Below the pieces are notes generated by a model. That model made no database searches, was not told the origin of the DNA, and saw only the letters and a program-made list of their open reading frames with translations. From the NCBI RefSeq assembly GCF_000186865.1, contig NW_008705574.1, positions 72,282 to 136,281 on the forward strand: a stretch of 64,000 nt of DNA, written 5' to 3'. Shown here piece by piece: positions 1 through 64,000 of the stretch (positions within the stretch are counted from its first letter, which is position 1; each line of letters opens with the position of its first letter). The DNA comes from Aureococcus anophagefferens (Eukaryota > Sar > Pelagophyceae > Pelagomonadales > Pelagomonadaceae). The translations under genes were made by a program, and so were the position numbers.

Positions 1-1320
1 ATGGCCGCGGCGCCCTTGGCGGGGACGTAGACGGAGATCTTCGCGCCGCCGTCCTCCTCGGCGAAGCCAAACTCGCGCACCTCCGTGATGGGCACCTCGC
101 GGCGCGCCGACGTCTCGAGCTTCACGGGCGCCGTGTCGACCTTCACGCTCTGGTCCGTCGCGCCGTGCGCGTAGTAGTAGGAATTCTCGCCGTGCTTGCA
201 CACGGACGCGCCGAGCGCGCCCGGGGGCTCGGCGCGCCCGGGGTCCTCGGGCGTCACGTCCTCGACGACGAAGCCGTCGGCCTCGTCGAGGCGCTGCGGC
301 GCCATGACGACCTTGGTCTTCTCCGCGCGGCCCTGCTCGCCGTGCGCGAAGTAGTACCTGGGCAGGAAAAGGGTGCGAAATTCTCAATTTCAAAGGCTCC
401 TTTCTCGGCCGATTTCCACTCGTTTCGGCTGATTTTTGGACGAGCGATCATCTCTCGGAGCGCTCTCGAAGCGTGGATGCTTTTCCTAGAACGCGCGCGC
501 GCGAAACACTCACATTGAAGCGACGTTGAATCACCCTTTTCCTGCCCTGAGTAGTACGAATTGCCGCCCTTGCGCGCGATGGAGTCGGCGATGGCGTTCT
601 TCGACGGCGCCTTGGTCGTGATGACGCCCCGGTCCTTCGTCGCCGCGCCGCGCTCGCCGCGCTCGCTCTGCTGGCGCAGGAGCTCCTGCTTCGCGGCCGT
701 CGCCTGCGGACGCGCCCGGTCGCGGCGCGAGCGCGGGGACGCGGAGCGCGCGCGCGCGCGCGAGCGTACATCCCCTCGGCTGTGGTTCTTCGTAATTTGA
801 GTAGTCTTCCGCATCGGCGGGCGGGTTTCAAGCCGCCGCCTCTCGTGGTCGTAGGACTGGGGCTCGTCACCGGGGCTTTCGGCGGCGTTCGCGGGACGCG
901 GCGCCGCGCGGAGATGGGCGCCCGCTCGTCGCGGCGGCTCGCCTCGCGCCGCTCGGCGACGAGCCGCAGGCGCTCGGCCTCGCGGCGCCGCGCGGCCGCG
1001 GCGGCCGGCGACTCGGCCGCGGCCGCGCGCGCCTCCGCGGCCGCGGCGTCCTGCGCGCGCCGGTGCGCGTCGACCTCGTCGCTCGACAGCGGCCGGAGCA
1101 CGCGGCTGCTCACGTAGCCGCCGACGGGCTTGACGATGCGCCGCCGCGACACGCCCGCGGACGTCTTGGCGACGGACGCGTCGGCGGCGACGACGACGGC
1201 GCCGTAGACGAGGTCGCCGACCTGGGCGCTGTCCAGCTCCACGTCGGCGCGCACGACGGCGCCACTCCGGCCGATGACGCGGTAGAGCGGCCGCGACGAC
1301 TGGAGCGCCGAGGCGACCAT
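1..1320 (-). CDS. CS-domain-like protein, 3' end outside window
   Basis: The gene reads leftward and leaves the window, so its C-terminus is missing. ATG at 1320 begins a compact beta-rich stretch (about residues 1-75, ending near RIVKPVGGYVSSRVLRPL), then an Ala/Arg-rich coiled region. A frame change near 830-890 joins it to a segment starting DEPQSYDHERRRLETRP; I read this as a short intron but cannot fix its ends. Then come two copies of an NSYY(F/Y)AHG motif about 45 residues apart, and at the edge EFGFAEEDGGAKISVYVPAKG, which resembles the first strands of a CS (p23/CacyBP-like) domain. The first NSYY motif is split by an introner: the intron runs from 557 down to 358, phase 2, and splicing gives NSYYFAHGEQG. 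CS proteins are usually HSP90 or SGT1/CacyBP-type adaptors. That role is inferred from the partial domain only. Confidence 0.5.
358..549 (-). mobile_element. Introner element copy A (192 bp)
   Basis: The ends are terminal inverted repeats (CTGGGCAGGAAAAGGGTG against CACCCTTTTCCTGCCCTG). It is flanked by an exact 8-bp duplication AGTAGTAC at 350-357 and 550-557. In the sense of the host gene (minus strand) the upstream duplication supplies the GT donor (GTACTACT) and the element ends in CCCAG, so the 200-nt intron 557-358 removes one duplication plus the element. Strand here means internal orientation, taking the side with GATTCAACG as the left. Confidence 0.93.
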
Positions 1321-1550
1321 CACCGCGGCCGCCGTCGACCTAGGCACAGCCACAGCGAGTGGCAAAATGGAGCGCTGCTGGCCTCAAGGACTTGTCGTTG
1401 AATTGGTCCCATGATGTTGAAGTGACCGCCCGCGCGCTGGGGCAGCGTTTGGACGCTCTGGACGCTCGTTAGAAGGCGCCGGTCGACGGACGACTCGCGC
1501 CGCGCGCCGCGCCGCCCGTCGGCGCACGTCGCCGCGCCGCCGCGTCGCGC

Positions 1551-3700
1551 ATGGGCGGCCCGGTCGAGAACCTCCTGCGCGCCGCGGGCTGCCCGCTCTA
1601 CGCCGTCCCAAAGGCCCTGGGCTTCGACGTCGAGGCGCAGCGGAGCGCGGCGCAGGTGGAGGCGGACAACGCGCGCGGGTGCGTGGCGCCGTGCTGGGAC
1701 GAGACGGACAACGGCATCCCCGACGTCTGCCTCGAGCGCAAGTGGTGCCCCTTCAACCCGGACAACCCCGTCACGAACGACAACTTCGTGTGCCTCGTCT
1801 TCGGCAACATCGGTTTCCCCTACTTCGACCGGCGGCGCAAGGTCTACATGGGCGTCGCCATGTGGTCGACGCTGCTCGCGATGTTCGTCACGGCCTTCGG
1901 CGCGCTGTCGCTGTCGACGGACCCGGACGTCGTGCGCACGTCCTACTGGGCGAAGCTCGAGACCTGGAACGCGACGTCTCGGGAGACGACGCACTACTAC
2001 CTGGGATTACGGTCCATCGTCACGGTCTACGACGGCGGCGACGAGACGACGGACCGGCTCGAGATCGACTACATGGTCGGGCGGATCCCCGGGAGCCGGA
2101 ACGTCGACCCCATGCGCGAGGAGCTCCTCGAGAGCTGCGCCGACAGCGCCGCGGGGAACCAGATCGGCGCCTTACTTTCCTGCGTGACGCTCATCTTCGC
2201 GCTCCTGGGGACGATCAACCGCATGAAGTTCTCGAGCGACGCGAACGTGCAGAAGGCGCTGGGCCTCGTCACGGACACGTGGGGCGCTTTAACGCTGAGC
2301 TACACGCTCTTCAACTTCCACGCGAACTGCTTCGACGACCTGCCGAACCGGTTCCTGCACCTGGACCTCGACTACGAGTGGGGGCCGGGCTGGATCTGCT
2401 ACCTCTTCTGCGCGTTGAGCGGGTGCATCCGCGCCGCGGCGCACTGGGTCACGCCGACGCCGGGCAACGGCGCGGGCGCGTGCACCTTCAGTCTACCGAT
2501 GGAGATTTTAAAGCTCCTGGACGCGGACGGCGACGGCGAGATCACCTGGGAGGACCAGAAGCTCATGTTCCGGAACCTGAAGAAGTTCATACAGCACGAG
2601 ACCGTCGAGGTCCGGAGCCGCGCGACGATCCTGCGGGCCGACATGCTCAAGGGCGGCGGCCGCTTCGTGCGCGCCGCGTCCGACGCGGCCGAGGACCTGG
2701 CGGACCGCGTCCGCCACTCGCTCACGGCCCACGACGAGAGCCCCCGCGCGCTCGGCGACGACGAGAAGCGCGACCTCGTCGCGGGCGCGCTCGCGGACTT
2801 TGGCGGCGCGGCGCCCGCGCCGCCGGCGCCGGCGACGGCGACGTCGCCCGCGTCGCCGGCGCCCGAGTCGCCCAAGGCGCCCGCGGCGCCCGCGGCGCCG
2901 AGGAGCCCGCCGCGCGACGCGGGGCCCGCGCCCGCGGGCGAGCGCGACGGCGCGCCCGAGGACCCCCTCGCGCGGCGCGTGTCCCTCTCCCTCGCGAAGC
3001 AGCGCCACAACGCGCGCCGGTCTTCCATCGCGCGGTCCGTGCCAGGGCAGGACAAGAGAGCGACATTCCCAACTTCAAAGGCTCCTTTCTCGGCCGTTTC
3101 CCACTCGTTTCGGCTGATTTTTGGACGAGCGATCATCTCTCGGAACGGTCTCGAAGCGTGGATGCTTTTCCCGGAACGCGCGCGCGCGGGACACTCACGT
3201 TGAAGCGACGTTGAATCACCCTTGTCCTGCCCAGGTCCGTGCTCCGCGAGTCGACGGCGCACGACCGGCACGAGCGCCTCGCGAAGCGGTCCGCGGAGCG
3301 CAGCGCCGCGCGCCGCGGGTCCGTGCGCACGGCCAACGTGCCGACCTACCTCTACGGCCTCTCCGACGACGCCAGGTGCTCGCCGCGCCTCCTCGAGGAG
3401 GACGAGGCGCGGCGCCACCACCGGCCCAAGGCCATGTGGAACAAGGTGCGGCTCAACATGAAGCACCTCAAGCAGGCCCAGGTGCGCCCGGACGACGGCG
3501 CCGGGGCCGCGGACGCGGCGCCGGAGGCGGACCCCGACCCGGTGACGGCGCAGCCCGCGCCGAGCCCGCTCGCGCCGCCGCGGCGACTCGACGGGGGCGA
3601 CGACCCGGGGCCGCTCCGCCAGGGCCGCCTGCCGCCCCTCGCGGACCGGCGCGACCTGCCGCCCCTGCGACCGAGGGACGACGAAATGAAGTCGCCGTAA
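1551..3700 (+). CDS. Multi-span membrane protein with one EF-hand
   Basis: Two exons, 1551-3034 and 3235-3700, separated by an introner intron (phase 2). Four hydrophobic spans are visible at roughly residues 100-122, 207-228, 239-262 and 283-303. A Cys-rich N-terminal domain and a predicted loop carrying an N-glycosylation sequon (NAT) lie outside them. After the last span an EF-hand loop DADGDGEITWED (about 325-336) has the expected Asp/Glu ligands, so calcium sensing on the tail side is likely. The remainder is an Ala/Pro-rich, Arg-rich disordered tail. Splicing at the target-site duplication joins ...SSIAR to SVLRESTAHDRHERL in frame, which supports the exon structure. I do not recognise a family. 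It is transcribed divergently from the CS-domain gene across about 230 bp. Confidence 0.75.
3043..3234 (-). mobile_element. Introner element copy B (192 bp)
   Basis: Terminal inverted repeats with core GGGCAGGACAAG at both ends. Exact 8-bp duplication GTCCGTGC at 3035-3042 and 3235-3242. The intron is 3035-3234 (200 nt): GT comes from the left duplication and AG from the element's final CCCAG. Internal sequence is in the opposite orientation relative to transcription from copies A, C and F. Confidence 0.95.
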
Positions 3701-3794
3701 AGCGCGGACTCGTGGGGAAGCCAGCTCACGGCAACCTTGCTTCAAGCGATCGCTTCAAGCATGTTGACGATCCGCCCGTGTGAAGCACTGAGCT

Positions 3795-5758
3795 ATGGCA
3801 GGCGCCGCTGTCTTGCTGGCGCTCGTCGCCACCCGCGCGGCGGCGTTCGCGCCGCCGCGGCCAACGCGCGCGCCCCTCGTCGCGCGGTCCTACAAGCGGC
3901 CCGACGCGCCGCCGAGCCCCGACGGGTTGTCGTCGCTGCGGTCCGCGGCGGCGAGCGGCCGCTGGCGCGAGGCGCTGGCGCTCATCGCCGCGGCGGAGGA
4001 GGCCATCGGCGACCGCGCGGCCAAGGGCGAGGGCCAGGCGTTCCCGCTGCCCATCGAGGCCTACAACCTCGCCATCACGGCCTGCGGCGCCGCGGGCGAG
4101 TGGCGCGAGGCGCTCGGCGTGCTCCGGCGGCTCACCGTCGGCGTCGACTTCGACGGCGACAAGGGGTCGGTCCTCGGGCGGCGGCCGCGGCCCGACCACG
4201 TGACCTTCAACGCCGCGGGCGCCGCCGCGGCGAAGAGCGGCAGATGGCGCGACGCGGAGATGGTGTTGGACCAGAGCAGGCGCTACAAGCGGAGCCACAT
4301 CATCCTCTACACGTCGGTCATCGGCGCCTGCGGGCGCGCGCGGGAGAAGGGCCGGGCCCTGGGCCACCTGGCGCGGCTCCGCGAGGAGCGGGGCCGCGCG
4401 GACGTCTTCGCGTTCACCGCGGCCGTCGACGCGTGCGCGCGCGCGGGCGACTTCGCCAACGCGACGGCGCTGCGGCGCGCGATGGAGGCCGAGGACCGCG
4501 TGGCGCCGAACCTGCGGACCTTCCGCGCGCTCGTGTCCGCCGCGGGCAACGCCGGCGAGTGGGCCGCGGCGGAGGAACTGTTGGAAGAGGTCCGCGCCGC
4601 GTTCGCGGCGCGCGACGGCGACGACAGGGGCTGGCGGCTCCGGGACTACGCGGCGTGCCACGAGGCGGCGCTCTTCGCCTGCCAGGACCGGGGCGACTAC
4701 GCCCGGGCCGCCGCCGTGCTCGGCCGCGTCGAGGCGGACGTCGACGCGCGCGCCGTCGGCGGCCGCGACGGCGACGCGCTCGACTTCACGCTGCGCGGCC
4801 ACGTCGCCGCGGTCGGCGCGTGCGCCGCGTTCCGCGGGCCGGCGGAGGGCGAGGACTGGGCGGACCGGCGCCGCGTCGCCTTCGAGCTGCTGCGGCGCCT
4901 CGAGGACCGCGTGTCCGCGCCGGCGCGGCGGTCCATGCTCTGGCGGCGCGCGCGCGAGCGCCGCGCGGCGCACAACGCGGTCTTGGCGGTGTGCGGGCGG
5001 GGCGGTTTTGTGGGTGATGCTTGGAGCTCCTCGAGAACGCGACGACGAAAGGGTTGAAGCCCGACGCGGCGTCGTTCAACGCGTGCCTGGCCGCGTGCCG
5101 CCGGTCCGAGCCGCCGAAGGCCGAGGCGTCGCTCCGCATCTGGCGCCAGCTCATCGACGACGGCACGGCGGCGCGGCCCGACGGCGTCTCCGCGGCGGAG
5201 ACCGTGGCCTGCCTCGAGCGCGGCAACCGCACGGCCGACGCGGACGAGGTCTTCGGCGACTGTTTGCGGCTGGGCGTGCTCCTCACGAAGCCCGCGGGCC
5301 CGCGGTCCGCGGCGCCGCCGTCGGGCGTCAAGTCGTCGTCGTTCCTCGACGAGGACGGCGAGTACGACGTCAGCGGCATGACCGTGCCCCTCGCGCGCTG
5401 CGCCGTGCGGCGCGCCGTCTACGAGGCCGCGGCCGACCTCGACCCGAAGGCGACGGCGAAGGCGTCCGTCGTCTTCATCACGGGCGTCGGCGCGCGGCGC
5501 CAATTCGACCCGAACCACGTGCCGCTCCGGACCCACGTGCTCCAGCTCCTGCGGCACGGCTTCGACCCGCCGCTCGTCGCCTTCGTGCCCGACGACGCGC
5601 CGGGCACGGTCAAGGTCGAGACGCGGTCCCTCCTGGCCTGGGCCGCGGCGCGCGACGAGGACGCCGCGGACGCCGCGGAGAAGCGGCCCGCGCGCGGCGG
5701 CGGCGCGAAGCGCCGGGGGAAGCGCGGCCGCAAGAAGGGCCGGCCGAGTAGCAAGTAA
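3795..5758 (+). CDS. Plastid-type PPR-SMR protein (one frame change)
   Basis: ATG at 3795 begins a hydrophobic signal followed by RAAAFAPPRPTRAP, an ASAFAP-like junction typical of plastid import through the secondary endosymbiont membranes. Several degenerate pentatricopeptide repeats follow, for example AYNLAITACGAAGEWREAL and AFTAAVDACARAGDFANA. The C-terminus has a small-MutS-related (SMR) core: VVFITGVGARRQ, LRTHVLQLL and VAFVPDDAPGTVKV, then a Lys/Arg tail. PPR-SMR proteins bind organellar RNA or plastid nucleoids and act in RNA processing or gene expression. At about 5020 the frame must slip by one base: VCGRGGFVGDA must continue as LELLENATTKGLKPD. No credible intron fits there, so a one-base deletion (assembly or real) is the simplest reading. 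Without it the protein would end at 5057. Confidence 0.85.
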
Positions 5759-5788
5759 AAACAGTGTCGTAACGCCCGCAAGTAACAG

Positions 5789-7027
5789 TTACGATCGGAG
5801 CGCCCGCAGGAGGGCCTCGTCGCGGATGCCCGCGAGGTCGAGGCCGACGTCCGCGCGCGTGAGCGCGACGCCGGGCGGCGGCGCCGCGCACGCCGGCCCG
5901 CCGCAGAGCGCCGCGCGGAAGTCCGGCGTGGCGTAGCCGAAGCTCGCGAGGGCCGGCGCGTGCTTGGACCGCCACTTGGCGAGGTCCGCGGCCGCGCGGG
6001 GCACCGCGGCCTCGCGGTGCGCGGACGCGCCCGCGACGCACGTCTTCCGCCGGTCGAGGACGCCGCCGTCGAGCCAGCACGCGACGTACTGCAGGTTCGA
6101 CCGCGCGAGCCCTCGGAAGGGCGCGAGGTCCGGCGCCGCGCCGCCGAGGACGCGCGCCAGGGCCGGCGAGGCCCCGTCGAGCGCGACGGCCTCCGCGTGG
6201 ACGACGGCCGCGTGGTCGAGCGCCGCGAGGTCCTCGCGCGCCTTGGTCCAGACGCGGCGCCACATGTCGAGGCGCCGGTCCATGGCCCGGTCCTCGGCGT
6301 CGACGAGGTAGCGCGTGTGCTTGGCATTCCACTTGTTCTTGAGCCACTTGTCCACCGCGAGCGCCCAGGCGAGCGGATGGCGGAGCACGAAGACGAAGCG
6401 CGCGTTCGCCGGGTAGAGCGCCTGGAGGAAGGTCGACCGCACGACGTTCTCCGGCGTCTTCTCCACGAGCACGGCCGCCGACGCGTTCCAGAAGTCCTTC
6501 CACTCGTCCCAGAGCTTCGCCGCGTTCTCGGCCGTCGCGAGGTCGGAGTCGGCGTTCAACGCGAGGCGCCGGAGCCCCCGGCTCCCGCCGCGGCCCCAGT
6601 CGCGCAGGGCGTACACGTAGGGATAAACGTCCTGGGCGAACTTGCCCTCGACGCCGCCGCTCCTGATGACGTCGCGGAGGTAGGACCGCTTGACGCCGCG
6701 CCAGCGGCAGATTTTCGCGAACCGGTCCTCGGACGCGTTCGCGCTCAGGGACCGCTTCAGCCAGTCGAAGGACTGGGCGCTCGCGCCGTCGAGCGCGTCG
6801 ATGGTCGTCGCCAGCGTCGTCGTGCCGCTCCGCTGCAGGCCGCCGACGAAGAGCAGCACGCGGCCCGCGTCCCGCGCCGGCGCCGGCGCCGCGGGCCGCA
6901 GGAGCGCGAGCCCGAGGGCGCCGTGCGGCTGCGCGACGTGGCCGTGCTCGGCGACGAGGACGCTCGTCGCCAGCAGGCAGACGGCGCCGACGGCCGCCAG
7001 GGCGACGGCGAGCGGGCCCAGCATCAT
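5789..7027 (-). CDS. Membrane-anchored sulfotransferase
   Basis: 412 residues, with tandem Met codons at 7027 and 7024. The N-terminal hydrophobic stretch (about residues 3-26) fits a type II Golgi signal anchor. The PAPS 5'-phosphosulfate loop is GLQRSGTTTLATTI (about 63-76). The 3'-phosphate motif is FVFVLRHPLAWALA (about 211-224), preceded by VEKTPENVVRS. This is the usual layout of sulfotransferase family proteins, which move sulfate from PAPS to sugars, proteins or small molecules. The acceptor cannot be told from sequence. Single exon. Its stop codon is 30 bp from that of the convergent PPR-SMR gene. Confidence 0.88.
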   Translation of the reverse strand: MMLGPLAVALAAVGAVCLLATSVLVAEHGHVAQPHGALGLALLRPAAPAPARDAGRVLLFVGGLQRSGTTTLATTIDALDGASAQSFDWLKRSLSANASEDRFAKICRWRGVKRSYLRDVIRSGGVEGKFAQDVYPYVYALRDWGRGGSRGLRRLALNADSDLATAENAAKLWDEWKDFWNASAAVLVEKTPENVVRSTFLQALYPANARFVFVLRHPLAWALAVDKWLKNKWNAKHTRYLVDAEDRAMDRRLDMWRRVWTKAREDLAALDHAAVVHAEAVALDGASPALARVLGGAAPDLAPFRGLARSNLQYVACWLDGGVLDRRKTCVAGASAHREAAVPRAAADLAKWRSKHAPALASFGYATPDFRAALCGGPACAAPPPGVALTRADVGLDLAGIRDEALLRALRS

Positions 7028-7143
7028 CCCATGCTCTCTCTTATTTCGGGCTGCAACTCGCGTTCAAGAATCGCCTCGCCGCCAAAGAGCTCCGGTCGTC
7101 GTCGTCGCGCACCTTGCGTGACGCCCCGCCGGTCGCGCGGACC

Positions 7144-7620
7144 ATGGCGCCGTCCAAGGGCAAGACCCTCAAGAAGCTCGAGGCGACGGTGAAGAAGCGC
7201 GTCGAGCTCGACAAGGCGCGCGAGGACCTGCCGAACCGCGACGGCGCCCTCGAGGGCGAGGTCTACGGCGCGCGCCTGGGCGCGCTCCTCAAGGAGGTCG
7301 ACCCGGCCTACGCGCTCGAGCCCGAGGCCGAGGAGCTCGTGCTGAAGATGGCCGACGAGTTCGTGCACCAGGTCACCAAAAGGGCCGCGGAATACGCGAA
7401 GCACCGCCGGTCGGGCACGCTCGACGCCGTCGACGTGCAGCTCTGCCTCGAGAAGCACTGGGACATCGTCGTGCCGGGCATCCCCGCGCGCACGGCGCCG
7501 CGGCCCGCGGCCCTCGCGGCGCCCTACACGTACCGCCGCGTCGACCCGCGCGCGCCCGCGCCGCCCCTCGTCGCCGAGGACCGGCCCCGCAAGGGCAGCA
7601 AGCGGCCCCGCGCGTCCTAA
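7144..7620 (+). CDS. TAF12: TFIID subunit TAF12, histone-fold protein
   Basis: 158 residues from the ATG at 7144 (context accATGg). The histone-fold region, about residues 35-103, contains LGALLKEVDPAYALEPEAEE and then LVLKMADEFVHQVTKRAAEY, and ends KHRRSGTLDAVDVQLCLEKHW with DIVVPG. This is the conserved TAF12 signature, including the D-A-x-D-V-Q-L-x-L-E-x-x-W block. TAF12 pairs with TAF4 in TFIID and with ADA1 in SAGA and is needed for RNA polymerase II transcription. The tail is basic and Pro/Ala-rich. Single exon, divergent from the sulfotransferase gene with about 116 bp between start codons. Confidence 0.92.
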   Translation: MAPSKGKTLKKLEATVKKRVELDKAREDLPNRDGALEGEVYGARLGALLKEVDPAYALEPEAEELVLKMADEFVHQVTKRAAEYAKHRRSGTLDAVDVQLCLEKHWDIVVPGIPARTAPRPAALAAPYTYRRVDPRAPAPPLVAEDRPRKGSKRPRAS

Positions 7621-7648
7621 CTTCGCTATCATCTACGGCCGCGACCAA

Positions 7649-8164
7649 TCAGTTGATCGTCTTCGCGAGGTAGAAGCGGAGGTCCTGGAAGGGCAGGCGG
7701 ATCTCGCCGGACGTGCCCGCGGCGCGGAAGACGGGGAGCATCATGTCCTGCTTGACGAGGTAGTCGATGCGCTTCGCGTCGAAGACGGCGCCGTTGACGA
7801 TGAGCGCGGGCGGGCTCACGCCGATGCGGCGCTTGAGGCTCCCGACGAGCGCGCCGCTCTCCGGCTGCTGGTCGAGGCGCACCTCCGTGTACTTGGTCGT
7901 CTTCGACACCTTGAGCGCCTCGATCGCGGACTGGGACGCCGCGGAGCCGTCCGAGAAGAGCACGGCCTTGGACCCGGACACGAAGCCGTCGAGGGCCGCG
8001 TCGGCCTCGGGATTGGGAAGGAACTGCTGGAAGAAGGCCGTCGGCGCGGCGCGCGCGGCCGTCCTCCGCGCGGGCGCGGCCCGCGGCAGCGTGCGCGCCA
8101 CGAGGCCGCAGGCCTGCGCCACGAGGAGCGCGGCGGCGACGACTCCGAAGGATCGGCGGGCCAT
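7649..8164 (-). CDS. Thioredoxin-fold-like protein lacking redox cysteines, plastid-targeted
   Basis: 171 residues from ATG at 8164. The N-terminus is a signal peptide (RSFGVVAAALLVAQACG) followed by a basic, Ala-rich transit-like segment. The mature part (about 40-171) reads KAVLFSDGSAASQSAIEAL ... KYTEVRLDQQPES ... RIGVSPPALIVNGAVFDAK. The beta-alpha-beta order, with a strand before VSPPALIVNG where thioredoxin-fold proteins carry their cis-proline, resembles glutaredoxin or glutathione S-transferase N-terminal domains. The CxxC site is replaced by DGSAAS and no cysteine remains in the mature part, so dithiol chemistry is excluded. A binding or structural role is more likely. The family call is tentative. 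Divergent from the MFS gene. Confidence 0.6.
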   Translation of the reverse strand: MARRSFGVVAAALLVAQACGLVARTLPRAAPARRTAARAAPTAFFQQFLPNPEADAALDGFVSGSKAVLFSDGSAASQSAIEALKVSKTTKYTEVRLDQQPESGALVGSLKRRIGVSPPALIVNGAVFDAKRIDYLVKQDMMLPVFRAAGTSGEIRLPFQDLRFYLAKTIN

Positions 8165-8264
8165 CGTCTTTGCAAATCCAGGGCTTGCGTCGACGCGTGC
8201 GGCATCATGGCGATGGTGCCGTTCTCCAGAGATTCGCGCATTGATGCTGCCCCCGCTATCGACG

Positions 8265-9784
8265 ATGTGCGCCGCGATGCGACGCAGCTCGCGCGTGCTC
8301 CTCGTCCTTGCAGCGACGACGTCGGCGCTCGCGCCGTTGCCGTCCCACGCGCGCCGCGGTCCGCCCCTGCGCGCCGCGGCACCGCTGAAACCGAGCGGCG
8401 GCGCCGCGGCGCCGGCCGAGGCGCCGCGGCGGCTGCTCGTCATGCTGTCGCTGGGCTACGGCGGCAGCATGTTCGCCTTCCGGCCGACGCTCATGATCGT
8501 GCTGCCCGCGCTCCTCAAGAGCCTCCACCTGTCGGAGGCCGACGGCGGCGCGTTGCTGAGCACGTGCCAGCTGAGCTACATGGTCGCGAAGCCTCTGTCC
8601 CAGGCCGCGAGCGACGGCGTCGACGCGCGGCTCTTATTGGTCGCGAGCGAGGTCGCGACGGGCGCCTGCTTCTGCCTCCTGGCGCTGGCGACGACGAGGC
8701 TCCACCTGCGGGTCTTGTTCGCGCTGATCATGGCGTTCCAGGCGCCGCACGTGCCCGCGGCCGCGCGGATCATCACGACGCGCTACGCGGCGGCGAAGCG
8801 CGGCAAGCCCTTCTCGACGATCAACGCCGCGGCGAACCTCGCGTCCTGCGCCGTGCCCCTCGTCGTCACGCGCGCCGTCGCGCGGTTCGGCTTCCGCGCG
8901 CTGTTTCTGGCCGTCGGCGGCGTCTGCGCGCTGCTGCCCCTGGTCCAGTACGCGAGCATCGCCGAGGGCGACGTCGCCGCGCCGGCGGCGGCGGCGGCGC
9001 CGGCGCCGGGCCTCGGCGGCGTGCTGCGGTCGCGCGTCGTCTGGCTGCTGGGGCTGTGCTACGCGCTGCTCTACTTCGTGCGCATGGGCGTCGAGGGCTG
9101 GGTCGGGACCTTCGCGCCGGGCTGCGTCGGGCGGTTCCTCTTCTTCTGGCAGGTGGGCGGCGTCGTCGGGTCGACGGCCGCGGGGCCGTCGTCGGACCGG
9201 CGCGGCGGCGACCCGGCGCCGCTCGGCGTCGCCTTCGCCGCGGCGCTCCTCGCCTTCGCTTTGGCGTTTCGCGTCGTCGGCGACGAAACCCACCCGCTCA
9301 TCGTCGCCGCCGTCGCGTCCCTCGGCGGCGCCGCGGCCTACGGCGCGCGCGTGCTCAACGGGGCAGGAAACGAGTGATTCGAGTTCGCTTCAACATGAGT
9401 GTTCCGCGCGCGCGCGTTCCGGCAAAAGCATCCACGCGTCGAGAGCGCTCCCGGAGATGATCGCTCGTCCAAAAATTAGCCGAAACGAGCGGAAAATGAT
9501 CGAGATAGGAGCCTCCAAAGTTGGGAATGTCGCACTCTTTTCCCGCCCAGGTGCTCAACGTGCTCACGACGCGCGCGACGGTCGACGCGCGGTCCTGCGG
9601 CAAGGCCGACGCCGTGACGAACGCGCTCGCGGAGTGCGGCGGCGCCGTGGCCGGGCTGCCCCTCATCGCCCTCGTCCAGCGCGCGGGCTGGGCCGCGTAC
9701 CCCCGGACGCTCGCCGCCGCCGCCGCGGCGCTCGTCGCGGCGCACGTCGCCCTCGCCGCCGAGTGCCGCCGGGGCGCGCCCTAA
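8265..9784 (+). CDS. Major facilitator superfamily transporter
   Basis: Exons 8265-9350 and 9551-9784, joined across introner copy C in phase 0. Splicing gives GARVLNVLTTRATVDARSCG. ATG at 8265 or 8277 precedes a signal-like stretch ending TSALAPLPSHARRGPP, which resembles an ASAFAP transit motif, so a plastid-envelope location is possible. About ten to twelve hydrophobic helices follow. The first cytosolic loop SYMVAKPLSQAASDGVDARL matches the MFS loop between helices 2 and 3 in the organophosphate:phosphate antiporter style (glycerol-3-phosphate/hexose-phosphate carriers). Substrate is not determinable. Without splicing the protein would end five codons into the element and lose its last 78 codons. 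The stop codon is 2 nt from the stop of the convergent desaturase gene. Confidence 0.82.
9359..9550 (+). mobile_element. Introner element copy C (192 bp)
   Basis: Exact 8-bp duplication GTGCTCAA at 9351-9358 and 9551-9558. The intron is 9351-9550, 200 nt. The donor-side end reads CGGGGCAGGAAACGAGTG and the acceptor-side end CACTCTTTTCCCGCCCAG, so this is the most diverged of the six: its terminal repeats no longer match each other exactly and its second base is G, not A. Confidence 0.93.
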
Positions 9785-9786
9785 GT

Positions 9787-11631
9787 TTAATCCGGCGACA
9801 GGAGGCCCTCGCGGTCCGCGGCCATCGGGCCGTCGGCGGGCCTCGCGGCGGCGAGGACGTCGAACGTCGCCGCGACGCCCGCGTAGAAGCCCAGCGCGAG
9901 GGCCGGCGACGCGGACCGGCCGCGCGCGGCGGCCGTCAGGGCCGCGAGCGCCGCCAGGACGACGAGCGCCGCGTCGGCGCGCCGCAGCTCGAGGCCGAGG
10001 ACGTCGCCGACGCCGCGGAGCGCGAGGCCCGCGGCCGCCGCGGCGCCGAGGACCGCGTCGGGCCGCTCGAGCGGGTCCCCGAGGGGCTGCGGCAGGTAGC
10101 GGGCGCGGCGCTGGACGGCGGCGCACGCCTCGCCGGCGGCGAAGCAGGCCAGGGCCGCCGCGAGGTGGCGGCCGGCCGCCGCGCCGCGGCGAGGCGCGGC
10201 GAACCTCGGCAGGAAGCCAAAGGCGCCGACGGCCGCGCCCAGAGGCTGCCAGGGGACGGCCGCGCCGCGGGCCCAGTCCTCGGCGTGGCCCAAGACCAAC
10301 AAGCCGGCGGCGGCAAGCGCCGCGCCCCGGGCCGCGTCGCCGCCGTCGGGCGGCGTCCCGCGGCCCCGCTCGAGGCGCTCGCAGGCCGCCGTCCGCGCCC
10401 GCTGCGCCGCCGCCGTCGCCCGGGGCGACGCGAGGACCGCGGGGAGGAGGAGCCAGAGGCCGCAGGCGACGACCCAGGCGCGCGACGCGGCCGGGATCGC
10501 CTCGAGCGCGGGATCGACGATCGCGTCCGCGTAGCCGAGCGACGTGGAGAAGTGGGACCCGTGGGGCGCGACGTGGTGGAGGCCGTGGGTCCGCGGCGAG
10601 AGCACGAGCCCCGCGGCGACGAGGCAGCGGACCCAGGCGGGCGACGTCCAGGACGGCGCGTGCGCCCACCGGTGCGCGAACTGCGAGAGCGCGCCCGCCG
10701 AGCCCGCGACGTAGACGAAGAGCGCCGTCGGCGCGGCGCGGCTCGCGTCGAAGGCGCCGCCGCGGACGCGGGCGAGGAGCAGCAGGCCCGCGAGCGTCGC
10801 CCAGACGACCGCGGCCGCGGGCGCGAGGCGCGCGAAGAGGAACTTCGCGGCGGGCGCCGCGGCGAGCTTCGTCGGCGCGAGGTGGTGGGCGGCGTCGACG
10901 GCGCTGTGGTGGTCCAAAACGACGTGGAGCAGCAGCCCCGCGACGTCGTCGTAGGCCGCCGCGAGCGCGACGAGCCGCGCGAGGCCCAGCGGTCCCAGAT
11001 TTCTCGCGTGCTTCGCCGCGCCGACGGTCGGCAAAAGAAGCGCCGCGGCGGCGAGGCCGAGGCTCAGGCCCAGCAGGAGCTGCAACGCGGGCACCGTGGC
11101 GACGTCGAGGGCGCCGAAGCGCGCGGGCCGCTCGCGTTTCGAGGCCGCGAGCGCGCGCTCCGCGCCGGCCGCGACGCGCGCGCAGAGGGCCTCGCAGCCC
11201 TCGCCGACGCCGCGCACGCGCCGCGCCGCGGGCGACGTCGACGTCGGGTCGCCCGGGTGGCTCAGCAGGTCGCCGCGGGGCAGGTCCTCGATGCCGTGCT
11301 TCGCGTACGACTCGGAGTGGCTGGTTCTTGTCTCTCCGCCGCGGAAGCTCGGCGCGACGGCGAGGGCCCAGGCCGTTTTCGCGTCCCAGCAGCAGCACTC
11401 GTCGCCGAGCTCGAAGCCGTTGTGCTGGCCGTCCATGTCGCTGTCCGACGCGCAGAGCTCGAGGCTCCAGGTGTAGTCGAACATGGCCCAGTCGAGGCCA
11501 AAGGGGTTGTCGTCGCCGAACCAGGCGCCGTGGCCCTGCGCCGACAGCCGCGCGCCGTTGGGCACGCCCACGCGGAAGTCGTCGTAGGCGCTGCCCAGCA
11601 GCATCATCGCGCTCAAAGACGGCCATCCCAT
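9787..11631 (-). CDS. Temptin-like domain fused to TMEM189/CarF-type lipid desaturase
   Basis: ATG at 11631 gives a short hydrophobic leader; another in-frame upstream start exists at 11703. The first module (about residues 14-75) has VPNGARLSAQGHGAWFG, NPFGLDWAMF and LCASDSDMDGQHNGFELGD, the pattern of temptin-type Cys domains. A membrane region follows with the histidine set of the Kua/TMEM189/CarF family: LDHHSAVDAAHH, SQFAHRWAHA and THGLHHVAPHGSHFSTSLGY. That family introduces the vinyl-ether double bond of plasmalogens (plasmanylethanolamine desaturase) using a di-iron site. The C-terminal third is further hydrophobic, Ala-rich helices of unknown role. The temptin + desaturase arrangement is unusual. 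The chemistry is inferred from family membership. Confidence 0.82.
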   Translation of the reverse strand: MGWPSLSAMMLLGSAYDDFRVGVPNGARLSAQGHGAWFGDDNPFGLDWAMFDYTWSLELCASDSDMDGQHNGFELGDECCCWDAKTAWALAVAPSFRGGETRTSHSESYAKHGIEDLPRGDLLSHPGDPTSTSPAARRVRGVGEGCEALCARVAAGAERALAASKRERPARFGALDVATVPALQLLLGLSLGLAAAALLLPTVGAAKHARNLGPLGLARLVALAAAYDDVAGLLLHVVLDHHSAVDAAHHLAPTKLAAAPAAKFLFARLAPAAAVVWATLAGLLLLARVRGGAFDASRAAPTALFVYVAGSAGALSQFAHRWAHAPSWTSPAWVRCLVAAGLVLSPRTHGLHHVAPHGSHFSTSLGYADAIVDPALEAIPAASRAWVVACGLWLLLPAVLASPRATAAAQRARTAACERLERGRGTPPDGGDAARGAALAAAGLLVLGHAEDWARGAAVPWQPLGAAVGAFGFLPRFAAPRRGAAAGRHLAAALACFAAGEACAAVQRRARYLPQPLGDPLERPDAVLGAAAAAGLALRGVGDVLGLELRRADAALVVLAALAALTAAARGRSASPALALGFYAGVAATFDVLAAARPADGPMAADREGLLSPD

Positions 11632-12461
11632 CGCAGCGCGACTGCAAAACGCTGCACAATGTCGATCATGAAGCACGGAGGACATTCGATCGACTTTTAC
11701 CAAGGGGATATAAATCTAGATGGGGTGGCAGGCGAAACGCGAGGTCCTCGTACTACTCGGGGCCGCCGCTAGCGTTTTCTTTCTTCTTCCACGCCGCAGC
11801 GCGCGGGCTGAGTGCAACGATGGCGGGTCGCGCGGCGCGGCGCGGCTGCGGAACCCTTCGACGGGGCGGGGCAGCGAATTTGGGCTGCTGAGATCATTGC
11901 GTTGGCTCGCGAGCGCGACGGTTGTTCGGCGGCGGGACGAGAGGGCGGCGGTGTGAGTCGAGTGTGCGATATTTTCTTGTCCTTAGAGGTTGGAGGCGCC
12001 CTATGGGTACCCGCGGGGGGCTCGAAACCTTCAGGACACACTTTTCCCACGATCTCAGAGCCTGCGCAGCCCCGGCGCCGACGGTGTCGCAACACAGTTT
12101 CTCGGGCAGCGAGACGGTCCACGACCATCATCATCGCGAACACGTCCAAGAGCTGCCCCAAAACCCCCTTCCTCGCGTGGCGCCAAACCGGACACGGTGC
12201 CCTCCAGCGCGCCTCGGTTTCCTTCCACCGGACCCGAACCGCCCGGACGCGTAAGTCTTGTCGCGGGCGCCTTCGCGGGGGAGCGAATACCGCTGCGGTC
12301 CGTCTGGGGCCGCGTCGACGACGGCGGCGTCGAAAAGTCCCCGGCCAAAAGTCGTCAACATTGCCCCAAAACGATGGGTTGCAGTACGAGGAGCTCGCGC
12401 AACATAATCTCGTTGAGCTGCCACCCCATACTATTTATTACCCCTTGCTTTTACCCCGGCG
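11632..12461. other. Intergenic region, no supported gene
   Basis: Several overlapping open frames on both strands show no domain, no conserved motif and no splice model that I trust. A TATA-like stretch (GATATAAAT) lies at about 11707-11715, roughly 75-80 bp upstream of the desaturase start codon, and an AT-rich patch (ACTATTTATTACC) at about 12428-12440 lies just before the next gene. These are candidate core promoter elements only. Confidence 0.3.
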
Positions 12462-13579
12462 ATGGCGCACCACGCGTGGTGCCGCTCGACGTTCGACCCG
12501 TTCGAAGACCCCGCGAACTGCGTTCGCGCCGCGCGCCCCCCCAATGCCGAGTTGTTCATTCCGAATGTCTCGTTCACCTCGGTCGGCGCCCATGGATCAC
12601 TAAATGGAAATCCCCAGCCGTTTGAGGACGCCGTCGAGGCCTACCACGTCAACTGCCTCTCGCGCCTGCCCCCCGACGACCCGCGCTGGGCGCATCCCCT
12701 GGCGCGGCGCCTGCGGCCCGACGTCGAGTTCCTCCGCAAGCACCACCGGGCGCGGAAGCGCCGCGTCGTTTTCGACGCGGCGGCGCTCCGCGCGCGCGAG
12801 GACCTGACGCCGGACGAGTTCGAGTACGTCGAGGCCTTCGCGAAGGGCGCCGTGGCGTGCGGCGTGGCCGCGACGCGGGAGGCGAAGAAGTCGCACTACG
12901 CCGGCATCAGCGCGGCGAACCTCGCGGTGGTGGCCGTGCTGCGCGACAAGCGCGCCGTGCGGCAGCGCGCCGCGCTCGCCGAGCGCCAGCGCGCGCTCGC
13001 CGTCGACGTCGGCTTCACGGACGCCATCCGGGCCGCGGTCGGGTGGGCTGGGGACGGCCTGCCCGACGACTGCCCGTCGGCGGCCCACCTCGGGTCGCCC
13101 GACTGCCCCGGGCGCGCGCGCGCGCTCCGCGCCTTCTTCGAGGGCCGGTCCCTGTCCCCGCGCGGCGTGCTTAGATCGGTGTCCCGAGAGTCGCGTCGGC
13201 GCGCGAGAGTCGCCTGTCCTCACACCACGCCCCCCGCTCGCAGGTCGACAAGGACAAGGACCGGATCCGCAAGGCCCTCGGCGACGACGGCTTCCGCGAG
13301 ATCATCGCCGCCCGCTACCCGCGACTCGTCCCCTACCCGCACATCATCGAGGCGCTCGCCAAGCGGGCGCAGCTGGACCATGTGTTCAGCTGCGCCTGCG
13401 ACCACCCCATGAACCTCTTCCTCGAGTCCGACGTCCTCAACTCCTCCTTCAGCGACTACAACATCATGGCCCTCAAGGCCGCCATGTACACGCCGCCCGT
13501 CATGCGGGCCGCGGGCGACTGGGTCCGCGCGGCGTTCTCCGCGCAGGTGGACGTCGTCTCCGTCGCCGCCGAGGCGTAA
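12462..13579 (+). CDS. Orphan cytosolic protein, two exons
   Basis: Exon 1 is 12462-13166 (235 codons) and exon 2 is 13244-13579. The 77-nt intron begins GTGCTTAG and ends CCGCTCGCAG, so it is an ordinary GT-AG intron in phase 0 and shows no resemblance to the introners. The protein has 346 residues. It opens MAHHAWCRSTFDPFEDP, has a charged helical middle (DEFEYVEAFAKGAVACGVAA), and ends with LDHVFSCACDHPMNLFLESD and a helix. There is no signal peptide or membrane span. I do not recognise the family. Exon 2 reads as well-folded sequence (VDKDKDRIRKALGDDGFREI), which supports the splice. Confidence 0.7.
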
Positions 13580-13689
13580 GGTAGTCGCTAGTCAGCGAGT
13601 TAAGGTGGCGGGAAAATCGAACGGCCTAAGGTCACGCGCGCGTCGATCCGGGGGCCGTGCGTCGCGCCGCGCGTGCGGCCGAGGGTGGG

Positions 13690-14544
13690 CTAGGGCGGCT
13701 CGTCGAGCGCCGCGGAGAGCACCGCGCCGAGGTCCGGGACCGACCGGATCGCCGCGGGCGCCTCTGCCGCGAAGGGACGTCCGCTCCTGCGGCGCCGCGG
13801 ACTGGAGCAGGACCTCGTCCGCGTCGCCGAGCGCGTCCGTCCGGTCGAGCGCCGCGCCGTCGTCGCCGCCGCGCGGAAGGGCGTCGCGACTTCGAGGCGG
13901 TCCTCGTCGTAGCGCATGGCCTCCGCGTAGCGCGCGGCGTCCGCGTAGCGCGGCCCGTCCTCGTAGCGCGGCGCGTCCTCGGGCCGCGGCGCGGCGGCGG
14001 CGGCGTCGTCGAAGCCGGGCGCGTCGTCGGGGAAGTAGCCCGCCGGCGCCGCGTAGGGCGGCGGCGACCCGGACGCGTCGAGGGAGCCCGCGGTCGCGGA
14101 CAAGAACGACTGCTCGAGCGGCGCGTCGCCGTTGTCGTCGCGCGTCGGCGGCGCGCCCGCCGCGGCGGGCGCGTCGGCCCAGGCCGGCGCGTCGACGGAG
14201 AACGCGGCGTCGGCCGGGAACGGCACATCCGAGGCCGCGGCGGCGTCGCCGTCGGGCGCCGACGCGGAGCGGCGCGCGGCCGCGGCGACGTGGTGCGGCG
14301 AGAGCGACGAGAGCGAGAGGTCGTGGACGGGCCGGCCCGCCGCGGACGCCGTGGAGACGCGCGCCGGCGGCGGCGGGAGCGTTGCCGAACTGCGACGCGC
14401 TCTACATGTCGGTGAGCGCGGCGTCGAGTTCGGCCCGGTCGCGGTGCGCGATCCGCAGACGAACACCGTCGTCGCCGCGGCCGCCGGCGAGCCCTGCGGC
14501 ACGAGCCGATAATCGACGACGTCGCTGGCGCGCGTCTTCGACAT
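13690..14544 (-). CDS. Low-complexity Ala/Pro/Tyr-rich protein, model uncertain
   Basis: ATG at 14544 opens MSKTRASDVVDYRLVPQGSP. The long frame runs to a stop at 13690 (284 residues). The middle has a repeated RY(E/A)D/A pattern (APRYEDGPRYADAARYAEAM), and the end is APAAIRSVPDLGAVLSAALD. Between about 13770 and 13870 another frame reads more naturally (GAALDRTDALGDADEVLLQS) and around 14400 a different frame also looks coding, so one or more introns or indels may be hidden. No domain recognised. I am confident that something is encoded here but not of the exact product. Confidence 0.35.
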   Translation of the reverse strand: MSKTRASDVVDYRLVPQGSPAAAATTVFVCGSRTATGPNSTPRSPTCRARRSSATLPPPPARVSTASAAGRPVHDLSLSSLSPHHVAAAARRSASAPDGDAAAASDVPFPADAAFSVDAPAWADAPAAAGAPPTRDDNGDAPLEQSFLSATAGSLDASGSPPPYAAPAGYFPDDAPGFDDAAAAAPRPEDAPRYEDGPRYADAARYAEAMRYDEDRLEVATPFRAAATTARRSTGRTRSATRTRSCSSPRRRRSGRPFAAEAPAAIRSVPDLGAVLSAALDEPP

Positions 14545-14756
14545 CCAGTCGACGCTGCCCGCCAAGGGCAGCCCGGCCCGCGCTCGAGCGCCTCGAAGTT
14601 TGGCCGCGACGTGGGCTCGCTGCTTCGTGCCCGTGCGCGGCGCGACGTCGCGGCGGCGCGCGGCCGCGAGCGCTCCGCGGCGCGAAGCGCCGAAGAGAAA
14701 AATCACGCGAGTTTACGCGTCGTGGCGTCTGCGCGAGCATAGGATCCACGCCGCCA

Positions 14757-14813
14757 TCGACTGTACGTTATGTGCCCATATCTTTAGATATGCGGCACAT
14801 AACGTACAGTTGA
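14757..14813. repeat. Long near-perfect hairpin (57 bp inverted repeat)
   Basis: The left arm from 14757 (TCGACTGTACGTTATGTGCC) and the right arm ending at 14813 pair over 20 positions with one mismatch. The inner CATATCT / AGATATG pair over a further 7 bp with a 2-nt loop and one bulged base. The sequence is AT-rich within GC-rich surroundings. It stands between the low-complexity gene and a degraded region. Candidate small-RNA precursor, MITE remnant or terminator; see findings. Confidence 0.9.
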
Positions 14814-15289
14814 AGCATCTCGAACCAGCCCGTGCGATGGGATGCCGACAGACTGCACCCGCGAATGCGAAGCGGCGCGCAATCGGGCCTGCTCAGTGCG
14901 GCTCGTGCGCGCGCAGGAAGGCGCGCTGCGCCGCGGCACCGAGAAATTTGCCGTTCGCTTCTCTGTTCTTGAACTCCGCTCCCACCACGAGGTTGTGGCG
15001 GCCTCGTGCGGCCACTACATCGTCGCAATGCTACCAATCCATGAGGTTTCGGTGGCACAACGTCCGCAGGCGTCGCGGGCGACAGTTCGCTCGCGCGGTC
15101 GACGTCTTCTCGACGGTGCTGCGCATTAACGGGCTCGTATCGGTTCGCGAGCCGCCGTCGAGCGTCTTTTCGGGCTGCGGAGATCGATTTTTTCGACCCA
15201 AGGAACGCAACCGACGTCGAGGGAGCGGCCCCCGGATCCCAGTCGACCGGAAACCTCGCGCTAGAGAACCACTCGTTCGCGAATGAGCA
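14814..15289. other. Intergenic, no supported gene
   Basis: Open frames exist on both strands but none shows a recognisable protein. Base composition is lower in GC than in the flanking genes. Confidence 0.3.
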
Positions 15290-15852
15290 CCGAGAGCTCG
15301 TCTAGAATTACATCGACGAGGAGCCGCTCCGCGTCTTCGGCGACGGCGACGGCGGCGGCTGCCCCTACGCGATGGCGTCGTCGAGCCGGCCGCCCGGCGC
15401 CGCGGGCCGCCGCTCCTGGCGCGCGACGACGGCGCCCGGGACCACGTGCGGAACGGCCGCGCGGTCGCCGACCGCGTCGACGAGGAGCCGCTCCGCGTCT
15501 CTTGCACGTCGTCGGGCGGTCGAAGAGCACGCCCGCGACGCTGACGCTGCCCGTGTCGTGCTTCGCGGCCTTCGACTGCATCGACGAGACCGGCGCGCAG
15601 TTCGTGCGCGCCGGCGACCAGGAGCCGATCACGTTCTCCGTCGACGTGCACGCGCTAGCTCCCGCGCGACGTCTGGGAGGACCTGCAGTCGCCGCCCTCG
15701 TCGCGCACGGCAAACCATTCCTGCCTCCACGACCAAGGCCGACGCGACCACGAGCGGCTGAGTGGCTCGGGCCCGCCGGCGTCGTCGCGCGAGTGCGTCG
15801 GCGCGCGCGCCGCGGACGACGACGAGAGCCTCGCGCGCTTCGGGCGGTCTAG
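15290..15852 (+). pseudogene. Possible degraded coding fragments
   Basis: Short stretches read as protein in different frames: YIDEEPLRVFGDGDGGGCPY, then RNGRAVADRVDEEPLRVSC, then STPATLTLPVSCFAAFDCID with GAQFVRAGDQEPITFSVDVH. The DEEPLRV part recurs because a 24-bp direct repeat occurs at 15313-15336 and 15477-15500. Frames change without obvious splice sites, so a decayed gene or a poorly assembled one is likelier than an intact gene. Function unknown. Confidence 0.3.
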
Positions 15853-16002
15853 TAGTAGGGTTAGTTCAATTGCCACCTCCTCACGTGGTCAGGTATCGGA
15901 GGCTCGTCGGTATCGGAGGCTCGTCGGAGACCTCTCGTGTTTAGCGATCCTTCAGTGGTAAAAACTTCAAGCCTCTCGATTTACCCACTCGCGATCTCCT
16001 CA

Positions 16003-19000
16003 ATGCAGTCGCCCCCGACGCCGGCGTTCGCGCCGTGGACCGACGCCACGGAGCGCGAGCTCCAAGCGCTCATCCGGCGGAAGCAAAAGGCACTGCTACA
16101 GCCGGCGCCCGGCGCGCCGAACCCGTTCCGCCTCTCCATCCACGCTCACGCCCTCGACGCCGCATGGCGCGCCCAGCTCGCGCCTCGCGACCGCATCATG
16201 CCGAACGCCGCCGACTGCGACTTCACCAAGCTGACCAAGGCCGTCGAGGCGCAGGCGCGCTCGTTCTACGACGCCTACGGCGAGGCGCAGCGGACGTTCG
16301 AGCTTCCCATCCCGTGCCACCCCATCGAGCTCATCGGCCTCAGCGCCGCTACGGCGTCAACGGCCGCCGCGATCTTCGAGGAGGCGACGCTGCGCGTGAG
16401 CGGCGACCCGACGATGGCCGTGCTGCGCGCGCACGTGCGGGCTATCGTCTTCGATGAGTCGGGCCTGGGGAAGATGATGCTGGAGGCTCGCCTCGGCCTC
16501 TCGAACATCTCCGAGGAGGTCTACGCCGCCGCGCGGCAGCTGTACACCGTCGCCTTCGTCCTCGACGACATCACCATGGCGCGCCCCGAGGGCATCGTCC
16601 TCATCCCGCTCATCTTCGCGGCCATGTGGGAGGACCTGGAGTTCAACGGCGCGTGGAAGCGCTACTTCGGCCCCAAGCGCGTCGCGTTGGTCGCGGCCGC
16701 GGTCGCGTTCCCCACGAAGGACGCCGCCATGCGCATGCAGGCGGGCCTCCGCCACGTCGACGCCCCCGGGGGCGCCGGGCTCCAGACGCGGCTCGACGAG
16801 GTCCTCGCCGACGACCCGGCCGCGGACGGCGACGGCGGCGACGGCGCGACCGTCATGGAGGAGGAGGCGACGCGCGTCGACGGCTCCGGCGGCGCCATCG
16901 ACGAGGAGCGGTCCCGCCAGGTGGCCGTCGACGCGCAGGCGTCGCTCGCGGGCTTCGAGGAGCGGCCCGCGGCGTCGGAGGGCGCGAAGGCGTCCGGCGG
17001 CGACGGCGGCGACGGCGCGACCGTCATGGAGGAGGAGGCGACGCGCGTCGACGGCTCCGGCGGCGCCATCGACGAGGAGCGGTCCCGCCAGGTGGCCGTC
17101 GACGCGCAGGCGTCGCTCGCGGGCTTCGAGGAGCGGCCCGCGGCGTCGGAGGGCGCGAAGGCGTCCGGCGGCGACGGCGTCACGGATTTACTGGCGACCT
17201 TCGCGGCCCACGAGCTCGGCGAGCCGCCCGCGCCCCAGGCCGTCGACGCCGCCGCCGTCGACAAGGCCGAGGCCGCCTTGGCGGTCGCGCTGGCGAATTC
17301 GAATTCGCCGCCGCCCCCAACGGTCGCGCAGCTCGCGCAGAGCTCGAACGCGGAGGCCCTGCGTGCTGTGTTGGCAAAGCTCGCGACGCGCACGGCGCGC
17401 CGGCGGCGCTCCAACCCCGTCGTGCTCCGCGAGGATGCCTACGTCGTCCTCGATGCCCTTTACGACGACGACGGGGCGATGCGGCGCAAGGCCGAGCCGC
17501 TCGAGGCCGAGGCTCGGTCCAAGAGCGACGCGGCGAAGGCGGCGTTGCGCGAGGGCTGGCGCATGGGCGTGGCCGAGGACGAGATCGATCGGCTCGACCG
17601 CGTCGTCGAGGCGTGCGAGCGCGCGGAGTCCGAGATCCGCGCGCGGCACGTTTACGACCGCGCCGCGGCCGCGTCGAAGCTTGGGAATGCGCTCGAGGTG
17701 CGGGTCTCTGCGGGAGTCATCGACCCGAGCCGAGGTGCTCAGATTTTCGTCGCGTATGGGACTCTGTCCGAGCTTGGTGCGCGATTCGCGGATGATGCCA
17801 ATTTGGATCGCACCATCACTTTCACCTTTCGCGCTCCGCATGCGGACTCGGACGCCTTCTTTCCCTCCGGGCTTGCTATCGGCGCCATCGGCGTCGCTGC
17901 CTGTCCCATCCAGAGCCTGCACCGGGGCGAGACGCAGGACGACTGGCGGGGTCACAAGTTCTGCCTCGTGAAGATCGCGAAGATGACGCGGAATCGAGCC
18001 AAATGGACTCAGGACGGCTTGGAGGTCGTGAAATCATCTGCTGGAGCGAACTTTAGCCTGGTAGTCGTGGAGCCGGTTGCTCCAGGTGGCACGCCGACGG
18101 CGGCGCTACCCGCGGCGCCGGCCGAGGACCCGGTGACCGCGGCGCGCCGGACGCTCGCAGTGCTCGGCGCGGAGCTCGAGAACGCCACGACGCGCGTCCT
18201 GCGGGTCCACGGCGTGAGTAAGCGCGAGGCGATCGTGGCGCGCGTGAAGGGCCGCATCGACGCCGTCGACATCTGCGACGACGTGGAGCTGCGCGACATC
18301 CGGAGCGACCTCGTCCGCCGCGCGGAGGCGCTGCCCCTCTCGACCGAGGCCGTCGCAGAGGCCCGCGCGCGGCTGCCTCCGAAGTCGCCGCCCAAAGCGC
18401 GGCCGACCCGCGGGTCGATCCGCCGGGCGGCGGCCGCCGCCGACGAGCGCCAGCCCAGAATCGCGGCCGCGACCGGCGCGGAATCGGCGGCCGCTGCGCG
18501 CCCCGCGTCGCCGCTCCGTGCGCCGGAGAAGCGCGCCCCGCCGCGGTCGCCCGGCGGCGCCGTCGGCCACGCGGCGAAGCGGCCCAACCAGATGGTCGAA
18601 CGCTTTGACGCCGACCTCGCCGCGTTGAACGCGCACACGGCCGCGCCGCCGCCGCAGCCGCGGCAGGAGCCCACGGCCGTCGAGGCCGCCGCGCCGCAGG
18701 AGCCCGTGGGCCGCGACGAGGTCGCGGTGATGGTGCACCCGGGCGACGAGCGCTTGGAACTTGCGTCCGTCCTGCAATACGACCGGAGCTTCGGAGGAGG
18801 GTACGAGGTGCAGCTCGAGCGCGACAAGGAGATCGTCGAGCTCCCGGCGAAGCGCGTGCGCCGCCTGGACCCGCACGAGGATGACGACTTCGCGAAGGGC
18901 GAGCCCGTCCTCGCGCTCTTCCCCGAGACGACGTCGTTCCGCCGCGCCGTCGTGGCCCAGAAGCCGAAGCGGGCGCGCGGCGGCGCGCCGCTCGAAATCG

Positions 19001-19095
19001 TCGTCACGTTCGAGGCACGATCTGAGCGTCGGCAGCGGAAGGGACCGGGGAGCACACACCGCGTGAGCTCCCGCTACGTGCTCCGCAACCACTAA
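16003..19095 (+). CDS. SGF29-type tandem-tudor domain protein
   Basis: Start ATG at 16003; the open frame extends upstream to 15937 but only from a GTG. 1030 residues in one exon. The N-terminal 270 residues are mostly helical with no family I can name. Then come two identical 57-residue repeats (see separate entry), an Ala-rich region, a beta-rich middle (about 540-700) and a Pro/Ala linker. Residues about 905-1030 match the SGF29 C-terminal tudor-like domain: VAVMVHPGDERLELASVLQY, GGYEVQL and especially EPVLALFPETTSFRRAVVAQ. In yeast and animals this domain reads H3K4me2/3 for the SAGA complex. The protein is far larger than ordinary SGF29 (about 260-300 residues), so it may be a different chromatin reader using the same fold. 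Confidence 0.75.
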   Translation: MQSPPTPAFAPWTDATERELQALIRRKQKALLQPAPGAPNPFRLSIHAHALDAAWRAQLAPRDRIMPNAADCDFTKLTKAVEAQARSFYDAYGEAQRTFELPIPCHPIELIGLSAATASTAAAIFEEATLRVSGDPTMAVLRAHVRAIVFDESGLGKMMLEARLGLSNISEEVYAAARQLYTVAFVLDDITMARPEGIVLIPLIFAAMWEDLEFNGAWKRYFGPKRVALVAAAVAFPTKDAAMRMQAGLRHVDAPGGAGLQTRLDEVLADDPAADGDGGDGATVMEEEATRVDGSGGAIDEERSRQVAVDAQASLAGFEERPAASEGAKASGGDGGDGATVMEEEATRVDGSGGAIDEERSRQVAVDAQASLAGFEERPAASEGAKASGGDGVTDLLATFAAHELGEPPAPQAVDAAAVDKAEAALAVALANSNSPPPPTVAQLAQSSNAEALRAVLAKLATRTARRRRSNPVVLREDAYVVLDALYDDDGAMRRKAEPLEAEARSKSDAAKAALREGWRMGVAEDEIDRLDRVVEACERAESEIRARHVYDRAAAASKLGNALEVRVSAGVIDPSRGAQIFVAYGTLSELGARFADDANLDRTITFTFRAPHADSDAFFPSGLAIGAIGVAACPIQSLHRGETQDDWRGHKFCLVKIAKMTRNRAKWTQDGLEVVKSSAGANFSLVVVEPVAPGGTPTAALPAAPAEDPVTAARRTLAVLGAELENATTRVLRVHGVSKREAIVARVKGRIDAVDICDDVELRDIRSDLVRRAEALPLSTEAVAEARARLPPKSPPKARPTRGSIRRAAAAADERQPRIAAATGAESAAAARPASPLRAPEKRAPPRSPGGAVGHAAKRPNQMVERFDADLAALNAHTAAPPPQPRQEPTAVEAAAPQEPVGRDEVAVMVHPGDERLELASVLQYDRSFGGGYEVQLERDKEIVELPAKRVRRLDPHEDDDFAKGEPVLALFPETTSFRRAVVAQKPKRARGGAPLEIVVTFEARSERRQRKGPGSTHRVSSRYVLRNH
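16840..17178 (+). repeat. Perfect 171-bp in-frame tandem duplication
   Basis: Two adjacent units of 171 bp, identical by eye apart from the last few bases of the second unit, encode 57 residues each (GATVMEEEATRVDGSGGAID ... ASEGAKASGGDG). The unit length is a multiple of three, so the frame is kept. Identity at synonymous sites means the duplication is recent or is being homogenised. Confidence 0.95.
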
Positions 19096-19261
19096 GCACA
19101 AGAGGCCAGATGAGACTCATTGAGAGCACCGGCGCGGCGCCCCGCTGCGAGGTTTAAGTTGACACGGAGCCCTGTCGTTGTTGACGTCGACGTCGACTCC
19201 AAGCGAATAAAATTCCAAGCGCCGGCCGCCACCGGCCTCGTCGCGCCGCCAGTTGTTCGCC

Positions 19262-20525
19262 ATGCGCGCAGCCGTCGCCGCCGTCCTGCTGGCCAGCGCT
19301 CATGCGCTCGTCGCACCGCCTCGCTTACGACACCAAACGCGCATCGCGACGCGCCCGAGCCCCCGGCCCTCGGCGATCGCCAACATCAACAAAAGGGATC
19401 CACGACGGCCCTCGCCGCGGAGCCGACGCCCTACGCCCTGTCCGACACGAAATCCGAGGATTTGGCGACGCTGGCGTCGCTGCCCATCATCTGGGCCCTC
19501 ATGGTCGTGGTCATGCGCGTCCTGTCCGACGCGATCGAGCCCGTCTACTGCGTGCTTTGGTCCCAGGCGCTCACGCTCCCCTACTTCGCCGGCGCCGCGC
19601 TGCTCAGCCCGGCCGACGAGGACAAGTCGGGCTCCCTCGGCGCGACGCTCGCCACGGGCAGCGTCCTGGGCCTGCTCTGGGCCCTCGGCGCGCTCGTGCA
19701 AAACACGGGCTTCGAACACGGGGCCTCGGCGTCGCACGGCGCGTTCCTCACGCAGATGACGACGCTCCTCGTGCCGACCTTCTCCATGCTGCGCGGCGAC
19801 GTCGTGCCGAAAAAGTTCCTCTACGCGTGCGCGCTCGCGCTGCCGGGCATCGCGTGCTTCACCTTCGACGCGGGCTCGGGCGGCGGCTCGTCGTCGCTCG
19901 ACGGCGACGCGCTCTGCGCGCTGGCGGCGGTGGTCTATTCGTCCTACGATTTGTACCTGGCGTCCGTGGGCGACGACTTCGACGGGAACCGCATGAACTT
20001 CGCGCGCGCCGTCTTCGGCACCGGCGGCGCGGCCGCCGCCGCGATCGCGTTCGGGTCCTTCGGCGACGACGTCGCGGGCGCGGCGGCGGCGGCGGCGGAC
20101 AACTTCCAGGCGTCGTCGCCGCGGCGATCGCGTTCCTGCCCGCGGGCCTGGCGCAGATCACCGACGTCGCCGACGTCGTGAGCGGCGTCGCGGTGCCCGC
20201 GATCGGCTTGCCGGTGCTCGCGTGCCTGAACCTGGCGTCGACGACGATCCAGCCCAAGGCCCACGCCGCCGTGCCGCCGGCCGTGTCCCAGATCTTCTAC
20301 GCGCAGACGCCCATGTGGGCGTCGCTCCTCGCGTTCCTCCTCCTCCGCGAGTCGTTCTCGCCGTCGTCCCAGCTCGGCATCGCGGCCTTCACGCTGAGCC
20401 TCGCCGTCGCCGCGGCGCCCGACGACGCCCTGGCGAAGCTCCTGCCGAAGCAGGAGGCGGCCGAGTCGCCCCGGCTGGAGAAGTCGCCGATCCCGCTCTT
20501 CATCAACGCCACGCGCCTCGATTGA
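19262..20525 (+). CDS. EamA/drug-metabolite-type transporter, plastid signal, two frame changes
   Basis: ATG at 19262 gives a signal peptide and transit start (AVAAVLLASAHALVAPPRLR, ASAFAP-like). About ten hydrophobic helices follow in two EamA-like halves, e.g. LPIIWALMVVVMRVLSDAIE and FYAQTPMWASLLAFLLLRES; the latter is the typical penultimate EamA helix and loop. Relatives move small organic molecules; plastid sugar-phosphate translocators belong to the same superfamily. The frame must change by one base near 19390 (INKR to STTALAAEPTPYAL) and again near 20117 (AAAADNFQ to VVAAAIAFLPAGLAQITD). No GT-AG intron fits either place. Either both are assembly indels, which is plausible because an N-gap lies 240 bp away, or this is a decaying gene. 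Confidence 0.72.
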
Positions 20526-20629
20526 GCCGCGCGGCGAGCATCAGGACGCCCGCCGGCGCCGCGTCCACGCGCCGCCGCCCGGCCTCCGTGTCTATAGTAA
20601 TCTGTTTTATGGGTATCCGGGCGACGCGA

Positions 20630-20758
20630 TCACTGGAGCGCGAGCGGCTTCGACGACGTCGGCGCGTTGAGGCCCACGGACGGCTCGACCTGGGTCGTGA
20701 GACCCAGGTTCGTGATCTGCTGGTCGCTGTAGCCCTGCGCCTTGAGGTCCTTGATGCG
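20630..20758 (-). CDS. C-terminal end of a gene interrupted by the assembly gap
   Basis: Reading leftward from the gap: RIKDLKAQGYSDQQITNLGL, then TTQVEPSVGLNAPTSSKPLA and a short end LQ before the stop at 20630. The composition and helical first part look like real protein. Only 42 residues are visible, which is too few to name a family. The rest lies in or beyond the 50-N gap. Confidence 0.5.
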   Translation of the reverse strand, partial: RIKDLKAQGYSDQQITNLGLTTQVEPSVGLNAPTSSKPLALQ

Positions 20759-20808
20759 NNNNNNNNNNNNNNNNNNNNNNNNNNNNNNNNNNNNNNNNNN
20801 NNNNNNNN
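20759..20808. other. Assembly gap, 50 N
   Basis: Fifty consecutive N, a conventional placeholder length, so the true gap size is unknown. A further single N is at 20822. Confidence 0.99.
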
Positions 20809-21308
20809 CCAGCCGTCACACNGACGTCGCACCCAAAACCAAGGGGCGTATCCAACGCCATCGATGGTGACGCGCTTCGCTGGCACGGACTTGTACGCCG
20901 CGGCAGCCCCGCGGAGACGAGGCCCGCGCGGTGGAATTTGGTCGACGCCAGAACCACCTCCGATGGGGGCACCGACGGTCAGGCTTACGCCTAGGGGTCA
21001 TGGAAGGCCACTCCGACCACCAGAGCGGGCTGCCGTGCGTCGGAAGCTTGGGCTCAGAGGTCTCCGCTCCCGGCCCGCGCGTACGTGTTTGGTACTCAAG
21101 CCAGCGAAACGGCTAGCCATTCGTCCCAATCCGAGCGCTTGTTTTTGTCACGTATAGCCACCGGGCGTCCCTGGCCGCTAGCCAAAAACCGCACGTTCGG
21201 GCGTCCGACGCGTCGGCCATCGGACGCCGTCGCCGGAGCAAGACCCCCCATAGCTCCGCGGAGTTGCGACATCCACCACCTACGGCCGTCGGTGGCACGC
21301 GCAGCACG
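20809..21308. other. Sequence right of the gap, no supported gene
   Basis: No convincing coding frame, and none that continues the fragment left of the gap. The final 100 bases are the likely promoter of the next gene. Confidence 0.3.
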
Positions 21309-22337
21309 ATGCCGATCCAGCATGCCATCCTCGCGCTCTGCAGCCTTAGCACCACGGCGCTCATCGCGCCGCGCGCGGCGACGCCGGCGCTCACGCGCGT
21401 GCGCGTGGAGACGCTCAACTTCGGCGAGATGCTGCAAAACGTCGCGAAGCAGGTCGGCGGCGCGCGCGCCAGCGCCGCGGCGTCGCAGACCGCCGGCGAG
21501 AAGCTGAAGGCGTTGCTCGGCAAAGCAGAAGGAGTGGACCCGGCGGAGATCGCCGCGGCCTGCGCCGACGACGTGCTCTACGAGGACATGGCGTCGTCGA
21601 CGTTCAAGGGCCCCGCCGCCGTCGCCGCGTATTTCACGACCAAGTACCAGGGGTGCCGCATCGCCGTGGAGAAGACGGCGGGCAACGCGACGACGGGCGG
21701 CATGACCTGGCGCCGGGAGAAGGTCGGCGACTCGAGCGTCTACGGCCTCCGCGGCACGACGTACTGCCGCTTCGACGAGGGCGGCAAGCTCCTCTACGTC
21801 CGCGAGGGCAGCGAGCCGCTGCTCAAGCCCGGCGAGGCGACGGAGGCGCTCCTGAAGGCCGTGACGGCGAACGTGGAGAAGGAGGACACGCCCGCGACGT
21901 ACGAGCCGCGGGCGCCGACGGGCGCGGTCGCCGTCGCCGACTACCTGTGGAACGAGGCCTACCCCAAGGGCGCGACGCCCGCCGTGGCGCTGGAGCTCTT
22001 CGCCGAGGACATCCGCTACGAGGACTTCAACTACCCGGCGCCGTTCCTGGGCAAGCCCGCGGTGAAGGAGTTCGTCGAGGCGTTCGACATCCCGGGCATC
22101 GACTTCGTGCCCCTGGAGATCTCCGGCGGCGACGTCGACGGCGGCGCGTGCTGCTTCACGTGGATCGTGAAAGTCAACGGCCAGGACGGGCCCAAGGGCA
22201 TCTCGTTCTACGAGTCCGACGGCGCGGGCAAGATCTCCTACATCCGCGACATCCCGGCGACGACGCCCGCGCCGCTCCAGGCCATCGCGGCGCTGGTGAA
22301 TCCCGAGCTGCGCGTCTTCTCGCCGCGGGCGGACTAG
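21309..22337 (+). CDS. Plastid-targeted protein with two SnoaL/NTF2-like domains
   Basis: 342 residues from ATG at 21309. The leader AILALCSLSTTALIAPRAAT is a signal peptide with an ASAFAP-like junction. Two related halves follow. The first has ACADDVLYEDMASSTFKGP, AAVAAYFTTKY and YGLRGTTYCRFDEGGKLLYV (about 75-175). The second has LFAEDIRYEDFNYPAPFLGK, VKEFVEAFDIPGIDFV and FYESDGAGKISYIRDI (about 225-325). The D-(I/V)-x-Y-E-D and closing F-x-x-x-G-K-(I/L) elements are typical of the SnoaL/NTF2-like fold. Such proteins bind or isomerise small hydrophobic ligands; tandem-domain plastid members are common in algae without assigned function. Single exon. Confidence 0.8.
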   Translation: MPIQHAILALCSLSTTALIAPRAATPALTRVRVETLNFGEMLQNVAKQVGGARASAAASQTAGEKLKALLGKAEGVDPAEIAAACADDVLYEDMASSTFKGPAAVAAYFTTKYQGCRIAVEKTAGNATTGGMTWRREKVGDSSVYGLRGTTYCRFDEGGKLLYVREGSEPLLKPGEATEALLKAVTANVEKEDTPATYEPRAPTGAVAVADYLWNEAYPKGATPAVALELFAEDIRYEDFNYPAPFLGKPAVKEFVEAFDIPGIDFVPLEISGGDVDGGACCFTWIVKVNGQDGPKGISFYESDGAGKISYIRDIPATTPAPLQAIAALVNPELRVFSPRAD

Positions 22338-22606
22338 GTAGAGTCAATAATTATGGCTGGTGTCTGGCAAGAGTCACTCTGCCGAGCTCGTTCAGGAACT
22401 GCCGGAATTCGCGTGGAGCCACGCGTTGACGTTCCTCGAGGAACAGGACGTCGAAAATATGTTCTGCCCAAACGGGTGTGGGTTTTGGTCGCTGGAGAGC
22501 TCAGGACTGGCGGCGCGGCGTGCGGGAGGTTGCGGGACTAGGATTACACGCCAGGCTAGCCGGCTAGGGAGAGCACCTCGACGCCGCCGAGCTCACCGCG
22601 TACGCG

Positions 22607-23968
22607 ATGAGCGCGCGGCGCTGCCAAATCTTCCTCATCCTTGCCGCGGCAACCGCCTTCCACACGCCTCGCGCCACGCGACGCGCAGTAACAACAATGA
22701 AAAGCGCTCTCACGACGGTCGAGCCCAGGTTCGCGCCCATGCCGGCGCCGCTGCGCAGCGACGTGCCCGGCACCTGGGCCTACGACACGATGTCGCGGCG
22801 CGTCGTCGAGGAGATCCTCGACCGCGTCGTCTACGGCGACAACGGCGACGCGCCCTGGTTCGGCGCCGCGAAGCCCGCGCTCGACGCGCTCCGCGCGGAG
22901 ATCCTCGCGGCGGCTCCGCTCGCGCCGCTCGCCGACGACGGCGGCGACGACGTCGAGGCCTGGAACGCGCTGCTGGCCGAGGCGCCGGGCGAGACCTGGC
23001 TCTCGGCGCCCTGGCTGCTGTCGGAGTTCTACCTCTACCGGCGCGTCGCGGCCGCGACGGCGTGGTTCGGTTCGGCAAACGCTCCGGACGTCTTCGACAA
23101 GTCGAAGGCCGCGGGCCTCGCGTCCGCCGGCGCGACGCTCGACGCGCTGGGCGAGCGGTGCGCCGCGCTGCTGGCGGACCCGGGCTCGTCGGCGCTCTTC
23201 CTCTCCATCGCGCTGTGGGGGAACCGCATGGACCTGTCGCTGTGGCCCGCGGGCGCGAACGTCGCCGCGTCCGCGGAGGCCTTCGACGGCGTGCTCGACG
23301 CGTCGCAGAAGCAACTGCTGGCCGACGACACGCCGGCGGTGCTGGAGCTGTTAGATCAGATGCGCGCCAAGGGGGGCGGGGTCGTGGATCTCGTCGTCGA
23401 CAACGCGGGGTTCGAGCTGTGTACGGATTTGCTCCTCGCGGAGCACCTCGTCGCGTCGGGCGCGGCCAAGACCGTGCGCTTCCGCGTGAAGCACCACCCG
23501 ACCTTCGTCTCCGACGCTCTGGAGAAGGACGTCGACGGGCACATCGCGAGCCTGGCGTCGGGCGCCTTCCCCGCGGCGGCGCGCGTCGCGGAGGCCTGGC
23601 GCGAGCGGCGGGCCTCGGGCGCCTTCGCCTGCTTCGCCGAGCCCTACTGGGCCATGCCCTACGCGCTCTGGCGCATGCCGAGCGCGCTGCGCGACGAGCT
23701 CGCGTCGACGAGCGACCTCGTCGTCGTCAAAGGCGACGCGAACTACCGCCGCGCGCTCGGCGACCGGCCCTGGCCGTTGGACGCGCCCTTCGCCGAGGTC
23801 TGCTCCTACGCGCCGGCGCCCCTGCTGTGCCTGCGCACGCTGAAAGCGGAGCTGGGCTGCGGCATGGCGCCGGAGAAGACGGCCGCCGCCGCCGCGGACG
23901 ACGTCACGTGGCTCACGGACGGCAAGTGGGGCGTCGTGCACCTGGCGCCCAAGTGCGCCGCGGAGTAA
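22607..23968 (+). CDS. DUF89/ARMT1-family metal-dependent phosphatase
   Basis: 453 residues. The N-terminus (RCQIFLILAAATAFHTPRAT) is a signal with an ATAFHTP junction, so a plastid location is possible. Family landmarks: WSAP-like segment TWLSAPWLLSEFYLYRR, the asparagine-rich block LWGNRMDLSLWPAG, the core VVDLVVDNAGFELCTDLLLA (about 259-278), VRFRVKHHPTFVSDA and VVVKGDANYRRALGDRPWP (about 373-391). These match the DUF89 damage-control phosphatase/ARMT1 family, whose members hydrolyse phosphorylated metabolites such as fructose-1-phosphate with Co/Mn/Ni; the conserved Asp in VVDNAG and the GDANYRR motif carry the active site. Single exon. Confidence 0.9.
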   Translation: MSARRCQIFLILAAATAFHTPRATRRAVTTMKSALTTVEPRFAPMPAPLRSDVPGTWAYDTMSRRVVEEILDRVVYGDNGDAPWFGAAKPALDALRAEILAAAPLAPLADDGGDDVEAWNALLAEAPGETWLSAPWLLSEFYLYRRVAAATAWFGSANAPDVFDKSKAAGLASAGATLDALGERCAALLADPGSSALFLSIALWGNRMDLSLWPAGANVAASAEAFDGVLDASQKQLLADDTPAVLELLDQMRAKGGGVVDLVVDNAGFELCTDLLLAEHLVASGAAKTVRFRVKHHPTFVSDALEKDVDGHIASLASGAFPAAARVAEAWRERRASGAFACFAEPYWAMPYALWRMPSALRDELASTSDLVVVKGDANYRRALGDRPWPLDAPFAEVCSYAPAPLLCLRTLKAELGCGMAPEKTAAAAADDVTWLTDGKWGVVHLAPKCAAE

Positions 23969-24618
23969 GGGTGAGTTGGTGGTTCTGGTCTTTAAGGAGT
24001 GAGCCGGATGCGTCGGTCTCAGAGCGTCGGAGAATGTCGGGCGGGTCATCGGACGCGCCGCGCGGGCGGGAACCGCGGCGTGTCGCGCTGGCCATGCCCA
24101 AGGTTGCGGCGCGGCCACGGCGCGAGAGGGATGCGGATGCGAACGCATGTTGGTAAATGCCCTGGGCCGTTTCAGACGCCTTTTCAGGCCTCGTTTCATT
24201 AGGCGACCTTCAGCAGCGCGGTGCGCAGCGATTTTCTGGAAACGATTTCGCACGGAATGCGAGTCGCAGAGGCTCCAGGGGCCGGTCGCCCCGAGCCCGG
24301 GCAGCCCCCGGCGCACGCGGAGGTCCGCGGGCGCCGGTGGGGGTGCGGGATGCGCCTGGCGAGGACGCCGGGGCGCAGCCCGACGGCCGAGCTCCCGTAC
24401 CGACGAGGCCGTCGGCACGGCTCTGCCGCTACCTCTCCCGCTCCTTTAGACGAACCCGCTCCGCCCGCCTGATCACCTCTCACGTTAGATCTCATGGTTC
24501 TCGACGCAGACGCGCCGCAACGCTGCTGGCCTCCATTTTTCGTCGTGCCCTGGTTCGGCCTCCGAGGCTGCCGCCGTCGACGGGTTCGGCAGTGCCGCCG
24601 TCACGGCCGAAGTACGCG
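23969..24618. other. Intergenic, no supported gene
   Basis: Long overlapping open frames on both strands are GC-rich by-products without motifs. No repeat was noticed. Confidence 0.3.
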
Positions 24619-24930
24619 ATGTCCTGCCCGGAGTGCTCCGCGCCGGTGGCCCTGCGGTACCTCACGCACCACTACGCGATGCATCATCCAGGGGCGCCGT
24701 CGGGAGGCGCCCTGAAGTGCATGCTCGCTGCCGGGTTCGTGCCGGACGGCCGACGGCCGCTCGCGTGGGGACCGCCGCTTCAGCCGATCTCACAGGGCCA
24801 GCCTCCGCCGCGCCGCAAGCCTGGGCACACGCCGCCGTCGACTCCGGAACGAGTCTCTCCGAGCAAGCTCCGCCGCGTTCGGTTTTCCCACGAAGCGATG
24901 CCTGCCGAACCAGCCGTCTCGGAGCCGTAA
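24619..24930 (+). CDS. Small zinc-finger-like protein, hypothetical
   Basis: 103 residues from ATG at 24619. The start MSCPECSAPVALRYLTHHYA then MHHPG gives C-x2-C-x11/12-H-x4-H spacing, a C2H2-like zinc-binding site. The remainder is Pro-rich and basic (PPPRRKPGHTPPSTPERVSP, SKLRRVRFSHEAM). The frame remains open far upstream, so a longer product or an upstream exon cannot be excluded. No family assigned. It stands alone in a gene-poor stretch, so it might be a relic of a mobile element. Confidence 0.4.
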   Translation: MSCPECSAPVALRYLTHHYAMHHPGAPSGGALKCMLAAGFVPDGRRPLAWGPPLQPISQGQPPPRRKPGHTPPSTPERVSPSKLRRVRFSHEAMPAEPAVSEP

Positions 24931-25956
24931 ATGTGGGTGGAGCGACACGCAGCCTCGTTCTGCTTCTCTACGTGCCACGATTCGTGTTCTTCCGCCAAAT
25001 TCCTCCTCCAGAAACGCGACGGTTTTTCCTTGGGTCTGACTTGCTTGGTTCTTTGATGCCTCCTGTCCTCCCGGGTTCCCCCGTCGTCCTCGGCCGCTGC
25101 CGTTTCGAGTGCCCGAGAGCCCGGCTTGTTGTCACGGGGCCGGCGTCCCCTACGCTACCGTGACTTTTATTCGCGACGAACGATTCTTGAACCGTGCTGC
25201 CGTGGCGGTTCGTCCGCGGCACCCTGCGGCGGATATTCAGTCCCTGTCCGTCGCCGGGTGTGGTCGATACTCGGCTCCGCGCTTCATGTTCCTCCGTCGT
25301 CCTGCCCTGCGTTCTTTCGCAGGTCGGAGTCCGACCCGTTTCGTCACGGGGTCGGCCAGTGCTATGCTACCGTGACCTCCCCACTGTCCAGTCCGTTGTG
25401 AGGGGCTGACCGACAGACCTCAACTGGTTCCGTCCTGGGCGGGCGACTCCGGTTACCTGAACACCTCGGCTCTCGGCCGCGTCATCTTCACGATATCCGA
25501 CCTGATCCGCGTGCGCCGTCGGCCGCCCACGGGCCGCCGACCTAGTCCCACGTTAAAGCACCCATAATAATAATAATCATTAAGATTCGTGCATGTGTGC
25601 GCCGGCACACCCCCGCCGAGATCGAAAAAATCGAGCTTTTTTGAGCTCGGCCGCCACATCGAGTGCCGGCGATCTCCTGTTCCCCCGCACGCACCAGCGG
25701 CTCAGGGGTGAGCTGGTGAGTCCCGCGACCCTCGGCCCATCGTGCCACGTGTACGGCGTAGAAGAGAACGCCCGGCCTTCGCGAGAACGTCGTAATCTCG
25801 CAAGTCGAGGTAAGCGATCGACTGTTTCCGCGCGCCCGGGGTGACCGGTGAATACAGCAACGCCCCCGTCGGCCCTCGTGCCCGCGGGGTGTACGGCGGC
25901 CTCGCCGAGAAGAAAAGCTAGGACGCCACGCCCCAAAACGACGGACGAGTAGGACG
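24931..25956. other. Gene-poor kilobase with degenerate repeats
   Basis: No coding frame could be supported. It holds two 32-nt hairpin units 212 bp apart (separate entry), a TAA-type microsatellite at about 25566-25577, and a GC content lower than neighbouring genes. The last 100 bases are the probable promoter of the giant secreted-protein gene. Confidence 0.4.
25132..25375. repeat. Pair of 32-nt hairpin units, 212 bp apart
   Basis: Units at 25132-25163 and 25344-25375 both begin TCACGGGG(C/T)CGGC and end CTA(C/T)GCTACCGTGA, with 5-6 differences in the middle. The ends TCACGG and CCGTGA pair with each other. The sequence before each unit (CCGTCGTCCT..) is also weakly similar, so this is probably an old tandem repeat of about 212 bp. 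Confidence 0.6.
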
Positions 25957-28900
25957 ATGCGCTCGCTCCTCCTCCTCCTCGCGCTCGGGTCCGCCCAGGC
26001 CGAAGAAAAATGGACGCACCTTCACACCTGGCTCTCCCCCGAAGACTCCCAGTTGACGAAGGACACGCAGTTCCGCGCCAAGCCCCCCGCGGACGATGAC
26101 GATCCCGTGACGATCCCGTGGAAGATCCGGGCGTCGGGCCCCGTCGGCCGGAACTACGAGTTCCGCATCGAGATGTATCGGTCCCAGGGGGGCTGGGATG
26201 ATGAGACGAACTCCGTGATCATCAACCCGGACTTAGACGCACTCATCGCCACGAAGATCCTGAAGGGCGTCGTCCCGTCCACGCCGATCATCTTCGACGT
26301 CGGCGGCGACGGCGACTGCGCGTGGTGCGACTGCCCCGAGTATCCCGACGACTGCGAGTGCGCGATCGACGACGTGGCCAGCACATGCCAGAGCGGCAGC
26401 GGCCAGGCGCCGAACATGAAGCTGCCGGACGTGGCGCCCGGCGGCGGCAGCTGGGAGACCTACTTCAAGGACGATGAACTCGAGAAGGGCATCCACATCT
26501 ACGCGGTGACGACGAACCTCGAGGACGGCGTGTTCCTGGAGAACCGCGACGCCGGAGACGGCTGGCAACCGGAGAGGCGCGAGATCCTGCTCTACTACGA
26601 CGACTTCCTGCCCACGGGCGCGCCGACGGTGCCCCCGACCGCGACGCGCGCGCCGACGGACGCGTGGCTCGCCGCGGACAACTACTTCCAGCAGACGCCG
26701 GCGCAGCTGCCCTACGGCGTCGTCGGCGGCGTCGCCTACACGCACGTCTACTACACGGGCGACGCCACGGGCGAGGCGCCGCGGCTCAACAACCTCCGCG
26801 TCGTCGACGCGCTGAACGAGGGCGACGACTACGAGCGCTTCCTGCCGGACGACGTCAAGTGCGTCGCGGCGAACGAACTCGACGTCGAGGGCGCGGACGC
26901 GCAGACCATCCACGGCTGCGTCGTCACGTGGGAGGTCACGCAGGGGGACTACGACTTCGCCCGGAGCGCGCGGCGGCTCGGCGACGCGCCGGCCGCCGGC
27001 GACGCGCGCGCGCGGCGCCTCGAGACGCTCGACGACTACGAGGCCGAGGCGACGCCGCCGGCGCTCAGGCTCATGTTCAAAGAGACGCGCCGCTTCAAGG
27101 CGGACTTCGCCACGGCGAACTTCGGCGTCGCGACGCGCTACGCCGCGAACCTGCCGACGTCGTCGCCGACGCTCGCGCCGACGACGTCGGCGCCGACGGC
27201 GGCGGGCCAGAAGGGCAAGAACGCGCCCACGGCCTACGGCGACGGCGTCAACCTGGGCCTGCCCGACCTCTGCGTGCCCGGCGGCACCTGCACCTTCGAC
27301 GTCATCCTCCCCGAGGAGGGGCTCCACGTCGACCTCCTCGTCGAGGCGAAGCGCGCGGACGGCCAGCCGAACGTCGCGAAGATCGGCCAGCCGACGTGGC
27401 TCCTCCTCGCGGGCCACGAGGCCCGGGGCCGCCACCTCGCCGTGACCTGGACCGTGCCCGAGGCCGGCCACCACGGCATCCCCGAGGGCCAGTACCGGCT
27501 CCGGTGCATCGTCTGGGAGATGGGCGTCGACGTCACGTCCGGCAAGTACGACGGCGCGCCGTCGGGGGGCGACACGAGGGGCGAGTTCCCCGTGGGCTTC
27601 CTCAAGCCGACGGTCGCGCCCACGGCCGAGCCCACGCGCGACACGCTGTCCCTCCGCGTCCTCTCGCGGGACCGGGACTTTGGCGACACGATTCTGACGG
27701 GCTCTTCGAAGGGCCAGCCCGTCAGGAGGGACACGGACCTCGGCAGAGGCGGCGGGCTCGTGCCCGGCGAGCGGCTCACGTTCGAGCTCTCCTACACGGG
27801 CTCCGATCGCGACACGAACGGCGCCGTCGTCATCTCGCTCTGCCGGTCCACCTGGGGCGACGACCCCATCTACGGCGAGGACCGGCGCCTCGGCGCCGTC
27901 GACGGCGAGCGCCTCGTCGACCGCCGGCTCCGCGACAACGACGCGTCCGGGAGCCGCCTCTACAAGGAGTCCTCCGGCTCCACGGACACCTTCTTCGTCG
28001 ACGAGACGCTCAAGCCGGCGGACCAGTGCGTCGACAGCCCCGTCTGGCGCGCGGGCGACGACGACCCAGACGCTCAAGACGCCCGCGACTGCCGCTGGGC
28101 CGGCGAGCGCTACGCGTGCGAGACGCCCGGCCGCTACGCGGAGTACCCGCCGGGCGCGTGCTACGCCTACGCGGGCGTGCTCTGGGCCGACGCCGACTGG
28201 CCCACCCCCCACGAGCACGAGACGACCTGCGCCTGCCACGCGACCTGCGCGTCCTGCGGCTACGTGTCGGAGGACGGCAAGGCCCCCTCCGCTTCGTACC
28301 AGTGCCTCTCGTGCAAGGAGGGGCCGCTCGCCGACGCCGACGGCGACGGCGTCGGCACCTGCGGGGTGCCCGTGGAAGGCGCGGCCGCCACCGCCGCGGA
28401 GGCCTGCCCCCTGAGCTGCGACCCCGACTGCGTCTACCTGCTCAAGCACAAGCAGGCGACGGACGACTGCCTCGGCGACGCGCGCTACGCGCTGTGGAAG
28501 ACGGCCGTCGACCATCATCTCGCCCCGCCAGCCCTCAAAACCTACGAAGTCGACAAGGACTTCGACGACACCATGCTCTACGACGTGGAGCTGCCGCGGG
28601 ACCTGCCGAGCGGCCACGCCTACTACTTCGTCTACGCGGACACGGTCAACAAGGCCGCGAACTTCGACGCGACGGGCCTCGTCCAAAAGGTCACGACGAC
28701 GGTCTCGGGCCTCACCTGCCAGAAGTGGACGGAGCAGAGCCCCTGGACCCACGTCCACACGCCGGGGAACTACCCGGACGCGGACCTCGGCGACCACAAC
28801 GAGTGCCGCGACCCCGACGGCTCGGGCCAGGCGTGGTGCTACACGACGAGCCCCGCCGTGCGCCGCGAGTTCTGCGACCCGGACCTGACGCGCAAGGCCT

Positions 28901-31900
28901 GGCTCGACGCGCTCTACGCCACGGACTTCTTCATGGTCGAGGACTACGCGCCGACGCACGCGCCGACGTACCGGCCGACGGAGGCGCCCATAAACCCGCC
29001 GTCCGCGGAGCCCACGCTCGCGCCCGTCTTCAAGCCGACGCCCTACCCGACCTATTTGCCGACGAAGCTCTGCACCATCGAATTCCCCAACGCCGAGGAC
29101 TTTTACTGGCGCGCGGGCTCGCGCGTGTCGTTCCGCGTCCGCGTCTGCGACGACCACAACGACCAGAAGCGCGGCTACTCCTACGACTTCGGCTACGGGT
29201 TGTTGGACGTCCTCCTCTACAAGGGCAGCGAGCTCTACGACGTCGTCGTCGCCTACGCGACGATGGAGACGGGCGACAAGTACTACGTGGACTACGACGT
29301 GCCCGCGGCTTTGGAGCCCGGCCACGACTACAAGCTCCGGGCCATCGAGTACACGCGCGGCTACGACGAGGAGTCCGTGACCTTCCCCGTCAACGACAAC
29401 CTGGACTACGAGCCGAGCACGTCGCCGACGCCGGCGCCGTCGCACACGGGCCTCGCCATGGTCCTCCGGAAGAAGGACAAGGGGTCGCAGCCCGGGACCC
29501 TGATCCTCACGGGCCCCGGCGCGGGCTTCCCGAACAGCGTCGCGCCCGGCGAGCAGGTCACGCTCACGCTCGCGTTCACGGGCCGGAGCCGCGACCAGAA
29601 TGGCTTGATGGTCGTCCAGCTCTGCCGGGGCGCGCGAGACTCCACGTGCGCGCCGGCGTACCCGCCGGACGACTCGGGCCGCGGCACGGGCGCCGCTTCC
29701 AACAAGATCGGCTTCGTGAAAGACGTCAGCGTGAGCAAGACGGCGGGCACGGAGAAGGTCGTCACGTTCACGATCCCCGAGGGCATCGCGCCGGGCGACG
29801 ACTACCGGTTCATGGCGCGGGACCGCGGCGCGATGTACGACACGCGGCCGCTCTACAAGGGCGCCGAGGCCGGCAAGTTCTACGAGTTCGTCCAGGTCTC
29901 CGACTCCTTCGTCGTCGCCTACTACGCGCCGACGCCCCACCCGTCGCCCCAACCGACGCAGCGGCCGACGACGCCGCGGCCGACGGCCGCGACGGTCGTC
30001 TTCGACCCCGCGCCGCGGTCGTGGATCGTCGGGAAGCGGGAGACCGTGGCCCTCAAGGCCACGGGGCCCCGCGACCGCGCCGTCGTCGACGTGCTCCTCT
30101 ACGGCTGCGCCGTGGTCACGGCCACGCCGGGGCCGAGCGCCTGCGTCTCCAGCGGCGCGCCGAACACCCAGGCGACGCTCCTCGCGACCGTCGCGCGCTA
30201 CGCGTCGTTCGACGGGTCCCGCGACTTCGCCTACGACGTGCCCTGGGACCTCGTGGCGGCGACGGCCTACAAGGGCTTCTTCCTGCGCGTCGTCGAGTAC
30301 GCGCGCGGCGTCGACGTCTACTCCGACGACTTCTCCGTCGGGTATACTCCGCAGCCGTCGCCCGAGCCTTCGCGCGCGTCCTCTTCGCCGACGCCGCGGC
30401 CGACGCGCCGGGGCCTCAACGTCGACGTCGTTGCGGCGCGCGAGCTCTCGCCGGGCGACGAGGCTGAGGTGACCTTCTCCTACGCGGGCGCGCACGACGG
30501 CGCGTCCGTCGTCACGCTGGGCGTCTGCAAGAAGGCGCACGCGGACGAGTCGATGGCGTCCGGCGGCTGCGCGGGCGACTCCGCCGTCGTCCTCGAGTAC
30601 GGCATCGACGTCGCCCCGGGCGCGGACACGGTCAAGACGGTGGAGATCCCGGCGGCGCTCGTCGACGGCGACCGCTACGTCTTCTACGCCGTCGACGTCG
30701 TCAACGAGTACGCCGTCGACACGCACGCCTTCAAGTTCCGCGCGGTCAGGCCCACGCCGGCGCCCACGCTCAAGCCCACGGCGGCGACGCTGGGCTTCCC
30801 GGACCTGCCGCTGCACGTGAAGCCGGGCGAGACGCTCGAGCTCGCCGTCGCGTTCTACGACGACCCGGAGCTGGCGCCGGACGAGTCGCGCATGGACTGC
30901 GTGCTCTACAAGACCGAGGACCTGGCCTCGACGACCGCCGCCTACGTGGCGCCCGTGCTCGTCATCGGCGAGTACGTCGAGGTCACGCCGAAGACGACGG
31001 CGCTGGCGATGCGCGTCGCGGTGCCGGAGACGCTCGAGCAGCGGCGCTACGCGGTCCGCTGCGTCGACACGCTCCGCGGCTTGGACGTCGCGTCGGGCGC
31101 CGACATCGGCGTCTTCGACGAGGAGCCGAAGCCGTCGTCGGCGCCGACGAAGGCCGTCAAGCCCACGCCCCGGCCGACGGTCGAGGAGACGGTCGTGGTG
31201 GTCCAGCGAGATCCGCAGGAGCCGCTCGCCTACGGCGCGGACGACGCGCTAGTGGTCGGCGCGGACGTGACGCTCGTCGTCGTCGCCTACGGCGGTGACG
31301 CGCACGTCGTCACCGTGCGCATGTGCGTCAAGAAGCGCCTGGACTCGGGCCGCGACTTCACCGCGCATCTCCGCGACGCCGCGGACGTCGAGTGCGACGC
31401 CAAGAAGCCCATCGAGACGCTCATCGTCGACGCGTCCGTCGGTAACACGGCGCTGGACGTGCCCTACACCGTGCCCGCGACCTTCCTCGGCCGCGACGAC
31501 GTCGTCTTCGAGATCTCGGACGCGACGCGCCGCGACGTGCGATTCACCGACGTCTTCGGCGTCTTCGAGTTCGCGCCCTCCCGCAAGCCCGTCTACGCGC
31601 CATCGGCCGCGCCGACCTACGGGCCGACGCCGAAGCCGACGCTCCACCCGGCGCCGGCGCCGACGGAGGCGGGGCTGAGTTTGGTCGCGCGCGATCCGCT
31701 CCTCGTCAAGGGCGCTCGCTCTTCGGTCCGGCTCCGCCTCGTGGGCCCCATGGCCCGCGGCGACGCGCTCGTCGACGTCGTGGTCCACGACGCGGCGTTG
31801 TCGGCGACGGGCACGGACGCGCTCGCCGTCATCGCCGCGGGCGAGGCCTTTGACGGGTCGCGGTCCTTCGACTTCGACGTGGCTCCCGACTGGCCCGCGT

Positions 31901-33207
31901 CGGTCGAGGTCCGCGCGTACGACCACGTCCACGGCTACGCCGCCGTCGTCGAGCTCCCCGTCATCGACGCCTACGCGCCGACGCCGCGGCCCACGGACGA
32001 GCCCGGCGCGACGCCGCGGCCCACGGGCGGTCCCACTCCTTCCCCTACTACCCCGGTGCTCGCGGTCGAGCTCCTCACGGAGGCCGACGAGGCGCCGGAG
32101 CTCGGCGCGGGCCGCGTCAACGCCTTCGTCGCGGGCGCCAGGGCGAAGCTGACCATGGCCTACGTCGGCCGGCTCGCGTCCGTGCCCGCCGTCGCGTCCG
32201 TGCGCGTCTGCTACCGCGACCGGCCGCGGATCGCCGCCTACTACGACTCCCTGGCCGAGAACGGCCTCGGCGAGTGCGACGGCGCGGTGCTGCTCGCGTC
32301 GGCGGTCAAGGTGCCCGTCGGCGGCGCGTCGGTCTACGTGGCGCTCCCGCCGACGCCCGAGGGCCGATTGCACGCGTCGCTCCGCGTCGATTCCGCGCCC
32401 GACCGGTCGACGTTCTTCGAGCTGGGGGCCGACGCGCCGTCGGACCGCGACGTCGTCCGGGACCGCCTCGTCTACGAGTCGATGACCTTCGACGTCGTCG
32501 CCGACGCGTCGGAGCTGTCCCTCGACCCCGCGTCGACGTGGCTCAAGAAGGGCACGAAGGCCGACGACTGCGACTGGGTCGCGTTGAACACGGCCGAGCG
32601 CTGCGTCAAGCATGATGAAGATGGCACTCTCGCCACCGAGGGCTGCCCCAACACCTGCGCCGACTACGAGCCGCCGGCGCCGACGGCGGCGCCGAGCCTG
32701 CCCTGGCCCACGCCCGCGCCGAACACGGCGCCGCCGACGGCGCGGCCGACGCCGGACCCGACCCCCATGCCGACGCTCCACATGCCCACGCCGGCGCCCG
32801 TCACGGAGGAGGTCCTCGTCGAGCGGGCCTGCCAGGCCGACATCGACGCCTGGACCGCCTGCGTCGAGGCCGCGGGCGTCGACCTCGACGCGCTCGCCGC
32901 GAACGCGACGGATAGCGCGCCCGCCGTCGAGGGCGGCTTCCCGGCGACCGAGACGGTCACGTGCGAGGCGCTGCAGGCCTCGGAGGAGTGGCTCGCCGAG
33001 TGCGTCCACCCCCTCGAGGACGCGGACTGCGGCGCCGAGTGGGAGGCCGCGACGGAGTGCGAGTGGAACGCGATCGCGACGGACCTCCTCGGCGACGACT
33101 GCGCGCTCTCGTGCGTCGGCGCGTTCGCCGGCGCGATGCCCAAGTCCTTCAACAAGTCCCCCCGCCACGCCCTCGCCGCGCGCCTCCGCGACCAGGCCCG
33201 CCTCTGA
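25957..33207 (+). CDS. Giant secreted modular protein with PT linkers and a kringle
   Basis: 2416 residues, one exon of 7.2 kb. The signal peptide is RSLLLLLALGSAQA. The body is a series of roughly 100-150-residue beta-sandwich-like modules with the recurring pattern (V/L)xPGExVTLTLAFTG, e.g. APGEQVTLTLAFTGRSRDQN and SPGDEAEVTFSYAGAHDG. These resemble KRE9/KNH1-type Ig-like cell-surface domains. They are separated by PT-rich linkers at about residues 221, 400, 549, 998, 1153, 1324, 1463, 1598, 1725, 1873, 2006 and 2239. Residues about 920-978 form a kringle-like module (LTCQKWTEQSPW, NECRDPDGSGQAWCYTTSP, EFC), preceded by a Cys-rich segment. The C-terminus (about 2290-2416) has further Cys pairs. 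It probably belongs to the cell surface or extracellular matrix. PT linkers of this kind are frequent in diatom and pelagophyte secreted proteins. Confidence 0.85.
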   Translation: MRSLLLLLALGSAQAEEKWTHLHTWLSPEDSQLTKDTQFRAKPPADDDDPVTIPWKIRASGPVGRNYEFRIEMYRSQGGWDDETNSVIINPDLDALIATKILKGVVPSTPIIFDVGGDGDCAWCDCPEYPDDCECAIDDVASTCQSGSGQAPNMKLPDVAPGGGSWETYFKDDELEKGIHIYAVTTNLEDGVFLENRDAGDGWQPERREILLYYDDFLPTGAPTVPPTATRAPTDAWLAADNYFQQTPAQLPYGVVGGVAYTHVYYTGDATGEAPRLNNLRVVDALNEGDDYERFLPDDVKCVAANELDVEGADAQTIHGCVVTWEVTQGDYDFARSARRLGDAPAAGDARARRLETLDDYEAEATPPALRLMFKETRRFKADFATANFGVATRYAANLPTSSPTLAPTTSAPTAAGQKGKNAPTAYGDGVNLGLPDLCVPGGTCTFDVILPEEGLHVDLLVEAKRADGQPNVAKIGQPTWLLLAGHEARGRHLAVTWTVPEAGHHGIPEGQYRLRCIVWEMGVDVTSGKYDGAPSGGDTRGEFPVGFLKPTVAPTAEPTRDTLSLRVLSRDRDFGDTILTGSSKGQPVRRDTDLGRGGGLVPGERLTFELSYTGSDRDTNGAVVISLCRSTWGDDPIYGEDRRLGAVDGERLVDRRLRDNDASGSRLYKESSGSTDTFFVDETLKPADQCVDSPVWRAGDDDPDAQDARDCRWAGERYACETPGRYAEYPPGACYAYAGVLWADADWPTPHEHETTCACHATCASCGYVSEDGKAPSASYQCLSCKEGPLADADGDGVGTCGVPVEGAAATAAEACPLSCDPDCVYLLKHKQATDDCLGDARYALWKTAVDHHLAPPALKTYEVDKDFDDTMLYDVELPRDLPSGHAYYFVYADTVNKAANFDATGLVQKVTTTVSGLTCQKWTEQSPWTHVHTPGNYPDADLGDHNECRDPDGSGQAWCYTTSPAVRREFCDPDLTRKAWLDALYATDFFMVEDYAPTHAPTYRPTEAPINPPSAEPTLAPVFKPTPYPTYLPTKLCTIEFPNAEDFYWRAGSRVSFRVRVCDDHNDQKRGYSYDFGYGLLDVLLYKGSELYDVVVAYATMETGDKYYVDYDVPAALEPGHDYKLRAIEYTRGYDEESVTFPVNDNLDYEPSTSPTPAPSHTGLAMVLRKKDKGSQPGTLILTGPGAGFPNSVAPGEQVTLTLAFTGRSRDQNGLMVVQLCRGARDSTCAPAYPPDDSGRGTGAASNKIGFVKDVSVSKTAGTEKVVTFTIPEGIAPGDDYRFMARDRGAMYDTRPLYKGAEAGKFYEFVQVSDSFVVAYYAPTPHPSPQPTQRPTTPRPTAATVVFDPAPRSWIVGKRETVALKATGPRDRAVVDVLLYGCAVVTATPGPSACVSSGAPNTQATLLATVARYASFDGSRDFAYDVPWDLVAATAYKGFFLRVVEYARGVDVYSDDFSVGYTPQPSPEPSRASSSPTPRPTRRGLNVDVVAARELSPGDEAEVTFSYAGAHDGASVVTLGVCKKAHADESMASGGCAGDSAVVLEYGIDVAPGADTVKTVEIPAALVDGDRYVFYAVDVVNEYAVDTHAFKFRAVRPTPAPTLKPTAATLGFPDLPLHVKPGETLELAVAFYDDPELAPDESRMDCVLYKTEDLASTTAAYVAPVLVIGEYVEVTPKTTALAMRVAVPETLEQRRYAVRCVDTLRGLDVASGADIGVFDEEPKPSSAPTKAVKPTPRPTVEETVVVVQRDPQEPLAYGADDALVVGADVTLVVVAYGGDAHVVTVRMCVKKRLDSGRDFTAHLRDAADVECDAKKPIETLIVDASVGNTALDVPYTVPATFLGRDDVVFEISDATRRDVRFTDVFGVFEFAPSRKPVYAPSAAPTYGPTPKPTLHPAPAPTEAGLSLVARDPLLVKGARSSVRLRLVGPMARGDALVDVVVHDAALSATGTDALAVIAAGEAFDGSRSFDFDVAPDWPASVEVRAYDHVHGYAAVVELPVIDAYAPTPRPTDEPGATPRPTGGPTPSPTTPVLAVELLTEADEAPELGAGRVNAFVAGARAKLTMAYVGRLASVPAVASVRVCYRDRPRIAAYYDSLAENGLGECDGAVLLASAVKVPVGGASVYVALPPTPEGRLHASLRVDSAPDRSTFFELGADAPSDRDVVRDRLVYESMTFDVVADASELSLDPASTWLKKGTKADDCDWVALNTAERCVKHDEDGTLATEGCPNTCADYEPPAPTAAPSLPWPTPAPNTAPPTARPTPDPTPMPTLHMPTPAPVTEEVLVERACQADIDAWTACVEAAGVDLDALAANATDSAPAVEGGFPATETVTCEALQASEEWLAECVHPLEDADCGAEWEAATECEWNAIATDLLGDDCALSCVGAFAGAMPKSFNKSPRHALAARLRDQARL

Positions 33208-33407
33208 ACTCCCCCTCCCCCCCCTTTCCCCGATCCCATCCCGCCCTACTCCCTCTCTCCCCGTAAGGACTTCTCTCTCATCAGCTTGTTTGGGGTTCGC
33301 CAAGTCCTGTGGCAAGCGAAGAGCTTGCGCTTGCGACATCGTGCCTCTCAGACGCCCCCGCCACGCCCCCGACCCTCGTACACGCCCCCGCCACGCTCGC
33401 ACCGCTC

Positions 33408-34481
33408 ATGAAGGACTGGCAGAAGAAGCAGAGGGAATTCGAGCAGGTCAAAGCCCGGGCGAAAGAGCTCCGGCTCCGGCTCACCTGCACCATTTGCGGT
33501 GAGAAGGCCAAGCTGAATTGCCCCTGTGGCACTACCCAGTACTGCACGGTCGCCTGCCAAAAGATCGACTGGCGCGACCGCGGCCACCGCACGGCGTGCA
33601 AAAAGATCCGAGACGAGCGCGCGGCGGAGGCGGCGCGGGCGGCGGCGCCGACGGACCCGCCGTCCCCCCCGAAGCCCGTCTTCTACGGCCCCGCGCCGCG
33701 GTCGCACGCCGACGAGGTCCGCGCGCGGATCGCGGCGGAGCACGAGGCGGCGCGTTTGCGGCGCGATGCGAACCCGGAGCGGGAGCCGGCGTCGGCGCGG
33801 TGGGGCTCGCGATGCCCGATCTGTCTCGAGGAGTGGGACGTGAACGCGAACGTCATGAATCGTCCCTGCTGCTTCCGGAGGATCTGCATCTCTTGCGAGG
33901 ACAAGATTCCAATCGAAGCACCCTGTCCGCTCTGTCAGGCACCTTACCCGCGAACGGCTGCGGCGCATCTGGCTTTGGTTCGTCGCCACGTGGAGAACGG
34001 GGTGCCCGAGGCGATGGCTGAGTTGGGGGATCTGTACAACGGCAGTGATGCTTCCAACGAATACGGCATATTAAGATCGACGAAGAAAGCCGTGAAGATT
34101 TACAAGCGCGCCGTCGAGCTCGGTAGCGTGGAGGCGATGTTCGAGCTTGGGCGCCTTTATGAAATTGGCGAGGGTGTCAAGAAGATAGACAAGAAGAAGG
34201 CGATGCAGTACTATCATCAGGCCGCAGACCTGGGCTGGGCTAAAGCGCAGAACAACCTCGCGATACTTTTGTATTTCGAAGAAAGACATGCAGAGGCCTC
34301 CCGATATTATAGGCTCGCCGCCGAGCAAGGGCACGCAGAGGCGTGCGCGAATCTCGGCGTCCTCTATGAGAACGGTCACGGCGTGGAACGCGACCGCGAC
34401 GAGGCGAAACGCTGGTATGCGCGCGCGGCCGCCAACGGGCACGAGGGAGCCATAGCCATCCTCGAGGCACTTAATGCGTAA
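33408..34481 (+). CDS. MYND finger + RING-like + Sel1-repeat protein
   Basis: ATG at 33408 is used; the frame is open upstream only from a GTG. 357 residues. MYND zinc finger at about 27-64 (CTICGEKAKLNCPCGTTQYC, then DWRDRGHRTAC). RING-like finger at about 136-177 (RCPICLEEWDVNANVMNRPC, ICISCEDKI, CPLC). At least four Sel1-like repeats follow, e.g. AMFELGRLYEIGEGVKKIDK and ACANLGVLYENGHGVERDRD. RING would suggest E3 ubiquitin ligase activity, MYND a peptide-binding role, and Sel1 repeats an adaptor scaffold. The 3' half is less GC-rich than its neighbours. Families of this architecture are expanded in pelagophytes as far as I recall. Confidence 0.85.
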   Translation: MKDWQKKQREFEQVKARAKELRLRLTCTICGEKAKLNCPCGTTQYCTVACQKIDWRDRGHRTACKKIRDERAAEAARAAAPTDPPSPPKPVFYGPAPRSHADEVRARIAAEHEAARLRRDANPEREPASARWGSRCPICLEEWDVNANVMNRPCCFRRICISCEDKIPIEAPCPLCQAPYPRTAAAHLALVRRHVENGVPEAMAELGDLYNGSDASNEYGILRSTKKAVKIYKRAVELGSVEAMFELGRLYEIGEGVKKIDKKKAMQYYHQAADLGWAKAQNNLAILLYFEERHAEASRYYRLAAEQGHAEACANLGVLYENGHGVERDRDEAKRWYARAAANGHEGAIAILEALNA

Positions 34482-34507
34482 CTAGTCCACAGGCGAGTCT
34501 TACTCGT

Positions 34508-35125
34508 TCACTGGTCCTCCGCGCCGGGCGTCTTGACCCAGCGGGGCTGCGGCGCGGGCGTCTTCGGGGTGCGCTTCGTCGGGGAGTCGGACTTCGGGGA
34601 GACGGCGACGCTCTCGACGGCGGCCTCGAGGTCGACGTCCTTCTTCGGCGACGTCGGGAAGAGGAACTTGCAGGCCTCGGGCGCGCGCGCCCGGAGGAAG
34701 GGCTCCGCGCGGACGCGGATCGCGCCGTAGAGCCGGATGCCGTACTCGAGCGCCAGGCCCGCGACGACGAAGGACGCCGTCGACGCCGCGACGAAGCCGC
34801 TCCGCGCGCACTCGGCGACGTACGCCGCCGCGCGCGCGGCCTGGGCCGACACGCGCGCCGTCACGAGCGCGCCCTTCGCGACGCAGAGGATGGCGACGAC
34901 GACCTTGCGCACGAAGGCGTAGGCGATGCAGACCGCGAGCCAGAGGAAGCGGGACGCCGCGCGGCCGACGACGAAGCCCCGGTACGACGTCGCCGCCGCG
35001 CAGGAGCCCGCCGTCTCGAGCTTCGCCGACGTCTCGGGCGAGACGCACGGCAGCGCCGGCGCGTCGTCGGACTTGATCGCGCGCTCGTACTCGGCGATGA
35101 TCTGCGCCGCGGCCTTCGTCGACAT
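34508..35125 (-). CDS. Small protein with amphipathic/hydrophobic centre, unknown
   Basis: 205 residues from the ATG at 35125. The N-terminal 40 residues are charged helix (STKAAAQIIAEYERAIKSDD). Residues about 50-140 are a run of moderately hydrophobic Ala/Val-rich helices (FLWLAVCIAYAFVRKVVVAI) without a clear loop pattern. The C-terminus is Ser/Thr/Pro/Lys-rich and probably phosphorylated (KSDSPTKRTPKTPAPQPRW). The layout recalls lipid-droplet or membrane-associated proteins, but no family motif is present. Tail-to-tail with the MYND gene, 26 bp apart. Confidence 0.6.
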   Translation of the reverse strand: MSTKAAAQIIAEYERAIKSDDAPALPCVSPETSAKLETAGSCAAATSYRGFVVGRAASRFLWLAVCIAYAFVRKVVVAILCVAKGALVTARVSAQAARAAAYVAECARSGFVAASTASFVVAGLALEYGIRLYGAIRVRAEPFLRARAPEACKFLFPTSPKKDVDLEAAVESVAVSPKSDSPTKRTPKTPAPQPRWVKTPGAEDQ

Positions 35126-35603
35126 GCCTACGGTCACGCGGGCGATCGCGCGACAGTTACGCGCGACGTTGCGGACACGGCTGACGTACTCTTGCCGCTA
35201 AGCCGCGCGCTCCACGCTTTCTTCGCGGCGGCGCGTCCGTCAAAGGGTTGCACACGGTGCGCTGGCAGTCTATCCAGTTGTCCGAGCGTCATCGATGTTG
35301 TGGCGCCTGCGGAGGAACGGCGGGGTCGGCGCGCGCGAGCAGCGCGCGGCGCGCGTGGGAGCAGCGCGTGGCGCGCGCGCGTGGCGCGCGTGGCGCAGCG
35401 ATGGAGTGCGAGAGATGCGCGCGAGAACTGGGCGCAGGGCGCGCGCCGAGGATGGGGGTCTGCAACGGCGCGGCCGACGACGACGAAGGCGACACTTCAG
35501 ATGGGGGCCTGCAACGGCGGCCTTGGCCGCTTCACCGCCGACCCAACGACACAACGCGCCGATGCTCGCGCACTGAGACGCAGCCCCAACAACAAAGCAC
35601 ACG
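35126..35603. other. Intergenic, simple-sequence and short direct repeats
   Basis: The left part has (GC)-rich runs of GCGCGAGCAGC type. A 20-bp direct repeat GATGGGGG(T/C)CTGCAACGGCG is at 35451-35470 and 35500-35519. No gene supported. Confidence 0.5.
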
Positions 35604-36458
35604 ATGATCGGCGGGTCGCAAGTCGCGTCGTGGCGTATCTACCCGCGGGTCCACAAAGACCCAGGGAGCGTCGGCCACCGCGCTGGTGTCGGCCAGCAGA
35701 CGGGTGAACGCGCGAAGCTGTCCATGGACCACCCCATCGAGTTCCTCTCCGTCCAGAACGAGGAGATGGCCCTAGCCGACGGCGCGGCGAAGCTCCGCGA
35801 CCTCAACGCCGAGGCGGAGCAGCGCGCCGAGCAGAAGCACAACCTCACGAAAACCTCCTGGTCCTACGGTCGGAACGGCCCCGCGACGCGCTACGTCGTC
35901 GCGGGCCGCATGCCCGACGTCCGCGGCGACCACCGCCGCGAGCCCGTCGTCGACAACACCATCAAGCCGCGGCCCTACCTCTGGGACTACGCGCGGCGCA
36001 GCCAGTCCCACACGACGATGCAGGACTGCATGGACGGCGGTCTGCGCGCGAAGGGCGAGAACGTCGGCCGCGCGAACTTCGCCGTGGACCCCCAGGCCTT
36101 GAAGGCCCAGCTCACGCGCACGACCTGCCGCTTCGGCGACGGCCGCTGGTACGGCTTCAACAAGCGCGACACGCACAGCCACGAGGGCGCGCAGCTCGAG
36201 GCGAATCGCGCGTCGGCCGCGCGCAAGGGGCCCCTCAACGGCGCGACGACCATCGGCGCGACGCTCTTTCCGTCCGAGGACCGCGCCTTCGCGACGTCGT
36301 CCTTCGAGACCATGCGCCCGGACCTCTACCTCGACCGCCAGCTCATGCGCAGCCGGCAGGCCGGCGGCCGGAAGAAGCGCGGCGACGACGACCAGCTCCG
36401 CATCGCCATGCCCAACTGCTTCTCGGAATACGCGGGGGGGCGCTCGCCCGTGGAGTAA
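35604..36458 (+). CDS. Conserved-looking hypothetical protein
   Basis: 284 residues from ATG at 35604 (an alternative in-frame ATG at 35724 begins MDHPIEFLSVQNEEMALADG). There is no signal peptide or membrane span. It is rich in Arg, Tyr and Trp with block-like motifs: KTSWSYGRNGPATRYVVAGR, KPRPYLWDYARRSQSHTTMQ and TTCRFGDGRWYGFNKRDTHS. The many short aromatic/basic motifs resemble filament- or microtubule-associated proteins of flagellated cells, but I do not recognise the family. Confidence 0.7.
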   Translation: MIGGSQVASWRIYPRVHKDPGSVGHRAGVGQQTGERAKLSMDHPIEFLSVQNEEMALADGAAKLRDLNAEAEQRAEQKHNLTKTSWSYGRNGPATRYVVAGRMPDVRGDHRREPVVDNTIKPRPYLWDYARRSQSHTTMQDCMDGGLRAKGENVGRANFAVDPQALKAQLTRTTCRFGDGRWYGFNKRDTHSHEGAQLEANRASAARKGPLNGATTIGATLFPSEDRAFATSSFETMRPDLYLDRQLMRSRQAGGRKKRGDDDQLRIAMPNCFSEYAGGRSPVE

Positions 36459-36504
36459 GCAGCATCCCTACACTACCTAGGTAGAGAGCAATTAGCGATC
36501 GCAT

Positions 36505-37422
36505 TTAGTAGTCGCCAGCATCCGGGTCTGGGAGATTGAGGTTTTCTTGAAAGTTCTGACGACTTGATGCTGCGTAGTACTCGATGTCGATAGCGCCGAA
36601 GTGGCTCGTAAAGCGGGAATAGTTGCAGAGGTAGAGGGACCGAAGTGGGAATCGGTGAAACGGGAGCCGCGACACGCGGACACCATCGACAGATACGATC
36701 GCCGTCGACGCATCCCAGTCAAATTCGGCCTCGACCGTGTACCATTGATCAGGTCTCGCGTCACACAAACGTACGACTTGGTTTCCGGCTTGGACATCGG
36801 AAGAATTATCAATCCAGGTCAGCAGCTTAATCTCTTGCGGGGTCGCACCCGCAGCCGGACCTCCGTTTGGCTGAAAGTAGACTCGGCATAGAAAGCTTTC
36901 AACATCAAACTCCTGCGACGACGACGTCGACATGAGTATGAAATCGCCACCGCCCAGCCCATACTGGCCGCTGTAACGGCACCGCATACGAAAGCTCTTG
37001 ATGCAGTTCCGTTCGCCATCGAAATCCAACTGCATTCCACCATCATTCTCACTACCAACTCCGACCTGCGCATCGAGCCTGGACACTGCCACATGATTAC
37101 CCCCGGGAGTTCGTTGCAATTCCGGCCCCGGGCCATGCGTAGTGACCCAATGCTCGAGGCTGTCCCAGCGCTCGCGAACGCGAACGACATCGCGCCCCGC
37201 GTCGCGCAAGGTGACGATGATTCCCCGCTTGATCACCGCTTGCGTCCCCGCAGCGCACAGAATCCGCAGTTGTCCCGCGGCGAATGACTTCGACAGAGCA
37301 GGCAGGGAGCAGATGGCATTCAAATCCAAGAACCCAACTACTGCATCCGTGAGGTCGTGCTTCCGCCAGAGCGACTGGAGGTGGGGCGCAGTGGTCGTGC
37401 GGGGAAGCTTGTCCGCGTTCAT
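36505..37422 (-). CDS. F-box-like protein with lectin/LamG-type domain
   Basis: 305 residues. The N-terminus (LTDAVVGFLDLNAICSLPAL, then SKSFAAGQLRILC) has the shape of an F-box or related helix. Residues about 95-290 form a concanavalin-A-like sandwich: DGGMQLDFDGERNCIKSFRM, RCRYSGQYGLGGGDFILMST, CRVYFQPNGG, DQWYTVEAEFDWDASTAIVS and VDGVRVSRLPFH. That order is typical of LamG/ConA-like domains. An F-box plus a sugar- or peptide-binding domain would suggest a substrate adaptor for SCF ubiquitin ligase. The gene has clearly lower GC and more varied codon use than its neighbours, which may indicate recent transfer or a different mutational history. Confidence 0.65.
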   Translation of the reverse strand: MNADKLPRTTTAPHLQSLWRKHDLTDAVVGFLDLNAICSLPALSKSFAAGQLRILCAAGTQAVIKRGIIVTLRDAGRDVVRVRERWDSLEHWVTTHGPGPELQRTPGGNHVAVSRLDAQVGVGSENDGGMQLDFDGERNCIKSFRMRCRYSGQYGLGGGDFILMSTSSSQEFDVESFLCRVYFQPNGGPAAGATPQEIKLLTWIDNSSDVQAGNQVVRLCDARPDQWYTVEAEFDWDASTAIVSVDGVRVSRLPFHRFPLRSLYLCNYSRFTSHFGAIDIEYYAASSRQNFQENLNLPDPDAGDY

Positions 37423-37664
37423 AATGTCCGGGCGATGAGCGTCGGCGCGGCGACGCGAGCGGCGAAGAGCGTCGCGCGGCCCGCGGCGCGGGACGAGTCT
37501 TTTGCCGCACTCGAGTCTTGATCAAGCGAGCAGCGAGCCCTCAGAGGCGTCCTCAGCAGCCCTCTCAGCGACCGCAGGTCCTGAGCTGTGAAGAAAGCCT
37601 GGGACAGCACACAAGCCCCCCCAAAAGACGTTGGCAAACACAAGCACAACAGGTTACGTTACGA

Positions 37665-40600
37665 CTAGAACGGGATCTCTCCAAAGTCCGCGGGCGCGGC
37701 CGTCGTCCGCTCCGCGGCCAACTCGCGGAGCCGCGCGAGCATCGCGAGCTCGCGCATGCGCTCCAGGCTCGACGGCGCGCCGTCGGCGAGGTCCGGCGCG
37801 CTCACGAGGATGGCGAGGCACTGGGCCCGCGACAGGGCGACGTTGAGGCGCCGCGCGTCGAGCGCGAAGGCGACGCCGCGGCCGCCCGCGAGCCCCGACG
37901 GCGCGTCGAAGTCGCCGTCGTTCTCGTCGTCGCCCGTCGCCACGGCGAGCGACGCCACGACGACGGGCGCCTCGCGGCCCTGGAAGCGGTCCACCGTGCC
38001 GACCTTGACGCCCGCGACGCCCGCGGCCTCGAGCGCGTCCTCGACCGCGCGGACGTGCGCGTTGTAGGGGCAGACGACGAGGACGTCCCCGGGCGCGAGC
38101 GGCCGCTCGTCGTCGCCGTCGCGGAAGACCTTGCGGTCGAGCACGTCGCCGACGACGCGCGCGACGACCGCGGCCTCCTCCAGATTCGCCGTCGCGACGT
38201 CGCCGCGATCCGCGGACGACTCGACGTCCACGACGACCAACCCCGCGTCCGCGGACGCGAGCGCCGTTGCCCCGGGCACGGTGCGCTTCGCCGCGTCGGC
38301 GTGGGCGCGCAGGCGCCCGCCGTAGACGAGCTCGGAGATGGCGCCGCAGAGCGCCGGGTGGAGCCGCCGGGACACGTCGAGAAACACGCCGACGTCCGCG
38401 GGCAGCGAGCCGCCGTCGCCGCGCCCGAGGGAGTAGTACTCGAGGGCCGACGCGCCGGCGAGCTCGCCGGGGTGGGCCGCGCGCTGGGGCGCCGGCAGCT
38501 GCATCTGGTCGCCGAGGAGGACGACGTTCGACGCGCAACCGGCGATCGCCGCGACGTTCGCGGCGGGCACCTGGCCCGCCTCGTCGACGAAGAGGTAGTC
38601 GAAGCGCCCCCGCGCCTCGTCGCGCGCGAAGGCCCAGGCCGAGCCGCCCACGAGGACGGCGCCGCCGCCGAGGAACTCGTCGACCAGAGTCTGGTCGAGA
38701 CGCGGCCGGCACTCGACGCCCGCGGTCTCCGCGAGCTCGCGCTCCGGGTCCTCGGCGCCGGGCGCCTTGGAACGGCGCCGCCCCCCCACCTTGACGACCT
38801 TGATGGAGTCCGACGGCGCGACGACGGCGAGCGCCGCGAGGACGCCGTTGGCGACCGTCGCGTGCGACGGCGCGCATAGAGCGATTCTTTTCCCATCCTC
38901 CAGAAGCCGCGCGATGGCCCGCGCGGCGAGGTAGGTCTTGCCCGTGCCCGGCGGGCCCTGGACTGCTAAAGCCGAGCCGTCGAGGGCGGCGATGGCGTCG
39001 ACGGCCGCGCGCGTCGCGTCGCCGTCGCCGCAAAGGAACGGCCCGAGGACGTCGCCGCCGGTCTCGACGCCCGCGAAGGCCGGCGGCTTCCGCGCCAGGA
39101 AGGCCGCGAGGGGGCCGTCCCGGCCGTCGAGGACGTTCCGGACGTTCGTCAGCGCCGCGAGGGGCAGCGGCGCGGGGTTCACGAACTCGTCGGGTATAAG
39201 CGAGCACCGGAACGGCGGCGGCTCCGAGGCCAGCAGCGACAGCGTGCCGTCGGGCTTCGGGTCGCCGACGAGCGTGCCGCGCCGCAGCTGGTCGAAGCCG
39301 CCCTCCTCGTAGAGGCTGTCGTCGCGGATGAGCACCGCGTCGCCAGCGCGTAATTTCGAGGGCTGCGGCGCCTCGAAGCGCATGTCGTAGGTCGCGCGCT
39401 TCCGTCGCCCGCCCGCCGGCGCGTCGACGACGCCGACAACGGCGCAGGCGCCGACGCAGCGCTCGTCGTCGGCGAGCTGCCAGCCCGGCGCGCGCATCCA
39501 CTCGGCCTTTTGGCGCCAGAGCGGCCGGAGCTCGCGCTTGTGGTAGTCGAGCCAGCCCGCGGCGGCGTCGCCGGCGTCGTCGGCGCCCGCGAGGCAGGCG
39601 GCGATGGTCGCCGCGCGGCACTCGTCCTCCGCCGTCGCCACGGGCGACGCGAGCGCGCCGTCCTCGGGGGGCTCCGGCGGCGCGGCCCTGGGCGTCGGGA
39701 ACGCGGACCGCAGCCACGCGACGAGCTCCGCCGTCGAGTCGCAGTCGTCCTTGTTGTAGGCTAACAGCTCCGCGAGCAGCGCGTCGTCGCTTTGGCCGCC
39801 CTCGAGCCAGACCTCGTAGCCCACGACGGAGCTCGCGGCGTCGTTCACGCCGTCGCCGCCGCGCCGCCGGTAGAGCTTCTCGACGTTCTTGAGGCTGTAG
39901 CGCGGCTCGCCGACGAGCACGTGCTTCTTGATGACGTCGTAGAGGTCGACGAAGGCGCCCCGGCCGATGAGGTCCTCGACGCGGCGCTCGAGGTCGCGGT
40001 CCGCGGACGCGGCGACGCGCCGGAGCGCGCTGAGCTCGTAGGCGCCGTAGTGGTAGACGTGGGCGCCGCCGTCGCTCCGCTCGAGGCGCCGTTCGACGCC
40101 GGCGACGAAGGCGCGGCAGGCGTCGAGCTCCGCCCGCTCGTCGTGCGCCCACGCGCCGCTGTAGGCCAGGCCGCCGGCCGCCGCCTCCGAGACGCCCCAG
40201 AGGTACTCGCGGCCGCGGTCCCCGAGGAAGGGGTCGCCCTCGAGGTCGAAGTAGCAGTCGAGGGCGTGGGCCGCGGGCACGGGGCAGGGCTTCGTTCTCG
40301 CCCGCGCCGGCTCGACGAGATCGGCGAGGTCCGACGGCAGGGGCAGCGCCGCCCAGGCGACGCCGCCGGCCTTGGCGAGGCGCGCCTGGGCGACGAGGCG
40401 CTTCAGCGCGTCGGGCCGCACGCCGGGGACGCGCGCGCGCCGCGGCTCCAGATCCGCGAGGCGCGAGCACGTGTCCAAACCGGCCTTGCGAAGCGCCGCG
40501 GCCTGCTTCCGCGAGATGCCCGCGACGCCCGCGTGGAGGTCGTCCCTGTCCGCGAGCAAGCGCGCCGCGAGGCCGCCCCAGCGGCCGTGGGCGTCCCGGG

Positions 40601-41584
40601 CGACGTCGCCGCGCGGCGCCGGCGCGGCTGCCGCGTCGAACGGGTCGTCCGCGGCCGCGTCGGCGGCGGCCGCGAAGTCGAGGAAGCGGTGGCGCAGGCG
40701 CCGCCAGCTCGCGCCGTACTGGCCCAGGGGGATGTCCGACGGCCGCAGCGGGTCGCCGCCGCCGAGCACGAGGCCCGCGGCGTCGATGCGTCGCCCGTTC
40801 TCGCCGAGGAGCTCCGCGTAGCAGCCTGGGCAGCACAAGGGTGATTCAACGTCGCTTCAACGTGAGTGTTCCGCGCGCGCGCGTTCCGGAAAAAGCATCC
40901 ATGCTTCGGGACCGTTCCGAGAGATGATCGCTCGTCCAAAAATCAGCCGAAACGAGTAAAAAATGGCCGAGATATGAGCCTTTGAAGTTGGGAATTTCGC
41001 TCTCTTGTGCTGCCCTGGTAACAACACAACTGCATGACGTGGTTCGGCGCCGCGCGGCGGCTCAGCTTCGCGTCCCAGATGGCGTAGGACCCGTCGTCTA
41101 AACGCACGAGGAAGTCGGGCACGCCGAGGAACGTCGCGTCGGCGACGGGCGCCTGGTAGATGACGTCGGCGCGCGATTCCATGGCCTCGAGCGTCGCGGC
41201 CGTCGCGCCCGCCGGGTCGCCGCGCACGCGCCGCGCGGCGCCGCTCAGGTCGACGACGTCGCGCTCGCGGCGCAGCGCCGCGAGGACGTCGCGCTCCCAG
41301 GCGTCGCCGCGCCGCGCGAGCAGGGACGCGAACGCGTCCGGCGGATCCCGCAGCGCGTCGAGCGCCGCGCGGTCGTCGCCGGTCGCCGACGCGTAGCGCC
41401 GGTCCATCCACGCGGCGAAGGGCGACCTCGCGAACTGCAGCACGTCCGTCGCCGACCAGAGGCGCGTCGATTCGGGGGCGCCGCTGGCGGCGCGCAGGCG
41501 AGTGCCGGCGGTGAGGCGCAGGGAACAGCGCCGCAGCGCGCCCGCGAGCCCCGCGAGCATGGCCAGCAGGGCCTTCCGGCGCAT
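37665..41584 (-). CDS. RecB-like nuclease + RNase H-like + SF1 helicase (TM0106 type)
   Basis: Exons 41584-41026 and 40825-37665 (introner copy D, phase 1; the join reads QLCCYAELLGENG). 1239 residues. The first domain is a PD-(D/E)xK nuclease: GVPDFLVRLDDG and YAIWDAKLSR, catalytic D157, D171 and K173. A helix-hairpin-helix-like AGISRKQAAALRKAGLDTCS is near 288-307. A DnaQ/YprB-like 3'-5' exonuclease fold follows: LDCYFDLEGDPFLG (D380, E382), YHYGAYELSAL and AYNKDDCDST. A superfamily 1 helicase closes the protein: Walker A GPPGTGKTY (from 810), Walker B LFVDEAGQ (about 928), FQGREAPVVVASL and LNVALSRAQ. This matches the bacterial TM0106-type RecB-like nuclease-helicase architecture, so a bacterial origin is likely. 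The N-terminal basic segment may be an organelle presequence. Confidence 0.88.
40826..41017 (+). mobile_element. Introner element copy D (192 bp)
   Basis: Terminal repeats share the core GGGCAGCACAAG at both ends. The flanking duplications differ at two positions: in host sense, GTTGTTAC upstream (41025-41018) and GCTGCTAC downstream (40825-40818). Both changes are C/T. The intron is 41025-40826, 200 nt, with GT donor in the changed copy. Confidence 0.92.
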
Positions 41585-41941
41585 CGATCGACGGCGCGCG
41601 CGAGTGGTGCCGGGTTTGCACGTCGCCGCCGCGCGCGATCAATAGGCGCCTAGCTGGGCCATTGCGCGCCAGGCCGTTGTTGCCCCTCGAACAGGCCTCG
41701 TTGACTTTGCAATCGACGTCTCATCCCGCCTGGCCCCACCACTATCGTCGACACAAGCGGGCTGCGGGGCGGCCCGCGAGGCCGCCCGCATCCGCGCTCG
41801 GCGGGGCGGCGGCCGCGCGCCCTCGTCCATCGCCGATCTCGGTGAGAACAAGGACCGGCGGCGCGTGCCATTGTCCCCGGGCTGCCACAGGACTCATCTT
41901 CTGGTAGACCCGCATCCTCGCTCCCGCGCGGCGCCGCCGCC
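41585..41941. other. Divergent intergenic region
   Basis: 357 bp between the helicase and channel start codons. Likely holds both promoters. No gene, repeat or clear motif seen. Confidence 0.4.
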
Positions 41942-44900
41942 ATGGCGTCGAGCTCCAAGGCCGCCCGGCTCGAGGCGCAGATGGAGCTGCTGCGCGCGAC
42001 CGTCGCCGCAGCGGCGGCGACCGTCGCCGACATGGGGCCCGGCGACTGGGGCGGACCGTCGGCGGACGCGTGCGGCGCGGCCGCCGGCGAGCTCCGGCGC
42101 CTCGTCGCCGGCGTCGAGTCCGGCGCGCGCTTCGCGGCGCCGCGGAGCGCGACGTCGAAGGTCTTCCGGGCCATCTCGCCCGCGCCGCTGTCGCCCGCGA
42201 GCTCCGCCGGCACGCCGGTCGAGTTCGCGACGCCCGCGTCGACGGCGCCGCCGGAGCCGCTGAGCCCCGGCTTCAGCGACGAGGAGGGGTCGTCCGACGG
42301 CGAGGGCCACCACCGCCACCACCGCCACCACCGCGACGACGTCAGCGTGTCCGCGAGCGACGGGTCGCCGCCGCGGCCGCACAAGCAGTCCGTCTTCGCG
42401 GCATCGAAGCTGTCCGACGTCGCGTTCGAGCGGCGCTCGTCGGAGACGGGCGGGACGTCGACGTCGACGATCCACGGCCTGCTCAAGGGCCTGCGCGTGG
42501 GCAGCGTCGACGTGGCGCCGCGGCGGCGGTCCGGCGAGCGGGCGCCGTCCAAGTCCGAGCCGCCGCCGGCGCGGTCCGGCGCGCCGTCCGCGGACGCGGG
42601 CGAGGCCCGGGGCCGCGCGTCGCCGCGGTCGGCGTCGCCGCGGACGTTGCCGGACTCGCTGAACCGGACGATCTCGGGCGTCGCGAACGCGACGGTGCTC
42701 GGCAATCTGGGAAAGACCGTCGACCGGACGCGCGCGGAGCTGAAGGAGGGCCAGGCGGAGATCGAGTCCAAGTTCATTTTATTCGCGTCGCGCTGCCGCG
42801 AGGCCTACGCGTCCGTGGAGGCGGAGAACGACCACGTGCTGCCGTCGGACCTCATGCCCGCGATGAAGCGCATGAACCGCCGCGTGTCGTGGGCCATCTT
42901 CGACGAGATGATGCGCGCGAAGGACGTGCCGCCGGACCGGCTGCTGAGCCGCGAGGAGTTCGTGGAGCTGGCCTGCGAGCTCGAGCACGCGCGGCTCCAG
43001 GAGAATCTACGGCGGTGCCAGGAGCACGCCGCGGAGCTCGACGAGCTCCGGACGACGGACCTGGTGAAGATCGTCGGCGACGGCTGCTCGTGGATCCCGG
43101 GCTACGAGCTCCTGCTACCGGACGCGGCGATCACGCAGGCGTTTGATTTTGCGATCATGGTGCTGCTCGTCGTCGTCTTCGTGTCTTTGCCGTTGACGTT
43201 GGCCTTCGAGGAGGTGAACCGGTCGATGACGCTCGTGAACTTCCTGTTCGACTGCGTCTTCATGGTCGACGTGCTGAAGAACTTCAACGTGGGCTACACG
43301 ACGGACGACGGCGTGCTCGTCTTCGACCGCCACATGATCGCGTCGAATTATCGGCGCGGGTGGTTCCTCGTCGACGTCATCTCTTCCGTGCCCGTCGACC
43401 AGCTTTTGGCGCTGCTGTTGGGCAACAGCGGCGGCGGCGGCGACGTCTACCAGGCGAAGAAGGCCTTCAAGGTGCTCCGGCTCGTGCGCATGACGAAGCT
43501 GCTGAAGCTGCTGCCCGCGACGCCGCTCGTGCAGCGGCTCCGCGCGAAGTGGATCGACGTCTTGGACTACTACAAGGTCCAGTTCAGCGACAGCGCCGTG
43601 CGCATGCTCAACCTTTTTATATTTCTCTTCATCTTGGCCCACTGGATGGGCTGCATCCTGTACATGCTCACGCGGCTCTGGAGCTACCCGAAGGAGTCGT
43701 GGGTCGTCGCCGCGGGGCTCATGCGCAAGGACGGGAAGCCGCTCATGTCCGTGTCGAACCGGTACATGTGGTGCCTCCACAAGGCCTTTGTGCTGCTCGC
43801 GGGCGAGGCCTACGGCTACCCGCTGACGTCGATGACGTGCGAGAGCCTCCGGTCGTTCTGTCGGATCGAGTCGTGGTTCACGATCCTGTGCCTCTACATC
43901 GGCACGCTCTTCTACGCGGGACTCGTGTCGAACATGTCGGCGATCATCGTCAACGCGAACCTGAGCCGGCGGTCCTACCAGGACCAGCTCAACGCGACGA
44001 ACGAGTACATGCGGTCGAAGCGGCTGCCGCCGGTTTTACGGGACCGCGTGCGCGGCTACTTCCAGCTGCGCTTCTCCGAGGGCCGCATGTTCAACGAGAA
44101 GAACATTTTGAACAACCTGAACCCGGAGCTCCGCAAGGAGATCTCGACGCACAACACGCGGGGGCTGCTCGAGAAGGTGCCGCTCTTGTCGAACTCGCCG
44201 CCGCGGTTCTTCCACTCCGTGGCGCTCGCGCTGGAGCCGCACCTCTTCTTCACGGGCGACACGGTCTTCCACGAGGGCGAGCAGGGGGCCGAGGTCTATT
44301 TCGTGGATTCGGGCATCCTGGAAATCTTGCTGAAGTGCGTCGGCAACACGGTCGTCCGCGTCATCGCGGACGGCTCCTTCTTCGGCGAGGGCGCGGTGCT
44401 CTCCGGCGGGTCGCGGTCCGCGACGATCCGCGTCAAGGAGACGTCGTCGACCTACGCGATCCCGGGCCCGGCCCTCGTGAAGATTCTGGAGGATTTGCCG
44501 GTCGTCGGCGACTACCTCCGCGCGATCTCCGAGCGGCGGCTCGACTATCTGCGGTCGTTGGACCCGTCCGTGGACGCGGAGAGCGAGTACATGATCGACG
44601 AGGAGGACGCGCAGACGCCTTTGTACCGCACGTTCCTCGACCAGGAGGAGGAGCTCTTAGACGACGAGGACATCAACCACAATTATCGCCTTGTGCACTT
44701 AGACCACGGCCATCTCGTCGAGAACGGCGAGAACGGCGACCACGTGGAATCCCACAAAAAGGGGCACTACCGCTTCTCCCTGTCGAACATCCTCCAGCGC
44801 AACTTCTTCTCCTCCGGCAAGCGCGCGTCGCAGGCGTCCTTCGCGCCGCGCGCGTCCCTGGGCAAGGCAAAGCGCGCGAGCCGCCGCACCTCCCGAGAAG

Positions 44901-45064
44901 CGCCCGTGCGCTACTCGGCGCGGAAGCGGCCCTCCTACCGCGAGGGCGTCAAGCTCGACCCGGACCCGGCCCGCGCGCTCCGCGGCGCGCCGACGGAGAT
45001 GCGGCCCATGACGGGCGGCCGGCGGCCGTCGCTCCAGCCCGGGTTCGCGCCGCCGCCGGTCTAA
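41942..45064 (+). CDS. Cyclic-nucleotide-gated/EAG-HCN-type ion channel
   Basis: 1040 residues, one exon. The first 250 residues are disordered, with a His tract (GHHRHHRHHRDD). A helical segment precedes S1 (about 400-420). S4 is KAFKVLRLVRMTKLLKLLP (about 507-525), with Arg/Lys at every third or fourth place as in EAG/HCN/CNG channels. S5 is NLFIFLFILAHWMGCILYML. The pore loop is MWCLHKAFVLLAGEAYGYPL: the expected GYG is AYG (G-E-A-Y-G from residue 621), so ion selectivity may be relaxed. S6 is ILCLYIGTLFYAGLVSNMSA. A C-linker and cyclic-nucleotide-binding domain (about 765-855) follow, with FHEGEQGAEVYFVDSG and FGEGAVLSGGSRSATIRV, including the phosphate-binding Arg. The tail is basic. It would link cAMP/cGMP or voltage to cation flux, perhaps in the flagellar or plasma membrane. 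Confidence 0.9.
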   Translation: MASSSKAARLEAQMELLRATVAAAAATVADMGPGDWGGPSADACGAAAGELRRLVAGVESGARFAAPRSATSKVFRAISPAPLSPASSAGTPVEFATPASTAPPEPLSPGFSDEEGSSDGEGHHRHHRHHRDDVSVSASDGSPPRPHKQSVFAASKLSDVAFERRSSETGGTSTSTIHGLLKGLRVGSVDVAPRRRSGERAPSKSEPPPARSGAPSADAGEARGRASPRSASPRTLPDSLNRTISGVANATVLGNLGKTVDRTRAELKEGQAEIESKFILFASRCREAYASVEAENDHVLPSDLMPAMKRMNRRVSWAIFDEMMRAKDVPPDRLLSREEFVELACELEHARLQENLRRCQEHAAELDELRTTDLVKIVGDGCSWIPGYELLLPDAAITQAFDFAIMVLLVVVFVSLPLTLAFEEVNRSMTLVNFLFDCVFMVDVLKNFNVGYTTDDGVLVFDRHMIASNYRRGWFLVDVISSVPVDQLLALLLGNSGGGGDVYQAKKAFKVLRLVRMTKLLKLLPATPLVQRLRAKWIDVLDYYKVQFSDSAVRMLNLFIFLFILAHWMGCILYMLTRLWSYPKESWVVAAGLMRKDGKPLMSVSNRYMWCLHKAFVLLAGEAYGYPLTSMTCESLRSFCRIESWFTILCLYIGTLFYAGLVSNMSAIIVNANLSRRSYQDQLNATNEYMRSKRLPPVLRDRVRGYFQLRFSEGRMFNEKNILNNLNPELRKEISTHNTRGLLEKVPLLSNSPPRFFHSVALALEPHLFFTGDTVFHEGEQGAEVYFVDSGILEILLKCVGNTVVRVIADGSFFGEGAVLSGGSRSATIRVKETSSTYAIPGPALVKILEDLPVVGDYLRAISERRLDYLRSLDPSVDAESEYMIDEEDAQTPLYRTFLDQEEELLDDEDINHNYRLVHLDHGHLVENGENGDHVESHKKGHYRFSLSNILQRNFFSSGKRASQASFAPRASLGKAKRASRRTSREAPVRYSARKRPSYREGVKLDPDPARALRGAPTEMRPMTGGRRPSLQPGFAPPPV

Positions 45065-45104
45065 GCGTCGTCTTAGTGTCTCACGCGGGGGGTAAAGACC
45101 CCTC

Positions 45105-45787
45105 TCAGCGGAAGGACGTGCCGGCGGGGTACTTGGACGCGGTGCCCCGGCGGCCGAAGCCCGACGTGCGCTTTTTCGTCTCCTCGAGCTCGAGGGCGTC
45201 GTCGACCTCCTGGATGCGCGCCATGATGGACCGCTTCTCGTCCATGAGCTTGGCGAGCTTCTTCTCCACGCGCGCCGTGTCCCAGTCGCTGCGCACGGTC
45301 TCGAGGATGTCGTCGCTCCGGCCCGTGTCCGCGGGCCGTCCGGTGGGCTGCCGCGCGCTCCGCTGCGTGTAGGACGACCGGTTCGTGAGCTCGCGGGCCG
45401 AGACCATGCGCGAGCTGCCCAGGGCCGGCGCGTCCCGCGCGCTCGGCCGGGCGGACCGCGACGACACGGGCGCGTCCGACCGCTGCGTCGCCGGCTGCGA
45501 TCCCTCCGCCCGCACGAAATAGGGCGGCGCGAGCGCCGCGGGCATGGACGTCGTCTTGAGGGACACGGCGTCGCAGGACGTCGTGCGCGGCGTCGGCTTG
45601 CGCAGCTTCGTCGCCGACCCCATGTTCAGCGAGTTGGCGGCCGTCGACGACGTGACGCCGGCGCGCTTCTCCTCCTTCTCGAACTGCTTGCGCATGAAGG
45701 CGAGGCCTGGGCGACGCGGGGGTGGACACGGGGTTCGGGGTTCGGGAAGAACGGGGGCGGCGCACCGAGGTTGTCATCGTGGAACAT
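45105..45787 (-). CDS. Small coiled-coil protein, two exons
   Basis: Exon 1 is 45787-45766 (22 nt) and exon 2 is 45706-45105. The 59-nt intron starts GTGCGCCGCC and ends GCGTCGCCCAG. Joining gives MFHDDNLGLAFMRKQFEKEE, which reads continuously, and total length is a multiple of three (207 residues). The middle is Ser/Thr/Ala-rich and probably disordered (SARELTNRSSYTQRSARQPT). The C-terminus has a charged coiled coil (VEKKLAKLMDEKRSIMARIQ EVDDALELEETKK). Unknown function. A cytoskeletal adaptor would fit, and the neighbour across about 180 bp, transcribed divergently, is SF-assemblin, another cytoskeletal gene. Confidence 0.72.
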
Positions 45788-45964
45788 GGCGGCGTCGGAC
45801 GAGGAGCAGCGCGCTCCGATGGACGCCCGCGTTGCGGAGGCTGCTGCCCGCGTATCCCTTGTGCACGGTGCCGCGCACCATTGGCCGGACCGGTTTTGTC
45901 AACGCGCTGCTGGGCTGCCTCGCGTCGCCTCGCGGCGGCCACCCGAGGCCGCGGGTCGGACGCC

Positions 45965-46939
45965 ATGGCCATGCAGCAGGCGCCGAAGGGCGACTTCGAC
46001 GTGACGGGGGACACGGCGCGCTGGCGCCGGGACATGCCGGTGATGACCACCGAGTTCGACGTCGCGGCCCCCGGCGCCTACCGCCTCGAGGCCGGGCCCG
46101 ACGGCACGGTCATGTACTCGCCCGTGCACGTCACGCGCGCGCCCGTCGCCGACGCGCCGGAGACGAAGCGCGCGAAGCCCATCTCCGGCCAGCAGGACGC
46201 TTTACTCGAGCAGATGTCGGTGTTGGAAGCGTCGACGAAGGCGCGGAACCAGGAGCTCTACAAGCACCTCGACGCCATCGAGACGCGGGGCCGGCGCTGG
46301 GAGGCGAAGCTGCGCGTGGAGACGGAGGAGCGCGACCGGGCCCACGCGGCGCTGCTGGCCCACTTCGACGGCGCGCTGGCGGAAGCCGCGGCCGTCGAGG
46401 AGGGCGCGCTGATGGCGGTCATGGAGAAGTTCCACGGCGACCTCATCCCCGCCCAGGAGGAGCGCATGACGGCGTCCGAGACGGAGGTGGACCACTTCGT
46501 CAAGGTGACCGTGCCGACGGTCATCGACCGCCAGAGCGGCATCGTCGCGCGCAAGCTGCAGAAGGCGCACGACACCTTCGACATCGAGAACGCGAAGATC
46601 CTGAAGCGCGAGCAGAAGATCACCGTGCGCTTCGACAAGCACGTCCAGCGAAGTGCCCAGTCCTTCGAGGACGAGCGCGCGACGCGGCGCGCGAAGTTCA
46701 CCGTGCTGGGCGAGGACATCGACGACGTCGAGCGGCTCGACGACCGCGCGGAGGAGCGGCACAACAGCGCGGCCCACAACTCCATCGTGGCCCTGCGGAC
46801 GCAGCTCGAGGACGAGTGCACCGTGCGCGAGAAGGAGGACAACACGCTCCTCGACTCGATGATCTACAGCCAGATGAAGCTCCAGGCGTCCGTGCTCGAG
46901 GCCTTCGGCGCCGAGTCCGAGAAGAAGGAGGGGGCATAA
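45965..46939 (+). CDS. SF-assemblin/beta-giardin family protein
   Basis: 324 residues from ATG at 45965. After a non-helical head of about 70 residues comes a long continuous coiled coil, charged and proline-poor except for VTVPTVIDRQSG, e.g. LLEQMSVLEASTKARNQELY, AHFDGALAEAAAVEEGALMA and DVERLDDRAEERHNSAAHNS. Length, head-rod organisation and the ERHNSAAHN/REKEDNTLLDSM segments fit SF-assemblin, the protein of striated microtubule-associated fibres at basal bodies (rootlets). This indicates a flagellate stage or a retained rootlet system. Convergent with the glycosyltransferase gene, 7 nt between stop codons. Confidence 0.85.
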   Translation: MAMQQAPKGDFDVTGDTARWRRDMPVMTTEFDVAAPGAYRLEAGPDGTVMYSPVHVTRAPVADAPETKRAKPISGQQDALLEQMSVLEASTKARNQELYKHLDAIETRGRRWEAKLRVETEERDRAHAALLAHFDGALAEAAAVEEGALMAVMEKFHGDLIPAQEERMTASETEVDHFVKVTVPTVIDRQSGIVARKLQKAHDTFDIENAKILKREQKITVRFDKHVQRSAQSFEDERATRRAKFTVLGEDIDDVERLDDRAEERHNSAAHNSIVALRTQLEDECTVREKEDNTLLDSMIYSQMKLQASVLEAFGAESEKKEGA

Positions 46940-46946
46940 GCGGTTG

Positions 46947-48332
46947 TTACACGCCGACGGCCGTGAGGATCTGGTCGTACCAGTGGGGGAGGTAGAGCGG
47001 CGCGACGTCGTAGGACTTGGCCTCCATGGCTTCCCACGTCGCCTCGAGGAAGTCGGGCGTGACGGCCTCCCAGTCGCTCACGGTGACGACGGGCAGCGAC
47101 GCCAGGAGGTGGCGCCGCGGGTACCACCAGGACTCGTCGACCAGGGGGTAGGCGCCGGAGATCATGGACTCGTACTCGCGGTAGCACTGCTCGCCGATGC
47201 CGTTCGGGCTGAAGACGAACTTCGCGCCGTGGAGGAGCACGGGCATGGAGACGTCGAACTTGCCGCTGTGGGGCGCGTAGCGCGTCTTGTCCGTCTTCGC
47301 CGACTCGGCGAAGTAGCGCGTGAGCTCCTGCTCGATGGGGTGCGGCGCGACGTCGACGGGCGGCCCCAGATGCTTCGGCGTCATCGGGATCGGGCAGCGG
47401 AACTCCGGGTGCGCGGCGACGGTGCGCAGCTTCTCCGTGCGCGACCCCCCGAAGGGCCCGTTGTGCTTCGAGTCGATGTTCATGCAGCAGCAGAGGAAGA
47501 GCCGCTGCTGCCGCGGCACCTGGGGGAGGTGCTCGTGGCGGAGCGTCGCCTGCCAGAGGCTCACGGCCCGCACGCCGATGACCCGCTCGCGGAAGCGGCG
47601 GTAGGCGTCGGCCTCGCGCTCGAAGCACTTCGTGCCGGCGTTGGGGCAGTAGGGGTACGTGAAGTTGCCGATGTTGTTCGCCAGGTACAGCGTCATCTGG
47701 TCGTAGACGCCCGGCTCCGGCGCGAACTTGGCCTGGCGCCAGACGTCCATGACGAGCTTCTTCGCGCTCCGCATGGCCTGGACGCAGGGCGCGTAGGGCG
47801 ACGGCTCCTTGGAGATGCGGTCGCTGAACTTGGGGATGACGACGACGTTCGCGTCGTACTGGTACATGGACACGACCGTGAACGGCAGGTCGCTCGCGTT
47901 GCGGTCCGTCATCTGGCAGCCCATGTGGGGGTGCATCTTCACGTGGCTGATGGCGCTGAAGGCGTGCGGGTGCACGAGCAGGTTGAGGTACGGGTCGACG
48001 CCGTAGTCCGCGGTGTCGGGGGACGCGCCCCCGGCCTGGAAGCCGACCTCGCGGAGGTGGTTCACGTGGTAGTCCACGTTCTGCAGGAGGCCGGCCCGCT
48101 GGAGCCAGTGCTTGACGCAGCAGCGGAAGCAGCACTCGAGGCGCACGTAGGGCGACCGGAACGGCACGGCGGCCCGGAGGCAGTCGCGGGCGGGGGGGGT
48201 CGTGGGACAAGGAGCTGAAACGTCGCACGTCGTGCTCGGATCCATGATGCACCGCTCGACAGCGGCCTTGTCCTCGAGCGCGCGGGCCGTCAGGAGGGCC
48301 GCCGCCCAGACGAGGCGGCTCGCCGCCATCAT
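46947..48332 (-). CDS. Exostosin-like/GT47-type glycosyltransferase
   Basis: 461 residues with signal peptide (ASRLVWAAALLTARA). A Cys-rich N-terminal region (ERCIMDPSTTCDVSAPCPTT, LECCFRCC) is followed by a domain with the C-terminal nucleotide-sugar pattern KFVFSPNGIGEQCYREYESM then ISGAYPLVDESWWYPRR. That S-P-x-G-x-x-x-x-C-x-R-x-Y-E-x-(M/L) block is typical of exostosin and related Golgi glycosyltransferases. Also visible: MDVWRQAKFAPEPGVYDQMT and the end WEAMEAKSYDVAPLYLPHW. It probably acts in the ER/Golgi on surface polysaccharide or glycoprotein. Donor and acceptor unknown. Single exon. Confidence 0.75.
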   Translation of the reverse strand: MMAASRLVWAAALLTARALEDKAAVERCIMDPSTTCDVSAPCPTTPPARDCLRAAVPFRSPYVRLECCFRCCVKHWLQRAGLLQNVDYHVNHLREVGFQAGGASPDTADYGVDPYLNLLVHPHAFSAISHVKMHPHMGCQMTDRNASDLPFTVVSMYQYDANVVVIPKFSDRISKEPSPYAPCVQAMRSAKKLVMDVWRQAKFAPEPGVYDQMTLYLANNIGNFTYPYCPNAGTKCFEREADAYRRFRERVIGVRAVSLWQATLRHEHLPQVPRQQRLFLCCCMNIDSKHNGPFGGSRTEKLRTVAAHPEFRCPIPMTPKHLGPPVDVAPHPIEQELTRYFAESAKTDKTRYAPHSGKFDVSMPVLLHGAKFVFSPNGIGEQCYREYESMISGAYPLVDESWWYPRRHLLASLPVVTVSDWEAVTPDFLEATWEAMEAKSYDVAPLYLPHWYDQILTAVGV

Positions 48333-48593
48333 CCTTTCGTCTAGACGAGCAAACGTCTTTGTTGAACGAGAAAGCGCGCTTCGTAAGGTGAAGATGAAGA
48401 GAGAGCAACTGTGAAACTAAAAGAGCTCATCAGATTGGCCAAGCCGACGCCACTCAGTCCGGAAAAGTCGCCTTTGCGACGCCTTCAGCCAGTGACGGCG
48501 GCTGATGGGCCCGCCCCCGGGCGCGACGTCGACCCGGTGACCCGGCCCTCGCTCGGGCCGGGGCCCGCGGGGCAGACCGCTGCGACTTGAAAG

Positions 48594-49685
48594 ATGAAGA
48601 CCGTGAGCCTCCAGTACTACGAGGACGACTGGGATCCCTTCGGGTTGACGCTGACTTTGCCGGCGAGCTGGCTCGGGAAGCCGACGCGCAAGCTCGTGGC
48701 CCACTTCTTCAAGGCCTACCAGGCCCAGTTCCCCGGCCTCCGGGCCCCCGACCCGGGCCTCTACTGCCTCGTCGACGTCGGTAGCGGCCGCGAGGTCGGC
48801 GCCGGCGCGGTCCGCGACGAGGTCGCGGACGGCGCGACGCTCTCCGTGGCGCCCAAGAAGCTCGCGCCCGCCGTGTCCGAGACGTCCGACGACGACGTCG
48901 CGGCCCTCGCGGAGATCGACGGCGTCGCGCCGGAGGACGCGCCGCGGTCCTCGAGCCCGGCGCCGCCCGCGCCGCGGCCGTCGGACGCGGACGTCGCCGA
49001 CGAGCTCGACCAGGAGGACGAGTTCGAGTCCTACTGCGTCTACATGTTCGACACCTACTACAAGAACAACCGGTTCATGTCCTACGTCCGCGTGCGCAAG
49101 AAGCTCCGGACCGCGCTCCGCAAGCGGCTCGCGTCGCGGTCCGGGGCGGAGCGGGACCCGAGCGACGGCGGCGACGACGACTCGTCGTCGTCGAGCCCGA
49201 GCGAGGGCCCCGCCGTCGACGACGACGACGTCGACGCCCTCGCGGAGCGCATCATCGACGGCACTGGCAACGGCGCCGCCGAGGGCGAGGCGCCGACGTT
49301 CGTCGGCGGCCCGCCGCGGGAGAAGACGGCGCCCAAGGACTGGGGGCGCATCAACTTCTGCAAGGCGCTCTGCCCGAACATCGTCGCCGGCCGGCGCTGC
49401 CCGCGCGGCGACGCGTGCACGTACGCGCACCGCTTCGACCAGCTCCAGATCCCGTCGAACGCGCCGCCGCCCCACGTCTGCGGGCTCGCGGAGACGGGGG
49501 GCCACGCTTTGAGCGCGCCGGAGTGGTGGCAGATGGGCGTCTTCGCCGAGCCGGGGCGCCAGCAGCCCCACCTGTGGAAGAAGATGAGCGGCCGGGACGC
49601 GGTCCTCAACGAGGCGCGCGCGATCCGCGCGCGGCACCGCGCGGCCCTCGCGCGCGCGCGCGAGGCGAACACGGTCCGCGCCTGA
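48594..49685 (+). CDS. UBL-like N-terminal domain + CCCH zinc finger protein
   Basis: 363 residues. The N-terminal 85 residues (LTLTLPASWLGKPTRKLVAH, YCLVDVGSGREVGAGAVRDE, ATLSVAP) look like a beta-grasp domain and resemble the N-terminus of the protein at 58606-59702. The middle is acidic and Ser-rich. One canonical CCCH finger (C-x8-C-x5-C-x3-H, CPNIVAGRRCPRGDACTYAH) lies at about 259-278 after NFCKAL, followed by a conserved-looking tail with APEWWQMGVFAEPGRQQPHL. CCCH fingers bind single-stranded RNA, so an RNA-processing or decay role is likely. Single exon. Confidence 0.78.
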   Translation: MKTVSLQYYEDDWDPFGLTLTLPASWLGKPTRKLVAHFFKAYQAQFPGLRAPDPGLYCLVDVGSGREVGAGAVRDEVADGATLSVAPKKLAPAVSETSDDDVAALAEIDGVAPEDAPRSSSPAPPAPRPSDADVADELDQEDEFESYCVYMFDTYYKNNRFMSYVRVRKKLRTALRKRLASRSGAERDPSDGGDDDSSSSSPSEGPAVDDDDVDALAERIIDGTGNGAAEGEAPTFVGGPPREKTAPKDWGRINFCKALCPNIVAGRRCPRGDACTYAHRFDQLQIPSNAPPPHVCGLAETGGHALSAPEWWQMGVFAEPGRQQPHLWKKMSGRDAVLNEARAIRARHRAALARAREANTVRA

Positions 49686-49846
49686 GCGCGCGCTTTCCGG
49701 CGGCCGCCGCGGCCGCCGCCCACCCCCTAAGTCTCCCTTCACCATGCGCCGCGAGCGGCATCGTGAAGATATCGCGCATCCAGCCGATCCGCGCGCCATT
49801 GCGAGGCGTACGCGGATTGGGCTGCCCCGACGCGCCGTCCGCCGCC

Positions 49847-50809
49847 ATGGAGCCGATCGTCGACGAGCCGCGGCCGCGGGCCCCCATGCGGCGCATGGTC
49901 GCCGTGTCCGTGCTCGCCGGCGTCTGCGGCGCCGCGGCCCTCGTGTCGTCGAAGCTGTCGCCGGGCGCCTCCGCGGCCATGAGCGCCCTGGACCAGATCG
50001 CCGTGGACGGCTCGTCGAGCAGCTCCGACGGCGTGGTCATCAAGGCCTACGCGAGCGCGCTGAGCCCCGACTGCCGGCGGCACGCCCTCGAGCTCGACAA
50101 GTACATGCTGTCCGACTCGGGGATCCTCGACGCCGTCGAGGTCGAGGTCGGCTTCTTCGGCGGCGCGCGCGAGATCGACGCCTACGGCGCCAAGGTCATG
50201 GAGGTGAACAAGTACCACCTCTGCGCCCAGAAGGAGCTCAACCAGACGACGTCGGAGTGGTGGTCCTTCAGCACCTGCCTCTTCGGCCTCCAGGGTTGCC
50301 TCTCGTACTCCGTCGCGGGCAAGGTCGACTGCGTCGAGGCCGCGAGCGGCCTCGACGACGACGTGGGCGTCATGATGGGCGACGACGGCTTCTCCACGGG
50401 CTCCTGCTCCTGCACGCTCCAGGGCGTCGTGGACTACTGCGCGCGGACGCACACGTCGACGTCCTTCCAGGAGCTCGACGAGTGCAAGAAGAGCGACAAG
50501 GCCGCGCGCCTCTTCAACGCCTCCGACGCCGCCGCGGAGCTGCAGAACATGGGCCAGACGACCTGGGTCACCGTCAACGACGTCCTCTACTCGACGTCCG
50601 GCCACGAGTCGAAACCGACGCTCGAGGTCTGGGCCGACGAGGTCCTCGCCGCGACCTGCGTCGACCTCACGGAGCAGGCCATCACGCCCGAGGAGATCTC
50701 GGCCCTCCCGACGAAGTGCAACGTCGTCGACGACGACGACGGCGCCGACGACGACGACGCGGCCACGTCCACGGCCGACGACGACGCGGGCGACGACGCG
50801 TCCGACTAG
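49847..50809 (+). CDS. GILT-like secreted/anchored protein with changed active site
   Basis: 320 residues. A hydrophobic segment at about 18-35 (VAVSVLAGVCGAAALVS) after a basic start suggests a type II anchor or signal. The domain VVIKAYASALSPDCRRHALE, ILDAVEVEVGFFGGAREID, KYHLCAQKELNQ and a Cys-rich loop match the gamma-interferon-inducible lysosomal thiol reductase (GILT) family. GILT has C-x-x-C in the first block; here it is S73-P-D-C76, so only one active cysteine remains, as in monothiol enzymes. The tail is Asp-rich (DDDDGADDDDAAT). It would act in vacuole or secretory lumen if active. Single exon. Confidence 0.72.
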   Translation: MEPIVDEPRPRAPMRRMVAVSVLAGVCGAAALVSSKLSPGASAAMSALDQIAVDGSSSSSDGVVIKAYASALSPDCRRHALELDKYMLSDSGILDAVEVEVGFFGGAREIDAYGAKVMEVNKYHLCAQKELNQTTSEWWSFSTCLFGLQGCLSYSVAGKVDCVEAASGLDDDVGVMMGDDGFSTGSCSCTLQGVVDYCARTHTSTSFQELDECKKSDKAARLFNASDAAAELQNMGQTTWVTVNDVLYSTSGHESKPTLEVWADEVLAATCVDLTEQAITPEEISALPTKCNVVDDDDGADDDDAATSTADDDAGDDASD

Positions 50810-50958
50810 GCGCCGCCGCGAAAAGCGGCCGGCGCCGACGACCGGCCGCGAACACAAATACCCTCTCTTCCCCCTCACGTAGACTCTTCATTCGCTAGCT
50901 TACGCGTCGCGACGGCTCGTTGATGTGCATCTTGCATCGTGCCTTCGGCGACTTGACG

Positions 50959-51825
50959 ATGAGAGCTCTCCCGACGGCTCTCCTGGCAGCAGCGGCGCGC
51001 GCGCTCGTCGCGCCAACACGCCACGCGCACCGCCTCACGACGCACCGCGCCGCGCCGGCGGCGGACCTGGCGCTGCTGCGCGCCTACGACCGGGACCCCG
51101 CGAGCGACGTCGAAGACGTCGCGCTGCGGGACGCCGTGCTCGGCGCCGCGGCCGGCGCCGCCGACGTGCGCCTCGGCGTCGCCGCGGCGACGCAGGACGC
51201 GGCGGTGAACGCGCTCCGCGAGTGGGTCGGCGCGCTGTCGCTGCCGCGCGGGCCTCTCTACGGCGCGGACGTCGACGGCGAGCCGATAGACGTGCCCGGC
51301 CCGATCTTCATCAAGTACGCGAGCGCCTGCGGCACGGCGCGCCTGCGCCACGACGACGACGACCGCACGACGCCCGGCGTGCTGTTCTACCCGGCGGAGG
51401 AGGGCGACGACGTCGACGCGAGCCAGCAGTACCTCCTGCCGCTCGAGCTGTTCGCGCGTCCAAAACTCAAGGGCCGCGAGAGCCGCGCGCTCCGCGCCCA
51501 CGCGGCGCGCCTCGGGCCCGACTGCCCCGCGCTCGCCATGGCCGGCGACGGGTCGGCGCCGCCGGGGGCCAAATTCCTCGGCGAGCTCGACGCGCTGCTC
51601 GAGTCGCGCGAGCTCGTCAAGGTCAAGATGCCGGGCGCGGGCAAGAAGAAGAACGCGAAGATCATCGCCGAGACGGCCCTCGCGCCCGCGCTCTCGCGCG
51701 ACGGCGCGCCGGCCTACGTCGCCCAGGTCGTCGGCCACACGGCGCTCCTCTACCGGAGGAGCCGGAAGCCGACGCTGGACCTGGAGGCCATGCTCAGGAG
51801 CGACCCGAACGACCTTCTCGGGTAA
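50959..51825 (+). CDS. Plastid DUF1824 + CRM-domain protein
   Basis: 288 residues from ATG at 50959. Signal and transit: RALPTALLAAAARALVAPTR, with an ASAFAP-like junction. The middle part (about 55-165) matches DUF1824 of cyanobacteria and plastids: DPASDVEDVALRDAVLGAAA, GPIFIKYASACGTARLR, GVLFYPAEEG and QYLLPLELFARP. The C-terminal part (about 205-272) is a CRM/YhbY RNA-binding domain: FLGELDALLESRELVKVKMP, KKKNAKIIAE and YVAQVVGHTALLYRRSRKP. CRM proteins bind ribosome precursors or group II introns, so a plastid ribosome or RNA role is likely. The combination is unusual. Its stop is 10 nt from that of the convergent metalloprotease gene. Confidence 0.85.
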   Translation: MRALPTALLAAAARALVAPTRHAHRLTTHRAAPAADLALLRAYDRDPASDVEDVALRDAVLGAAAGAADVRLGVAAATQDAAVNALREWVGALSLPRGPLYGADVDGEPIDVPGPIFIKYASACGTARLRHDDDDRTTPGVLFYPAEEGDDVDASQQYLLPLELFARPKLKGRESRALRAHAARLGPDCPALAMAGDGSAPPGAKFLGELDALLESRELVKVKMPGAGKKKNAKIIAETALAPALSRDGAPAYVAQVVGHTALLYRRSRKPTLDLEAMLRSDPNDLLG

Positions 51826-51835
51826 TGTGTTAAAT

Positions 51836-54800
51836 TTAGGCGCGACCGCGGAGGCGGCGGTCCTCGTCGTCGCATTTCCCGCACGTCACTTTGCACGCGT
51901 CTTTAGCGCGTGTGCCGAACTCGTCCTTCTTTTTGCAGTTCTTGCTCTTCTTGGACACGAAGGCTTCGCACGTCTTTTTGCTCTTCTTGTAGTACCAGGA
52001 CGCGGAATCTTCGCATTCAGACGGGCACTCGCCGCACGCCACGGGGCACGCGTCGCGACCTCTCACGTCGTCGACGCCCTTCTTCTTGCACTTGTCCGTG
52101 CGTTCCCTCAGCCAGTCGCAGTCGTACTTGCTCTTCTTCCGGTACCAGCTGACGCTGTCGCTGCAGGACGCCTCTTCGGCGCCGAGCGTCGGCGCGGACG
52201 ACGCGAACGGAAGCGTCGGGCTCGGGCTCGGCCGCGGCGTCGTTCGCGGCTTCGGGCGCGCCGTCGGGCTCGGGCTCGGGCTCGTGCTCGGGCTCGGCGT
52301 GGGCCGCGGCGTCGGGCTCGGCGTCGGCCGCGGCGTCGGGCTCGGCGTCGGCCGCGGCGTCGGCTGCGGCGTCGGCCGCGGCGTGGGCCGCGGCGTCGCG
52401 CGCGACGCGCAGCCGGAGCCCGTCGCGCTCGACAGGCCGTAGCGGCTGGAGATCTTGTCGCAGTCCGTCGGATCCGCGGTGTAGCCGGAGCACTGGTAGC
52501 CGCCGTACATGCTCGCGCCGACGCCATTAAAGTAGAGGTAGACCCACTGATTGTGGAACTGGGACGACGACGACCAGCAGAGCACGCCCGTCCCGGATGC
52601 CTTGGACCACACGTGGTACCGGTCGTCGCACTGCCAGTACTCCGCCGCGTCCGCGTAGGCCTCGCCGGCGGCGACGTATTCGTAGTCCCCGTTCCGCGGC
52701 TGTAGCCGCTGAACGTGAGGTACAGCGTCGACGGGAGGCAGTCGGTCGGCGCGGGTACGGGCGCGACGGTCGTCGTCGCCGGGCTCGGGCGCGGCGTCGG
52801 GCTCGGGTACGGGCGCGCGGTCGGCCGCGAGGTCGGTTCCGGGGCCGGCCGCGACGTCGGGCGGGGCGTCGGATCGGGCCGCGGCGTCGGACGCGGGGTC
52901 GAGTCCGTCGTCGGGCGCGGCGTCGGGTCCGGCCGCGACGTCGGGCGCGGCGTCGGGTCCCGAGGCGTCGGGCGCGGCGTCGGGTCGGGTTGCGGCGTCG
53001 GGCGCGGCGTCGGGCGCGGCGTCGGGTCGGGTTGCGGCGTCGGTTTCACGTTCGGCCGCGCCGTCGGGGAGCTCACGCAGCCCGAAACCGTCGCGCTCGA
53101 AAGCCCGAAGCTGCTCGGGATCAAATCGCAGTCCGTCGGGTCCGCCGTATACGAGGCGCACTGGTAGCCGCCCTGCATGCTCGCGCCGTAGCCGTTATAA
53201 TAGAGGTAGATGTACTGGTCCGGAAACTGGGACGACGCGGACCAGCAGAGCACGCCCGCGCCGGAGCCCTTGGACCACACGTGGTAGCTGTCGTCGCAGG
53301 AGCTGTAGGCTGCCGCGTCCGCGTAGTCGTCGCCGGCCGCGACGTACGCGTACTCGCCGTCCCACTGCGGGTAGCCCCCGAAGGTCAAATGCACGGACAA
53401 CGGCGTGCAGGGTTCGCTCCTCGTCGGCGCCGGGCTCGTCGTGGGCGCCATGGTGTCCGACGAGGTCACGGTCACGGAGAGGGCGCCGCCCGCGTCGGCG
53501 GCGACGGCGACGACGACGACGTACTCGACGCCCGGTCCGTCCGCGAGGTCGAGGGCGAAGGACTCGCCCGGGAGGATGGCCGCGTCGGCCCAGGACGAAG
53601 TCTCGGGGTGCGCGTCGACGGTGACCGTGTTGCTCACCCAGCCGGTGCCGCCGTAGTCGTCGACGACGGACGCCCAGTGCACGAGGACCGCGGCGCCGCC
53701 CGTGTCCGCGACGCGGTGCTCGAGAAAAAAGTACGTGTCGTAGGCCCGCGCCCCGATCGCGACGACGAGCGTCGCGCCGTCGTCCGGCGCGACGCCCGCG
53801 TCGATGCGGTCGAGCGTGTAGGGCCCGCAGGGGTTGCACTGGGGCGCGTCGGCGGCGAAGTCGTAGGGCGCCACCCACGCGACCTCGCCGTCGTCGATCC
53901 AGTCGAAGACCATCTTCGTCGACGCGAGGAACTGGGCCGAGGAGCCGAGGTCGGCCTCGACGTCGCCCCAGCCCATGGTCGAGTACATGGACCCGTACTC
54001 GTCCCAACTCTCCGGATCGTCCTGGTACGCGACGGCGCCGCGCGCTCCGCCGTGCATGACGCTCGCGTGGTTCGCGCCGAAGTTGTGGCCGAGCTCGTGC
54101 GCGAGGGACGCGTCGTAGTTCCAGCCGCCGACGTTCTGCGCCGTGCCCGGGTGGCTGACCCAGCCGATGCCGCCCCAGTACAAATTCCAGCAGTTGGGGA
54201 TCATGATCGCGACAAAGTCCCAGGAGCTCGGCACGGCGCCGTAGGTCCCGAGCGCGTTGAGGACCTCGTAGGCGAGCGTGTCGTAGGCGCCGGTCCCGCC
54301 CTGCCAGTAGTTGATGGAGCCGATCTCGCCGCACTGGGCCCGCGACACCGTGCTCAGCGTGACCATCTCGGAGACGGTCGCCTTGAATTCGACGCGGCCG
54401 CCGGAGCTCGCGGCCGCGTAGGCGCCGAACGTCGCGGCGACCTGCTCGAGGTACGCGTGGGCGTCGCCGCCGTGGTCGCCCGCGACGAGGCTGAGGCCGC
54501 CCCAGCCGGCGTCGCAGCCCTCGTCGTAGTAACAGATCGGGACCAGGAGCAGCGACTTCGTGCCCGTGACGTAGTCCGTGACCGCGTCCTCCGCGACGGC
54601 GACCCAGGGCAGGCGCTTATTCGCCTGGAGCGGCGTGTGCAGGCGGCGCGCCGTGAACGAGTCCGAGACCCGCGCGGCCTCGTCGAGGCTCGCGAGCTGA
54701 ACCGGCGTTCCGTCGCCGCCGGTGCAGAGCGCGGCGCGGTCGCAGCGGATCGCCGCGTCGGCGAGGTAGAAGGTGCCGTTCAGCTCGAAGCCCACGACGG

Positions 54801-55251
54801 GCACCCGCGCCGCGCTGCCGGAGAACGCGCGCGCGCCGACGGGCTCGACCTTGGAGAACGGTTCGCCCGCGGCGAGCTGGACGTGCGAGATCCGCTCGCC
54901 GCGCGTGCCGTTCCGCTCGCGCTGCACCTTGGTGACGACGTTCGCGAAGCCCGCGTGGGGCCGGTCCTCGAGCACGCAGCCCTCGGGCAGCGACGCGCGG
55001 AACTCGGCGCCGAGCGAGAGCGAGAGGTCGACGGCGGCCTCGAGGTCGCTCGACGACACGAGGTCGCGCAGGAGCCTCGCGCGCGCGGCGCAGGCGTGGC
55101 GGGCGTCCAGCGCCTTCCGGCCCACGTGCCGCACCACCGCGTCGTGGACGGCGTCGTGCGCGGCCGTCCGCAGCCGGGACGGCGCCACGAGCCCGTGGGG
55201 CAGCCCACTCGCGACGACCAAGGTCGCGCAGATCTGCAAGGCGCGGGACAT
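51836..55251 (-). CDS. Gametolysin-like (M11) metalloprotease with repeats and ShK-type tail, one frame change
   Basis: Signal peptide at 55251 ([18 protein letters not shown]). A propeptide-like region precedes the metzincin core: zinc motif [11 protein letters not shown] at 385-395 and Met-turn YSTMGW about 40 residues later. This fits peptidase family M11, which digests cell walls in green algae. Two about 105-residue repeats follow ([35 protein letters not shown]), separated by long P-T-P-R-P linkers. The protein ends with two ShK-type six-Cys modules ([13 protein letters not shown] ... ACPVACGEC, and [13 protein letters not shown] ... ACKVTCGKC). Near 52695-52705 the frame must slip one base, inside the start of the second repeat (LTFSGYS to [13 protein letters not shown]). 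Without it the protein would lose the second repeat and the ShK modules. Confidence 0.82.
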
Positions 55252-55521
55252 TGTCTTGCTTGTTGTGGTCGTCGCGAAACCGATCGCGGCGTTGCTTTTG
55301 TCCGCGTCGGCTGCGCAGTTGCTTTGTGTTCAGGAGAGGGTGCCATAATTCCCGGCAGCGCAGGAAATGAACATGTCGATGATGCAGGGCTGCTTGAAGG
55401 TGCAGCCTGGCGAGCCGCCAGTGCGCCGGCGGCACCCCTGCGTACCGGGTCCGCACATCCATGACAAAGCCCACCGCGACGACGACCGAGGCTACTTAAA
55501 GGGCGGTGCTCGGCGGGGCGC
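55252..55521. other. Intergenic, nothing supported
   Basis: Promoter region of the metalloprotease gene and 3' flank of the YHS-like gene, both on the minus strand. No motif identified. Confidence 0.3.
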
Positions 55522-56147
55522 TCACCAGGCGAAGGCCGAGGCCGGGTCCGTCCAGAAGTGGTTGATGCAGCCCCAGCAGCAGAAGTAGATGGGCTGGCCG
55601 AACTTGTGGAGGACCTACCAAGCACGTCGGTAACGATGTTTCATCGTTTCCCCGCCCGAAATCTCTCGAAACTCGTCACAGCCGCAGGACGCTGACGAGG
55701 ACGCGCGGCGTCTGCATGTCCACGAGGATGTGCTCGCCGGAGTACGGGCACTGCACCGTCGTGTTGCGCAGATCGGGGAGGCCGCGTGCGCCGTCGGGCA
55801 TGGGCAGCAGCCCCTGCTCCGGCGTGCTGTCCGTGGGCGCGAGCCAGTACGACCGCGGGTCGCGGCCGTAGGTGCTGGCGTCGTCCTTGGAGGCGAAGAA
55901 GAGCGTCTGGCCGTTGAAGAGGCCCAGCGGGTACATGTCGCTCGTCGACATGTTCTTGCCTACCACATGCGTCGGTAACGATCTTTCATCGTTTTCCCGG
56001 TCAAAATCTCTCGAAAATCGTCACGGATGCAGGACGCAGGTTCTTGCCGGTGACGGGGCAGATCGCGACGTCGCGCGGCCCCGGCGGCGGCTGCGCCGCG
56101 GCGCCCAGGCACGTTAGAGCAAGGATCAGAATTGATAGCTTCGCCAT
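55522..56147 (-). CDS. Secreted YHS-like protein with two homologous short introns
   Basis: Three exons: 56147-56048, 55959-55691 and 55614-55522. The lengths sum to 462, exactly 154 codons. Signal peptide AKLSILILALTCLGAAA. Two YHS-like units follow. The first is ICPVTGKNMSTSDMYPLGLF with NGQTLFFASKDDASTYGRDP. The second is VQCPYSGEHILVDMQTPRVL, then FGQPIYFCCWGCINHFWTDP. The C-P-x-(T/S)-G and F-C-C-W-G-C motifs suggest a metal-binding Cys cluster. The end (SAFAW) is complete. Function unknown; an extracellular metal-binding role is possible. Intron 1 begins with GC if the target-site duplication supplies the donor. An internal GT four bases into the element would also keep the frame and add four residues (LRKN). 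Confidence 0.8.
55615..55690 (-). mobile_element. Short introner-like element, family 2, copy 2 (76-nt intron)
   Basis: In host sense it begins GTCCTGCGGCTGTGACGAG and ends ACCGACGTGCTTGGTAG. It is homologous along most of its length to intron 1 of the same gene, with shared TTTCGAGAGATTT and a short stem AACGATG / CATCGTT. The target-site duplication is degenerate: CGCAGGAC against TGGAGGAC, 6 of 8. Confidence 0.75.
55960..56047 (-). mobile_element. Short introner-like element, family 2, copy 1 (80 bp + 8-bp duplication)
   Basis: The exact 8-bp duplication GTTCTTGC (plus strand) lies at 55952-55959 and 56040-56047. The 80-bp insert reads, in host sense, CTGCGTCCTGCATCCGTGAC to GACGCATGTGGTAG. 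The upstream duplication gives a GC donor (GCAAGA, a good GC-AG consensus) and the element ends in AG. Confidence 0.8.
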
Positions 56148-56319
56148 TGCGCGTGCAATCCTGTCGATTGCGCGAGGCTTCGTAAGGCTGCCCGGTCGGC
56201 CTGGCCCAGTGTTGAACGTCAACTCCCGGCAACAAGCCGTGCTCAACTCTAGATCAGCTCTGCTGCTGCACGAGAGCTGCCGCCGCCACCGCGCGCCGCT
56301 TGCGCGCCGCACAGCCACG

Positions 56320-56958
56320 ATGGTCAAACCGCCGACGGAGGTCGTCGCCGCGAAGCGCTCGTTGCGCAAGGCCATGAAGGCGTTGCTCTCGGCGCTCGAC
56401 GCGACGACGCTCGCCGCGGAGTCGGCCTGCGTCGCGCGCCAGGTCGTCGCGCGCGACGACTGGGCGTCGGCGTCGACGGTCGCGGCCTTCTGCTCCATGC
56501 CCTCCGGCGAGCTCGCGACGCGGCCCCTCCTCGAGGCCGCCTTCGCCGCGAAGAAGCGCGTCTTCCTGCCGCGCGTCGACGACGTGAAGTCGCGGAAGAT
56601 GACGATGCTCGAGGCCTACTCGCTCGACGACGTCGACGGCTTCGCGCGGTCGACCTGGGGCATCCCCGAGCCGCCGGCGGGCGAGGGCCGCGCCGACGCG
56701 CTGGACGCGGGCGTCGACTTCGTCCTGGTGCCGGGCGTCGCGTTCGACGGTGGCCGCGGGCGCCTGGGCCACGGCGCGGGCTTCTACGACACGTGGTTCG
56801 CGGCGCTCGCGGCGGGCGGCGCCGCGCCCCCGCGCGTCGGCGTCGCCCTCGCGGACCAGCTGCTGCCGAATTCGAAAATCCCGGACTGCCCGGCCGCGGT
56901 GCCGCGCGAGGCCCACGACGAGGTGCTGGACGCCGTCGTGGTGGCGAAAAGAGCGTAA
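56320..56958 (+). CDS. MTHFS: 5-formyltetrahydrofolate cyclo-ligase
   Basis: 212 residues, one exon. It converts 5-formyl-THF to 5,10-methenyl-THF using ATP in folate one-carbon metabolism. Family landmarks: N-terminal KRSLRKAMKALLSAL (phosphate-binding Lys/Arg), VAAFCSMPSGELATRPLLEA, KKRVFLPRVDDVKSRKMTM, and the signature DFVLVPGVAFDGGRGRLGHG then AGFYD, which covers the ATP/Mg loop. Length fits the family. No clear targeting peptide, so probably cytosolic. Convergent with PP2C, 5 nt between stop codons. Confidence 0.95.
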   Translation: MVKPPTEVVAAKRSLRKAMKALLSALDATTLAAESACVARQVVARDDWASASTVAAFCSMPSGELATRPLLEAAFAAKKRVFLPRVDDVKSRKMTMLEAYSLDDVDGFARSTWGIPEPPAGEGRADALDAGVDFVLVPGVAFDGGRGRLGHGAGFYDTWFAALAAGGAAPPRVGVALADQLLPNSKIPDCPAAVPREAHDEVLDAVVVAKRA

Positions 56959-56963
56959 TCTCT

Positions 56964-58345
56964 TTAGTCGAAGGCGCGCCGCTGCGGGGCCGGGGCCTGC
57001 TTCGGCCGCTTCGGCCCGCCGACGAAGCGGACGGCGACGGCGGTGACGTTGTCGCAGCCCGTGCCGTCGCCCTCCGCGGTGTCGGCGACGCAGGCGGCGG
57101 CGAGGTCGCGCGCGGCGTCGACGACGTCGCCGTCGCCGAGGACGCTCGCCACCGTCGCGTCGGGCAGGCAGCCCGTGACGCCGTCGCAGACGAGCGCGAG
57201 GCCGACGTCTTTGTTGGAGAGCGGCGCGACGACGACGTCGGGCTCGCAGGAGATGCGCTGCCGCTCCGGCGCCAGGCCCGGCTCCATCTTGTAGCGGTGG
57301 TCGCCGAAGGCGCGCGACAGGTTCAGGTTGCCGTCGACGCGGCCCTCGGGCGTGACGACGCCGCCGGCGGCCTCGACGCGCGACCGCTCGCGGTCGTCCT
57401 CCGGCTTGTGGTCCTCGCTCAGCGCCGCCGGCGCGGCGCCGCCGGCCCGGAGGAGGATGGCGCGGCTGTCGCCCGCGTTGGCGACGTAGACGACGCCCGC
57501 GGCGCGGTCGACGAGCGCGACGACCTGGGCAGCACAAGGGTGATTCGACGTCGCTTCAACGTGAGTGTTCCGCGCGCGCGCGTTCCGGAAAAAGCATCCA
57601 CGCTGCGAGACCGTTCCGAGAGATGATCGCTCGTCCAAAAATCAGCCGAAACGAGTGGAAAACGGCCGAGATATGAGCCTTTGAAGTTGGGAATTTCGCT
57701 CTCTTGTGCTGCCCTGGCGACGACGGCCGTGCATCCCGACGCGTAGCCCGGCCGCTCCTCGACGTCCTCGGCCTCGGGCTCGCGGGCCCGGAAGCCGGCG
57801 GCGGCCGCGGCGTCGAGGTGCCGCTCGTTGTAGGCGGCCTGCTCCGCGCGGTGGCTCGCGCGGCGCGCCGCGACCTCGTCGGATCCCGGCGACGGCCAGC
57901 GCAGCGACGCGTCGAGCGCGAAGAACGCGGCCCGGAGCGCCGCGCCGTAGTCGCCCTCGGCGAAGCCCGGCGCGCGCTTCAGGTAGGCGCCGACGTGGGC
58001 CGCGGCGTAGCGCGCGACCTCGGCGCCGCCGTGGCCGTCGAAGACCGCGAAGAGACCGAGCGACGCGCCGAAGTCCGGCTCGGCGACGTGCGCGTCCTCC
58101 TGGCCCGTGCGCCAGCCCTGCACGGCGCAGCAGCCGGCGTCGAGGCCCATGAGCTTCGGCGTCGGCTTCGAGCTGTGGCGCGACGCGTCGAGGTCGACGA
58201 TGGGCGCGGAGAGGTACGGCGACCAGGCCATCTGGCGCGCGTAGGCCAGGAACGCCGCCTTCAGCCTCGCCTCTTTCATCGCGTCGCGCCGGCGGCGACA
58301 CGCGACGAAGCGCAGGCGCCTCGACCGCTTCTGGCGGCGGCCCAT
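56964..58345 (-). CDS. PP2C-type protein phosphatase
   Basis: Exons 58345-57725 and 57524-56964 (introner copy E, phase 0). The join reads ASGCTAVVALVDRAAGVVYV. 393 residues from the ATG at 58345; in-frame alternatives are at 58375 and 58279. PP2C motifs in order: GWRTGQEDAHVAEPDF, GLFAVFDGHGGAEVARYAA, YVANAGDSRAILLR, LSEDHKPEDDRERSRVEAAG, GNLNLSRAFGDHRYK, LALVCDGVTGCLPDA and GTGCDNVTAVAVRF. The metal-binding Asp residues (DGH, CDG, CDN) are present. The common SDG(L/V)WD is CDGVTG here, a small departure. Ser/Thr phosphatase, monomeric, Mg/Mn-dependent. Confidence 0.94.
57525..57716 (+). mobile_element. Introner element copy E (192 bp)
   Basis: Exact 8-bp duplication GCGACGAC at 57517-57524 and 57717-57724 (GTCGTCGC in host sense). 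The intron is 57724-57525, 200 nt. Very similar to copy D throughout, including the GGGCAGCACAAG core at both ends, so these two share a recent source. Confidence 0.95.
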
Positions 58346-58380
58346 TTTTGTATTGCAGTCGCCTTCAGCGAGCACTGCGC

Positions 58381-58482
58381 AGCGAGCGGTGCTCGAGGCG
58401 GCCGCGCTTCACTGCGCGGCAGCGAGCGGTGCTCGAGGCGATCGATGCGGGCACTGCGCAGCAGCGAACGGTGCTCGAGGTG
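58381..58482. repeat. Three degenerate 20-bp direct repeats
   Basis: The unit AGCGAGCGGTGCTCGAGGCG is at 58381-58400 and 58421-58440, and a variant at 58463-58482, spaced 40-42 bp. They lie upstream of the PP2C start codon and downstream of the next gene on the same strand, so they could be promoter elements or a minisatellite. Confidence 0.8.
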
Positions 58483-58605
58483 GATGCAAGCGGTCGCGCA
58501 CACCGACGTCTCGCGGTCGCAGCTCCGATCTCCAGCGAGTCGACTAGTCTCAAGCTCGGAGTGCACGTGAAGGGCGAGTTGAAGCCGCTTTTTAAAGTGC
58601 CGCCC

Positions 58606-59702
58606 CTAGGAGCTCGGCGGCTTCGACGTCGTCGCGTTGGACGGCGCGCGGGGCAGGTGCTCGTCGCCGAGGCCGTTCTTGAGGTAGTTGTCCCAGGCCG
58701 CCTGCGCCTGGGGGTCCTTGGGCTTGGGCTCGGGCTCGGGCGCCTTGGGCTTCGGCGGCGCGTAGGCGTAGCCGGCCCGCACGGGCGTGCCCTTGGCGAC
58801 GAGGGTCACGGTCTCCTTGCCGCCGCGGATGCGGCAGACCCAGTAGCCGTCGTTCGCGCCCGTGGCCTCGCGGACGACGCGGATGCGACCCGGCGACGCC
58901 TCGTCGACGAGACCCTCGAAGATCGTGCCCTTGTGGCAGACGGGCGGGTTCGGCCCGAGCAACGTCACGTCCCAGGGGCCGGCCTGGTAGGGCGTGCCCC
59001 GGTCCGCGATGACGCCGTAGGTGTAGAGCTTCGTCTTTGGCTTGTTCACGTGCTCCGCGACCTGGGCAGGAAAAGAGTGCGAAATTCTCAACTTCAAAGA
59101 CTCCGCTCTCGGCCGTTTTCCACTCGTTTCGGCTATTTTTTGGACGAGCGATCATCTCTCGGAGCGCTCTCGAAGCGCGGGTGCTTCTTTTACTGCGCGC
59201 GCGCGCGGAAAACTCGCGTTGAAGCGACGTTGAATCACTCTTTTCCTGCCCTGTCCGCGACGGTCGGCTGGTCCTGCTGCAGCCGCCGCGCGACGGACCG
59301 GTACTTGCCGCTCGCGTTCCGCGGGTCCGGGGGGAGGTCGTTCGCCGGCGCGACGGGCTCCGGCTCGGGCTCGGGCTCCGGCTCCGGCTCCGGCGCCTTC
59401 TTGAACGCGCCCTGGACGACCCTCAAACCGCCCGCGCCCGCGGCCGCGACGGCGTCGACGACGAGGTCGTCGGCGTCGAAGGTCTTCCCCTGCGCCCTGG
59501 GCTCCATGAGTCCGAGCTCGTCGGTCCCCAGCGCGCCGGCGCCGAACTTGGCGTCGTAGGACTTGCCGAAGGCGTCCAAAATCTTCTTCACCTTGGTCTT
59601 GCGCGCCGGCTCGAGCCACTTCGGCGGCACCTTCATCGCGATCTTGTAGTGGCGCGTCTCGGCGACGTCCGCCGGCGCGTACTCGACGACGAGCTTCGAC
59701 AT
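58606..59702 (-). CDS. Two-domain protein with UBL-like N-terminus, EP-repeat linkers
   Basis: Exons 59702-59262 and 59061-58606 (introner copy F, phase 0). The join reads RLQQDQPTVAEHVNKPKTKL. 298 residues. The N-terminus (about 1-95; YKIAMKVPPKWLEPARKTKV, KKILDAFGKSYDAKFG, TFDADDLVVDAVAAAGAGGL) resembles that of the CCCH protein at 48594 and is probably a beta-grasp fold. Then come an EP repeat (APEPEPEPEPEPEP), a beta-rich domain (LYTYGVIADRGTPYQAGPWD, IFEGLVDEASPGRIRVV, RIRGGKETVTLVAKG) and a second EP/KP linker. No known family. The C-terminal domain may bind nucleic acid or protein. Confidence 0.75.
59062..59253 (-). mobile_element. Introner element copy F (192 bp)
   Basis: Exact 8-bp duplication TCCGCGAC at 59054-59061 and 59254-59261 (GTCGCGGA in host sense). 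The intron is 59261-59062, 200 nt. Terminal repeats carry the GGGCAGGAAAAGAGTG core at both ends. Confidence 0.95.
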
Positions 59703-59961
59703 GGCCGCCGAGCTAGGGGAGTTCCGCGACGCGCCGCGGGTGGTGGTCGAAGGGCTGCCGATTTAGGAGCGTCAAGGTGCTGTGGCAACTTTTTTTGTTG
59801 AACAAGCTCTCCTGTCTCACTCACGCGCCAGCCTAGCACCTCGCGTCGCGCGCGCGCGCACAGCCTCGCCTCGCGTCGCGCCGCCGGGACGCGCCGCCAG
59901 CACCAGCGCACAAGTCCCAGCACCGCCTCGCGCCGCCGGGACGCGCCGCCAGCACGCCGCG

Positions 59962-60354
59962 ATGCTTGCCAGCCGCATGCTTCGCGCTGCGCGGCCGCTT
60001 GCGCGGCCGCTCGCGGTCCGCGGGTTCGCGTCGCGTGTGATCACCGTCTCGGACGAGGCCTCCTACAAAAAGCTCTGCGCGCAGGACAAGCTCGTCGTGA
60101 CGAACTTTACGGCGACTTGGTGCGGTCCCTGCAAGGCCGCTGCGCCCATCTTCGACAAGATGTCCGAGGACCACGGCGACGTCGTCTTCTGCAAGATCGA
60201 CATCGACGACGAGGAGCTCCAGGAGGTCGTCGTCGCCAACGCGATCTCCGCCGTGCCCACCTACACCTTCGTCAAGGGCGACGAGATCGTCGCCGACGCG
60301 ATAAAGGGCGCGAACATGCCGGCGATCGAGGAGGTGCTCGGCAACCTCGCGTGA
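59962..60354 (+). CDS. Mitochondrial-type thioredoxin
   Basis: 130 residues. The N-terminal 25 residues (LASRMLRAARPLARPLAVRG) are basic, Ser/Ala/Leu-rich and acid-free, a mitochondrial presequence rather than the bipartite plastid type of other genes here. The thioredoxin fold follows: KLVVTNFTATWCGPCKAAAP with the active site WCGPC (about 52-56), VVFCKIDIDDEELQEVVVAN, cis-Pro motif AVPTYTFVKGDEI and the final helix IEEVLGNLA. It reduces protein disulfides with thioredoxin reductase. Single exon. Confidence 0.93.
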   Translation: MLASRMLRAARPLARPLAVRGFASRVITVSDEASYKKLCAQDKLVVTNFTATWCGPCKAAAPIFDKMSEDHGDVVFCKIDIDDEELQEVVVANAISAVPTYTFVKGDEIVADAIKGANMPAIEEVLGNLA

Positions 60355-60536
60355 GGGCAGCGCGGGCGGCGCGCTTTAGCGTTCGCGTAATGGATCCTGC
60401 CACCCTGCCAGGCGAATCGCTGAGACGATCGCTAGTCGATCGTGCGGGGACGCGCTGCGGCAATTTCACGGCACCCGAGGTGCAACATCTCGACATCGAG
60501 CGGCCGATGGGAGCTCGTCGAGAGGATTCGCGGGCG

Positions 60537-62642
60537 ATGCTTCATGCCATGCTGCTGTGCGCTAGCGCAGCAGCGTTCGTGCTCCCGCGACACCACACAA
60601 CGCTGCGATCGCCGCGCCTCGCGACACCAAACAGCGACGACGAGCCGACCTTCGCGAGCCTCGCGCAGCTGGAAGCACGACTCAGCGTCCTTGCGGACGG
60701 CACGTCGAGCAAGCTGCGCAACTACCACGACCCGACGCTGTGTTCCTTCTTGCTCGAGGCCGGCGTTACGACGAACTACAGCGTCACGTCGTCGGCCATC
60801 TGCGTCGAGACGCTCCTGGCGTCCGGCGACGCGGCCGCGCTCGAGGAGTTCCAGCTCTTCGGGCCCACGTGCGACGCGCTGGCCAACGCCCAGTGGCGGT
60901 CCGACGACTTTCTGCAAGCGCCGCTCGTCGTCCTCGCGCTCGCGCGGTTGGCGGGGCGGGACGAGCGGTCGCGCGAGGTTTTGGCCGACTACGCGGCGCG
61001 AGACCGCGTCCGCGGCGCCGTCCAGAGCCTCCTCGAGCGGCGGCCGCGGCTGCGCGACTGGCGGAAGCAGCGCCTGAGCTCCTACATCGCCTACTACCTG
61101 ACGGCGGCGCTCCTGGAGGTCGTCGACGGCGCGCACGACGCCGGGGAAGGCTACGGCGACGACGGCGAGTTTCGGCTTTTGGCGCTCCTCGGCGTCGACC
61201 GGCAGGACGTCGGCACGGCGCTCGCCAGGTCCTTCGCCGTGGCCCGCGACGAGCTCTGCCGGCAGCTGGCGGCCCACGCCGCCGGCGACGCGTCCGCCTT
61301 CGACGTCGTCCGGCTGGCCTACTCGCTCTCGACCTACGTCGCCGTCGCGGACGCACGGGAGACGGTCGCGCGCCTCGGCAACGGCGACATCGTCGTCGAG
61401 GAGCCGAACCGCAAGCTCTGCGCCGCGGCGCTCGCGCAGTTCTTCGGCGAGCAGCGTGACGACGGCACGTGGCCGCCCGGGCAGGCCATCTTCCTGCGGA
61501 GCCGGAGGAGCTTCGACGTCGGCAACGCGTACGTCTTCTTCGTCGACGTCCTCGCGACGGTGCTCGGCTGCGGGCTGCCGCACGCGCTCTTCCTCCCGTA
61601 CACGTCGGAGGTCGCGCGGACGACGACGTGGCTCGAGACGCACGACGTCGACGGGCGGGGCTGGCGCAGCGACCGCCTCGCGCCCGGCGGGCCGCCGTTG
61701 GCGTGGTGCACGGCGCAGGCGCTGCGCTGCGCGTCGAGCTCGCTGGGCGTCGTCCGGTCGCTCCTCAACGACCACGTCTTGGACGAATTCGGCGGGCGGG
61801 GGCCGACGGCGCCCGACGGCGCGGACTTCGAAAGATTGCTCGATAGCGACATGTCGCCGGGCCTGTCGCTGAAGGGCGTCGTCCGCGACCGCGTCATCGC
61901 GCCGCGCCTCGGCGGCCCGGGCTGCGAGGCCTGGAGCGCCGTGCTCTTCGGGCCGCCCGGGACCGCCAAAACGACGACGGCCGAGTGCGTCGCCAAGGCC
62001 CTGGGCTTCGGCTTCGTCGTCGTGGACACGGCGTGCTTCCTCGAGGACGGCATCTCGAACATCGCGTCGCGCATCGGCTACGTCTTCGACCGGCTGAAGA
62101 AGCTCGAGCGCGTCGTCATCCTCTTCGACGAGATCGAGGAGTTCTGCTTGGATAGAAACACGCCGGGCATCGGCATGGAGTCGCGCGTGCTGACGACGGC
62201 CATGCTCACGCAGATCAACGACCTGCGGCGCGCGGAGCGGTCCGTGTTCCTCATCGCGACGAATCGCCTGAACGCGTTCGACTCGGCCATCGTCCGGCCG
62301 GGGCGGCTCGACCTGCTCCTGTTCATCGGCACGCCGTCGCGGCCCGCGCGCGTCGCGCGCTTCGCGGAGAGCCTCGCGGCGCTCTGCCCGGGCCGCGACA
62401 ACGAAGCCGACGCGGCGACGTTCGCGTCGTTCCTCGAGGCGCACTGGGACGTGGCCATGTTCCTCAACTTCATGGAGAGCGAGCGCCTGAAAGCCAACGC
62501 CGTCGCCGCGGTCCGCGACGGGGCCGCGCTCGACGGCGCGCTGCTCGCGGGGCTCCTCGACGACGCCGCCGCGACGATGGTCCTCCGCGACGACGCCGCG
62601 CGGGACGAGTACCGCGCGAACTTGAAGCTCACGCGCCTGTAA
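60537..62642 (+). CDS. AAA+ ATPase with N-terminal alpha-toroid-like region, organelle-targeted
   Basis: 701 residues from ATG at 60537. The leader LHAMLLCASAAAFVLPRHHT ends in an ASAFAP-like AAAFVLP. Residues about 50-440 are all-helical, with a QW-like motif FFGEQRDDGTWPPGQAIFLR and paired helices that recall the alpha/alpha toroid of terpene-cyclase-like domains. The AAA+ core has Walker A GPPGTAKTTT (about 472-481), Walker B VILFDEIEEF (Asp531, Glu532), sensor 1 VFLIATNRLNAFD and arginine finger region AIVRPGRLDLLLFIGTPS. It is close in style to classic AAA proteins (proteasome/FtsH-like) but lacks a protease domain. Role: probably ATP-driven remodelling of a plastid protein. Confidence 0.82.
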   Translation: MLHAMLLCASAAAFVLPRHHTTLRSPRLATPNSDDEPTFASLAQLEARLSVLADGTSSKLRNYHDPTLCSFLLEAGVTTNYSVTSSAICVETLLASGDAAALEEFQLFGPTCDALANAQWRSDDFLQAPLVVLALARLAGRDERSREVLADYAARDRVRGAVQSLLERRPRLRDWRKQRLSSYIAYYLTAALLEVVDGAHDAGEGYGDDGEFRLLALLGVDRQDVGTALARSFAVARDELCRQLAAHAAGDASAFDVVRLAYSLSTYVAVADARETVARLGNGDIVVEEPNRKLCAAALAQFFGEQRDDGTWPPGQAIFLRSRRSFDVGNAYVFFVDVLATVLGCGLPHALFLPYTSEVARTTTWLETHDVDGRGWRSDRLAPGGPPLAWCTAQALRCASSSLGVVRSLLNDHVLDEFGGRGPTAPDGADFERLLDSDMSPGLSLKGVVRDRVIAPRLGGPGCEAWSAVLFGPPGTAKTTTAECVAKALGFGFVVVDTACFLEDGISNIASRIGYVFDRLKKLERVVILFDEIEEFCLDRNTPGIGMESRVLTTAMLTQINDLRRAERSVFLIATNRLNAFDSAIVRPGRLDLLLFIGTPSRPARVARFAESLAALCPGRDNEADAATFASFLEAHWDVAMFLNFMESERLKANAVAAVRDGAALDGALLAGLLDDAAATMVLRDDAARDEYRANLKLTRL

Positions 62643-63810
62643 TCGCACCGATGAATATTCCGAAGACGGAAACACGCTCCGTTTCTGAGCAGAGCGCGCA
62701 CAAAGACAATGCGGCAGTTTTTGACCTGATACATAAGCGCTGTTTCAGTGTCCTCGGCGGTTCGTGTTCGAGTTACGCCGCGCTCGGCGGGGGATTCATA
62801 GGGGTCCCCATTCAGGGAATTGTCGTCACCTCTGAACGCGTCGTCGTCCATCACCTTCGACGTCGGGCTCTGGGAGCACTCGACGCTCAGTCCCCCGGAG
62901 AATGAGACGTCACGTTAGCGTGTCAGGAGACGGGCGGGGGGGGGGGGGGGGAAGGGGCGATGATGCGAGCGCTTTGGACCGGAAGGTGTGGTGCGAATGA
63001 GCGAGCACGCCGGCCGAAGCGTGGGGCGGCTGAGCGAGCACGCCGGCCGAAGCCCTTGGAAGTGTGGCCGCGCGAGCTAGTAGAGTTTGAGGGCAGCCGC
63101 GCCCGCGCAGGACGCGGTGACCGCAGCCATGGCGTATGGCACAAGCGCGGGCGACAGGAGAGCGCGCGCCGCGCTCGAAGCCGTGTAGGTGATCGCGAAC
63201 GTCGCGACGTTGGACGCGATCACCGACGCGATGGATACGCGGACGCGGAGGAGCGTCGCGACTTCATCCCGCGCGTGGTCAATATATCAGCCGAAACTTC
63301 GCGTCGTCCTGGCCAATTCGGCGATGCATCCAGTGTCTGTCTCCGTGTGCTGCTGCTGACGCGTGCGCTTGTGCGCCGGCGATTGCTGGCTCTAGAGCTC
63401 TGATATGCGCGCGCGCGCGCGCGGCGGTAGAGGTGTCAGGAGGCGTGCGGCGTCGATACGTCGCCCGCCTTAATATGCCGCACGCCTTAATGGGTCGCTT
63501 ATCCAGGGGGGTTCGTGGGGTGCCGGCGAGCAAAGCCAGGTGGCGGCCGGAGGCCGCCCCCTAGCCGTCGCGGCGGAGGTTGGTCGTGAGGGTGGCGAGG
63601 GCGGCGCGGTCCGCGAGGCACACATTTTGCCTCAGCTGATCAGCGGCGCGCGACGCGATCGACGCGTCTCTCTAAACATAGGGGCCAAACCAAAGGTCAA
63701 CCGGCGTTTTCTAACTGTGTCGCGCCGACGAGGAGGTCGATCGCGCGCTCATCACGGGCTAGGGCTAGAGGCCTGTAATCGTCATCTTCGCTATCAGACA
63801 GGTCCCACCT
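62643..63810. other. Intergenic, simple repeats, no supported gene
   Basis: A 16-base G homopolymer at 62936-62951, a 23-bp direct repeat (TGAGCGAGCACGCCGGCCGA then AGC) at 62998-63020 and 63031-63053, and a (CG)n run at about 63404-63424. No coding frame has a motif or protein-like composition. Confidence 0.5.
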
Positions 63811-64000
63811 TTAATCGACGGACCCCGCGAGGGCCTCCGCGAGGAACGTCGCCGCGGCGCCCTGGTTCGCCTCGAGGAGGAGGAGGCCAGCGAGCGGGTG
63901 GACGTACTGCGTCGCCGCCCAGGACGGGAGGCCGAAGCCGAAGAGCGCCCAGCGGTGCTCCGCCGTGAACTGCGCCCAGGCCGCCGCGTCCTGCCGCGCG
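63811..64000 (-). CDS. C-terminus of a membrane protein, 5' part outside window
   Basis: The minus-strand frame that ends at the stop at 63811 reads ARQDAAAWAQFTAEHRWALF then GFGLPSWAATQYVHPLAGLL and LLEANQGAAATFLAEALAGS. Hydrophobic helices with a central EHRWALFGFGLP motif resemble the end of EI24-type membrane proteins. Only 62 residues are visible, so the call is tentative. Confidence 0.45.
   Translation of the reverse strand, partial: ARQDAAAWAQFTAEHRWALFGFGLPSWAATQYVHPLAGLLLLEANQGAAATFLAEALAGSVD

Follow-up and report, generated by a model that had tools for sequence, protein, structure and literature searches.

The window, i.e., the whole stretch of 64,000 nucleotides that was analysed, carries six copies of a 192-bp element which are, with a probability of about 0.92, introners of the DNA-transposon type, each with a donor co-opted from the host gene and each predicted to be spliced out exactly. 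The introner category is already known in Aureococcus anophagefferens, and what is added here are GC donors, two splicing polarities and relatives that lack an AG acceptor. The birth of an intron is difficult to observe, and here the putative steps can be read from the DNA: a transposon without an AG, an acceptor made by one base, and a donor borrowed from the host.

In the proposed mechanism, the introners are non-autonomous DNA transposons of small size whose 18-bp inverted repeats are imperfect, and 8 bp of the target are duplicated when they insert. Read in the sense direction, the order is GY-N6 (the host duplication), CAGGGCAG...CTGCCCAG (the element) and then the same 8 host bases again. 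For the spliceosome, the GY of the upstream duplication would serve as donor and the element’s last AG as acceptor, so that the message would be restored exactly.

Six introners in the window

The initial annotation had placed six 192-bp copies at 358, 3043, 9359, 40826, 57525 and 59062, and the same starts and lengths were recovered (192 bp in all six). Comparison of the flanking 8-mers agreed with its description of direct repeats, identical in five copies and matching at 6/8 positions in the copy at 40826, and between the first 18 bases of both ends 15–17 of the 18 positions pair as terminal inverted repeats. Once the element and one duplication are cut out, the coding frames are open through all six junctions, in phases 2, 2, 0, 1, 0 and 0, which bears out the continuous proteins that had been claimed. 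The sense-strand donor is GT in six of six, and the acceptor AG is the element’s own end in every copy, again as had been proposed. The interior of the element runs along the sense strand of the gene (polarity F) at 3043, 40826 and 57525, and against it (polarity R) at 358, 9359 and 59062. The predicted introns, with the pairs of flanking 8-mers in brackets, are:

358..557, minus strand: Introner 1, predicted 200-nt intron; element 358-549; duplications 350-357 and 550-557 (AGTAGTAC/AGTAGTAC); phase 2; polarity R; splice ends in sense, donor GTACTACT and acceptor ..CTGCCCAG
3035..3234, plus strand: Introner 2, predicted 200-nt intron; element 3043-3234; duplications 3035-3042 and 3235-3242 (GTCCGTGC/GTCCGTGC); phase 2; polarity F
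9351..9550, plus strand: Introner 3, predicted 200-nt intron; element 9359-9550; duplications 9351-9358 and 9551-9558 (GTGCTCAA/GTGCTCAA); phase 0; polarity R; host MFS transporter
40826..41025, minus strand: Introner 4, predicted 200-nt intron; element 40826-41017; duplications 40818-40825 and 41018-41025 (GTAGCAGC/GTAACAAC, 6/8); phase 1; polarity F; host with RNase_H_2 domain
57525..57724, minus strand: Introner 5, predicted 200-nt intron; element 57525-57716; duplications 57517-57524 and 57717-57724 (GCGACGAC/GCGACGAC); phase 0; polarity F; host PP2C protein phosphatase, junction SGCTA/VVAL (a slash marks the junction here and below)
59062..59261, minus strand: Introner 6, predicted 200-nt intron; element 59062-59253; duplications 59054-59061 and 59254-59261 (TCCGCGAC/TCCGCGAC); phase 0; polarity R

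In the copy at 40826, read in sense, the intronic duplication is GTTGTTAC and the exonic one GCTGCTAC, and since these are unequal, GT versus GC differs between the two copies of its duplication.

The Pfam scan covered the joined host proteins of Introners 1 and 3 to 6, with the protein at 358 given only from the junction on. The joined host of the copy at 9359 matched MFS_1 (E 3e-19), that at 40826 matched PF13482 (RNase_H_2, E 3e-19) and that at 57525 matched PP2C (E 1e-54). The host protein at 358, from the junction on, gave no Pfam match, that at 59062 gave one below its cut-off only, and an Rfam scan of the window at gathering scores returned nothing. Upstream of its junction, the host protein of Introner 2 reads LLDADGDGEITWEDQ, which is EF-hand-like by eye.

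Copy number and target duplications

The genome that was searched comprises 49.05 Mb in 86 contigs, with the window being part of contig C14. Further copies, for which the initial annotation had suggested a genome-wide search, proved numerous: a 17-base core with at most one mismatch gave 2,051 matches in the 49.05 Mb, and its reversed control gave 1. No exact match to a 23-base core was found in viral contigs. The sample was built from 100 listed core matches, 99 of them on contig C1, and sequence was taken around 98 of these 99 (C1:2187646 was left out); two copies at the ends of the stretch L064 could not be delimited. It also includes 28 of the 40 matches of a second genome search and L039, and with the window amounts to 136 different copies, which come mostly from one contig, the second-search part favouring copies like the F copy at 3043.

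The length of 192 bp is found in 99 of the 136 copies and is thus not universal. Duplications match at 8/8 positions in 102 of the 134 copies evaluated, versus 0.7% with shuffled partners, and a chance origin is excluded. The copies sit in different host genes, almost only beside coding sequence and in splicing orientation, with a median identity to the subfamily consensus of 95–96%. The terminal-repeat pattern without an introner interior occurs at two places in the genome: at L039 an ordinary copy contains a small insertion, and L040 is a derivative that is longer and has been rearranged.

Reading frame and coding strand

To train a codon model, the gathered sequence was used without annotation and with the elements removed; the model converged on a standard code with strong third-position GC, and 180 nt on each side of each empty site were then scored in six frames. 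Confident coding on both sides was obtained for 107 of 134 copies, on one strand in 107/107, and in 103 of the 107 both sides share one frame after the element and one duplication are cut out. When 200 nt were cut from ordinary sequence as a control, the frame was kept in 3 of the 169 scorable places (400 drawn). AG stands at one end only in 99 of the 103 in-frame copies, and that end lies on the coding strand in 99/99 (76 F, 23 R); of the remaining in-frame copies, three have their AG shifted inward by one base and one carries an AG at either end. In L007, AG is read at both ends. Among the 119 copies with a joint score above 10, none is contrary to this strand rule, and two R copies with a low joint score (below 10) are called on the plus strand, against it. 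The four frame failures are L032, two copies at L077, and L106; L032 fits neither strand nor frame, and the other three appear to have ends that were misplaced by the script.

The donor

The initial annotation had derived a GT donor from host sequence, which is correct for all six copies in the window but not genome-wide, where GC is somewhat more frequent. The sense donor is made up of bases 1 and 2 of the upstream duplication; among 129 sampled copies it is GC 75 times and GT 49 times (GC or GT in 124/129). The sense 5′ end CAGGGCAGSAMAAG occurs 1,202 times in the genome (control 1), and 8 nt upstream of these ends GC is found 619 times and GT 533 times, a GY total of 1,152/1,202. In the exons beside the copies, GY makes up 20% of the dinucleotides and GC makes up 79% of GY. 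Since GY is present at 1,152 of 1,202 ends versus 20% in the adjoining exons, the predicted donor strongly requires GY, with both GC and GT being accepted. The other 50 of the 1,202 CAG ends lack GY 8 nt upstream; the non-GY ends inspected were both ends of a 479-bp element (see below), L070, where GA occupies the donor position, L106, L122 (with one additional base) and the shifted variant L123.

GT is over-represented among the donors (34/87 versus 21% expected), which may be an effect of splicing or may reflect a target preference for T at position 2. The GT excess had been considered as a sign of splicing strength and was dropped, as such a target preference, of which there is a mixed hint, would give the same. 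Beyond GY, no donor signal was seen at p<0.04 in 107 copies, and no GTRAGT-like pattern. Among the 100 GC-class duplications listed, the base composition deviates from background at positions 3, 7 and 8 (p 0.0076, 0.0012 and 0.0049), whereas at no position does it do so among the 100 GT-class duplications listed; the departures may stem from splicing or from target choice. There is no phase bias beyond GY placement (39/24/24 versus 35/22/30, p 0.37), the phases following from where GY falls in codons.

Three copies, L005, L031 and L104, end in CTGCCAGG in place of CTGCCCAG, with the AG one base inward, and in all three GY starts exactly 1 nt upstream of the duplication. As AG and GY are both shifted by 1 nt, the predicted spliced message is again unchanged. 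By eye, the same shifted AG and GY are seen in L123, which lies outside the sample.

Conserved junctions and GC-AG introns

Related proteins, seen here as protein sequences only, continue through the introner junctions, and their genes may themselves have an intron at that point. At the GT-donor junction of the PP2C phosphatase (SGCTA/VVAL) the alignment to 2i0o is free of gaps, and the public protein P0001 is 98% identical to the joined PP2C and continuous through the junction. P0002, an NCBI protein of A. anophagefferens, has the residues of the joined PP2C over most of its length, and departs from them at the junction and near the C-terminal end; on this match the genome is taken to be that of A. 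anophagefferens. Another public protein, P0004, reads the last part of the Introner 5 element into exon 2, and therefore an unspliced or genomic reading of this site exists in the databases.

Four junctions with GC donors were chosen for their recognisable motifs. Against solved structures, no gap was found at the junction in a kinesin (LRDSL/GGN), a DnaJ protein (KAYLQK/ALEQHPD) and a kinase (LGALH/GAGVVHLDVKP). In the fourth, HisRS, the PDB alignment is gapped beside the junction, and five public proteins (P0121, P0122, P0124, P0128 and P0131) are continuous through it; P0124 and P0128 bear transcriptome labels and come from other algae. The NCBI A. anophagefferens models P0123, P0126 and P0132 lack residues to the left of the HisRS junction and restart exactly at the first residue past it. 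These gaps would be the product of a gene finder that refuses a GC donor, if the assemblies carry the element. The practical cost is that public gene models of PP2C and of the GC-donor HisRS appear to be wrong at the introner junction.

From the frames, the conserved motifs and these proteins of genomic or transcript origin, we infer that the introners are spliced in RNA. That they might instead be plain transposon insertions, which break the gene and are not spliced, could be argued from the reading of the Introner 5 end in P0004; however, the strand rule (99/99), the frame rule (103/107), the GY rule and the conserved kinesin, DnaJ and kinase junctions would not be expected without splicing, and we regard such insertions as extremely improbable. 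A different proposal, namely that only GT serves as donor and that the apparent GC donors use a nearby GT, would suit the six GT donors of the window and also the omission of residues beside the GC junction in the NCBI HisRS models, as expected from a predictor with another donor. Against it stand the GC at the first two duplication bases of 619 of the 1,202 ends, the frame and the conserved residues that are kept with a GC donor, and an EST-based count in which 39.6% of the introns of A. anophagefferens are GC-AG, as given in the part of PMC3033335 that was available; GT-only donors are therefore very unlikely.

In the same part of that 2011 paper, the origin of the GC-AG introns of A. anophagefferens and of a second alga, Micromonas pusilla, was termed an enigma (PMC3033335). 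For the long-noted excess in A. anophagefferens the GC-donor introners offer a source, and they probably account for part of it.

Two polarities and relatives without AG

With all interiors oriented the same way, the AG of an F copy stands at the right end and that of an R copy at the left. In the sample, 94 of 129 copies are F and 35 are R, a ratio that reflects mostly one contig plus a biased part rather than the whole genome. Of the 192 positions, 8 distinguish the F consensus from the R consensus, and these include the second base of each end. The family is predicted to splice in two opposite polarities, set by the end that carries the AG. On a tree of 107 copies and 152 interior columns, most branches of which are unresolved, the polarity label changes 8 times (shuffled mean 26), with at least 2 changes forced by well-supported branches. 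Repeated switching of polarity is thus likely from these sequences. A single origin of the R polarity was weakly rejected (p-AU 0.0485).

On contig C1, two of the non-GY CAG ends face each other and bound the 479-bp element, which has no visible duplication. A search with this element found one relative, of 502 bp, on contig C32, flanked by the duplications CGCGCGAC/CGCGCGAC (8/8). Both have CAG...CTG ends, in which the second base of either repeat is A, so that neither end offers an AG acceptor; for each, one flank is weakly coding (9.9 and 14.5) and the other is negative. They have 21–23 bp of terminal repeat in common with the introners L127, L128 and L129, whose identity to the F consensus is 94%, 79% and 83%, respectively.

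The second pair of the repeat was tallied in 84 copies of 192 bp and is A-A in 70, G-A in 10, C-A in 3 and T-A in 1, while most other repeat positions pair (positions 15 and 17 do not). The simplest reading is that the family repeat was first CAGGGCAG at both ends and that one penultimate-base change at one end gave CTGCCCAG, in which case the common A-A mismatch would be the trace of that change; its direction is read from only two elements, those of 479 and 502 bp. In the mechanism, the acceptor would have come from the single penultimate-base change CTGCCCTG to CTGCCCAG in a transposon with symmetric CAG...CTG ends, and such a change on either end would have given two subfamilies of opposite splicing polarity. 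This suggests that a change of one letter turned a transposon into an intron.

Alternatively, the A-A mismatch might be selected because it keeps the acceptor AG out of an RNA stem, as the unpaired A-A in 70/84 copies amid mostly paired positions and a fold computation would allow: in 40 sampled copies the predicted probability that the AG is unpaired is 0.60 with A and 0.04 with T at the second base. However, T is not clearly rarer there than the mutation spectrum predicts (1/23 of the non-A letters, p 0.22), and in the larger relatives the second base is A at either end, so that one change suffices without selection; we consider such selection unlikely. Sequestration of the AG by a terminal-repeat stem was accordingly dropped as an explanation, the mutation spectrum giving it no support and the AG-less relatives explaining the mismatch more simply.

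The fullest version of the one-base reading would be that a symmetric CAG...CTG transposon with 8-bp duplications became an intron maker by one penultimate-base change; this would have occurred repeatedly, affecting the right end in one lineage and the left end in another, and the family would hence splice both ways; with any GY in exons as its donor it would have filled the genome with GC-AG introns, explaining the enigma of 2011, while AG-less relatives persist. To this whole sequence of events we give an even chance.

Transposon class and mode of spread

Inverted repeats, the 8-bp duplication, a co-opted donor and a carried acceptor are present in the window and in the wider sample, in keeping with the DNA-transposon-like introners that the initial annotation had recognised. 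Transposons of the hAT superfamily produce an 8-bp duplication and prefer the target nTnnnnAn. The 8-bp duplication is present in the introner family, and A at duplication position 7 is found in 23 of the 100 GC-class duplications listed (expected 11.7, p 0.0015) and in 7 of the 100 GT-class duplications listed. The hAT miniature transposons share with the introners both this duplication and the CAGGG start; as a class they are not introns. A trans-acting transposase, most likely hAT-like, would move the introners. Profile searches of the genome for hAT and zf-BED domains (PF05699, PF02892) gave no match, with 14 control genomes being equally silent, and neither did searches for a KDZ transposase (PF18758) or for U1 RNA, the controls again being silent.

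Spread through RNA, i.e., reverse splicing of spliced introns into new transcripts and their return to DNA with no transposase, would fit the sampled copies in that nearly all of them adjoin coding sequence in splicing orientation. Reverse splicing, however, needs neither exact 8-bp target duplications with inverted repeats nor interiors in both orientations relative to the genes (F and R), and one relative with CAG...CTG ends carries an 8-bp duplication and lacks AG at either end; a spread of this kind has scarcely any likelihood.

Relation to known introners

Introners of A. anophagefferens with an 8-bp duplication, one splice site carried and one co-opted, were reportedly described by Huff, Zilberman and Roy in 2016. 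These introners are from the same species, judged by protein identity, are about 200 bp long, and are alike in their direct and terminal inverted repeats. Their characteristic length is given as about 210 bp in the accessible part of PMC9481584, and the accessible part of PMC7789003 mentions direct and inverted repeats with canonical splicing motifs, whereas here GC donors outnumber GT, a comparison made by description only. Co-opted donors are described for introners of other species in the available text of PMC9860276; those of Symbiodinium microadriaticum have, as here, inverted repeats, a carried 3′ splice site and a 5′ site from the duplication, but this duplication is 4 bp rather than the 8 bp of A. 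anophagefferens (PMC9860276). In the portions of the literature searched, PMC12768974 included, there was no mention of a link between introners and the GC-AG excess, of polarity subfamilies or of AG-less relatives, which may stand in Huff 2016 and its supplement. M. pusilla, of an unrelated lineage, is an introner host as well (PMC9860276) and has an unusually high 22.2% of GC-AG introns (PMC3033335), according to the available parts of these sources. Both algae with a high share of GC-AG introns, A. anophagefferens and M. pusilla, are thus introner hosts.

Public gene models at the introner junctions

The NCBI A. anophagefferens protein models P0002 (the PP2C gene) and P0123, P0126 and P0132 (HisRS) appear to be wrong at introner junctions, the place of the apparent error being, in three of the four, the junction with a GC donor.

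Longer relatives and neighboring introners

Two larger transposon-like elements were found on contigs of the genome, and these are possibly relatives of the family's putative autonomous element:

G000:C1:618576-619054, transposon-like element 1
G000:C32:77547-78048, transposon-like element 2

The outer parts and terminal repeats are common to both, whereas the middles differ. An extended introner derivative of about 500 nt was also seen in L040, a stretch around a match to the terminal repeat (about 1499-2001), with a left end of the introner type, a diverged right end, two 116-nt internal repeats and a target duplication that, judged by eye, matches at 6/8 positions. Four other stretches of the genome (L065, L044, L046 and L078) each carry at least two introners, about 250-1,100 bases apart.

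Other features of the window

N letters occur only at 20759-20808 and 20822. Two repeats were recorded:

16818-17159, a 171-nt unit duplicated in tandem, with 98% identity between the copies
52178-53263, 12-nt GC-rich repeat stretch, in which a block of 300 nt recurs with 74% identity
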